Assembly (NCBI GenBank): GCA_009783695.1
Contig: WRCY01000022.1
Coordinates: forward strand, 1 to 34,445
Source of the DNA: Oscillospiraceae bacterium
GTDB taxonomy: Bacteria > Bacillota > Clostridia > Oscillospirales > Ruminococcaceae
Length of the DNA stretch: 34,445 nt
Direction of reading: 5' to 3'
A program made the translations under genes and the position numbers. The notes beneath the pieces were generated by a model, which saw nothing but the letters and a program-made list of their open reading frames with translations, ran no database searches and had not been told where the DNA came from. This document shows, one piece after another, positions 1 through 34,445 of this stretch; within the stretch, counting starts at the first letter, position 1; each line of letters begins with the position of its first letter.

Positions 1-507
1 CCGAGTAAAAAGATTTTACGTGAAAAAGAGCAGTTCGTGGACGAACTCGCAGCAAAGCTAAAAAACTCCGCCTGCGGCGTCATCGTTGACTACATGGGAA
101 TTGACGTCGCCGCCGACACAAAGCTGCGCAAATCCCTGCGCGAAGCGAATGTCGAGTACTTTGTAGTGAAAAACACGCTCTTAGTGCGCGCGCTCGAAAA
201 AGCGGGAATAAGCGGTCTGGACGAACACCTCGCCGGCCCTACGGCAATCGGGCTCTGCGCAGACGACCTTATTACCGCGCCGAAGCTGCTGTACAAGCAG
301 GTTGAGGCTTCAAAAGGCGAGTTTAAAATCAAAGCAGGCTTCATGGACGGCGCGGCGGTTGACGTCGGCGTGATTGAAGAATACGCGAAGCTCCCGAGCA
401 AGGAAGAGCTCGTGGCGAAGCTTCTGTTCATGCTGCAGTCGCCAATGCAGAGAATGGCTATTGCCATCAGCGAAATCGCAAAGAAAAACGAAGAAGGCGC
501 GGCGTAA
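1..507 (+). CDS. rplJ: 50S ribosomal protein L10, start just outside the window
   Basis: L10 forms the base of the ribosomal stalk and carries L7/L12 dimers on its C-terminal helix. The frame is open from base 1, where the residues read PSKKILREKEQF, matching the second residue onward of L10, so only the initiator Met seems to lie outside the window. The conserved run around VDYMGIDVAADTKLR and the VVKNTLL segment are typical of the family, and 168 visible residues is the usual length. A GTG at 37 could be taken as a start but would cut off a conserved helix, so I reject it. It is followed after 86 bp by rplL, the standard rplJL arrangement; that gap holds a CAATTGA-type repeat. L10-L12 operons are commonly autoregulated by L10 binding a leader, which here would lie outside the window. 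Confidence 0.97.
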   Translation, partial: PSKKILREKEQFVDELAAKLKNSACGVIVDYMGIDVAADTKLRKSLREANVEYFVVKNTLLVRALEKAGISGLDEHLAGPTAIGLCADDLITAPKLLYKQVEASKGEFKIKAGFMDGAAVDVGVIEEYAKLPSKEELVAKLLFMLQSPMQRMAIAISEIAKKNEEGAA

Positions 508-510
508 CGA

Positions 511-545
511 ACAATTGACAATTAACAATGTACAATTGACAATTA
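511..545 (+). repeat. CAATTGA-type heptad repeat, copy 1
   Basis: The rplJ-rplL gap contains consecutive variants of ACAATTG / ACAATTA / ACAATGT. The same motif family recurs at 13554-13590, 18244-18280 and 27750-27780. Here it is intergenic and does not touch the ribosome binding site of rplL. Confidence 0.75.
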
Positions 546-593
546 CGTTTAAACTTAACACATTTACACAATTATTAACAGGAGGAAAATAAA

Positions 594-968
594 ATGGCAT
601 CAGAAAAAGTAACCAACATGGTTGAAGAGGTAAAAACCCTGACGGTTTTAGAGCTTAACGAGCTCGTAAAGGCACTTGAGGAAGAATTCGGCGTATCTGC
701 GGCAGCAATGGTGGCAAGCGGCCCTGCAGCGGGCGGCGCGGCTGCGGCTGAGGAAAAGACAGAGTTCGACGTAATGCTCATGGGCTTCGGCGACGCAAAG
801 ATGAACGTGATTAAGGCTGTCAAAGACCTCTGCGGTCTTGGACTCAAGGAAGCAAAAGACTTCGTTGAAGCAGCTCCGAAAGCAGTTAAGGAAGGCGTTT
901 CCAAGGCTGAAGCTGAAGAGCTTCAGAAAAAGCTTCAGGAAGCCGGCGCGACGGTTGAGCTTAAATAA
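594..968 (+). CDS. rplL: 50S ribosomal protein L7/L12
   Basis: L7/L12 is the flexible stalk protein that recruits translation factor GTPases. The 124-residue product has the N-terminal dimerisation helix region (residues about 1-33), an Ala/Gly-rich hinge with [10 protein letters not shown] (about 43-55), and a C-terminal domain with the conserved [21 protein letters not shown] segment. Length and domain order are normal. An AGGAGG site lies 8 bases before the ATG. It is the last gene of the rplJL unit and is followed by a strong terminator at 984-1011. Confidence 0.98.
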
Positions 969-983
969 GAAATTCATAACACT

Positions 984-1011
984 AAAATCCCGCCTGACGG
1001 CGGGATTTTTC
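984..1011 (+). terminator. Rho-independent terminator after rplL
   Basis: Stem CCCGCC (989-994) pairs with GGCGGG (999-1004) around a TGAC loop, with A-rich 5' and T-rich 3' flanks. It may act in both directions because the minus-strand XRE gene ends at 1011. Confidence 0.93.
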
Positions 1012-1352
1012 TATGTATCATAAATTTTCGCAAGTTGTTCAAACACACGCGCGAGCTTCATTCTGTTTTTACCGGGAACATCGTTTAAGGCGCGCTTTAC
1101 AATCATGTAAGATTCGGAATCGTCAAGCTCGTCTGCGCCGAGTTCCATAAGCTGTGACGGCGAAATATTAAGAGCCGCGCTGATTTTATAAACCGTAAAA
1201 ATTGTCGGGCATTTCTCGCCCCGCTCCAGCTCACTCAGATAAGCTGTGCTTACATTTGAATAAAAAGCTAAGTCCTCTTGGCTTCTTCTGCTCAGAGTAC
1301 GGTATTTAAGTAGGTTATTACTAAATATTTCTTGTATTTTCTGCTTATCCAT
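1011..1352 (-). CDS. XRE-family transcriptional regulator (113 aa)
   Basis: A DNA-binding regulator with an N-terminal Cro/C1-type helix-turn-helix: SQEDLAFYSNVSTAYLSELERGEK (residues about 24-47) is the helix-turn-helix core. The C-terminal 45 residues are an acidic/helical tail of unknown role. A ribosome binding site AAAGGAG lies 8 bases before the ATG. The gene is divergent from the small membrane protein at 1504. The 150-bp space between them holds an inverted repeat ATAGCAT-N9-ATGCTAT (1396-1418) and further ACTATAG-like half-sites, so repression of its own and the divergent promoter is likely but inferred. Its stop codon abuts the rplL terminator. Confidence 0.9.
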   Translation of the reverse strand: MDKQKIQEIFSNNLLKYRTLSRRSQEDLAFYSNVSTAYLSELERGEKCPTIFTVYKISAALNISPSQLMELGADELDDSESYMIVKRALNDVPGKNRMKLARVFEQLAKIYDT

Positions 1353-1395
1353 ATTACGGTCTCCTTTTATGCTTTAATATAAGTTTAACTGCACT

Positions 1396-1418
1396 ATAGC
1401 ATAAAAACAAAATGCTAT
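1396..1418. promoter_or_regulatory. Candidate operator between divergent XRE and membrane-protein genes
   Basis: Perfect 7-bp inverted repeat ATAGCAT / ATGCTAT with 9 bases between the arms. Related ACTATAG strings lie at about 1434-1440. The position between divergent genes suits binding by the adjacent XRE protein; this is inference. Confidence 0.5.
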
Positions 1419-1442
1419 GGCGAATATTTTTATACTATAGGC

Positions 1443-1471
1443 TTGACAAAAAAGATGTTTTCTGCTACAAT
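1443..1471 (+). promoter_or_regulatory. Sigma-A promoter for the 1504 gene
   Basis: TTGACA (1443-1448), 17 bases, TACAAT (1466-1471). Transcription would start about 1478, giving a short leader with an AAGGAG site before the ATG. Confidence 0.85.
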
Positions 1472-1503
1472 AGTATAAAATAACACAAAAAAGGAGACAT
1501 TAT

Positions 1504-1845
1504 ATGAAAAACGCAAAACTTATAATCGGCATAATAAGCATGGTACTCTTTTCTGTTATCATGTTTCAATCGTGCGCTGTGGGAGTCGTAAACGCACTGG
1601 AGGATAATGCTGAGGACACCAGCGGCGGAGCCGGTTCTATTCTTGCCATTCTTATTTTGATTGCAGGAATTGTAGGTGTTGTTACAAGGAAAAGTAAAGG
1701 TGGCGGAATCACAGCGGGAGTGTTTTATATATTAGCGGCTGTTCTTGGTTTCGCAAATTTAGGAACATTCAGCGATTTAGTCGTTTGGTCGGTAATAGCA
1801 TTGATTTTCGGTATAGTTTTCATTGCAGGCAGTATAAAAATGTAG
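1504..1845 (+). CDS. Small membrane protein of unknown function
   Basis: 113 residues with about four hydrophobic segments (roughly 5-25, 45-63, 70-88, 92-110) separated by a short acidic stretch NALEDNAEDTSGG and a basic TRKSKGGG loop. The first segment ends in FQSC, which resembles a weak lipobox, so a lipoprotein anchor is possible. AAGGAG lies 8 bases before the ATG. It has its own consensus promoter and faces an XRE repressor, an arrangement typical of small accessory cassettes. I do not recognise a function. Confidence 0.8.
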   Translation: MKNAKLIIGIISMVLFSVIMFQSCAVGVVNALEDNAEDTSGGAGSILAILILIAGIVGVVTRKSKGGGITAGVFYILAAVLGFANLGTFSDLVVWSVIALIFGIVFIAGSIKM

Positions 1846-1862
1846 GTATATCAATATTAAAT

Positions 1863-1895
1863 AAACCCCGCTCTTGACAAGGAGCGGGGTTTTTG
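1863..1895 (+). terminator. Terminator whose loop is the next promoter's -35 box
   Basis: AAACCCCGCTC (1863-1873) pairs with GAGCGGGGTTT (1882-1892), followed by T residues. The 8-base loop TTGACAAG contains a perfect -35 hexamer. Confidence 0.92.
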
Positions 1896-1902
1896 TTATA
1901 AT
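1874..1902 (+). promoter_or_regulatory. glnS promoter nested in a terminator
   Basis: TTGACA (1874-1879), exactly 17 bases, TATAAT (1897-1902). The -35 box is the loop of the preceding terminator and the spacer is its 3' arm and T-tract. Both elements match consensus. Confidence 0.88.
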
Positions 1903-1931
1903 TATGTGTAACAAAAATAAGGAGCTTTAAA

Positions 1932-3587
1932 ATGACCCCCAACGAAAACTTCATTCACGATATAATCGACGCTGACCTCGCCTCCGGTAAATGCAAAAGC
2001 GTGCATACCCGCTTCCCGCCCGAGCCCAACGGCTGTATTCACATCGGAAGCGCAAAAGCAATTTATATAAACTTTGAAACCGCGAAGAAATACGGCGGCT
2101 TGTTCAACCTCCGCTTCGACGACACAAACCCCGTAAAAGAAGACGAGAGCTACGTTCTCTCCATTATCGAGGATATAAAATGGCTAATAGGCGGCGAGCC
2201 CTCCGGCGGTATTTTTTACGGCTCGGATTATTTCGATAAAACCTACGAATACGCACTGAAACTCATAAGAGACGGCAAGGCGTATGTCTGCGATTTGACT
2301 AACGAGCAGGTCGCCGAGTACCGCGGCTCGTATAATCTTCCCGGGCAGAACAGCCCGTACCGTAACCGCAGCGTTGAGGAAAACATGGAGCTGTTCGAGC
2401 GCATGAAAAACGACGAATTCGGGAACGGCGCGTGTACGCTCCGTGCTAAAATCGACATGGCATCGCCCAACATGAACCTGCGTGACCCCGTGATTTACCG
2501 GATTCTTCACGCTCATCACCATCGCCAGGGCGGCAAATGGAAGATTTATCCCATGTACGACTTCGCGCATACGATTCAGGATGCAATCGAGGGAATAACG
2601 CACTCCTGCTGTTCGCTCGAATTCGAGAATCACCGCCCGCTCTACGACTGGGTCGCGGACAACATCGGGCTTGAAGAGCACGAAAAGCCGCACCAGTACG
2701 AGTTCGCCCGCCTCAACATGACCTACACAACCATGAGCAAGCGTTATCTCAGACAGCTCGTGGAAAAAGGCTTGGTTGAGGGCTGGGACGACCCGCGTAT
2801 GCCGACTCTGAGCGGACTTCGCCGCCGCGGTTATACGCCGTCTTCTATTTTAGAATTCTTGAAACGAGCCGGCGTGGCGAAAGTTTACAGCGTGGTTGAC
2901 AGTGCACTTTTGGAGTTCTGCCTGCGCGAGGAATTAGACAAAACCGCTCCCCGCAGAATCGCCGTAACCAAGCCTTTATTAGTTACTATAACGAACTTTC
3001 CCGAAACTCATACCGAGTATTTCCCGCTCCCGAATAACCCGAACAATCCCGATATGGGCATGCGCGAACTGCCGTTTACACGGCAGCTATATGTAGAGCA
3101 GGACGACTTCGCCGAAGTTCCGCCGCCGAAGTTTCACCGCTTGAAACCCGGCGCGGAAGTCAGGCTCATGGGCGCATATATCATAAAGTGCAATGAAATT
3201 ATCAAAAACGAAAAAGGCGATGTAACCGAGCTTCTCTGTACCGCCGACCTTGAAACAAAGAATAACATGCCGTCCGACGGGCGTAAAATTAAGGGTACCA
3301 TTCACTGGCTGTCGTCTTCGCACTCGGAAGACGCAGAGCTTGCGCTCTACGACAAGCTTTTCACGACCCCGAACGTCTTCGATATTCCCGATGACGGCGA
3401 CTACGCCGACTATATAAATCCGGATTCACTCATACTCGTGAAAAACGCGAAAATAGAGCCGTCGCTGAAAGACGCGCAGGCGGGCGAGAAATTCCAGTTC
3501 GTGCGCACCGGATACTTCTGCAAAGATAATAAGAACGATGATACTTTTAATAAAACAGTGCCGCTTAAAAGTTCATACAAACCTTGA
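1932..3587 (+). CDS. glnS: Glutaminyl-tRNA synthetase
   Basis: Class I synthetase that charges tRNA-Gln with glutamine using ATP. The 551-residue product has the HIGH-type motif as HIGS at residues 37-40 inside PPEPNGCIHIGSAKA, the GlnRS/GluRS catalytic core with YDFAHTIQDAIEGITHS, and the second signature as MSKR. The C-terminal third is the two beta-barrel anticodon-binding region of GlnRS rather than the helical cage of bacterial GluRS, so GlnRS is preferred. Length is normal. AAGGAG lies 7 bases before the ATG. Many Bacillota lack GlnRS and make Gln-tRNA by amidation, so its presence is a lineage marker. It has its own promoter and is followed by a lipoprotein gene. Confidence 0.96.
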   Translation: MTPNENFIHDIIDADLASGKCKSVHTRFPPEPNGCIHIGSAKAIYINFETAKKYGGLFNLRFDDTNPVKEDESYVLSIIEDIKWLIGGEPSGGIFYGSDYFDKTYEYALKLIRDGKAYVCDLTNEQVAEYRGSYNLPGQNSPYRNRSVEENMELFERMKNDEFGNGACTLRAKIDMASPNMNLRDPVIYRILHAHHHRQGGKWKIYPMYDFAHTIQDAIEGITHSCCSLEFENHRPLYDWVADNIGLEEHEKPHQYEFARLNMTYTTMSKRYLRQLVEKGLVEGWDDPRMPTLSGLRRRGYTPSSILEFLKRAGVAKVYSVVDSALLEFCLREELDKTAPRRIAVTKPLLVTITNFPETHTEYFPLPNNPNNPDMGMRELPFTRQLYVEQDDFAEVPPPKFHRLKPGAEVRLMGAYIIKCNEIIKNEKGDVTELLCTADLETKNNMPSDGRKIKGTIHWLSSSHSEDAELALYDKLFTTPNVFDIPDDGDYADYINPDSLILVKNAKIEPSLKDAQAGEKFQFVRTGYFCKDNKNDDTFNKTVPLKSSYKP

Positions 3588-3595
3588 CCGCCCCG

Positions 3596-3625
3596 CCCCT
3601 CTGCACCCTTCCTTATGCAGAGGGG
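3596..3625 (+). other. Strong intercistronic hairpin before the lipoprotein gene
   Basis: CCCCTCTGCA (3596-3605) pairs perfectly with TGCAGAGGGG (3616-3625) around a 10-base loop. There is no T-tract, so it is not a standard terminator. It sits directly before the AAGGAG site of the lipoprotein gene; an mRNA processing or stability role is possible but unproven. Confidence 0.6.
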
Positions 3626-3643
3626 AATGAAAGGAGAAGTTAT

Positions 3644-4252
3644 ATGAAAAGATTGCTCATTGTTTTGCTAATGATGACGCTTATGCTCGGTCTTGCCGCA
3701 TGCGGCGGCGAAAGCACCACACCCGCTTCCGAAACTCCGCAGGAACAAGTTCCTGCCGCTGAAACTTCCGAATCTCCCGGTAATGAACCCGCCGACTACG
3801 TTCCCGCAGAAGAACCCCCGCAGGAACAAGCCGCTCCCCCTTCCGGTCCCATGCACGACCCGAATAAAGTCTACTTCCACGACACTTACAGCCAGCTCGC
3901 CGGCAATCCGTCAATCATGTGGGGCGATTTCTTCTGGGACGGCTGGTTTGACGTTATGTCGCCTCTCACGCATGAGGAGGGCAAATGGTACTCGTTTGAA
4001 ATCATGAACGGCGCACTTGAAGACAACTATAAAATGCTTATTTTCTTCAACGGCCTGCAGGATGACGACCCGGATTCTATTCAATGGGTGTGGAACTATA
4101 ACGACGGCTACCCCAAAGGAAATTATTTTATCGCTGATTTTGTGAACTCCGTGAACCCGCCGTCCCCGCATTTCAAGGGGGAACAGCGCGACGCTTCCTC
4201 ATTTGCGACCCTTGAGCAGGCTGAAGCTGCAATCGGAAATGTTATTCATTAA
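3644..4252 (+). CDS. Putative secreted lipoprotein
   Basis: 202 residues from the ATG at 3644, chosen because AAAGGAG lies 7 bases upstream and because a signal peptide starts there (MKRLLIVLLMMTLMLGLAAC). The lipobox is LAAC with the Cys at residue 20. Residues about 23-75 are a Pro/Glu/Ala-rich low-complexity linker, as in many surface lipoproteins, followed by a domain of about 120 residues rich in aromatics (GDFFWDGWFDVM, WVWNYNDGYP). An upstream in-frame GTG-type start at 3584 would overlap glnS and destroy the signal peptide. I do not recognise the C-terminal domain. Confidence 0.85.
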   Translation: MKRLLIVLLMMTLMLGLAACGGESTTPASETPQEQVPAAETSESPGNEPADYVPAEEPPQEQAAPPSGPMHDPNKVYFHDTYSQLAGNPSIMWGDFFWDGWFDVMSPLTHEEGKWYSFEIMNGALEDNYKMLIFFNGLQDDDPDSIQWVWNYNDGYPKGNYFIADFVNSVNPPSPHFKGEQRDASSFATLEQAEAAIGNVIH

Positions 4253-4259
4253 AATTTGG

Positions 4260-4287
4260 AAAGGGGTTGACAAATCAATCCCTTTTT
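4260..4287 (+). terminator. Terminator overlapping the nifS promoter
   Basis: AAAGGGGTTGA (4260-4270) pairs with TCAATCCCTTT (4275-4285) through 11 positions including one G-T wobble, followed by T residues. It ends the lipoprotein transcript. Confidence 0.82.
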
Positions 4288-4295
4288 GTTATGAT
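4267..4295 (+). promoter_or_regulatory. nifS-nifU promoter nested in a terminator
   Basis: TTGACA (4267-4272), 17 bases, TATGAT (4290-4295). The -35 box covers the top of the terminator's left arm and part of its loop. The T-tract joins directly to the -10 box as TTTTTGTTATGAT, nearly identical to the join upstream of glnS. Confidence 0.85.
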
Positions 4296-4334
4296 AAATG
4301 TGGACTAAATTAGTATACAAAGGATATAATAAAT

Positions 4335-5513
4335 TTGAACAACATCATTTATTTAGACAACGCCGCAACCACCCGCATAAGCCCTACCGTCCGCGATGCG
4401 ATGGAGCCGTATCTCGATAACCTTTACGGCAACGCCTCGTCGCTGTACAGCCTCGGGCGTGAAAGCGCGAAAGCCATTCATAAAGCCCGCGCCGATATCG
4501 CCGAAGCGCTTCACTGTGACCTGCGCGAGATTTACTTCACGAGCGGCGGCAGCGAAAGCAGCAACTGGGCTGTCAAAGGCGCAGCGGCGCTTGCCGCAAA
4601 GCAGGGCAAGAGGCATATTATCAGCTCTCAGTTCGAGCATCATGCAGTTCTGCACGTTCTGCAGGGATTGGAAAGCTTCGGCTTTGAAGTAACTTTCCTG
4701 CCTGTATACGAGAACGGCGTTGTTCGTGTTTCAGACCTTGAAGCGGCTATCCGCCCCGACACGGGACTTGTCACAATCATGCAGGTCAACAACGAAACAG
4801 GTACAATCCAGCCCGTTTCCGACATCGGCGCGGTTTGCAAAGAACGCGGGATTATTTTCCACACCGACGCCGTTCAGGCGCTCGGAAATATACCGCTCGA
4901 TTTATCGGAACAAAGCGCGGACCTCCTCTCGCTCTCCGGGCATAAAATCCACGCCCCGAAAGGCGTCGGTTTGCTTTACGTGAATAAGAAAATCCGTCTC
5001 GCGCCTTTTATCGAGGGCGGCGCACAGGAAAGCGGGCGGCGCGCCGGCACCGAAAACGTCGCGGGAATCGTCGGTTTTGCCAAAGCCGTTCAGGAAGCGG
5101 TAAGCGGCGTGGAATCAAAGCGCAGAAAACTCCTGCCGCTGCATGAAAAGCTGTACCGCGAAATCACAAAGCTCGAAAAGGTTCACTTCAACGGCAGCCC
5201 GGAACAGCGCGTCATAAACAACCTTAATTTCTCGTTCGAGGGCGTTGAGGGCGAATCGCTGCTGCTCATGCTCGACATGGAGGGAATCTGCTGCTCAAGC
5301 GGCTCTGCCTGCACCTCCGGCTCGCTCGACCCGTCGCACGTGCTGCTCGCGCTGGGTTTACCGCATGAAGTTGCGCACGGCTCACTCAGAATCTCCATGT
5401 CCGGGTATACAACGGAAGCCGAGATTGACAGGCTTCTTGAGGTATTACCGGGCATAATAGAAAAATTACGGGCAATGTCGCCCTTATGGGAAAGGATTAA
5501 AAACAGGTCATGA
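4335..5513 (+). CDS. nifS: Cysteine desulfurase (NifS/IscS type)
   Basis: PLP enzyme that takes sulfur from cysteine as an enzyme persulfide for Fe-S cluster assembly. The 392-residue product starts at TTG as MNNIIYLDNAATT, the usual family N-terminus; no in-frame ATG exists before the conserved region. AAAGGA lies about 10 bases upstream. The PLP lysine is K204 in SGHKIHAPKG and the catalytic cysteine is C326 in CCSSGSACTSG. The short loop with SSGSACTSG marks group I (NifS/IscS). Its stop overlaps the start of nifU by ATGA, so the two are translationally coupled and act together. Symbol nifS is used by operon context; iscS is equally fair. Confidence 0.95.
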   Translation: MNNIIYLDNAATTRISPTVRDAMEPYLDNLYGNASSLYSLGRESAKAIHKARADIAEALHCDLREIYFTSGGSESSNWAVKGAAALAAKQGKRHIISSQFEHHAVLHVLQGLESFGFEVTFLPVYENGVVRVSDLEAAIRPDTGLVTIMQVNNETGTIQPVSDIGAVCKERGIIFHTDAVQALGNIPLDLSEQSADLLSLSGHKIHAPKGVGLLYVNKKIRLAPFIEGGAQESGRRAGTENVAGIVGFAKAVQEAVSGVESKRRKLLPLHEKLYREITKLEKVHFNGSPEQRVINNLNFSFEGVEGESLLLMLDMEGICCSSGSACTSGSLDPSHVLLALGLPHEVAHGSLRISMSGYTTEAEIDRLLEVLPGIIEKLRAMSPLWERIKNRS

Positions 5514-5941
5514 TTTACTCCGAAAAAGTAATGGAGCACTTCGCCGCTCCGCACAACGTCGGCGAAATAGAAAACGCCGACGGCATCGGCGAAGTCGGCA
5601 ACGAAAAGTGCGGCGATATAATGAAGATGTACCTTAAAATAAACGCCGGGATTATAGAAGACGTGAAGTTTAAAACTTTCGGCTGCGGCGCGGCAATCGC
5701 AACATCGTCAATAGCCACCGACATGATTAAAGGCAAATCTATAGAAGAAGCGCTGAAGCTGTCGAACAAGGCGGTCGTCGAAGCGCTCGAGGGGCTTCCG
5801 CCTGCGAAGATTCACTGCTCGGTACTCGCTGAGGAAGCCGTGAAAACCGCCATCGCAGACTACTACAGACGTCAGGGTATAGACCCCGAGCCGATTGTCG
5901 GTAAAATAGAAAGCCACTGCCACGGTGATTGCCACCCGTAA
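5510..5941 (+). CDS. nifU: Fe-S cluster assembly scaffold (NifU/IscU type)
   Basis: Scaffold on which the cysteine desulfurase builds Fe-S clusters. 143 residues with the three conserved cluster cysteines C34 (EKCGD), C59 (FGCGAA) and C103 (KIHCSVLAEEA), in the right order and spacing. It has only the N-terminal IscU-like domain of classical NifU. The last residues HCHGDCHP form a short Cys/His-rich tail that is not part of the core fold. Start overlaps nifS by 4 bp. Confidence 0.95.
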   Translation: MIYSEKVMEHFAAPHNVGEIENADGIGEVGNEKCGDIMKMYLKINAGIIEDVKFKTFGCGAAIATSSIATDMIKGKSIEEALKLSNKAVVEALEGLPPAKIHCSVLAEEAVKTAIADYYRRQGIDPEPIVGKIESHCHGDCHP

Positions 5942-5961
5942 TTTCTGCCAATACTCCCGGT

Positions 5962-6282
5962 ATGGCTGCTTTAATTATTAACGAAAAAAACCACAAAAAA
6001 GAAATCGAAAATCATAAAAACCCCGTGCTGCTGAGCTTTGGCGGCGACGGGCTTGCAACGTTTCTGCTGCGGCAGACAGCTGATGTGTTAAGCGAGGAAT
6101 TACGGGATGAAATCAAAGTCGGCATCTCCTCGTCAAGTAAACTCGCGCGGAAATATAGCGTCCGCTTCCTGCCTACAACCGTGCTTATACAGCACGGCAA
6201 AGTCACCGACAGAATCGTCGGAAACATGAGCAGAGAAGATTTAATCAAAGTTCTTGAGTCATCGCAATCCCGAATTTCATGA
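5962..6282 (+). CDS. Thioredoxin-fold protein without active-site cysteines
   Basis: 106 residues from ATG 5962. The strand-helix pattern VLLSF...LATFLLRQTADVLSEEL...KVGISSSSKLARKYSVRFLPTTVLI...GKVTDRIVG follows the thioredoxin fold, including the cis-proline position (FLPTTVL) and the GxxxDRIVG turn. Where thioredoxins have WCGPC it has FGGDGLATF, and the protein has no cysteine at all, so it cannot act as a disulfide reductase. It lies 20 bp after nifU and is probably cotranscribed; an adaptor or chaperone role in Fe-S assembly is inference. The start is uncertain: a TTG at 5929 inside nifU is also open, and no strong ribosome binding site is seen. Confidence 0.78.
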   Translation: MAALIINEKNHKKEIENHKNPVLLSFGGDGLATFLLRQTADVLSEELRDEIKVGISSSSKLARKYSVRFLPTTVLIQHGKVTDRIVGNMSREDLIKVLESSQSRIS

Positions 6283-6372
6283 GTAATATAAATCCAATCG
6301 TTATCTATGCTTGTTACTCCTTGAATTATCAATCTTATTTGCATTTTGTATGATTTTACGTATTTTGTCAAG

Positions 6373-7080
6373 TTATTCATATAAATCTTTCGTTTCGCTC
6401 TTCGGCATTTTTACATAAACGCTGACGTCTCCGCTGCTGTCGCAGGTAGCGAGCGAAACGTTTTTCTCGTCGGTGAAGCCCTGCGAATTAAGTTGCTCCT
6501 GAAGCCAAATCTTATTCTTGCTGAGATATTTCAGGTTGGTTTCAAGAATTTTTCCGTCAAGAATTATATTCACGACTATCCCCTCCTGCTTCGGGAAAAG
6601 GTTCAGGTCCTCCGGCGTCACGGGTCTTCTCGCCGCCACGGGTATGAATGAAAGCTGCCCGTTAGGTTCAAGCGTGGCTGTTCCTATGTCGGCTAAATTA
6701 TGGTAGCCGTTATTGCGGCACATCATCTGAAACTCGGTAATATCAAGCTTTGCCTTAAACAAGTTTTTTTCGTATAATTTTCCGCTCTGATATATAATCA
6801 GCGGCCGCCCCCATAAAAGCTTCCTCGCTTTCAGGGATTTTATGGAGATAATCGAAATGATAAACGCCGCAAAGCCGTACACCATCATAGCCACAAGCGG
6901 CTCAACCCAGCTGTCGGTAATGCTTGTTGCCATCTCTGCAGCGATATTGCCCATAGTTATGCCGATGATATAATCAAAGACGCTGAGCTGCGAAATCTGC
7001 TTGTTGCCTATGAGCTTTGTTATAATAAAGAGGGCTGTAAGCGAAAACACAGACAGCCATATAATTTTTAACACTATCAT
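6373..7080 (-). CDS. DUF421 (YetF/YdfR-type) membrane protein
   Basis: 235 residues from ATG 7080. N-terminal half has three hydrophobic segments (about 3-20, 32-52, 58-77) with the family signature QLSVFDYIIGITMGNIAAE; the C-terminal half is the soluble DUF421 domain with GRPLIIYQSGKL and FSLxxR-type segments (FIPVAARRPVT). A longer form starting at TTG 7104 is open but adds no conserved sequence. No ribosome binding site precedes 7080; a TATAAT-like box sits 7 bases before the ATG on the minus strand, so a leaderless transcript is conceivable. Function in the family is poorly known; some homologues contribute to envelope or spore traits. It converges with the thioredoxin-like gene; no clear terminator is seen in 6283-6372. 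Confidence 0.88.
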   Translation of the reverse strand: MIVLKIIWLSVFSLTALFIITKLIGNKQISQLSVFDYIIGITMGNIAAEMATSITDSWVEPLVAMMVYGFAAFIISIISIKSLKARKLLWGRPLIIYQSGKLYEKNLFKAKLDITEFQMMCRNNGYHNLADIGTATLEPNGQLSFIPVAARRPVTPEDLNLFPKQEGIVVNIILDGKILETNLKYLSKNKIWLQEQLNSQGFTDEKNVSLATCDSSGDVSVYVKMPKSETKDLYE

Positions 7081-7097
7081 AATACTTATTATACCGT

Positions 7098-7126
7098 TTG
7101 ACAAATCATAAAATAGCTGGTAAAAT
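7098..7126 (+). promoter_or_regulatory. Promoter upstream of yihY-like gene
   Basis: TTGACA (7098-7103), 17 bases, TAAAAT (7121-7126). Downstream, before the gene, lie an element A copy (7142-7211) and a MITE (7212-7371), so both should be part of the 5' leader. Confidence 0.75.
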
Positions 7127-7141
7127 ATACAATGGTAATAA

Positions 7142-7211
7142 GTTTGAAAATAAATGATACCGAGCCGGGGAAAGCATTATTTTCACTGCATTTTTATGAA
7201 GAAAGGGCTTA
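7142..7211 (+). repeat. Element A copy A1 (before yihY-like gene)
   Basis: Begins GTTTGAAAATAAATGATACC, keeps the GGGGAAA...TTTTCA hairpin core in a diverged form, and ends GAAGAAAGGGCTTA. Its tail is interrupted by the MITE, whose target duplication TTA is the last part of the element. Confidence 0.85.
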
Positions 7212-7374
7212 GAGCCTATCCGACAATAAGACGTGTACAGATTGGCGAGTGGATTTTTCGTCAGACAAGGCAATTTTTTGGCGAATATCCGTTGATATTT
7301 AAGAAAAAATTAACGCAGTATGACGGAAAATATGCCGTCAAGATGTACGTGGACTATTGTTGGATAGGCTCTTA
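7209..7374. mobile_element. 160-bp MITE with TTA target duplication
   Basis: The element proper is 7212-7371. Left end GAGCCTATCCGACAATA and right end (reverse complement) GAGCCTATCCAACAATA are terminal inverted repeats with one mismatch in 17. Direct TTA copies at 7209-7211 and 7372-7374 flank it, the T-N-A type of target duplication made by several IS5-group elements. It has no transposase, so it would need one in trans. An interior frame of 73 codons runs across the boundary of element A and the MITE and is not considered a gene. Confidence 0.85.
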
Positions 7375-7385
7375 ACAAGAATTAA

Positions 7386-8261
7386 ATGGAAAAGCATCGC
7401 AAAAAATTCTTTTTCGTAAAGAATTTTGTTGTTATGACTAAAAACAGCATGAAAAAAAACAACGTCACGGTTCATTCAGCCGAGGCGGCGTTTTTCATCA
7501 TTATCGCGTCTTTGCCGATGGCGATGCTGTTCCTTACATTTTTGAATTACCTGCCCTTTTCCGAGGAGCAGATACAGGGCTTTTCTGTGGACTTCCTGTC
7601 GCCGCAGGTGTCGAGCTTTGTGGAAACTATGCTTGAGGAGGTTTATCTTAAAACCTCGGGTGCCGTCATATCCGTGGCTACAATAACAGCGCTTTGGGCG
7701 GCTTCGCGCGGACTGCTTTCTATGATACGCGGGCTCAACTCCATCTACGGCATTGACGAAAAGCGCGGATTCATCAAGATGCGTCTGATTACCATGCTTT
7801 ATATGCTTGCATTTATGATTACGCTGATTATTACGCTCGTGGTGCTGGTTTTCGGCAGAGTCATCGCTGACTGGCTTATCGGCGTCTTCCCCTTTCTCGA
7901 GGCTCACAGTACGTTTTTTGTCTGGACGCGCTGGCTGCTGGGCTTCTGTCTTTTGGTCTTATTCTTCTGGGTGCTTTATTCATTCGCGCCCGGACGAAAA
8001 ACCCGCTCGGTTAAAGAATTCCCCGGCGCTTTTCTAAGCGCGGCGGGCTGGGTCGGCTTCTCGGCGCTGTACTCGTTTTACATCAATAACTTCGCGAACT
8101 ATTCGTACCTTTACGGCAGCCTGACAGCCATCGTGCTCCTTATGCTCTGGCTTTATTTCTGCATGAATATTATGTTTTTCGGTGCACAGTTCAACGTCAT
8201 GATGCGCGGCGTAGTTTTCCGCCCGAGTATAAAAGGTAAAATCAGACGAAACGTATCGTAA
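7386..8261 (+). CDS. YihY/BrkB-family inner membrane protein
   Basis: 291 residues with about six transmembrane segments and the family hallmarks HSAEAAFFIIIASLP near the N-terminus, ASRGLLSMIRGLNSIYGID in the middle, and the conserved YGSLTAIVLLMLWLYFCMNIMFFGAQFN near the C-terminus. The family was once called ribonuclease BN in error; its function is unsettled. The ATG at 7386 has no ribosome binding site close by; the GAAGAAAGGG tail of element A1 is separated from it by the 160-bp MITE, so translation may be weakened. Cotranscription with ychF is possible. Confidence 0.9.
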   Translation: MEKHRKKFFFVKNFVVMTKNSMKKNNVTVHSAEAAFFIIIASLPMAMLFLTFLNYLPFSEEQIQGFSVDFLSPQVSSFVETMLEEVYLKTSGAVISVATITALWAASRGLLSMIRGLNSIYGIDEKRGFIKMRLITMLYMLAFMITLIITLVVLVFGRVIADWLIGVFPFLEAHSTFFVWTRWLLGFCLLVLFFWVLYSFAPGRKTRSVKEFPGAFLSAAGWVGFSALYSFYINNFANYSYLYGSLTAIVLLMLWLYFCMNIMFFGAQFNVMMRGVVFRPSIKGKIRRNVS

Positions 8262-8358
8262 AATTAATTACAGCAAATATATAATTACCTTGTATACCCT
8301 CTTCCGTCAAAGGTTTACAAGATTTGAAAATAAAAAATATAAAAGGAATACTAAAGAT

Positions 8359-9465
8359 ATGAAACTTGGTATGGTAGGTCTGCCCAACACGGGCAAAAGC
8401 ACGTTGTTCAACGCGCTCACAGGTGCCGGTGCAGTGTCGGAAAGCTACGCTTTCAGCACAATCGAATCCAGCATCGGCGCGGTCAGCGTTCCCGACGCTC
8501 GGCTCCTCCGCCTCGCCGAGCTTTACAACCCCGCTAAAATCACCCCCGCCTCGCTTGAAGTCGTGGACATCGCGGGCCTCGTCAAAGGCGCATCAAAAGG
8601 CGAAGGGCTCGGCAATAAGTTTTTAGCTTCCATCCGCGAGGTTGATGCGATTATTCACGTTGTGCGCTGCTTTGAGGATGAACTCGTCATGCACCCCGAC
8701 GGCGACATAAACGCAAAGCGCGACATCGAAACCATAAACCTGGAGCTCATCTTCTCCGACCTTGAAATTTTAGAGCGCAAGCTCGAACGCACCCGCAAAA
8801 ACCTTAAAGCAAGCAAGGAATTTCAAAAGGAAGCCGACTTCATAGAAAAGTTGATTACATACATGAGTGAGGGTAATACCGCCCGCAGCTACGACTTCGA
8901 TGAGTACGGGCTCGGTATAATCAAGGATGTGCCGCTGCTCTCCGCGAAGCCGGTCATATACGCGGCGAATCTGAACGAAAGCGACTTCCCCGCTGTTTTT
9001 GATACCCCCGGAAAAAACCCGCACTACGCCTATACAATAGAAGCCGCAAAGAGCGAAAACTGCGCGGTATTGCCCGTCTGCGCCAAGGTCGAAGCCGAAA
9101 TCTCGGAACTTGACGAAGAGGACAAGAAGCTTTTCCTCGGGGAGCTCGGCATGTCCGAGCCGGGGCTCAACCGCGTAATTCAACAAGGCTATGCGCTGCT
9201 CGGCTTGATTTCATTCCTCACGGCGGGCCCGCAGGAAGTGCGCGCGTGGACGATACGCAGCGGCACGAAAGCCCGCGCGGCAGCAGGAAAAATCCACACC
9301 GATATAGAAAAAGGCTTCATTAAAGCGGAAGTCACTGCATTTAGCGATGTTGACGCGCTCGGCAGCACCAACGCCGTAAAGGAAAAAGGTCTGCTCCGCC
9401 TTGAGGGCAGGGATTATATAATTAAAGACGGCGATGTGGTTTTATTTAGATTTAACAAGACGTAA
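8359..9465 (+). CDS. ychF: Redox-regulated ATPase YchF (OLA1 family)
   Basis: P-loop protein of the Obg-related family that binds ATP and contacts the ribosome. 368 residues from ATG 8359, preceded by AAAAGGA; the open frame extends 23 codons further upstream but without conserved sequence. Motifs: P-loop [11 protein letters not shown] (residues 7-17), switch region [20 protein letters not shown], and NLNES in place of the guanine-specific NKxD, as in ATP-specific YchF. The C-terminal TGS-like domain with [26 protein letters not shown] and the final GDVVLFRFN are typical. Confidence 0.97.
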
Positions 9466-9510
9466 GGGCGATTAAAAACTATATAATTTTAATATACAAA
9501 AACATGAAAA

Positions 9511-9629
9511 GTTTGAAAATAAACACAACTGAATCGGGGAAAACGTTGTTTTCATTATTCGTTTGTGAAGAAAGGACTTAATGGAAATAACAATGTTTTT
9601 ATGTCCGGTTTATGAAGAAAGGACCTAAT
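9511..9629 (+). repeat. Element A copy A2 plus a 3' half-copy (before NERD gene)
   Basis: A2 spans 9511-9583: TTGAAAATAAA head, a hairpin core GAAAAC-GTT-GTTTTC with perfect 6-bp arms, and tail GAAGAAAGGACTTAATGG. A second tail-half (about 9594-9629, ending GAAGAAAGGACCTAAT) follows, so two ribosome-binding-site-like tails lie in tandem before the ATG at 9636. The A2 frame from TTG 9513 is open through EERT to TAA. Confidence 0.85.
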
Positions 9630-9635
9630 CAATAA

Positions 9636-10376
9636 ATGCAGATTTACCGCAACAAAAACCCGTATTACCGCACGCTCATAGTCCTCTCAGCGGCACGGAT
9701 TACGCTCGTTGTGCTGCCTGTTTTCGTACTGGCTTTCCTGCTGTGGCGTATCGGCTCGGAAAACTACCTCGAAACCGCGGGCTTTGCCGTAATGATAGCG
9801 GGCATGCTGATTACATATGCGGCGCTGTCGCGGCGGTACAGGATTCTGCTCTCCGGCCATAACGGCGAACGCGCTCTTTTCAAAATCATAAAACACATAC
9901 GCTGGAGCGGAGATTGTGCCATATTTACAAACCTGCCCGTTGCATACAAAAAAAACCGCTCCGAAATCGATATGCTTCTTGTCGGCGAGCGCGGGATTCT
10001 CATTATCGAGGTCAAAAACCACTCGGGTATAATAACGGGCGACGCCGGCGACGACTTCTGGATTCAGCGCAAGAAGCACCGCGAGGGCAAGGGCGCACGG
10101 AAGAAAATGCTCAACCCGCTCATTCAGCTGCGCAGGCAGCGCGGGATTATAAAATCCCTGCTCGCCGAGAACGGCTTTGACGTGTGGGTGGAAAACGCGC
10201 TGTTCTTCTCGAACCCGAACGTGAAGCTGCAGCTCAACGCAGGAAAAAGCAGCAGCACGTTCTGCAGCCGGCACAAGCTTATCGAGTTTATCAACAGCAT
10301 GACGCCGAAGAAGCCGCTGACGAAGCGGCAATGTAAGAGTGTTATAGAAATAATTCAAAATATGAGTGAGCAATAA
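9636..10376 (+). CDS. NERD-domain membrane-anchored protein
   Basis: 246 residues. Two N-terminal transmembrane segments (about 13-36 and 46-64) are followed by a NERD (nuclease-related) domain from about 78 to 190, with EIDMLLVGERGILIIEVKNHSG, which contains the acidic EIDxLL and ExKN residues of the PD-(D/E)xK-like core. NERD proteins are suspected nucleases or nucleic-acid binding proteins; activity is not shown for most. Translation probably uses the GAAGAAAGGACC tail of the element A half-copy, 7-10 bases before the ATG. A strong terminator follows. Confidence 0.88.
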   Translation: MQIYRNKNPYYRTLIVLSAARITLVVLPVFVLAFLLWRIGSENYLETAGFAVMIAGMLITYAALSRRYRILLSGHNGERALFKIIKHIRWSGDCAIFTNLPVAYKKNRSEIDMLLVGERGILIIEVKNHSGIITGDAGDDFWIQRKKHREGKGARKKMLNPLIQLRRQRGIIKSLLAENGFDVWVENALFFSNPNVKLQLNAGKSSSTFCSRHKLIEFINSMTPKKPLTKRQCKSVIEIIQNMSEQ

Positions 10377-10400
10377 AAAGGCGGCTGTGCCGCTTTTTTA
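10375..10400 (+). terminator. Terminator after NERD gene
   Basis: A-tract, stem GCGGC (10381-10385) / GCCGC (10389-10393) with TGT loop, then a T-tract. The A and T tracts extend the stem. Confidence 0.9.
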
Positions 10401-10548
10401 TGTATATTTTAATAAATAATGAAATATATTACCCTTATAAATATTACGTTTAATGAGTTATTAGGCACAGACTCTTAACCTTTCCCCCAAAAACGCCCTC
10501 CGTCTTTTGTGTACATCTTACAAATATTTTTAATTTTTCAAACAACTA

Positions 10549-10577
10549 TTGACAAATCAGTAAAATAGTGTTACACT
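10549..10577 (+). promoter_or_regulatory. Promoter in the NERD-yfmF gap
   Basis: TTGACA, 17 bases, TACACT. The context ACTATTGACAA around the -35 box is shared with the minus-strand promoters at 18929-18957 and 21264-21292. Confidence 0.7.
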
Positions 10578-10668
10578 GGAATTGACAAAATGACCTCCAT
10601 ATTAGTTGTTTTTGTTTTAGTTGTCTCCTTTCTTTTGTTCTACACATTATGCATTATCTTACTTTCCG

Positions 10669-10698
10669 CCCCTTTTTTTAAAAGGGGTTATTTTTTTA
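10669..10698 (+). terminator. Terminator upstream of yfmF
   Basis: CCCCTTTT (10669-10676) pairs with AAAAGGGG (10680-10687), loop TTT, followed by a long T-rich run. Confidence 0.8.
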
Positions 10699-10699
10699 T

Positions 10700-10728
10700 T
10701 TGTTTTTTTTACCAATATGTGCTATACT
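10700..10728 (+). promoter_or_regulatory. yfmF promoter
   Basis: TTGTTT (10700-10705), 17 bases, TATACT (10723-10728, preceded by TGC as an extended -10). The start site would lie about 30 bases before the yfmF ATG. Confidence 0.65.
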
Positions 10729-10765
10729 AATAAAGTATGAAATAAAGAAAGGCAAGACATAAAAA

Positions 10766-12043
10766 ATGGACAACTCCTTAAAACGAGAAAAAATAGCTGA
10801 CGGCGCACATTTCAACGCTGTCTGTGACCCGCGGTTCAAGTTCAACCGCATTACTTTCGGCTTCCAAGTGCCACTCTGCAGGGAGAAAGCCTCGCTTTTC
10901 GCGTTGCTTCCGCGCTATCTGTACAGAGCCAGCTCCGAATTCCCGGGGAGCAGGGACTTCAACAACTACCTCGCCTCGCTTTATAACGCGCGTAACGAGT
11001 TCGAGGTCGCGGGCATAGGCGACACGCAGTTCCTGGGCATTTCCATGAACTTTATGGACGACAGCTACGCGCTTGCGCGGGAAAAAATCACAGAGGCGGC
11101 GGCAAGCGCTCTGTTTAACTGCGTGTTTAATCCCGTGCTTGAAAACGGCGTGTTCGATGCAAACTACGTTGAAATCTGCAAACGCGAGCAAATCGAAGCA
11201 ATCGAATCCGAGCTCAACGACAAGCGCACCTACGCCGCAAACCAAGCCAAGCGTATAATCTGTGAGGGTGAGCCCGCCGCGGTAAACCCGCTCGGCGACG
11301 CCGAAAGCACCCGCGCTGTTACGCCGGAAGCGCTTCTCGGCGCGTACCGCGAGCTTCTTGAAAGCGCTGTTATTGAAATAATCTGCGTAGGCTGTAACAG
11401 CTTCACCGACGCCCTCGCGCTCAGCAAGAAAGCGTTCACACCACTTAAAAGAATGAACACCGCCTTATCAAAATCAGCGTACAGCCCGCTTAAACCCGTT
11501 GTCACCGAAAAGACTGAACTGCTCCCGCTGCTTAATCAAAGCAAGATGGTGCTCGGCTTCAAGACCGGCGGTTATAATAACCGCGCAGCTTTATCGCTGA
11601 TGAGCAACCTCTACGGCGGCACAATCTCATCAAAGCTGTTCCTGAACGTCCGCGAGCGGCTCTCGCTCTGCTACTACTGCTGGTCGCGTGTTTATAAGGA
11701 AAAAGGTATAATGACAGTCAGCTGCGGCGTTGAGGAATCGAATATTGAAAAAGCAAAAGCCGAAATCCTCGCACAGCTTGACGCTGTTAAGCGCGGCGAT
11801 TTCACTGACGGCGACTTCACCTCCGCCTTGCTTTATGAGCAGAATAATATAAAAACCGTAAACGACAGCTTAGGCTCGCTGACATGGTGGTATTTGACGC
11901 GAATTTATATCAAATCAATCAAGTCGCCGGAGGAATCGCTCGCTGATTATAATTTAATAACCCGCGAGAACCTCACGGAAGCCGCGAACAGCATGACGCT
12001 TGATACCGTATATGTGCTGTCCGGCGACGGACGGGAGGACTAA
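10766..12043 (+). CDS. yfmF: M16-family protein YfmF (EF-P modification-associated, inactive subunit type)
   Basis: 425 residues with the M16 peptidase fold but without the HxxEH zinc motif in the first domain: the equivalent region reads GSRDFNNYLASLYNAR. That and its place directly before a zinc-bearing partner match YfmF, reported in Bacillus to be needed with YfmH for 5-aminopentanol modification of elongation factor P. The second half has the typical SKLFLNVRERLSLCYYCWSR segment (compare the R/Y pair of M16). AAAGAAAGG lies about 11 bases before the ATG. Three tandem element A copies separate it from yfmH; its stop codon (12041-12043) directly touches the first one. Confidence 0.93.
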   Translation: MDNSLKREKIADGAHFNAVCDPRFKFNRITFGFQVPLCREKASLFALLPRYLYRASSEFPGSRDFNNYLASLYNARNEFEVAGIGDTQFLGISMNFMDDSYALAREKITEAAASALFNCVFNPVLENGVFDANYVEICKREQIEAIESELNDKRTYAANQAKRIICEGEPAAVNPLGDAESTRAVTPEALLGAYRELLESAVIEIICVGCNSFTDALALSKKAFTPLKRMNTALSKSAYSPLKPVVTEKTELLPLLNQSKMVLGFKTGGYNNRAALSLMSNLYGGTISSKLFLNVRERLSLCYYCWSRVYKEKGIMTVSCGVEESNIEKAKAEILAQLDAVKRGDFTDGDFTSALLYEQNNIKTVNDSLGSLTWWYLTRIYIKSIKSPEESLADYNLITRENLTEAANSMTLDTVYVLSGDGRED

Positions 12044-12275
12044 GGTTGAAAATAACTGATACAAAATCGGGGAAAATGATGTTTCCATGCCGTATTGGTG
12101 AAGAAAGGACTTAATGGAACTAAGCTTTAAATTAAAGAATACCGAATCGGGGAAAATGATGTTTCCATGCCGTATTGGTGACGAAAGGACTTAATAGAAC
12201 TAAGCTTTAAATTAAAGAATACCGAATCGGGGAAAATGATGTTTCCATGCCGTATTGGTGAAGAAAGGACTTAAT
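12044..12275 (+). repeat. Element A array A3a-A3c (three tandem copies, 80-bp period)
   Basis: Three copies with TTAATGG/TTAATAG/TTAATAA tails at 12111, 12191 and 12271, exactly 80 bp apart. Cores are nearly identical (GGGGAAAATGATGTTTCCATG). The first TTG (12046) is 2 bases after the yfmF stop and has GGGAGG 7 bases before it. All three copies keep a frame ending in ERT-stop; the second can start at the ATG of the first copy's tail. The third ends 6 bases before the yfmH ATG. Confidence 0.95.
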
Positions 12276-12281
12276 AAAAAT

Positions 12282-13562
12282 ATGCAAAGAACTACAATAA
12301 GGAGCGAACGCGTCCGCGAGGAATACCAGGTAATCAAGCACCCGAGCGGACTCACCATCTGCCTGTATCCGATGAAAGGCTACTCAAGCACTTACGCGCT
12401 TTTCGCAACCAAATACGGCTCGGTGGACGTCACATTTAAAACCGATGACGATGACGATTATGTGACCGTTCCCGAGGGTATTGCGCATTATCTTGAGCAC
12501 AAGCTTTTCGAGAACGACGACTGCGACGCCTTCCAGCTTTTCGCGAAGACCGGCGCAAACGCCAATGCTTTCACGAGCTTCGACAAAACCGCATATTTGT
12601 TCTCTTGCTCGCAAAAGTTCGAGGAGAACCTGGAAATACTGCTCAGCTTCGTGCAGGAGCCGTATTTCACTGACGACAGCGTCGAAAAGGAGCGCGGAAT
12701 AATCGCCCAGGAAATAAAGATGTACGAGGACGACCCGGGATACCGCGTATTTTTCAACGGTCTGCAGGCGCTCTATCATAAAAACCCCGTCAGAATCGAC
12801 ATCGGCGGCACCGTCGAGAGCATCGCCAAAATCGACAAGGACCTGCTTTACCGCTGTTATAAAACATTTTATAACCTTAATAACATGATGCTGTCAATCG
12901 CGGGCAACTTTGATATTGACAAAACTCTCGAAATCTGCGACCGGCTCTTAAAGCCCACGCCCGACCTCGGACTTAAAGCTGTATTTCCCGACGAGCCCGA
13001 GCAGATTAAAACGTGCGAAACCGTGCAAAAGCTCACCTGCTCCATGCCGCTGTTCAACGTATTCTTCAAGCTTCCCGCTTATGAGAGCTCCAAGGGCGCA
13101 AAAAAATATGTTCTCTACAATATTATTTTAGAAACTGTTCTCGGAAAAACCTCGGCTTTCTATGACAGGCTCCTGAATGAGGGCTTGATTAACAACAACT
13201 TTATGGTCGGTGTGCTGAGTGGACGCGGATTCTTCACGCCCTCCGCCGACGGAGAGTCCTGCGACCCGCGCAAGGTTTTCACAGAAATAAAGACGGCGCT
13301 CAAATCCGCAAAGAGCGCAGGATTATCGGAAAAAGAATTCGAGAACGTCCGCAAGAAAACCTACGGCGAGCTCATGGGGGTTCACGGCTCGGTGAGCTCC
13401 ACCGCGACAAATATGGTCGAAGCGCATTTCCAAGGCAATAGCCTTTTTGATTTAATTGAGATTACGGCGGATTTAACTTACAGCGACGCTGTAAACGCTC
13501 TCGCAGAGCTCGACGAGGAAAACTCGTGCATATCAGTAATTGAACCGGTGACGGACAATTAA
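12282..13562 (+). CDS. yfmH: M16-family zinc peptidase YfmH (EF-P modification-associated)
   Basis: 426 residues from ATG 12282. It has the inverted zinc motif HYLEH at residues 69-73 within GIAHYLEHKLFE and the downstream glutamate region of M16 peptidases (VEKERGIIAQEIKMYEDDP). It is the active partner of YfmF. The open frame continues 9 codons upstream as VKKGLNKN, but those codons are the tail of element A and are not conserved protein, so I start at the ATG after them. The last codons (GAC AAT TAA) belong to a CAATTGA-type repeat, so the C-terminus may have been altered by repeat insertion. Confidence 0.94.
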   Translation: MQRTTIRSERVREEYQVIKHPSGLTICLYPMKGYSSTYALFATKYGSVDVTFKTDDDDDYVTVPEGIAHYLEHKLFENDDCDAFQLFAKTGANANAFTSFDKTAYLFSCSQKFEENLEILLSFVQEPYFTDDSVEKERGIIAQEIKMYEDDPGYRVFFNGLQALYHKNPVRIDIGGTVESIAKIDKDLLYRCYKTFYNLNNMMLSIAGNFDIDKTLEICDRLLKPTPDLGLKAVFPDEPEQIKTCETVQKLTCSMPLFNVFFKLPAYESSKGAKKYVLYNIILETVLGKTSAFYDRLLNEGLINNNFMVGVLSGRGFFTPSADGESCDPRKVFTEIKTALKSAKSAGLSEKEFENVRKKTYGELMGVHGSVSSTATNMVEAHFQGNSLFDLIEITADLTYSDAVNALAELDEENSCISVIEPVTDN

Positions 13563-13590
13563 CAATTGACAATGAACAATGAACAATTAA
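13554..13590 (+). repeat. CAATTGA-type heptad repeat, copy 2
   Basis: GACAATTAACAATTGACAAT followed by two ACAATGA-type units. It covers the yfmH stop codon and ends just before the AAGGAAAGGA site of lgt. Confidence 0.78.
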
Positions 13591-13608
13591 GGAAAGGATT
13601 TTTATGAC

Positions 13609-14634
13609 ATGATTGCATTTCCAAACCTGGGACTTGAATTCGAGGTCGGCAGAACGGCGTTCCGTTTTTTCGGGCTCGACATTTACTGGTACGGCGTGAT
13701 TATTTCCGCCGCAATAGTGCTCGGCTTCCTGTACGCCATGAAGCGTTCCCGGCAGTTCGGTATGATAGCCGACAAGGTCTTTGACTGCGCGGCTGTAGGG
13801 CTGCTCGGCGGATTTTTGGGTGCGCGGCTCTATTACGTAATTTTCAGTGAAACTAAATATACCATTGTCACCTTTTTTTCCAACATACGTGACGGTGGGC
13901 TTGCGATTTACGGCGGCATAATCGGCGCTGTTATATTCGGACTCATCGCTATGAAATTCAAGAAGATGAAAATGCTGCCCATTCTCGACCTTGCGGGCAT
14001 GAGCTTTCTGCTCGGCATCGGGCTCGGCAGATGGGGCAATTTCTTCAATCAGGAGGCCTACGGCGGGCTCACCACGCTCCCGTGGGGCATGACGGGCAGC
14101 AGAATCTCCCAGGATCCCGCAGTGCTGGAAGCAAGCATAAACGCGTTCCTGAGCGGCGCAGAAAACCCCGACGCGCTCGTCCACCCCTGCTTCCTTTACG
14201 AGAGCCTTTGGTGCTTGCTCGGGTTTGCACTTCTGCACTTCTATTCAAAGAAACTGCGTACATTCGACGGTGAGATTTTCCTGCTTTTTGCGGCGTGGTA
14301 CGGCTTTGGGCGGGTATTCATTGAGCAGCTGCGCTCCGACAGCCTTATGCTCGGCGGCTTTAAAATCTCGCAGCTGTTGGCTGCGGCTTCTTTCGGCGCG
14401 GCAATCGGCTCATTTATCTACTTCAAGCAGAAAACCCGCAAGGAACCAAAGCTTTACAGCAGCAGCGACGAAAGCGCAGCGGAAATTTCCGCCTATGAAT
14501 TGAAGCTCAAGCTCGGTAAAGAAAAAACAGAAGCGAAAAAAGCACTCAATAAAGCAGAAGAAATCGCACCAAGCATATTAGGCGGCAACCACTCCTCCAC
14601 AGAGGAGAATGAACAAAAGGAAGGCAAAGTTTGA
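13609..14634 (+). CDS. lgt: Prolipoprotein diacylglyceryl transferase
   Basis: Membrane enzyme that transfers diacylglycerol from phosphatidylglycerol to the lipobox cysteine of prolipoproteins, the first step of lipoprotein maturation; the lipoprotein at 3644 is a likely substrate. 341 residues with seven predicted membrane segments. The signature GRWGNFFNQEAYGG, the catalytic-region stretches GGLAIYGGIIG and HPCFLYES, and the N-terminal YWYGVII are all present. The last 70 residues are a charged, helical cytosolic tail longer than usual. AAGGAAAGGA precedes the start; an ATG at 13604 reads ATGACATGA and is a three-codon overlap, not the start. Its stop TGA overlaps the TTGA of element A4. 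Confidence 0.95.
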   Translation: MIAFPNLGLEFEVGRTAFRFFGLDIYWYGVIISAAIVLGFLYAMKRSRQFGMIADKVFDCAAVGLLGGFLGARLYYVIFSETKYTIVTFFSNIRDGGLAIYGGIIGAVIFGLIAMKFKKMKMLPILDLAGMSFLLGIGLGRWGNFFNQEAYGGLTTLPWGMTGSRISQDPAVLEASINAFLSGAENPDALVHPCFLYESLWCLLGFALLHFYSKKLRTFDGEIFLLFAAWYGFGRVFIEQLRSDSLMLGGFKISQLLAAASFGAAIGSFIYFKQKTRKEPKLYSSSDESAAEISAYELKLKLGKEKTEAKKALNKAEEIAPSILGGNHSSTEENEQKEGKV

Positions 14635-14700
14635 AAATAAATAATACCGAATCGGGGAAAACGACGTTTTCATTTCCCGTTGGTGAAGAAAGGACTTAAT
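14629..14700 (+). repeat. Element A copy A4 (lgt-folD junction)
   Basis: TTG at 14631 overlaps the lgt stop TGA (14632-14634); AAGGAAGG lies 6 bases before the TTG. Hairpin core GAAAACG-A-CGTTTTC has perfect arms nested in an outer CGGG/CCCG stem. Tail GAAGAAAGGACTTAATG ends 6 bases before the folD ATG. The TTG frame is intact to TAA. Confidence 0.93.
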
Positions 14701-14706
14701 GAAAAT

Positions 14707-15552
14707 ATGAAGATGGCACAAATTCTTGACGGAAAAGCAATGAGCGCGGACATCAAGGCAGAAATCAAAGCGGAAATAGAACGCGGCAACCTGCAGGTCG
14801 GGCTGGCTGTGGTTTTGGTCGGGGACGACCCCGCGAGCCGCATTTACGTCGACTGGAAGAAGAAAGACTGCGCCGAGTGCGGAATTAAATCCTTCGAGCA
14901 TATTCTGCCCGCCGACGTGGAGCAAAGCGAGCTTTTCGCGCTCATCAACAGGCTCAACGCCGACACCGCTGTAAACGGCATACTTATTCAACAGCCGCTC
15001 CCAAGACAAATTGATGTCACAGCAGCAAATGAGCGGATTAACCCGCTCAAGGACGTCGACGCGTTCCACGCCGAAAATACCGGCAGAATCATGACGGGCG
15101 ATTACCGCCTGACCGCCTGCACGCCCGCCGGCGTCATGGAAATGCTGAAGCGCGCGGGAATTGAAGTCGCAGGCAAGGACTGCGTGGTGGTCGGGCGCAG
15201 CAACATCGTCGGCAAGCCGATGGCGATGATGCTCCTGCACGAGCACGGCACGGTTACAATTTGCCACAGCAGAACCCAAAACCTCGCCGAAATTTGCCGC
15301 CGAGCTGATATACTTGTCGCGGCAATCGGCAAAAAAGATTTCATAACAGCGGATTTTGTGAAAAAGGGCGCAGTCGTCATTGACGTCGGCATGAACCGCG
15401 GCGAGGGCAAAAAGGTCTACGGCGATGTTGATTATGATAATGTCGAGCCGCTCGCAGGTTGGATTACGCCCGTTCCGGGCGGTGTCGGCCCCATGACCCG
15501 CGCGATGCTCATGAAAAACACGCTGACCGCGAAAAAATTGCAATTGTCATGA
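14707..15552 (+). CDS. folD: Bifunctional methylenetetrahydrofolate dehydrogenase/cyclohydrolase
   Basis: Interconverts 5,10-methylene-THF and 10-formyl-THF, linking to Fhs encoded at 28438. 281 residues. YVDWKKKDC carries the conserved Tyr and Lys of the active site, QQPLP the substrate loop, GRSNIVGKPMAMMLL the dinucleotide-binding region, and PVPGGVGPMTRAMLM the C-terminal signature. ATG 14707 and 14713 are both possible starts; the upstream VKKGLNEN codons are element A. Its stop overlaps the next start by ATGA. Confidence 0.96.
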   Translation: MKMAQILDGKAMSADIKAEIKAEIERGNLQVGLAVVLVGDDPASRIYVDWKKKDCAECGIKSFEHILPADVEQSELFALINRLNADTAVNGILIQQPLPRQIDVTAANERINPLKDVDAFHAENTGRIMTGDYRLTACTPAGVMEMLKRAGIEVAGKDCVVVGRSNIVGKPMAMMLLHEHGTVTICHSRTQNLAEICRRADILVAAIGKKDFITADFVKKGAVVIDVGMNRGEGKKVYGDVDYDNVEPLAGWITPVPGGVGPMTRAMLMKNTLTAKKLQLS

Positions 15553-15740
15553 ACGGGAATCGTAAAGGGCGCAGCTTTTTAACAAACGGATTCCTTTTAT
15601 CGGGCGTTTTAGTTTTACTCATAGTATATATTTCGTCGAATTCTCTTTGGAGTATAGGGACAATTGTCGCAGCTGTTCTTATTGCGGCGATGAGCGCGTT
15701 TCAGTTTTGGCTTTATTTTCACTTTTTTCGGAAGCATTGA
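15549..15740 (+). CDS. Small two-helix membrane protein
   Basis: 63 residues, starting at the ATG that overlaps the folD stop by 4 bp, which implies translational coupling. Two hydrophobic segments (about 14-31 and 36-56) are joined by NSLWS; the N-terminus is basic and the C-terminus ends WLYFHFFRKH. No family recognised. A perfect 8-bp hairpin (15731-15749) spans its stop codon. Confidence 0.65.
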   Translation: MNGNRKGRSFLTNGFLLSGVLVLLIVYISSNSLWSIGTIVAAVLIAAMSAFQFWLYFHFFRKH

Positions 15741-15791
15741 AAATGCTTCTGCCGCGGTAAAACCCCGGTGCGTCACCGATAACGGCAAGTG

Positions 15792-15819
15792 AAAACAAAG
15801 AATTTATTTCTTTGTTTTG
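15792..15819 (+). terminator. Terminator before the rplU promoter
   Basis: AAAACAAAGAA (15792-15802) pairs with TTCTTTGTTTT (15808-15818), an 11-bp AT-rich stem with a 5-base loop. Confidence 0.65.
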
Positions 15820-15838
15820 ATAATTTTAAATTAAAGCC

Positions 15839-15867
15839 TTGACAAGTGTAAAAATATATGGTAAAAT
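15839..15867 (+). promoter_or_regulatory. rplU promoter
   Basis: TTGACA (15839-15844), 17 bases, TAAAAT (15862-15867). Confidence 0.82.
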
Positions 15868-15983
15868 ATTTAAGCCGCGTGTTAAAGGCTTTTCAAGTGC
15901 TGCGGGAACTTTGTTCGCGCGATGCCGCCTCATGACAGCGAGTCTTGCGCCAATCCGGGATTGGCGGGAATTAGAGGTTTAAA
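15868..15983 (+). promoter_or_regulatory. rplU 5' leader, possible L21 autoregulatory leader
   Basis: About 110 nt of leader between the promoter and the rplU ATG. It has a stem AAGCC/GGCTT near the 5' end and a perfect GCCAATC-CGG-GATTGGC hairpin (15949-15965) just before the AGAGG ribosome binding site. L21 leaders are known upstream of rplU in Bacillota; I cannot confirm the consensus by eye. Confidence 0.45.
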
Positions 15984-16289
15984 ATGTACGCAATTATCGA
16001 AACCGGCGGTAAACAGTACCGCGTGAAAGAAAACGATGAGCTTTACATCGAAAAGCTCGGCACCGAGGGTGAGATTGTATTTGAAAACGTTATACTCGTC
16101 GGGAAAGAAGACGAAATCGTAGTCGGTACACCTTACGTAAAGGGCGCGAGCGTAAAGGCCGCAATAATCAAAAACGGCAGAGCGAAAAAAATAACTGTTT
16201 TTACGTACAAACCGCAAAAAGGGCAGAAACGTAAACTCGGTCACAGACAACCGTACACAAAAGTTAAAATTGAGCAGATTATTGCTTAA
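15984..16289 (+). CDS. rplU: 50S ribosomal protein L21
   Basis: 101-residue large-subunit protein. [14 protein letters not shown] at the N-terminus and the C-terminal [22 protein letters not shown] are diagnostic. Ribosome binding site AGAGG lies 7 bases before the ATG. In most Bacillota rplU is followed by prp (ysxB) and rpmA; here prp is absent and a repeat array fills the gap. Confidence 0.98.
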
Positions 16290-16303
16290 TAAAAGGTAGC
16301 TTT

Positions 16304-16560
16304 TTAAGAATGTTTCATCAAACAAAAAAAGCGTAAACGCCTTAAAAATGCACTGTACCGTTAGGGGAAGGAATAGTTTTTAAGGTTCATTAAGAATGTT
16401 TCATCAACAAAAAAAGCGTAAACGCCTTGAAAATGCACCGTACCGTTAGGGGAAGGAATAGTTTTTAAGGTTCATTAAGAATGTTTCATCAAACAAAAAA
16501 GCGTAAGCGCCTTGAAAATGCACTGTACCGTTAGGGGAAGGAATAGTTTTTAAGGTTCAT
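16304..16560 (+). repeat. Three tandem 85-86 bp repeats between rplU and rpmA
   Basis: Units start TTAAGAATGTTTCATCAA at 16304, 16390 and 16475 and differ at only a few positions. Each has the small palindrome GCGTAAACGC (GCGTAAGCGC in the third) and ends CCGTTAGGGGAAGGAATAG then TTTTTAAGGTTCAT. The ends resemble the tail of element A copy A10 (CCCGTTAGGGAAGAAAGG), so a distant relation is possible. There is no reading frame through the array. This accounts for the whole 296-bp rplU-rpmA gap. Confidence 0.95.
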
Positions 16561-16585
16561 CAAGTATGAAAGGATGATTGAAAAA

Positions 16586-16843
16586 ATGGCACATAAGAAA
16601 GGCGTAGGTTCAACCAAGAACGGCCGCGACAGCGAGTCCAAGCGGCTCGGCACTAAGCGTGCAGACGGGCAGTTTGTGCTCGCGGGCAATATCTTAGTGC
16701 GTCAGCGCGGGACAAAAATCCATCCCGGCAATAATGTCGGCCGCGGAAAAGACGACACTTTATTTGCAACTGTCGACGGCAACGTTAAGTTTGAACGCCA
16801 GGGCAAAGACCGTAAGCGCGTCAGCGTTTACGCGGCGGAGTAA
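16586..16843 (+). CDS. rpmA: 50S ribosomal protein L27, without cleavable N-terminal extension
   Basis: 85 residues from ATG 16586 ([17 protein letters not shown]...). L27 lies near the peptidyl-transferase centre with its N-terminus reaching the P site. AAAGGATG precedes it by about 9 bases; an in-frame ATG 4 codons upstream (MIEK) lies inside that site. In most Bacillota L27 starts with a nine-residue extension ending in FFA that the protease Prp removes; here the protein starts directly at the mature-type AHKKG, and prp is missing from its usual place. Confidence 0.96.
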
Positions 16844-16853
16844 TTATGATACA

Positions 16854-16872
16854 CGGGCGGCAGTTTGCCGCC
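16854..16872 (+). repeat. GC-rich palindrome after rpmA
   Basis: GGGCGGCA / TGCCGCCC with a 3-base loop and no T-tract, followed by CCTACG. It resembles dispersed REP-like palindromes of the type GGGCGNN...NNCGCCCCTAC seen in many genomes. It may stabilise or end the rpmA mRNA. Confidence 0.6.
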
Positions 16873-16893
16873 CCTACGTTTAATTTATTACCG

Positions 16894-16966
16894 AGGTTAA
16901 ACAGTTTTAATAAAACAAAATCGGGAGATGTTGTTTTCATACCGTTTTTGTTAAGAAAGGACTAAT
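16894..16966 (+). repeat. Degenerate element A copy A5
   Basis: Keeps AAAATCGGGAGATGTTGTTTTCAT and the tail GTTAAGAAAGGACTAATTG but has lost part of the stem and is frameshifted relative to other copies. It ends 10 bases before the ATG at 16977. Confidence 0.75.
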
Positions 16967-16976
16967 TGAAAATAAA

Positions 16977-17252
16977 ATGACACTTAAATCAAAATCAATT
17001 CTGTGGCTTGTGATTTCATTCGTGCTGACGGCGGGCTTTTTCGTATTGCTTTTTATCTCGTTTAATAATAATTTTACAATCTGGTACTCGCTTTCTCTGC
17101 TTGCGGGCGCAATCTGCATGATGATTTGCTGGATTTGCTACTATCTTGCTTCAACTAAGCTTAAAGAATCCCTCGACCCCAAGGGCAGGCAGAAATATAT
17201 AAAAAAAGGCAACCGCAAGGAAAGCAGAAAGAAAGTAAACAGAATCAAATAA
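16977..17252 (+). CDS. Small two-helix membrane protein with basic tail
   Basis: 91 residues with two hydrophobic segments (about 8-26 and 35-55) and a strongly basic C-terminal tail (KGRQKYIKKGNRKESRKKVNRIK). The likely ribosome binding site is the AAGAAAGGA tail of the element A5 copy. It sits between rpmA and obgE, genes that are usually adjacent. The basic tail could touch RNA or phospholipid, but no function is recognised. Confidence 0.7.
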   Translation: MTLKSKSILWLVISFVLTAGFFVLLFISFNNNFTIWYSLSLLAGAICMMICWICYYLASTKLKESLDPKGRQKYIKKGNRKESRKKVNRIK

Positions 17253-17350
17253 TTTTGCATTACTTTGGTGTGCTTTGAAAATACCGCAGACAAAAAGAGG
17301 ATTGCAGAAGCATTATTTGAACTCGGGAACTTAAAAAGGTTGTATTAAAA

Positions 17351-18643
17351 ATGTTTGCAGATATTGTAAAAATCTCGGTTAGGGCAGGCAGCGGCGGCAA
17401 CGGCGCGGTTTCCTTTCACCGCGAGAAATACGTGGCGTCCGGGGGGCCGGACGGCGGCGATGGCGGCAAGGGCGGCGATATTATCTTCAAAGCAGACGAT
17501 AATTTATCCACGCTTATCGATTTTCGCTACAAGCGTAAATACATCGCCGAGGACGGCAAAAAGGGCGACCAGAAAAAAAGCACCGGCAAATCCGCGCCCG
17601 ACACCGTCATAAAAGTCCCTCGCGGAACTCTCATAAAAGATAGCGAAACAGGCAGGCTCATCGCCGATATTTCGGGCAGTGAGCCTGTTATAGTCGCGCG
17701 CGGCGGCAAGGGCGGCAAGGGTAACATGAACTTCGCGACGCCCCGGCGGCAGGCTCCGCGCTTCGCGAAACCCGGCTTCCCGGGGGTGAAGTTCGGGCTC
17801 ACGCTCGAGTTGAAGCTGCTCGCGGACGTAGGGCTTGTCGGATTCCCGAACGTGGGCAAGTCAAGCCTCATCAGCGCGGTGTCAGCAGCAAAGCCCGAAA
17901 TCGCGAATTACCATTTCACTACGCTCACGCCCGTGCTCGGCGTGATTAAGGTCGATGAGAAAAGCTTTGTCATGGCGGACATTCCCGGGCTTATTGAGGG
18001 CGCGAGCGGCGGCGCGGGACTTGGACATAATTTCCTTAGGCACGTTGAGCGCTGTCGGCTTATTATCCACGTCGTTGATGTTTCGGGCATTGAGGGACGC
18101 TGTCCGAAAGAAGATTTTGAAAAAATCAATTATGAATTATCACAATTTTCGCAGGAGCTCGCCGCCCTCCCGCAAATCGTCGCGGCAAACAAGTCCGACA
18201 TCGCAACCGATGAACAAATTGAGGACTTTAAAAATTATATTAATAATTGTCAATTGTCAAATGTCAATTGTCAATTGTTCGTCATTTCTGCTGCTACGAA
18301 AAAAGGCACGGCAGACTTAGTGAATCACGCCGCAGCGCAGCTCGACGACCTGCCGCCCGTGAAGCTGTACGAAGCCGAGCCGGTATCGCTTGAGGAGCTT
18401 GAACGCAGGAGCTCCGGAAAACGCGTCTTCGCCGTAAACAAGCTTGAGGACGACCTTTATGAGGTCAAGGCCGAATGGCTGGCGCCGATACTCGCGATGG
18501 TGAACATGGACGACTACGAGAGCCTGCAGTATTTCCAGCGGGTTCTGCGGTCGTCTGGGATTATCGACGCGCTGGAAGCGGCGGGGATTCAAGAGGGCGA
18601 CACGGTGAGCGTGTTTGATTTTGAGTTTGAGTTTATAAATTAG
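17351..18643 (+). CDS. obgE: GTPase Obg with C-terminal OCT domain
   Basis: Essential ribosome-assembly and stress GTPase. 430 residues: Gly-rich Obg domain (1-158) with repeated GGxGG motifs, G domain with P-loop GFPNVGKSSLI (about 164-174), DIPGLIEGAS and NKSD motifs, and a C-terminal OCT domain (about 345-428). Residues 298-309 (NNCQLSNVNCQL) are encoded by a CAATTGA-type repeat inserted in frame between the helix after NKSD and the strand leading to the SAA motif. The frame stays open, so the protein is probably functional with a longer surface loop. The ribosome binding site is weak. Following rplU-rpmA is the standard order. Confidence 0.96.
   Translation: MFADIVKISVRAGSGGNGAVSFHREKYVASGGPDGGDGGKGGDIIFKADDNLSTLIDFRYKRKYIAEDGKKGDQKKSTGKSAPDTVIKVPRGTLIKDSETGRLIADISGSEPVIVARGGKGGKGNMNFATPRRQAPRFAKPGFPGVKFGLTLELKLLADVGLVGFPNVGKSSLISAVSAAKPEIANYHFTTLTPVLGVIKVDEKSFVMADIPGLIEGASGGAGLGHNFLRHVERCRLIIHVVDVSGIEGRCPKEDFEKINYELSQFSQELAALPQIVAANKSDIATDEQIEDFKNYINNCQLSNVNCQLFVISAATKKGTADLVNHAAAQLDDLPPVKLYEAEPVSLEELERRSSGKRVFAVNKLEDDLYEVKAEWLAPILAMVNMDDYESLQYFQRVLRSSGIIDALEAAGIQEGDTVSVFDFEFEFIN
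18244..18280 (+). repeat. CAATTGA-type heptad repeat inside obgE (copy 3)
   Basis: AATTGTCAATTGTCAAATGT then more of the same unit, in the reverse orientation to copies 1 and 2. It is read in frame as NCQLSNVNCQL in the Obg G domain. Confidence 0.85.
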
Positions 18644-18884
18644 TTTTATGAACCTCTATCATTAATCTACACCCCGCGCAAAACCCCTGCCAAAAATCTT
18701 TTTCCGCGCATTGGTCTTCCACAACAACGCGCATTTCCTGATAATCTGAAAAAAACCGCTTTTCTTTCTTGTCAAGTATATTCCAAAACCTTTCCTCGGC
18801 TTTGTTCGCTTTTTTCTGCTCAAGAGATTCCAACGGCGACGTATCCTCGTAAGCGTGAAATAGTTTTGTAATCATATCATCCAT
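18633..18884 (-). CDS. Small DUF6809-like protein
   Basis: 83 residues, acidic and helical, with FFSDYQEMRVVVEDQCAEKDFWQGFCAGCRLMIEV at the C-terminus, which resembles the end of small DUF6809-type proteins found beside XRE regulators in Clostridia; assignment from memory, moderate confidence. AAAGGA lies 8 bases before the ATG. It is divergent from the XRE gene at 18977 and has a perfect minus-strand promoter with an operator-like palindrome in its spacer. Its 3' end overlaps the last codons of obgE by 11 bp. Confidence 0.7.
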   Translation of the reverse strand: MDDMITKLFHAYEDTSPLESLEQKKANKAEERFWNILDKKEKRFFSDYQEMRVVVEDQCAEKDFWQGFCAGCRLMIEVHKTNL

Positions 18885-18907
18885 TATTATTTTCCTTTCT
18901 AATATAC

Positions 18908-18950
18908 GAAGTATTTCTTCTTGTTTTCATTATACCAGAAGTTTTTCTTC
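18908..18950. promoter_or_regulatory. Pair of operator-like palindromes
   Basis: GAAGTATTTCTTC (18908-18920) and GAAGTTTTTCTTC (18938-18950), 30 bp apart, about three helical turns. The second fills the spacer of the minus-strand promoter. Binding by the adjacent XRE protein is inferred. Confidence 0.6.
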
Positions 18951-18957
18951 TTGTCAA
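18929..18957 (-). promoter_or_regulatory. Consensus promoter for the DUF6809-like gene
   Basis: On the minus strand: TTGACA (complement of 18952-18957), 17 bases, TATAAT (complement of 18929-18934). Perfect consensus; the start site would lie about 35 bases before the ATG. Confidence 0.88.
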
Positions 18958-18976
18958 TAGTTTAGAGGTAAACTTT

Positions 18977-19195
18977 ATGAATAAAATTTCAGAACGATTA
19001 AAACTATTAAGAAAAGAAAAAAAGCTGTATCAAAAAGACATGGCTGCTTTATTAAATATTACTGAACGTCAGTATAACAGCTATGAAGCGGGAAAAGTTG
19101 ATTTAAACGCGTCAAAACTCATTTTCCTCGCCGATTATTTCGACGTTTCGCTTGATTATTTAGTGGGGCGGTCGGATAGCAGAAAAAGAATCTAA
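18977..19195 (+). CDS. Small XRE-family regulator (72 aa)
   Basis: A single Cro/C1-type helix-turn-helix domain: LYQKDMAALLNITERQYNSYEAGK (residues about 17-40), then SKLIFLADYFDVSLDYLVGRSD. AGAGG lies 8 bases before the ATG. Low GC compared with neighbours suggests acquisition. It shares the fold, length and the DYL.GR ending with the regulators at 21312, 28029 and the N-terminus of the Fhs fusion. Followed by a terminator that overlaps the hicA promoter. Confidence 0.9.
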   Translation: MNKISERLKLLRKEKKLYQKDMAALLNITERQYNSYEAGKVDLNASKLIFLADYFDVSLDYLVGRSDSRKRI

Positions 19196-19222
19196 TGCAA
19201 CTAAAAAACAGTTGCATTTTTC
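19196..19222 (+). terminator. Terminator after the XRE gene, overlapping the hicA promoter
   Basis: TGCAACT (19196-19202) pairs with AGTTGCA (19210-19216), A-rich loop, then T-tract. Confidence 0.85.
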
Positions 19223-19240
19223 TTTGGTACGTGGTATACT
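19212..19240 (+). promoter_or_regulatory. hicAB promoter nested in a terminator
   Basis: TTGCAT (19212-19217), 17 bases, TATACT (19235-19240). The -35 box is the 3' arm of the terminator plus the first T of its tract. Confidence 0.72.
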
Positions 19241-19259
19241 ATAAGCAGGACGGTGCAAA

Positions 19260-19502
19260 ATGAGCAAAAAAGATAAATTAATTGCAAAATTAAAAAGTAA
19301 TCCGAAAGATTTTACTTTTGATGAAGCTAAAACCTTAATGGGTTTATGCGAGTATGTTATGTCTAACTCGGGTAAAACGAGCGGTTCACGTGTTAGATTT
19401 GAAAAGGGACAGAAAGTTTTCCATTTACACAAACCTCACCCGCAAAAAGAATTATTAAGGTATCAAATAAAAGCAATTCTTAAAGAATTAAAGGAGGAAT
19501 GA
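19260..19502 (+). CDS. hicA: HicA-type toxin (mRNA interferase family)
   Basis: 80 residues. HicA toxins have a dsRNA-binding-like fold and cleave mRNA. The conserved stretch GKTSGSRVRF...VFHLHKPHPQKELLRYQIKAILKEL matches the family, including the HKPHP-EL segment; the usual catalytic His of GSH is Arg here, as in a recognised subset. It is followed by a HicB-like antitoxin gene, which supports the call. The gene ends AAAGGAGGAATGA, so a strong ribosome binding site for the next gene overlaps its stop. Confidence 0.85.
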   Translation: MSKKDKLIAKLKSNPKDFTFDEAKTLMGLCEYVMSNSGKTSGSRVRFEKGQKVFHLHKPHPQKELLRYQIKAILKELKEE

Positions 19503-19503
19503 A

Positions 19504-19577
19504 GGTTGAAACAAGCGGCAATAAACCGGGGAAAACGAAACTTTTTTATTCCTCGTTGGTGCAGAAAGGGCATGGTG
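19504..19577 (+). repeat. Element A copy A6 between hicA and hicB
   Basis: TTG at 19506 lies 3 bases after the hicA stop and 8 after a GGAGG site. The core GGGGAAAACGAAACTTTTTT and the tail CAGAAAGGG are diverged. A frame from ATG 19499 runs through this copy into hicB without a stop (29 extra codons), so a longer HicB form could be made. Confidence 0.85.
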
Positions 19578-19585
19578 AAAATATT

Positions 19586-19918
19586 ATGAATAACGTTTTA
19601 GTTTATAAGGATTATTACGGTACTGTTGAATTTTGCCTTGAGGATAAAATTTTGTTTGGTAAAGTTATCGGTATTAACGACCATATAACTTATCATGGTT
19701 CTGATGTAAAAGCTATACAAGAAGATTTTCAAAACGCTGTCGAGGCTTATGTTGAACACTGCATTGAAATCGGAAAAGAACCTGAAAAAATGTATAAGGG
19801 CAGTTTTAATATCCGCATTAAACCCGAATTGCACAAAGACCTTGCCGTTTACTCAGCCATACACGGCATGTCGCTTAATTCCGCCGTCGAGAAAGCAATA
19901 AGAGAATATATAAATTAA
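19586..19918 (+). CDS. hicB: HicB-type antitoxin
   Basis: 110 residues from ATG 19586. The N-terminal half is the degenerate RNase H-like HicB domain (YYGTVEFCLEDKILFGKVIGIND...DFQNAVEAYVEHC) and the C-terminal half a ribbon-helix-helix DNA-binding domain (FNIRIKPELHKDLAVYSAIHGMSLNSAVEKAIREYI). HicB neutralises HicA and represses the operon. Normally hicA and hicB overlap or are a few bases apart; here element A6 separates them. The mrnC start follows with no gap. Confidence 0.9.
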   Translation: MNNVLVYKDYYGTVEFCLEDKILFGKVIGINDHITYHGSDVKAIQEDFQNAVEAYVEHCIEIGKEPEKMYKGSFNIRIKPELHKDLAVYSAIHGMSLNSAVEKAIREYIN

Positions 19919-20320
19919 ATGGATATACTAACAACACTGTCACCACTGAAAAAAGCACAAGCCCGCGCCTACAGCCCGCTCACCCTCGCCTTCCTCGGCG
20001 ACAGCTACTACGAGCTGATGGTGAGGCAAAGAATAACCCTTGAACATAACATGAGCGCAAACAAGCTCCACCTCGCCGCTGTTAAAAAAGTCCGCGCCTC
20101 CTTTCAGGCCGCCGCCTGCGAAAAAATCGCTGAGCTGCTCACCGAGGAGGAAACGGAGATTTTAAAAAGAGGCAGAAACGCAGGAGGTGCGGTTCCGCGC
20201 TCGTCGAACCCCGCCGAGTACCGCAAAGCCACCGGGCTCGAGGCTCTGCTGGGCTGGCTTCTACTTATCGGCGAAACAAAACGCGCCGAAGAATTGTTCG
20301 AGGTGATTTATAATTCCTAA
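19919..20320 (+). CDS. mrnC: Mini-ribonuclease III
   Basis: RNase III catalytic domain without a dsRNA-binding domain; in Bacillus it matures 23S rRNA. 133 residues. Acidic active-site positions appear in LAFLGDSYYELMVR (residues about 22-35) and TGLEALLGWLLL (about 103-114). ATG 19919 directly follows the hicB stop. It is usually near cysS or 23S methylase genes; here it lies between hicB and yitT. Its last codons overlap the start of yitT. Confidence 0.94.
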   Translation: MDILTTLSPLKKAQARAYSPLTLAFLGDSYYELMVRQRITLEHNMSANKLHLAAVKKVRASFQAAACEKIAELLTEEETEILKRGRNAGGAVPRSSNPAEYRKATGLEALLGWLLLIGETKRAEELFEVIYNS

Positions 20321-21209
20321 GAAAAAAAAACCTAAGGTAAAAGGCAGAAAAAGAGCGGCGTTCAAACTCTGGGCGCTGGATTTTTTAATCATAATCTTCG
20401 CGTCGGCGGTTTTCTCGCTCGGTCTGCACTGCTTCATCGCGCCCGCGAGCATCGCGCCCGGCGGCGTAACCGGCATCGCAACGATTATAAACCATCTCGC
20501 CGGCTGGCCCGTCGGTTTATTATACGGATTGTTTAATCTACCGCTTATTATACTCGGCTTCATCTTCCTCGGCAGGCACATGATGGTAAAAACCATCGTC
20601 GCGGTCGCGGTCATAACCGTCGCGACCGATTACGTTTTCGCCGCCGTTCCCGTATATGATGGCGAGAAGATTCTTGCCGCGCTTTTCGGCGGCGTAATCC
20701 TCGGCACGGGTCAGGGGCTCATTTATCTGCGCGAGGGCACGTCCGGCGGTATAGACATAACCAATCGTTTGATTTATAAAAAAGTCCCGCACATGAGCCT
20801 CGGGAAAATCACGCTCGCTGTCGATGCGGTCATCATCTCGGCTTCAATGGTTGCGTTTAAAAGCGTGGAGGCAGGGCTGTTCGCAATCGTCGCGATTTTC
20901 GTAAGCGGGCGTGTGCTCGACACGCTCATCTACGGCGGTCTGCAGGGAAAAATATTATTTATCTTCTCTGACGAGTACGAGGAAATCTCGCGTAAAATCT
21001 TAGACGAGCATCACCGCGGCGTGACGCTGCTGAGCGGTACGGGCGCATATTCGGGGCAGGAGCGCAAGGTAATCTGCTGCGCCGTGCAGAAGAACCAGTA
21101 TGTTAAAATCAAGCGCATCGCCGCCGAAACCGACCCCGGCGCGTTCATCATCATCGCAAATGCGGGCGAGGTGCTCGGCGAGGGATTTAGTCAAAACAGG
21201 ATTTCGTAG
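20313..21209 (+). CDS. yitT: YitT-family membrane protein, apparent AUU start
   Basis: 298 residues with DUF161 membrane core (about five segments) and the C-terminal DUF2179 domain (GRVLDTLIYGGLQGKILFIFSDEYEEISRKILDEHHRGVTLLSGTGAYSGQERKVICCAV). The family N-terminus (basic start, first helix, FIAPASIAPGGVTGIATI) is encoded upstream of the first ATG/GTG/TTG, which only occurs at 20529 inside the second helix. Reading back in frame gives IPKKKKPKVKGRKRA starting at ATT 20313, with a GAGGTGA site 6 bases upstream; a stop lies three codons before. I therefore annotate an AUU start overlapping the mrnC stop by 8 bp. A sequencing error is the main alternative. Confidence 0.88.
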   Translation: MPKKKKPKVKGRKRAAFKLWALDFLIIIFASAVFSLGLHCFIAPASIAPGGVTGIATIINHLAGWPVGLLYGLFNLPLIILGFIFLGRHMMVKTIVAVAVITVATDYVFAAVPVYDGEKILAALFGGVILGTGQGLIYLREGTSGGIDITNRLIYKKVPHMSLGKITLAVDAVIISASMVAFKSVEAGLFAIVAIFVSGRVLDTLIYGGLQGKILFIFSDEYEEISRKILDEHHRGVTLLSGTGAYSGQERKVICCAVQKNQYVKIKRIAAETDPGAFIIIANAGEVLGEGFSQNRIS

Positions 21210-21239
21210 ATTTTATAGGGGAAGTTTTTCATATCAATG

Positions 21240-21284
21240 CGCCTTTATGTTCGTTATATATTTATTATACACGCCTTTAAGTTC
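21240..21284. promoter_or_regulatory. Pair of direct-repeat operator candidates before XRE gene
   Basis: CGCCTTTATGTTC (21240-21252) and CGCCTTTAAGTTC (21272-21284), 32 bp apart, the same layout as at 18908-18950 but with a different sequence, as expected for a different XRE specificity. Confidence 0.6.
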
Positions 21285-21292
21285 ATTGTCAA
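21264..21292 (-). promoter_or_regulatory. Consensus minus-strand promoter facing yitT
   Basis: Minus strand: TTGACA (complement of 21287-21292), 17 bases, TATAAT (complement of 21264-21269). The downstream operator copy sits in its spacer. There is no minus-strand gene for it to serve; it would transcribe antisense to yitT. Confidence 0.75.
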
Positions 21293-21311
21293 TAGTTTTT
21301 GGAGAAAATTT

Positions 21312-21524
21312 ATGGAAAAATTTCATGAACGCTTAAAACAATGCAGAAAATCAATGAACAAAACCCAAAAACAAATGGCGGAGTTTTTGGGTGTATCGAT
21401 TCGTGCTTATCAACATTATGAATTAAATGACAGAGAGCCGCCTTTAAGCAAGGCTGTTGCACTTGCTGATTTTTTCGGCGTATCATTGGATTATCTTACG
21501 GGACGGTTTGATAAGCTCAAGTAA
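21312..21524 (+). CDS. Small XRE-family regulator (70 aa)
   Basis: Single helix-turn-helix domain: KTQKQMAEFLGVSIRAYQHYELNDREPPLSKAVALADFFGVSLDYLTGRFD. ATG 21312 is preceded by TTGGAGAAAA, 8 bases away. AT-rich against its neighbours. It lies between yitT and yebC with paired operator-like repeats upstream, so autoregulation is likely. No partner gene is visible. Confidence 0.9.
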   Translation: MEKFHERLKQCRKSMNKTQKQMAEFLGVSIRAYQHYELNDREPPLSKAVALADFFGVSLDYLTGRFDKLK

Positions 21525-21552
21525 TTACATAAGATTTTCAAGGAGAAAGTTC

Positions 21553-22293
21553 ATGGCAGGACATTCAAAATGGAGTACAATCAAACGCAAGAAAGGCGAA
21601 AAGGACGGCGCGCGCGCCAAAGTATTCACTAAAATCTCGCGCGAAATCCTCGTCTGCATAAAAGAAACCGGCAGCGCCGACCCCGCTAACAACGGGCGGC
21701 TCCGCGACCTGATTGCAAAAGCAAAATCAAACAACATCCCGAGCGACAACATCGAACGTCTGCTCAAGAAAGCGGCGGGCGGGACCGAGAAAAACGATTA
21801 CGAGGACTGCGTTTACGAGGGTTACGGACCAAACGGCGTTGCGGTCATGGTAGAGTGCCTCACCGACAACCGCAACCGCACAGCCGGCGAAATCCGTTGT
21901 TATTTCGACAAGTACGGCGGCAACATGGGTATGGCGGGCTGCGTAGCTTATATGTTTGAGCGGCAGGGCGTTGTGGCGCTTGACAACGAAGACGAAAAAA
22001 TTAATTCCGATGTACTTATGGAGCACGTGCTTGAGGCGGGCGGCGATGATTTTTCTATGGAGGACGGTACTGCTGTAGTTTATTGCACTCCCGACACTGC
22101 CGCGGCTGTCGGCGCAGAGCTCGAAAAACAAGGCTACACCGTGCTGAGTGCAGAGGCGGAGCAGATTCCGTCAACTTATGTAAAGCTTACCGAAGACGAG
22201 CATATCAAAAAGATGACGACCCTGCTTGATGTGCTTGAGGATAACGACGATGTGCAGCGGGTATCGCATAACTGGCATAACCCGGAGGAATAA
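21553..22293 (+). CDS. yebC: YebC/TACO1-family protein
   Basis: 246 residues from ATG 21553 with AAGGAG 8 bases upstream. MAGHSKWSTIKRKKGEKDGARAKVFTK is the family N-terminus; DNIERLLKKAAGG and YEGYGPNGVAVMVE are the next signatures. Members were first described as transcription factors; recent work links them to translation of polyproline stretches. An in-frame start at 21457 would overlap the XRE gene and is not conserved. Its stop is followed directly by element A7. Confidence 0.96.
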   Translation: MAGHSKWSTIKRKKGEKDGARAKVFTKISREILVCIKETGSADPANNGRLRDLIAKAKSNNIPSDNIERLLKKAAGGTEKNDYEDCVYEGYGPNGVAVMVECLTDNRNRTAGEIRCYFDKYGGNMGMAGCVAYMFERQGVVALDNEDEKINSDVLMEHVLEAGGDDFSMEDGTAVVYCTPDTAAAVGAELEKQGYTVLSAEAEQIPSTYVKLTEDEHIKKMTTLLDVLEDNDDVQRVSHNWHNPEE

Positions 22294-22451
22294 GTTTGAA
22301 AATAAATATAACTGCATCGGGGAAAACGAAACCTTTCATTCCCCGCTTATGAAGAAAGGACTTAATGAAAATAAGAACATTTGAAAATAAATATAATTGA
22401 ATCGGGGAAAACGAAACTTTTCATTCCCCGCTTATGAAGAGAGGACTTAAT
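22294..22451 (+). repeat. Element A copies A7 and A8 (85-bp period) after yebC
   Basis: TTG at 22296 and 22381. A7 starts 2 bases after the yebC stop and has CGGAGG 7 bases before its TTG. Both have the outer stem CGGGGAA/TTCCCCG fully paired and a frame ending at TTATGA. They are followed by a terminator, so they would lie in the yebC 3' UTR rather than in the leader of the next gene. The rest of the 326-bp yebC-topoisomerase gap holds a terminator-promoter and copy A9. Confidence 0.92.
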
Positions 22452-22471
22452 GAAAATAAGAACATTTGCTG

Positions 22472-22500
22472 AAATGTGGGGTTTACAAGCCCCACATTTT
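22472..22500 (+). terminator. yebC terminator whose loop is the next -35 box
   Basis: AAATGTGGGG (22472-22481) pairs with CCCCACATTT (22490-22499), 8-base loop TTTACAAG. Confidence 0.9.
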
Positions 22501-22510
22501 GTGGTATACT
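22482..22510 (+). promoter_or_regulatory. Topoisomerase B promoter nested in a terminator
   Basis: TTTACA (22482-22487, in the hairpin loop), 17 bases, TATACT (22505-22510). The leader then contains element A9. Confidence 0.8.
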
Positions 22511-22540
22511 GAAAGATGTATTAAATTGAAGATGTAAAAA

Positions 22541-22612
22541 GTTTGAAATAAAATCCCCATGAATCGGGGAACACGCTGTTTTAATTCTTCTTTGGTGAAG
22601 AAAGGACTTAAT
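22541..22612 (+). repeat. Element A copy A9 in the topoisomerase B leader
   Basis: GTTTGAAATAAAATCCCCAT head, GAATCGGGGAACACGCTGTT core, tail GGTGAAGAAAGGACTTAAT, then ATG at 22620. The TTG frame is broken after two codons. CCCC in the head can pair with GGGG in the core as an alternative stem. Confidence 0.88.
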
Positions 22613-22619
22613 AAAAATT

Positions 22620-24632
22620 ATGAGCAAAGCAAGCAGGAACAACTACGGCGACCACAGCCTCAAGTCGCTTAAAGGTCCGGACCAGGTGCGCAAACGCCCT
22701 GCCGTCATATTCGGCTCGGACGGAATCGAGGGCTGCCAGCACTCGGTCTTCGAGATTCTCTCGAACTCGATTGACGAGGCGCGTGAGGGCTTCGGCAAGG
22801 AAATTGTCATCACCCGCTACAATGACGGCTCGATTGAAATTATCGACCGCGGACGCGGCGTGCCGATTGATTATAATAAAAACGAGGAAAAATACAACTG
22901 GGAGCTTGCTTTCATCACACTCTACGCGGGCGGCAAATACGACAACAACACCGGCGAGAGTTATACTTACGCCCTCGGACTCAACGGGCTCGGGCTCTGC
23001 GCAACGCAGTTCTCGTCCGAATACATGGAAGTCGAGAGCGACAACGGTACCTGGCTGCATAAACTCAGCTTCGAGAAAGGCTTTAACGTCACGCTCCTTA
23101 AGGACGAACGCGGCTTCACCAAGACGAAGTCTGCCGGGAAAAGCGGCACACGTATAAAATGGAAGCCTGACCTCGATGTCTTCACGGAAATAGACATTCC
23201 CGACAGCTACTTCGATGAAATTCTGAAAAAGCAGGCAGTAGTCAACGACGGGCTCCTTTTCAAGTTCCGCCGCGAGAACATGGACAATAGCTTCACCGAG
23301 AAAGAATACAGCTATGCGAACGGCATTGACGATTATATCCGCGAAACCGCGGGTACGGAAACAATTTCTGCGTTCCAGAGCTGGAGCTCGGCACGCTCCG
23401 GCAAAGACCGCGACGACAAGGAGGAATACAAGCTAAGGCTGCGCTGCGCCCTTGTTTTCTCGAATAAGACAAGGCTCGTTCAGCACTTTCACAACTCCTC
23501 CTGGCTTGAGCACGGAGGAAGCCCCGACAAGGCGCTCCGCCAGGCGTTTGTTTCGCAGGTTGACGCATACTTAAAAAATAACAATAAATATAACAAAGGC
23601 GAAAGTAAAATCAACTTTACCGACGTTGAGGACTGCCTTGTTTTTGTGTCTAACAACTTCTCGTCGCAGGTCAGCTTCGAGAATCAGACCAAGAAAGCAA
23701 TTAACAACAAGTTCGTTTATGAAGCTATGACCGAATGGCTTAAAAGCCAGCTTGAAATTTATTTCCTCGAAAACAAAGACGAAGCAGCGCGCATTTGCGA
23801 GCAGATTTTAGTCAACAAGCGCTCGCGTGAAAACGCGGAAAAAACCCGCCTTAACCTCAAGAAAAAACTTGCGGGCAACATTGATATTTCAAACCGCGTG
23901 CAAAAATTCGTGGACTGCCGCAGCAAAGACTTGGCGCGGCGCGAGCTCTATATAGTCGAGGGCGATTCGGCGCTTGGCGCGGTAAAACTGGCGCGTGACG
24001 CGGAGTTCCAGGCAGTAATTCCCGTACGCGGAAAGATTCTCAACTGCCTTAAATCTTCCTATGACAAAATCTTCAAGAACGAGATTATCACCGATATAAT
24101 CAAGATTTTAGGCTGCGGTGTTGAAGTCACCGCAAAGGGTGCGAGCCCAAGCAAAGACCTTTCGCATTTCAACTTCGACAACCTGCGCTGGAGCAAGGTC
24201 GTAATCTGTACCGACGCCGACGTGGACGGCTTTCAAATCCGGACACTGATTCTGACAATGCTGTACCGCCTTGTGCCGACGCTGATTCAAGAAGGCTTCG
24301 TCTATATCGCTGAGTCCCCGCTTTATGAAATTAATTGCAGGGACGAAACGTTTTTCGCTTACACCGAGGTTGAGAAGAACCGCATTATCAAGGATTTAAA
24401 TAGCAAAAAGTTCACGATTCAGCGCTCGAAAGGTCTCGGCGAAAATGAGCCGGACATGATGAGCCTTACGACCATGAACCCTGATACAAGGCGGCTGATT
24501 AAGGTTATGCCGGCTGATTCCGATGCGACCCGCGATATGTTCGACCTCATGCTCGGCGATAATTTGCAAGGACGTAAGGACTTTATAAACGAGTACGGCA
24601 GCAATTATATGGAAAGCGTAGATGTGAGCTGA
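22620..24632 (+). CDS. parE: Type IIA DNA topoisomerase subunit B (divergent ParE/GyrB)
   Basis: 670 residues. GHKL ATPase: EILSNSIDEAREG (Glu/Asn motif), DRGRGVPID, and ALGLNGLG in place of the usual GxHGVG lid. Toprim: YIVEGDSALGA (usual EGDSAGG) and CTDADVDGFQIRTLILTMLYR; C-terminal RSKGLGENEP motif present. The ATP-lid and EGDSA substitutions place it in a divergent branch found beside a canonical gyrase in Clostridia, rather than classical GyrB. Whether it relaxes or decatenates DNA is not decided by sequence; parE is a provisional symbol. The partner A subunit lies 880 bp downstream. Stop overlaps the next gene (TGATG). Confidence 0.9.
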   Translation: MSKASRNNYGDHSLKSLKGPDQVRKRPAVIFGSDGIEGCQHSVFEILSNSIDEAREGFGKEIVITRYNDGSIEIIDRGRGVPIDYNKNEEKYNWELAFITLYAGGKYDNNTGESYTYALGLNGLGLCATQFSSEYMEVESDNGTWLHKLSFEKGFNVTLLKDERGFTKTKSAGKSGTRIKWKPDLDVFTEIDIPDSYFDEILKKQAVVNDGLLFKFRRENMDNSFTEKEYSYANGIDDYIRETAGTETISAFQSWSSARSGKDRDDKEEYKLRLRCALVFSNKTRLVQHFHNSSWLEHGGSPDKALRQAFVSQVDAYLKNNNKYNKGESKINFTDVEDCLVFVSNNFSSQVSFENQTKKAINNKFVYEAMTEWLKSQLEIYFLENKDEAARICEQILVNKRSRENAEKTRLNLKKKLAGNIDISNRVQKFVDCRSKDLARRELYIVEGDSALGAVKLARDAEFQAVIPVRGKILNCLKSSYDKIFKNEIITDIIKILGCGVEVTAKGASPSKDLSHFNFDNLRWSKVVICTDADVDGFQIRTLILTMLYRLVPTLIQEGFVYIAESPLYEINCRDETFFAYTEVEKNRIIKDLNSKKFTIQRSKGLGENEPDMMSLTTMNPDTRRLIKVMPADSDATRDMFDLMLGDNLQGRKDFINEYGSNYMESVDVS

Positions 24633-25168
24633 TGAAAAAAGCAGTTATATTTACTGTGCTGTTTGCGATTTTTTATACGGTGATTAATTTTAGCGGCATA
24701 GGTGTTACGGGATTGTTAAAAATAACCGATGGCGCAAATATCCTTGACTTTGAGTTCGGTTACTCCGAGGAAGAAGCATACGATATGCTGACGGCTTTGG
24801 GTGAGGAGGGCAGAGAGTTTTACCTGACTAAAATAATTCCGCTCGACTTCCCTTTTCCCGTGACTTATATGCTTTTTTATGCCGGCTGGATTGCTTTGCT
24901 GTTAAAGCATATCACCCAAAGCAAACGCTTTAAGTATCTGCTTTTAATCCCTGTTTTAGCTGCGTTGTCCGACTGGATTGAAAACATCGGGATTATCGCC
25001 ATGCTTCGCAGTTATCCGGATTTGCCGCCATGGGCAGCCGCGACGGCGAGCTTTGCCGGAATGATTAAATTTTCTTTAACTGCTTTAAGTATTGCAGTTA
25101 TCATAGTTCTGCTTTTCGTCTTTATTTATAAAAAATCAAAGCAAAGGAGCAAACAAAATGGAGCATAA
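24632..25168 (+). CDS. Four-helix membrane protein of unknown function
   Basis: 178 residues with about four transmembrane segments (5-25, 72-92, 98-117, 135-162). The first loop carries DFEFGYSEEEAYDMLTALGEEGREFYL, a pattern I associate with a widespread uncharacterised family (GY-x-x-EEAY...LGxEGRxxYL). A SDWIENIGI motif marks the third helix. Its ATG overlaps the topoisomerase B stop, implying coupled translation. The final KKSKQRSKQNGA overlaps the next gene's start. Confidence 0.8.
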   Translation: MKKAVIFTVLFAIFYTVINFSGIGVTGLLKITDGANILDFEFGYSEEEAYDMLTALGEEGREFYLTKIIPLDFPFPVTYMLFYAGWIALLLKHITQSKRFKYLLLIPVLAALSDWIENIGIIAMLRSYPDLPPWAAATASFAGMIKFSLTALSIAVIIVLLFVFIYKKSKQRSKQNGA

Positions 25169-25421
25169 TAAAATCCCCGAAATAATCGCCATGACCATCA
25201 AAACCATCATCTTCGTCAAGGACCCCATGGAGCTCGCAGACACGATAAAACTTCTCGGCGACAACTATGAAGTATTGTATGAGAAAAGCAACGAAGCGAT
25301 TGAAGAAGCCGTAAAGCGGTTTGTCACCGGCTCCGGGCTGCCTGAGTGCCATCTGCACCGGTTTGAAACCACGGACTGGATTGGCTATCATATCTTTATT
25401 TCCGGCATAAAAGAATGTTGA
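25158..25421 (+). CDS. Small hypothetical protein between topoisomerase subunits
   Basis: 87 residues with AAAGGAG 8 bases before the ATG and 11 bp overlap with the previous gene. Composition is that of a small alpha/beta protein: TIIFVKDPMELADTIKLLGDNYEVLYEKSNEAIEEAVKRFV. No family recognised. Its stop TGA overlaps the TTGA of element A10. Confidence 0.7.
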   Translation: MEHNKIPEIIAMTIKTIIFVKDPMELADTIKLLGDNYEVLYEKSNEAIEEAVKRFVTGSGLPECHLHRFETTDWIGYHIFISGIKEC

Positions 25422-25489
25422 AAGCAACTGATACAAAATCGGGGAAAATGGAGCATTTCATTTCCCGTTAGGGAAGAAAGGGCTTAATG
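25418..25489 (+). repeat. Element A copy A10 before topoisomerase A
   Basis: TTG 25418 overlaps the upstream stop (25419-25421). Core GGGGAAAATGGAGCATTTCA shows paired changes: AAATG and CATTT keep the inner stem. Unlike other copies it is followed by a separate AAGGAGC site, which serves the TTG start of the next gene. Confidence 0.9.
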
Positions 25490-25514
25490 GAAATAAGTTT
25501 AAGGAGCTCAGATT

Positions 25515-27782
25515 TTGAAAAAGCAAAAGTCAAAAACCAAAAATTCTCCTCTCGCCTACATTGAGGGCGCGGGAATTGTCGTTGAAAAGCCCGTTACAGA
25601 CACAATTGAAGAAAATTACATGCCTTACGCCATGAGCGTTATTATCTCGCGCGCCTTGCCCGAAATCGACGGCTTTAAGCCGTCGCACCGTAAACTTTTA
25701 TACACTATGTATAAAATGGGACTGCTGTCGGGCAGCCGCACAAAATCTGCGAATATCGTCGGGCAGACAATGTGGCTAAACCCGCACGGCGACGGGCCTA
25801 TTTACGAAACTATGGTGAGGCTTGCACGCGGGAACGAAGCCCTGCTGCACCCCTATGTCGACAGCAAGGGCAACTTTGGGAAAGCCTACTCCCGCGACAT
25901 GGCTTACGCCGCCTCGCGGTACACTGAAGCAAAGCTCGAGCCGCTCTGCAAGGAACTTTTTGACGAGGTTGACCGTGACACGGTGGACTTCGTCCCAAAC
26001 TACGACAACAGCACAACCGAGCCGGTATTACTCCCTGTAAAATTTCCGTCGGTTTTGGTGAACAGCAACATCGGAATCGCCGTTTCTATGGCGAGCAATA
26101 TCTGCTCGTTTAACCTCGCCGAAGTCTGTGAAACCGCAATTTCTCTGCTCAAAGACCCCGCGCATGACATCATCAGTACTCTTAAAGCCCCCGACTTTTC
26201 GGGCGGCGGCTTCATCGTCTATGACGAAGCCGCGCTCCGCGAGATTTACGAAACCGGGCGCGGCTCGTTTAAAGTCCGCGCAAAGTACAATTACGACAGC
26301 TCAAATAATGTAATCGAAGTTACCGAAATCCCGCCAACAACCACGATTGAAGCTATTATCGACAGAATTGTCGAGCACGTTAAGGCGGGTAAAATCAAGG
26401 AAATTAATGACGTCCGCGACGAAACGGATTTATCGGGGCTCAAAATCGCAATCGACCTGAAGCGCGGCACAGACTACGACGCACTGATGAAAAAACTGTT
26501 CCGCTTAACCCCATTACAGGATACTTTTTCCTGCAATTTCAACGTGCTTATTGCCGGAACGCCGCAGGTTCTCGGTGTGGGCGAGATTCTGCGCGAATGG
26601 ACGGCGTTCCGTACGGAGTGCGTAAAAAGACGGATTTTCTTTGAGCTTAACAGGAAAAAGGAACGCCTGCATCTGCTGCGCGGGTTGCAAAAAATTCTGC
26701 TCGATATTGACAAGGCGATTAAGCTTATCCGCGAAACCCGCGAGGAAACCGAGGTCGTCCCGAACCTTATGATTGGCTTCGGAATCGACGAGCTGCAAGC
26801 CGAGTACGTCGCGGAAATCAAGCTTCGCCACATTAACAGAGAGTATATTTTAAAACGCACCGAGGAAATCGAGAGCCTTGAGCGCGACATCGCGGACTTG
26901 CAGGAAACGCTCGACAGTAAAAGCAAAATCAAGTCCATCATCATCGCCGAGCTCAAGGAAGCAGTAAAAAAATACGGTCAGCCGCGCAAAACTCTGCTCA
27001 TTTTTGCAGCCCCCGAGGAAGCCGCCGAGGAGCTTGAAATTATCCCCGATTATCCCGTGAATATCTTCTTCACAAAAGAGGGTTACTTCAAGAAAATCAC
27101 GCCGCTGTCGCTCCGTATGAGTTGCGCGTCCTCCGGAAGTGCGACCTCCTCCGGAGCCGCGGAGCAGAAGCTCAAAGAACAGGATATAATCACGCTTCAC
27201 GAGGAGCTCACCAACCGCGCCGAACTCATTTTCTTCACCGACCGGGGTCAGGCGTACAAGAGCCGTGCGTCCGACTTCGAGGATACGAAAGCCAGCGTCA
27301 TGGGCGACTTTATCCCGTCGAAGCTTGATTTTGAGGACGGCGAAAAACCACTCGCATTGATTACCACTCTCGATTATACCGAGAGTATAATACTGTTCTT
27401 TGAAAACGGCAAGTGCGCGAAAGTACCGCTTTCCTCCTTTGAAACCAAGACGAAACGCAGAAAGCTGCAAAACGCCTTCAACACAGGCTCGCCACTTGTC
27501 GCGATTTTCAAAATCGCCCGGGACGCCGATTTTATTCTGAACTCGTCTGCGGGCAAATCGCTCATATTCAATACGGCTCTGATTCTGCCGAAAACCACCC
27601 GCGACACGCAGGGTGTGCAGGTTATGCGGCTGACTAAGGCGTACCTCAAAAGCGCGGAATTGTACCGCGACGGCATGGTGAAAAAGGCGGCAGAAGCCGC
27701 GGAAATCGTCGCGAAGACGTTGCCCGCCGCAGGAAAAGCTGTGAAAATAGTTGACAGTGTGCAGTTGACAATAGACAGTTAA
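25515..27782 (+). CDS. parC: Type IIA DNA topoisomerase subunit A (divergent ParC/GyrA)
   Basis: 755 residues from TTG 25515, preceded by AAGGAGC. The winged-helix/tower region has the catalytic tyrosine Y136 in AASRYTEAKL, with the GrlA-type MPYAMSVIISRALPEIDGFKPSHRKLLYTM start and NPHGDGPIYETMVRL. A coiled-coil and C-terminal repeat region follow (FTKEGYFKKI, DRGQAYK, ENGKCAKVPLSSF, GVQVMRL), shorter than in classical GyrA, and no GyrA box is evident. Forms a heterotetramer with the B subunit at 22620. The last 11 codons (VDSVQLTIDS) are encoded by a CAATTGA-related repeat, which also supplies a -35 box. Confidence 0.9.
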   Translation: MKKQKSKTKNSPLAYIEGAGIVVEKPVTDTIEENYMPYAMSVIISRALPEIDGFKPSHRKLLYTMYKMGLLSGSRTKSANIVGQTMWLNPHGDGPIYETMVRLARGNEALLHPYVDSKGNFGKAYSRDMAYAASRYTEAKLEPLCKELFDEVDRDTVDFVPNYDNSTTEPVLLPVKFPSVLVNSNIGIAVSMASNICSFNLAEVCETAISLLKDPAHDIISTLKAPDFSGGGFIVYDEAALREIYETGRGSFKVRAKYNYDSSNNVIEVTEIPPTTTIEAIIDRIVEHVKAGKIKEINDVRDETDLSGLKIAIDLKRGTDYDALMKKLFRLTPLQDTFSCNFNVLIAGTPQVLGVGEILREWTAFRTECVKRRIFFELNRKKERLHLLRGLQKILLDIDKAIKLIRETREETEVVPNLMIGFGIDELQAEYVAEIKLRHINREYILKRTEEIESLERDIADLQETLDSKSKIKSIIIAELKEAVKKYGQPRKTLLIFAAPEEAAEELEIIPDYPVNIFFTKEGYFKKITPLSLRMSCASSGSATSSGAAEQKLKEQDIITLHEELTNRAELIFFTDRGQAYKSRASDFEDTKASVMGDFIPSKLDFEDGEKPLALITTLDYTESIILFFENGKCAKVPLSSFETKTKRRKLQNAFNTGSPLVAIFKIARDADFILNSSAGKSLIFNTALILPKTTRDTQGVQVMRLTKAYLKSAELYRDGMVKKAAEAAEIVAKTLPAAGKAVKIVDSVQLTIDS
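27750..27780 (+). repeat. CAATTGA-related repeat at the parC 3' end (copy 4)
   Basis: GTTGACAGTGTGCAGTTGAC then AATAGACAGTT; diverged units of the same heptad family, read in frame as the C-terminus of the topoisomerase A subunit. Confidence 0.6.
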
Positions 27783-27794
27783 ATATTGTATAAT
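27765..27794 (+). promoter_or_regulatory. Promoter at the hairpin array
   Basis: TTGACA (27765-27770), 18 bases, TATAAT (27789-27794). The start site would be about 27801, exactly the first base of the first hairpin. Confidence 0.65.
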
Positions 27795-27800
27795 AACCTC

Positions 27801-28024
27801 ACCCGTTACCGAAAATAAATTTTCGAACGGGTACCCGAGAACATTGAAACATATCTGCGGATATGTTATAATAAAATCACACCCAAACGTAAAACGTTTG
27901 GCACCCGCTTTGCGGGTGGTTTCGGCAAAGCCGAAACGGTGATTTTATTTCAACAATAATTCGGCGCGTTCGCGCCGTCGGCGGTTTTACCGCCGCAATC
28001 GCCTGTGGCGATTGAAATTATGTT
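27801..28024 (+). ncRNA. Hairpin array with two cloverleaf-like modules; candidate structured RNA
   Basis: Accounts for the gap between parC and the XRE gene. Hairpin 1: 27801-27832, 14 bp with a 2-base bulge. Hairpin 2: 27848-27867. Module 1: outer 11-bp stem 27870-27880/27939-27949 enclosing three contiguous hairpins at 27883-27901, 27902-27918 and 27919-27937 (8, 7 and 8 bp, all 3-base loops). Module 2: outer stem 27952-27961/28016-28024 (9 bp, one bulge) enclosing 27962-27977, 27979-27995 and 27996-28014 (7, 7 and 8 bp, 2-3 base loops). GTTATAATAAAATC (27865) and GTTATAATTAAAATC (28022) are near-direct repeats at the module boundaries. Two promoter-like sequences precede it. Not a tRNA. 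It could act as RNA, as a cruciform DNA site, or be a repeat remnant. Confidence 0.6.
27844..27872 (+). promoter_or_regulatory. Second promoter inside the hairpin array
   Basis: TTGAAA (27844-27849), 17 bases, TATAAT (27867-27872) preceded by TGT. The spacer is a perfect palindrome AACATATC-TGCG-GATATGTT (27848-27867), a possible operator. The start site would be about 27879, inside the outer stem of the first cloverleaf module. Confidence 0.55.
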
Positions 28025-28028
28025 ATAA

Positions 28029-28232
28029 TTAAAATCTATCCTCGGTCCTGTTAAACAAATAATCCAAACTCGTGTTGTAATAATCGGCAATCCGCCATAA
28101 TACATCTAAAGTGAAGCTCCGCGCCCCCCTTTCATAGTTCCCGTAAGCGCTTCTGCTGATATTTAGTGCTTTTGCTATTTCGTTCTGGCTTAAATTGCTT
28201 TCGTTGCGTAATGCCTTAATTCTTTCAAACAT
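28029..28232 (-). CDS. Small XRE-family regulator (67 aa), led by element A
   Basis: Single helix-turn-helix domain: LSQNEIAKALNISRSAYGNYERGARSFTLDVLWRIADYYNTSLDYLFNRTED. Start ATG 28232. An upstream open extension (MKKGLNGN) is the tail of element A11 and is not part of the domain. Promoter at 28347-28375 on the minus strand; between them lie a stranded GGAGG site and element A11. It faces the XRE-Fhs gene on the other strand, so the two regulators may cross-control the shared region. Its 3' end runs to the hairpin array. Confidence 0.88.
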   Translation of the reverse strand: MFERIKALRNESNLSQNEIAKALNISRSAYGNYERGARSFTLDVLWRIADYYNTSLDYLFNRTEDRF

Positions 28233-28237
28233 ATTTC

Positions 28238-28313
28238 CATTAAGTCCTTTCTTCACTAACGGGAAATGAAATATTTCGTTTTCCCCGATTTTGTATCAGT
28301 TATTTTCAACCTT
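28238..28313 (-). repeat. Element A copy A11 (minus strand, XRE leader)
   Basis: Read on the minus strand: TTGAAAATAACTGATACAAA head, GGGGAAAACGAAATATTTCA core, tail GTGAAGAAAGGACTTAATGG, then the XRE ATG 6 bases on. GGAGGT lies 8-9 bases before the TTG. Confidence 0.93.
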
Positions 28314-28346
28314 ATTGACCTCCATCGGATTTTTAAGACTATCTTT

Positions 28347-28375
28347 ATTATAATCTACATTACGGAAATTGTCAA
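28347..28375 (-). promoter_or_regulatory. Consensus promoter for the minus-strand XRE gene
   Basis: Minus strand: TTGACA (complement of 28370-28375), 17 bases, TATAAT (complement of 28347-28352). The leader of about 110 nt contains GGAGGT and then element A11. Confidence 0.85.
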
Positions 28376-28437
28376 TGTTAAAATATAATAAATATTTACA
28401 TATTGGCAATCATAAACTTGTGCATATTGAGGTATTT

Positions 28438-30372
28438 ATGTTAAGATTAAAAGAAATAAGAGAAAAAAGAAAAATCATGCAAAAGGATTTAGCAAAATCC
28501 TTAGGCATACCCGCAACCACTTTTAATCATTATGAAAATAACAAAAGAGAGCCTGATTATCAAACGCTTTGTAAGATTGCCGATTATCTTGGAGTTTCAA
28601 CAGACTACTTATTAGGTAGAACAGATAATCCAAAAGAAATAGCTGAATCAACTACAAATTTACAAAAAGGAAATCCTATGCTCACAGACATCGAAATCGC
28701 CCGCAGTGCCGAAATGAAAAGAATAAACGTAATCGCGCACTCGCTCGGCATAACCGTTGATGAGCTTGAGCCGCACGGGCACTACAAGGCAAAACTCACC
28801 GACGCGCTGTTCACGCGGGTTTCCGGCAACAGGGACGGCAAGCTAATCCTTGTCACCGCCATCAATCCCACTCCCGCCGGCGAGGGCAAAACAACAACAT
28901 CCGTCGGGCTGGCTCAGGGTATGGCGAAAATCGGCAAAAACGCAGTGCTCGCGCTGCGCGAGCCGTCATTGGGGCCTGTCTTCGGCGTTAAGGGCGGAGC
29001 GGCGGGCGGAGGCTATGCGCAGGTGATTCCGATGGAGGACATAAACCTGCATTTCACCGGCGATTTGCACGCGATAACCAGTGCTAACAATCTTTTGTGC
29101 GCGCTGCTCGACAACCACATACAGCAAGGCAATGCGCTCGGCATAGACCCGCGCCGCGTGCAGCTTAAGCGCTGCCTCGACATGAACGACCGCGCGCTGC
29201 GCAACGTCGTCGTCGGGCTCGGCGGTAAAATCGACGGCACGCCGCGGCAGGACAATTTCATAATCACCGTTGCGAGCGAGGTTATGGCGATTCTGTGCTT
29301 GGCTGATGATTTAACAGACCTAAAGAAGCGGCTCGGAGATATTCTCGTCGCGTATAATTACAGGAACGAGCCTGTGTTTGCACGAGATTTAAAAGCTGTC
29401 GGCGCGATGGCGTCGCTGCTTAAAGACGCAATCAAACCTAATTTAGTGCAGACTCTCGAGGGAACGCCCGCAATCATTCACGGCGGGCCGTTCGCGAATA
29501 TCGCGCACGGGTGCAATTCCGTGCGGGCGACGAAGCTCGCACTGAAGCTCGGCGGCTATGCGATTACGGAAGCAGGCTTCGGCTCGGACTTAGGCGCAGA
29601 AAAATTCTTCGACATCAAGTGCCGCGCCGCAGGACTGACGCCCGATTGCGCCGTCCTGGTCGCAACAGTCCGCGCCTTGAAATACAACGGGCAGGGAGCC
29701 CCTGCCGGCAGTATTAGCGGTATAAAAAAAGACTTGACTATACCTGACCTCGATGCGCTCCAAAAGGGAATAATAAACCTCAAAACACACATCGAAAATA
29801 TAAGAAAGTTCGGCGTGCCTGTCGTGGTCGCAATCAACCGCTTCCACACCGACACATACGCAGAGCTTGATTTTCTTAAAACATTCTGTGCAAAGCTCGG
29901 CGTAAAATGTGCGCTTTCCGATGTTTTTACGAAAGGCGGCGAGGGCGGTGCAGAACTCGCCCGGGCGGTTTGCGATGTAATTGAAAACGAGAAAACGGAA
30001 TTCAAGCCGCTTTATGATTTAAAGCTGCCGATTGAGGAAAAGCTTAACATCATCGCCCGTGAAATCTACCGCGCCGACGGCGTTATTATTACTGCCGGGG
30101 CGCAGAAAGCGATTGCCGAGATTGAAGCGCTCGGCTTCGGAAACCTGCCTGTGTGCGTCGCGAAAACACAGTACTCGCTTTCGGACGACCCTGCAAAATT
30201 GGGCAAGCCCGAGGGTTTTGAAATCACCGTGCGCGACGTAAAGCTATCGGCGGGCGCAGGGTTCGCAGTGGCGCTCACGGGCGACATCATGACCATGCCG
30301 GGTCTTCCGAAAGCGCCGTCCTCCGAAAACATTGATATTGACGGCAACGGCGAAATTACAGGGCTTTTCTGA
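28438..30372 (+). CDS. fhs: XRE domain fused to formate-tetrahydrofolate ligase
   Basis: One open frame of 644 residues. Residues 1-65 are a Cro/C1-type helix-turn-helix ([49 protein letters not shown]), 66-80 a linker, and 81-644 a full-length Fhs beginning at its normal N-terminus [16 protein letters not shown]. Fhs makes 10-formyl-THF from formate, THF and ATP; the P-loop [11 protein letters not shown] and the [31 protein letters not shown] stretch are intact. The HTH start has GAGG 5 bases upstream. A second strong site AAAAAGGA lies 6 bases before the internal ATG 28678, so free Fhs could be made from the same mRNA. FolD is the pathway partner. Stop overlaps tsaE by TGATG. Confidence 0.92.
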
Positions 30373-30806
30373 TGATTTATAAATCAAATTCAAGCGATGA
30401 AACTATAAAAACAGGTGAAGAGCTGGGACGTGAAATGGGTGCAGCGATTCTGCCGCCGGCGGCTCGCCGGGCTGTTTTGCTTTACGGCGGCATGGGAGCG
30501 GGCAAGACGCACTTCGTCAAGGGCATAGCGCAGGGACTCGGCATTAGCGCAAACGTTACAAGCCCTACTTTCGCTATTGTAAACGAGTATGAAGACCGGC
30601 TTTTCCACTTCGACCTGTTCAGAATCACGAGCTTTGACGACCTGTATGCAATCGGCTTTTTCGATTATCTTGACCGCGGCATAATCGTATGTGAGTGGAG
30701 CGAAAATATCCCCGAACTTGAGCGCGAATTCGAGAAGTTTTATAAAATCACAATCACTAAGACCGGTGAAAATGAAAGAGAAATCAATGTTAATTCTGGG
30801 ACTTGA
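30372..30806 (+). CDS. tsaE: tRNA t6A synthesis ATPase TsaE
   Basis: ATPase of the complex that makes N6-threonylcarbamoyladenosine at tRNA position 37. 144 residues with Walker A GGMGAGKTHFVKG (about 38-50), TSPTFAIVNEY and FHFDLFRI segments. The ATG overlaps the fhs stop by one base. It overlaps tsaB by 35 bp. Confidence 0.95.
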   Translation: MIYKSNSSDETIKTGEELGREMGAAILPPAARRAVLLYGGMGAGKTHFVKGIAQGLGISANVTSPTFAIVNEYEDRLFHFDLFRITSFDDLYAIGFFDYLDRGIIVCEWSENIPELEREFEKFYKITITKTGENEREINVNSGT

Positions 30807-31515
30807 CAGCAGCGCAAAAGCCGCTTCCTGCGCGGTTTATGACTCGCAGGCGCAAAGCGTTATAAGCTATGGCGGCGTAAACGCCGAAATCACACATTCC
30901 GAAACCTTGCTTCCGCTTGCCGAAAACATTTTAAAAGCGGCGAAGCTGACGCTCGGCGACATCGGTGCTTTCGCTGTCACCGCGGGTCCCGGCTCGTTCA
31001 CGGGTGTGCGGATTGCCGTGAGTGCAGTCAAGGGAATGGCTTTTGCTGCCGAAAACCTCGGCTCCCGAAATCGCCGTTTTGCGGCGGACTGCTCTGTTTT
31101 CCCCGTTTCATCACTGCACAGCCTTGCATATAATCTGCTCGGTCGGGAGTGCGTTGCCTGCTGCGTCATGGATGCGCGCAGAGAGCAGTTTTACAATGCG
31201 ATGTTCAGAATCAGCGGTGATAAAATCACGCGCCTTACCGAAAACCGCGCAATCGGGAAAGCCGAGCTTGAAGCCGAGCTTTTAAATTACGAAGACGATA
31301 TAATTGTAACCGTCGGCGACGGCGCGGACTTATTTATTCCCGAGCTGTGCGCGCCGATTGCACAAAGGCAGCAAAGTGCAGTCAGCGTCTGCCTTGCCGC
31401 CTTAGAATATGAACCGGTAGCGGCGAAAGAATTAATGCCCCTGTACCTGCGTTTACCGCAGGCAGAAAGAGAACGCCGGGCGGGTGCAGGCAGTGCTCCG
31501 CTCAGCAGCAACTGA
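30772..31515 (+). CDS. tsaB: tRNA t6A synthesis protein TsaB
   Basis: Actin-like ASKHA-fold partner of TsaD. 247 residues from ATG 30772; ATG 30787 (MLILGLDSSAKAASCAVYD) is an alternative, and both overlap tsaE. LILGLDSSAKAASCAV is the phosphate-1 region; GPGSFTGVRIAVSAVKGMAF is the family signature. The open frame reaches back to 30691 but only as an overlap of tsaE. tsaD is not in the window. Three element A copies follow. Confidence 0.94.
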   Translation: MKEKSMLILGLDSSAKAASCAVYDSQAQSVISYGGVNAEITHSETLLPLAENILKAAKLTLGDIGAFAVTAGPGSFTGVRIAVSAVKGMAFAAENLGSRNRRFAADCSVFPVSSLHSLAYNLLGRECVACCVMDARREQFYNAMFRISGDKITRLTENRAIGKAELEAELLNYEDDIIVTVGDGADLFIPELCAPIAQRQQSAVSVCLAALEYEPVAAKELMPLYLRLPQAERERRAGAGSAPLSSN

Positions 31516-31533
31516 CAAATATTTTAAGGAAGT

Positions 31534-31766
31534 GTCAAAGCTTAAAATTAAAATTTGTTTAATCGGGGAAACGTTGTTTTCATGCCCGTTTGTTGAAGAA
31601 AGGACTTGAAATGTCGAAGCTCGTAAATAAAGTTGCTTAATCGGGGAAAACGTTGTTTTCATGCCCGTTTATTGAAGAAAGGACTTGAAATATCAAAGCT
31701 TGAAAATAAAAACTGCTTAATCGGGGAAAACGTTGTTTTCATGCCCGTTTATTGAAGAAAGGACTT
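31534..31766 (+). repeat. Element A array A12-A14 before rpiB
   Basis: Three copies with AATCGGGG at 31561, 31639 and 31719 (periods 78 and 80). Cores GAAAAC-GTT-GTTTTC are identical in the last two. Tails are GAAGAAAGGACTTGAAAT in the first two and GAAGAAAGGACTTATTT in the third, 9 bases from the rpiB ATG. Heads are RTCRAAGCTTG-like and include stop codons in the TTG frame, so here the short frame is not intact. This accounts for the 260-bp tsaB-rpiB gap. Confidence 0.95.
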
Positions 31767-31775
31767 ATTTAAAAT

Positions 31776-32204
31776 ATGATTTATGTTGGAAGCGACCATG
31801 CGGGCTACCCGCTCAAAACCGCGCTGGTTGAATATTTAAAGGAAAACGAAATAGAATTCACCGACCTCGGCTGCAACGGTGAAACCGTGGATTATCCCGA
31901 TATAGCTCGCCTTGTCTGCGGGAAAGTACTTGAAAGCGCGGATAACCGCGGCGTGCTTGTCTGCGGCACAGGCATCGGGATTTCTATGGCGGCCAACCGC
32001 ATAAAAGGCATAAGAGCGGCACTTTGCGGCGATTATTACTCGGCGAAATTCACCCGCAGGCACAATGACGCAAACGTCATCTGCTTCGGCAGGCACGTTA
32101 TTGGCGCGGGGCTCGCCGCCGAGCTTTTGGACGTGTTCCTTAACACCGATTTTGACGGGGGCAAGCATACTCCCCGCATTAATAAAATAGAAGGAGAAAT
32201 ATAA
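31776..32204 (+). CDS. rpiB: Ribose-5-phosphate isomerase B
   Basis: Interconverts ribose-5-phosphate and ribulose-5-phosphate. 142 residues: [10 protein letters not shown] at the N-terminus, DYPDIA, and the catalytic-Cys loop [22 protein letters not shown] are diagnostic. The ribosome binding site is the AAGAAAGGA tail of element A14. Its stop overlaps the upp ATG by one base. Product ribose-5-phosphate feeds PRPP, the co-substrate of Upp. Confidence 0.96.
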
Positions 32205-32833
32205 TGGACAACCTTAAAATTTTAGACCATCCTTTGTTACAGCACAAAATCTCCCTGCTCCGCGATAAAAACACGATTATGAAAGAATTCCGCGAGCTTG
32301 TGAGCGAGATTTCCATGCTTATGACCTACGAGGCGACCCGAAGCCTACCGCTCAAGGAAGTGCAGGTTCAAACGCCTGTCGCTATTGCAACCACTAAAAT
32401 TATATCCGGCAGAAAAGTCGCGCTGGTACCTATTCTGCGTGCAGGGCTCGGCATGGTGGACGGCGCGTCCGCGCTTATCCCTGCGGCTCCCGTCGGGCAT
32501 ATCGGCGTCTGCCGCGACGGTAAGACAGGCGGCGTTTCAGAGTACTACTGCAAACTTCCCGTTGACATAGCCGACCGTGAGGTTATTGTGATGGACTTGC
32601 TGCTCGCAACAGGCAACTGCGCCGCGCACGCAGTGCAGAAGCTCAAGGACGCGGGCTGTAGGTCGCTTAAATATATCTGCGTCATCGCCTGCCCCGAGGG
32701 CGTGAAAACGCTCAGCGCGGCACACCCTGACGTTGATATTTACTGCGGCGCGCTTGACGAGGGGTTAACCGACGACCTGTACATCACGCCGGGAGTCGGC
32801 GACGGCGGGGACAGGATTTTCGGGACAAAGTGA
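32204..32833 (+). CDS. upp: Uracil phosphoribosyltransferase
   Basis: Salvages uracil to UMP with PRPP. 209 residues with [13 protein letters not shown] and the C-terminal [17 protein letters not shown] typical of the family. The PRPP loop reads [15 protein letters not shown] where most homologues have DPMLATGGSA, so the loop is somewhat divergent. AAGGAG lies 8 bases before the ATG. Translationally coupled to rpiB. Confidence 0.95.
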
Positions 32834-32863
32834 TTCTTTGGACAGGCTTTCGACAAATCCGTA

Positions 32864-32869
32864 TATAAT
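32864..32869 (+). promoter_or_regulatory. Candidate -10 box for the phage-type gene
   Basis: TATAAT at 32864-32869; the best -35 is TGGACA at 32839-32844 with a long 19-base spacer. The start site near 32876 would place the whole sequestering hairpin at the 5' end of the mRNA. Confidence 0.45.
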
Positions 32870-32882
32870 ACTGCATTTTTTT

Positions 32883-32929
32883 ACCTCCGGACTAATATAA
32901 TTAAGAAATTAATTATATAAACCGGAGGT
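32883..32929 (+). promoter_or_regulatory. Hairpin that hides the ribosome binding site
   Basis: ACCTCCGG (32883-32890) pairs with CCGGAGGT (32922-32929), covering the GGAGG site of the gene at 32936. Inside, a 10-bp AT stem (32895-32904/32909-32918) is capped by GAAA, a GNRA tetraloop, with a small internal loop between the stems. Confidence 0.8.
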
Positions 32930-32935
32930 TATTTT

Positions 32936-33199
32936 ATGGACAATATAACAAAGCAGGTGAATGATTATAAATCGCTTAAAACCACAATCAAAGACCTTGA
33001 GCAAAGATTAAAAGCAATTGAGGGAGAAATTAAAAATTATATGGGCGATGAGGAGGAGCTCATTGTCGGCGGGAACACCGTTCGCTGGAAAAGAATAGTT
33101 TTAAATAAATTTGACGTAACAGAATTTAACGCCCAGCATCCTGTTTTATATGAGCAGTTCTTAAAGCAAAGCGAGTCAAGAAGATTTACGGTTACATAA
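32936..33199 (+). CDS. Small phage-type protein (orphan)
   Basis: 87 residues: N-terminal coiled coil (YKSLKTTIKDLEQRLKAIEGEIKNYMGD) followed by EELIVGGNTVRWKRIVLNKFDVTEFNAQHP and a C-terminal ESRRFTV. This pattern resembles small proteins encoded beside YqaJ-type recombinases in prophages; assignment from memory. No other phage genes are nearby, so it appears to be a domesticated or stranded copy. GGAGG lies 7 bases before the ATG but is in a hairpin. It converges with the NfeD-like gene across element A15. Confidence 0.72.
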   Translation: MDNITKQVNDYKSLKTTIKDLEQRLKAIEGEIKNYMGDEEELIVGGNTVRWKRIVLNKFDVTEFNAQHPVLYEQFLKQSESRRFTVT

Positions 33200-33206
33200 T
33201 TATTTC

Positions 33207-33281
33207 CATTAAGTCCTTTCTCCACAAACGAACAATGAAAACAACGTTTTCCCCGGCTCGGTATCATTTATTTTCAACCTT
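33207..33281 (-). repeat. Element A copy A15 (minus strand, convergent junction)
   Basis: On the minus strand the TTG (complement of 33275-33277) follows the NfeD-like stop by 3 bases, with GAGGAA about 12 bases before it. Core GAAAAC-GTT-GTTTTC, tail GGAGAAAGGACTTAATGG. The short frame is intact to TAA. Unlike the others it leads into no gene; the next coding sequence is convergent. Confidence 0.92.
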
Positions 33282-33859
33282 CACTCTTCCTCATTATTAA
33301 GCGGGTCAAAAACCTCTTTGATGCTCTGCACAAAAAAGCATCCGCCCTCCTCAAAAAGTATAATAACCTTTTCAAACTCGGGAATCATTGTGCTGTTTGC
33401 CGATACCGCCGGCGCGCGGAAAACTATATCGTTAAATTCAAACTCAATCAAGCCGTAATCATCGCCGTAAATATACTCATATGCAAAACCCTGCACGCCC
33501 GCCGCCTCATCTCCTTTAGGGAGGGTTCTGCTCTTGAATTCATCAACCGCAGAATTTAAAAAATACTGCAAAGCAAAACATATAAGCATCGACGTCATAA
33601 CCGAAAACGGCAGCGAGAAATACCATCTGAAGCCGATATACTCAAAAATCATCCCCGCCGTTCCAAGGCTCAGAAAGCCGCCGAGCGCCATCGCCGGGGT
33701 CTGCGGTAAAAACTTCTCTGCAGGAATCGTGCCGCCTTTAAGCTTGAATAAACTTCGTTCTACACCGAAATATTTAATTCGCTCCATATACCGCAGAACC
33801 ACATCCGTGATTAAAAGCGCGGCAGATATTATCGTCACAGCCAAATAAATGTAAATCAT
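33281..33859 (-). CDS. NfeD-like membrane protein
   Basis: 192 residues: one N-terminal transmembrane segment (about 2-23), two more at about 57-75 and 80-100, then a soluble domain with DEAAGVQGFAYEYIYGDDYGLIEFEFNDIVFRAPAVS and EKVIILFEEGGCFFVQ, which resembles the OB-fold of short NfeD/YqiJ proteins. The assignment is structural by eye and moderate. GGAG lies 4 bases before the ATG. It follows the CBS-domain gene on the same strand after 110 bp. Confidence 0.65.
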   Translation of the reverse strand: MIYIYLAVTIISAALLITDVVLRYMERIKYFGVERSLFKLKGGTIPAEKFLPQTPAMALGGFLSLGTAGMIFEYIGFRWYFSLPFSVMTSMLICFALQYFLNSAVDEFKSRTLPKGDEAAGVQGFAYEYIYGDDYGLIEFEFNDIVFRAPAVSANSTMIPEFEKVIILFEEGGCFFVQSIKEVFDPLNNEEE

Positions 33860-33969
33860 AATTCTCCGATATAGTCGTTTGATTTGAAACGAATCACATT
33901 TTAATTAATCGGTTATGCAATCAAGTCAAGTCGCACAGCGGCTATGAGGCAAATACCGCATTTTTCAAG

Positions 33970-34445
<476 letters not shown>

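Follow-up and report, generated by a model that had tools for sequence, protein, structure and literature searches.

How a single short sequence comes to stand directly ahead of the start codons of so many genes is the question raised by this locus. The window, by which we mean the whole 34,445-nt stretch of DNA that was analysed, belongs to the genome of an Oscillospiraceae bacterium (G000, 94% complete). A first-pass annotation had listed 17 copies of a portable leader in it, and had left open whether this was a mobile repeat, an RNA control site shared by a regulon, or both. All 17 copies were found, at the same coordinates or a few bases off, and a profile search of the window detected an eighteenth, truncated one at 9589-9631. 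The comparisons reported here point to a short mobile repeat that brings its own ribosome binding site.

A repeated element ahead of start codons

Copy ends are approximate, and copies lie on the plus strand unless noted. Copy 2 (9511..9586) stands in tandem with the truncated copy (9589..9631), which consists of the 3' half only and adjoins the ATG of a NERD-domain gene at 9636. A tandem trio, formed by copies 3 (12044..12120), 4 (12124..12200) and 5 (12204..12280), precedes an M16 peptidase gene. Copy 6 (14629..14707) lies between lgt and folD, and the lgt stop codon is a TGA inside its head. It is followed by copy 7 (16894..16974) and by copy 8 (19504..19583), of the GTGCAG...GGCATGG subfamily. 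Copies 9 (22294..22372) and 10 (22379..22457) are a tandem pair, copy 11 (22541..22619) is directly upstream of gyrB, and copy 12 (25416..25494) is 5' of gyrA. On the minus strand, copy 13 (28233..28313) lies ahead of an ORF listed as 28029-28256, whose true start is likely the ATG directly 3' of the copy. Copies 14 (31534..31611), 15 (31613..31690) and 16 (31693..31773) form a second tandem trio, upstream of the ORF at 31776. Among ORFs of at least 60 codons, an ATG is found 12-15 nt 3' of the AAAGGA motif in 8 of the 12 arrays of the window, and the gyrA array is a ninth, with a TTG at 32 nt past AAAGGA. An ORF start after AAAGGA was looked for and not found directly 3' of copy 1 (7142..7213), of the pair at 22294/22380, and of copy 17 (33201..33281, minus strand; array 33207).

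The element is about 80 bases long and carries at its 3' end the sequence AGAAAGGA, which matches the 3' tail of 16S rRNA and which we take to be an extended Shine-Dalgarno sequence (SD). A 434-kb sample of G000 contains 188 copies in 130 arrays, ahead of the start codons of roughly one quarter of the sampled genes, and extrapolation from this sample gives about 960 copies genome-wide. A search of the 2.23-Mb genome for the 17-nt tail, allowing up to 2 mismatches, gives 377 matches and none for the reversed pattern, so the repeat is far beyond chance. The SD of the last copy is located 4-17 nt 5' of an ORF start in 113 of the 130 arrays, compared with 8.2% at random intergenic and 13.4% at random genome positions; likewise, 114 of the 130 arrays have an ORF start 2-32 nt downstream (24.6% at random positions). 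The 188 hits comprise 156 in sense with the next gene, 13 antisense, and 19 inside crude ORFs. The sense placement close to start codons that had been claimed is therefore seen in the window as well as in the larger sample, and the element is aptly called a portable leader equipped with a ribosome binding site. "Intercistronic", in contrast, is too narrow a term, as the element is carried at similar frequencies by genes with a divergent upstream neighbour (22 of 106) and by genes that follow a same-strand neighbour (77 of 301).

Empty sites and the native Shine-Dalgarno sequence

None of the 57 places that could be aligned with a relative holds a detectable copy in that relative, and such empty sites make the element look mobile. 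The start codon directly 3' of the element is common to both genomes at 45 of these places, and the ATG is not shared at the other 12. A native SD precedes the shared ATG at 43 of the 45 empty sites, which indicates that the element was inserted between SD and ATG. The junctions are clean at rplO and at 16894, where the empty site of relative G023 reads GGAGGTT followed by AATAAAATG across the insertion point of copy 7. The gyrA array is an exception, with the element upstream of the native SD.

Once stranded 5' of an insertion, the native SD would decay. Weighing against insertion between SD and ATG, a recognisable SD is still found 5' of the element head at only 14 of 45 compared sites in G000. 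An SD-like word was also searched 2-18 nt 5' of the head, with a window further upstream as control. It was present in 16/21 cases in G012 (control 1), 50/82 in G000 (11), 22/39 in G053 (9), 20/23 in G006 (3) and 10/11 in G100 (0); G020 and G045 have no scorable head. The bases upstream of the first copies in G006 often resemble the element tail by eye, so some of the 20/23 may be remnants of older copies.

The same placement is observed in the relatives examined (G012, G053, G006, G020, G045 and G100). At loci selected for holding a copy, an ORF start lies 2-27 nt after the last copy in 36/39 cases in G006, 15/17 in G020, 10/11 in G045 and 10/11 in G100. Related subfamilies, which are lineage-specific, were detected by profile search in at least 10 of the 71 genomes of the genus, nearly all the genomes compared being draft assemblies; the tail alone was found in three genomes only, and counts per genome are lower bounds. 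One relative bears near-identical copies at unlinked genes. In G012, 13 of 34 copies have a partner at least 95% identical in another array, and the recent copies share an 80-bp unit running from AAGTTTGAAAC through GAAAAT; as judged from sequence, the amplification in this genome is recent. The copies of G000, with a mean identity of 69%, are old and diverged.

Taken together, copy number, placement, sense bias, empty sites, the G012 amplification and the lineage subfamilies, all read directly from the genomes, argue for a short non-autonomous mobile repeat that inserts in sense orientation directly 5' of start codons and downstream of the native SD, a reading to which we give a probability of roughly 0.7. 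Indeed, of the proposals made by the first-pass annotation, the mobile repeat is the one borne out, by the empty sites, the near-identical copies at unlinked genes and the lineage-specific subfamilies. The element would thereby bring a replacement ribosome binding site, which the downstream gene probably uses.

The strongest competing explanation, which we nevertheless consider unlikely, is that insertion into A-rich DNA is untargeted and that mainly sense copies beside start codons survive selection, because there the element SD rescues translation. The age of the G000 copies would have left selection time to shape their placement, and other placements do exist, namely the 13 of 188 copies before an antisense gene and the 19 inside crude ORFs. 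However, untargeted insertion predicts that most survivors would lie at neutral sites, such as the gaps between convergent genes or positions 5' of the native SD, yet 113 of 130 arrays are at starts. Moreover, the G012 arrays, many of them recent, keep a spacing of exactly 12 nt between element SD and ATG in 18 of 21 cases, at loci most of which were fetched for holding the tail, irrespective of gene context. We infer that targeting, rather than selection alone, accounts for the placement.

RNA structure and coding potential

A second explanation, that the element is a regulon-wide RNA control site conserved through the action of a trans factor, appears improbable. It would fit the conserved parts of the element (CGGGGAAAACG core and tail), the presence of copies in housekeeping operons, the 7 of 8 occupied G012 sites that are also occupied in G000, and a GCAC-N4-GTGC hairpin that adjoins the SD in G006 and G100. 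Against it, the occupied G053 sites are shared with G000 in only 4 of 11 cases, and G023, with 1 profile match in its whole genome, retains native SDs at the compared sites; carrier genes thus differ between relatives, though not always. Furthermore, covariation is absent in G000. The inner stems had been described as pairing despite base changes, which the alignment does not bear out: over 118 copies, the named hairpin has 77.7% paired cells versus 77.9% with shuffled partners, double changes occur in 5 pairs versus 5.5 in shuffles, and RNAalifold predicts no pair on the copies. A conserved hairpin was therefore rejected for G000. Of 14 copies folded singly, 12 are within 1.7 SD of shuffles and two reach -3.0 and -2.1. 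Genus-wide, the arms just 5' of the SD are fully paired in 61 of 313 copies compared with 26 when permuted, an excess that sits between lineages and is absent within them. Rfam gave nothing at gathering score across the full window, and its three weak matches within 9400-14800 overlap no copy.

A translated leader peptide is very improbable: some copies read LKINxTESGKTLFSF..EERT and a stop, and 22 of the 104 scored copies are open from head to tail TAA, but 61 of 104 have a stop before the tail SD, and head-to-tail lengths spread over three frames (45, 30 and 29 of 104); a peptide gene was rejected for this mixing of frames, and the reading frame is not conserved. A three-frame stop cassette was likewise rejected, stops in all frames being found in 55 of 156 copies versus 81 in shuffles.

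Known repeats, spread and a possible mechanism

REP sequences, mobilised by RAYT, are also short, intergenic and present in hundreds of copies; the element of G000 differs from them in having no conserved hairpin and no Y1 transposase (PF01797, RAYT), which was detected in 0 of 4 genomes compared with 5 of 14 control genomes. Reverse transcriptase (PF00078) was absent from G000, G045, G056 and G020, and counted once in each of G012, G053 and G017 and twice in G023. Thus, a search that covered the Y1_Tnp and RVT_1 families revealed no mobilising gene, and neither RAYT nor reverse transcriptase is supported as the driver.

According to the excerpts consulted, MITE-like repeats (Correia/NEMIS, RUP, BOX, SPRITE) are short, multi-copy, non-autonomous, intergenic and lineage-restricted, are likely parasitic, and may insert into each other (PMC3049150, PMC2229807, PMC10969869). 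The element is likewise short, non-coding and multi-copy, with empty sites in relatives. Unlike MITEs, it has no inverted ends above shuffles (first versus last 25 bases score 4, shuffled mean 4.3-4.4, in a single copy of the window and in the unit of G012). Long target duplications were not detected (flank similarity 8.18 versus 8.48 when mispaired, in 120 of 130 arrays), at a resolution that would miss duplications of 2-5 bp. Direct repeats of the two element ends are not above shuffles, and although the L050 copy had hinted that insertion duplicates the start region, this does not hold in general. Pneumococcal BOX, RUP and SPRITE, as far as the consulted text describes them, settle away from gene starts and are over-represented between convergent genes (PMC3049150), whereas the element is sense-oriented before start codons; and where partially consulted reviews name promoters and IHF sites as the signals of MITE-like repeats, the evident signal here is an SD. 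ERIC sequences are inserted in transcribed regions, with orientation-dependent effects on mRNA (PMC3049150, PMC2229807); the excerpts report an effect on upstream mRNA stability and do not describe placement at start codons. Rickettsia palindromic elements are tolerated by fitting host translation, many of them inside ORFs and in frame (PMC10969869, in part); the element would likewise fit host translation, but it lies ahead of ORFs and has no conserved frame. Among the literature matches listed, none describes, in its title or the opening of its abstract, an element of this kind.

As to its spread, the exact 19-nt tail had no match in viral contigs, so a search with this exact tail gives no support to phage-borne spread. 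In genome contigs the 19-nt tail gave at least 64 matches, and among the matches listed all came from two MAGs; the long core pattern had none outside the element's own genome. A tree of 17 genes (9,259 nt) groups element-poor G023 with G000 (support 74), but an AU test does not reject a grouping of G000 with G012 (p = 0.17), so loss in G023 and later spread elsewhere both fit.

If the element is a mobile repeat inserted in this way, some factor would move it in sense orientation into the gap between a gene's SD and its ATG, and the gene would stay translated from its unchanged ATG, using the SD of the element (AGAAAGGA). Each insertion would create a new SD-ATG gap in which a later copy could land, which, with simple duplication, would explain the tandem arrays. 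We consider the chances about even that the element represents a class of mobile DNA that targets the translation start (the SD-ATG gap or a feature of the start codon such as ATGAA) in one direction, and swaps the gene onto an element-borne SD. If so, successive bursts would have remodelled where translation begins in roughly one quarter of the sampled genes in one genus, ribosomal protein operons included. A parasite-like repeat would then occupy the most sensitive spot of a gene, with perhaps nearly a thousand copies in a single genome, and would apparently have done so by bringing its own ribosome binding site; this would be a natural experiment in genome-wide swapping of ribosome binding sites, and it raises the question of which machinery finds start codons in DNA. 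Our guess is that the element could be copied in through brief stretches of homology, namely those of the SD and of ATGAA. Relative to a baseline of 32% in G023, ATGAA after the element is not enriched in G000 (36%), G006 (34%) or G045 (33%), and reaches 50% in G020, 61% in G053, 74% in G012 and 80% in G100 (n = 10).

Position of the element at start codons

Sequence comparison makes it well supported that the element, an approximately 80-base repeat, is mobile, mainly sense and sited at start codons, and that it carries its own Shine-Dalgarno sequence (SD). All 17 copies listed for the window by the first-pass annotation were recovered, together with an 18th, truncated copy at 9589-9631. An iterated profile run on the window and 20 further stretches of G000, the genome that holds it (contigs C1 to C5; 434 kb out of 2.23 Mb), gave 188 copies at E < 1e-3, which extrapolates to about 960 copies genome-wide if the sample is representative. 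When up to 2 mismatches are allowed, the whole genome has 377 matches to the 17-nt tail (3' end) alone and 0 to its reversed pattern. The 188 copies group into 130 arrays of one or more tandem copies (91 single, 24 double, 11 triple and 4 quadruple).

The AAAGGA in the tail of an array's last copy lies 4-17 nt upstream of an ORF of 60 codons or more in 113 of the 130 arrays, compared with 8.2% at random intergenic positions and 13.4% at random genome positions; a spacing of 12 nt is the most frequent (61/130). Crude ORF calls on the same sample place 19 of the 188 copies within ORFs and assign an element to 99 of 407 genes, that is, to 77/301 genes behind a same-strand neighbour versus 22/106 behind a divergent one. 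Within the window, an ATG is found 12-15 nt past AAAGGA in 8 of 12 arrays; in a ninth, at gyrA, a TTG lies 32 nt past it, and no gene start was found directly after the other three. At 14634, a TGA in the element head (5' end) ends the lgt ORF; at rplO in the congener G053, where stop and start overlap, the element likewise restores the stop codon of the gene upstream.

Empty sites and native SDs

Presence or absence in orthologous operons, a comparison suggested with the first-pass annotation, was scored at 57 carrier places (44 in G000, 8 in G012, 5 in G053), each against one relative. This was G023 at 40 of them, the nearest relative of G000 judged by FolD and ribosomal genes; 835 kb of G023 contained no copy, and a profile search of its genome returned one element-like match, L290 (G023:C53:12287). 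The relative had no detectable copy at any of the 57 places, although a strongly diverged one may escape detection since the profile was built from G000 copies. A homologous ATG directly follows the element at 45 places, and an SD precedes this shared ATG in 43 of the 45 empty sites; the remaining 12, poor alignments among them, have no common ATG under the rule applied. Sense orientation at these sites is imposed by the test design and is not independent evidence; the sense bias rests independently on the 188 G000 copies, for which the gene that follows is sense in 156 and antisense in 13. Clean empty sites are seen for the window copy at 16894, where the native sequence is GGAGGTT followed by AATAAAATG, and at rplO, where G023 has ACAGAAGC joined to ATGAAATTACATG, and the occupied G053 site reads ACAGAAGC, then TTGAAAC...AAAGGACATGGGGAAAAC, then ATGAAATTACATG.

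In arrays with a clear head, an SD-like word lies immediately 5' of the head in 50/82 cases in G000 (11 in a control window further upstream), 16/21 in G012 (control 1) and 22/39 in G053 (control 9). Among genomes with other subfamilies, G006 and G100 gave 20/23 (control 3) and 10/11 (control 0), G020 and G045 being unscorable; part of the G006 words may be tails of older, decayed copies. At the compared sites, such a word is retained 5' of the element in 14/45 cases versus 43/45 in the empty relatives, matching a scheme in which the native SD would decay once no longer needed. The element-borne SD is a candidate for the working SD of the downstream gene. Placement at start codons could reflect either targeted insertion or filtering by selection. 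The codon after ATG is AAn in 74%, 61% and 80% of cases in G012, G053 and G100 against 32% background in G023; this is weaker in G020 (50%), with no enrichment in G000, G006 or G045. A target preference for ATGAA during recent bursts is possible.

Spread within the genus and amplification

By tail pattern, many copies are present in 3 of 71 genus genomes, and by profile, matches are found in 10 of 71: at least 86 in G000, 73 in G053, 69 in G012, 68 in G006, 55 in G020, 33 in G100, 29 in G045, 3 each in G056 and G003, and 1 in G023. For G006, all 150 of a larger candidate set match, hence at least 150. Each lineage has its own subfamilies, with an unchanged layout. G000 also carries a copy at 7/8 of the sites occupied in G012 and at 4/11 of those occupied in G053. 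Copies at rplV, rpsK and rplQ, within the ribosomal protein operon, are common to G000 and G012, and therefore some insertions predate the split of these two genomes; the same gaps in G023, G045 and G056 are too short for the element or contain a plain SD. G023 would either lie outside the G000-G012 pair or have lost the shared copies.

Near-identical copies stand at unlinked genes in G012, 13 of 34 having a copy at least 95% identical in a different array. The G012 unit is 80 bp (AAGTTTGAAAC...GAAAAT) and is followed at once by ATG; in G000, the commonest tandem periods are 75-77 and 79-81. For 63 copies in G000 arrays, the nearest copy is an array-mate for 38 and lies elsewhere for 25, so that both duplication and nested insertion likely shaped these arrays. 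Neither inverted ends in the element nor a long target duplication at its flanks was found. Two protein families were searched as possible movers: none of four genomes yielded a Y1 transposase, and G000 yielded no reverse transcriptase. A longer variant of about 93 nt, containing an inserted palindrome of type GCTTCGTTTTAAAACGAAGC, occurs at G012 and G053 loci (e.g. L152, L211, L221, L241).

RNA structure and other repeats

Pairing in the nested hairpin had been proposed to persist while the bases change. On 118 G000 copies, paired cells amount to 77.7% versus 77.9% with shuffled partners, pairs with double changes number 5 versus 5.5, and RNAalifold predicts no base pair; the structural argument therefore fails for the window. 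Folding z-scores average -0.34 for the sense strand and -0.61 for the antisense strand. A GCAC-N4-GTGC hairpin adjoins the SD in G006 and G100, without covariation of its own because it scarcely varies within these genomes.

An unrelated 85-bp repeat forms three tandem copies at 16321-16575, upstream of the ORF at 16574 (presumably rpmA), with no further copy in the 434-kb G000 sample. AT-rich intergenic words of type ACAATTGACAATTAACAATT occur at 510-537, 13561-13588 and 18242-18269, and are also found between ribosomal protein genes of relatives.
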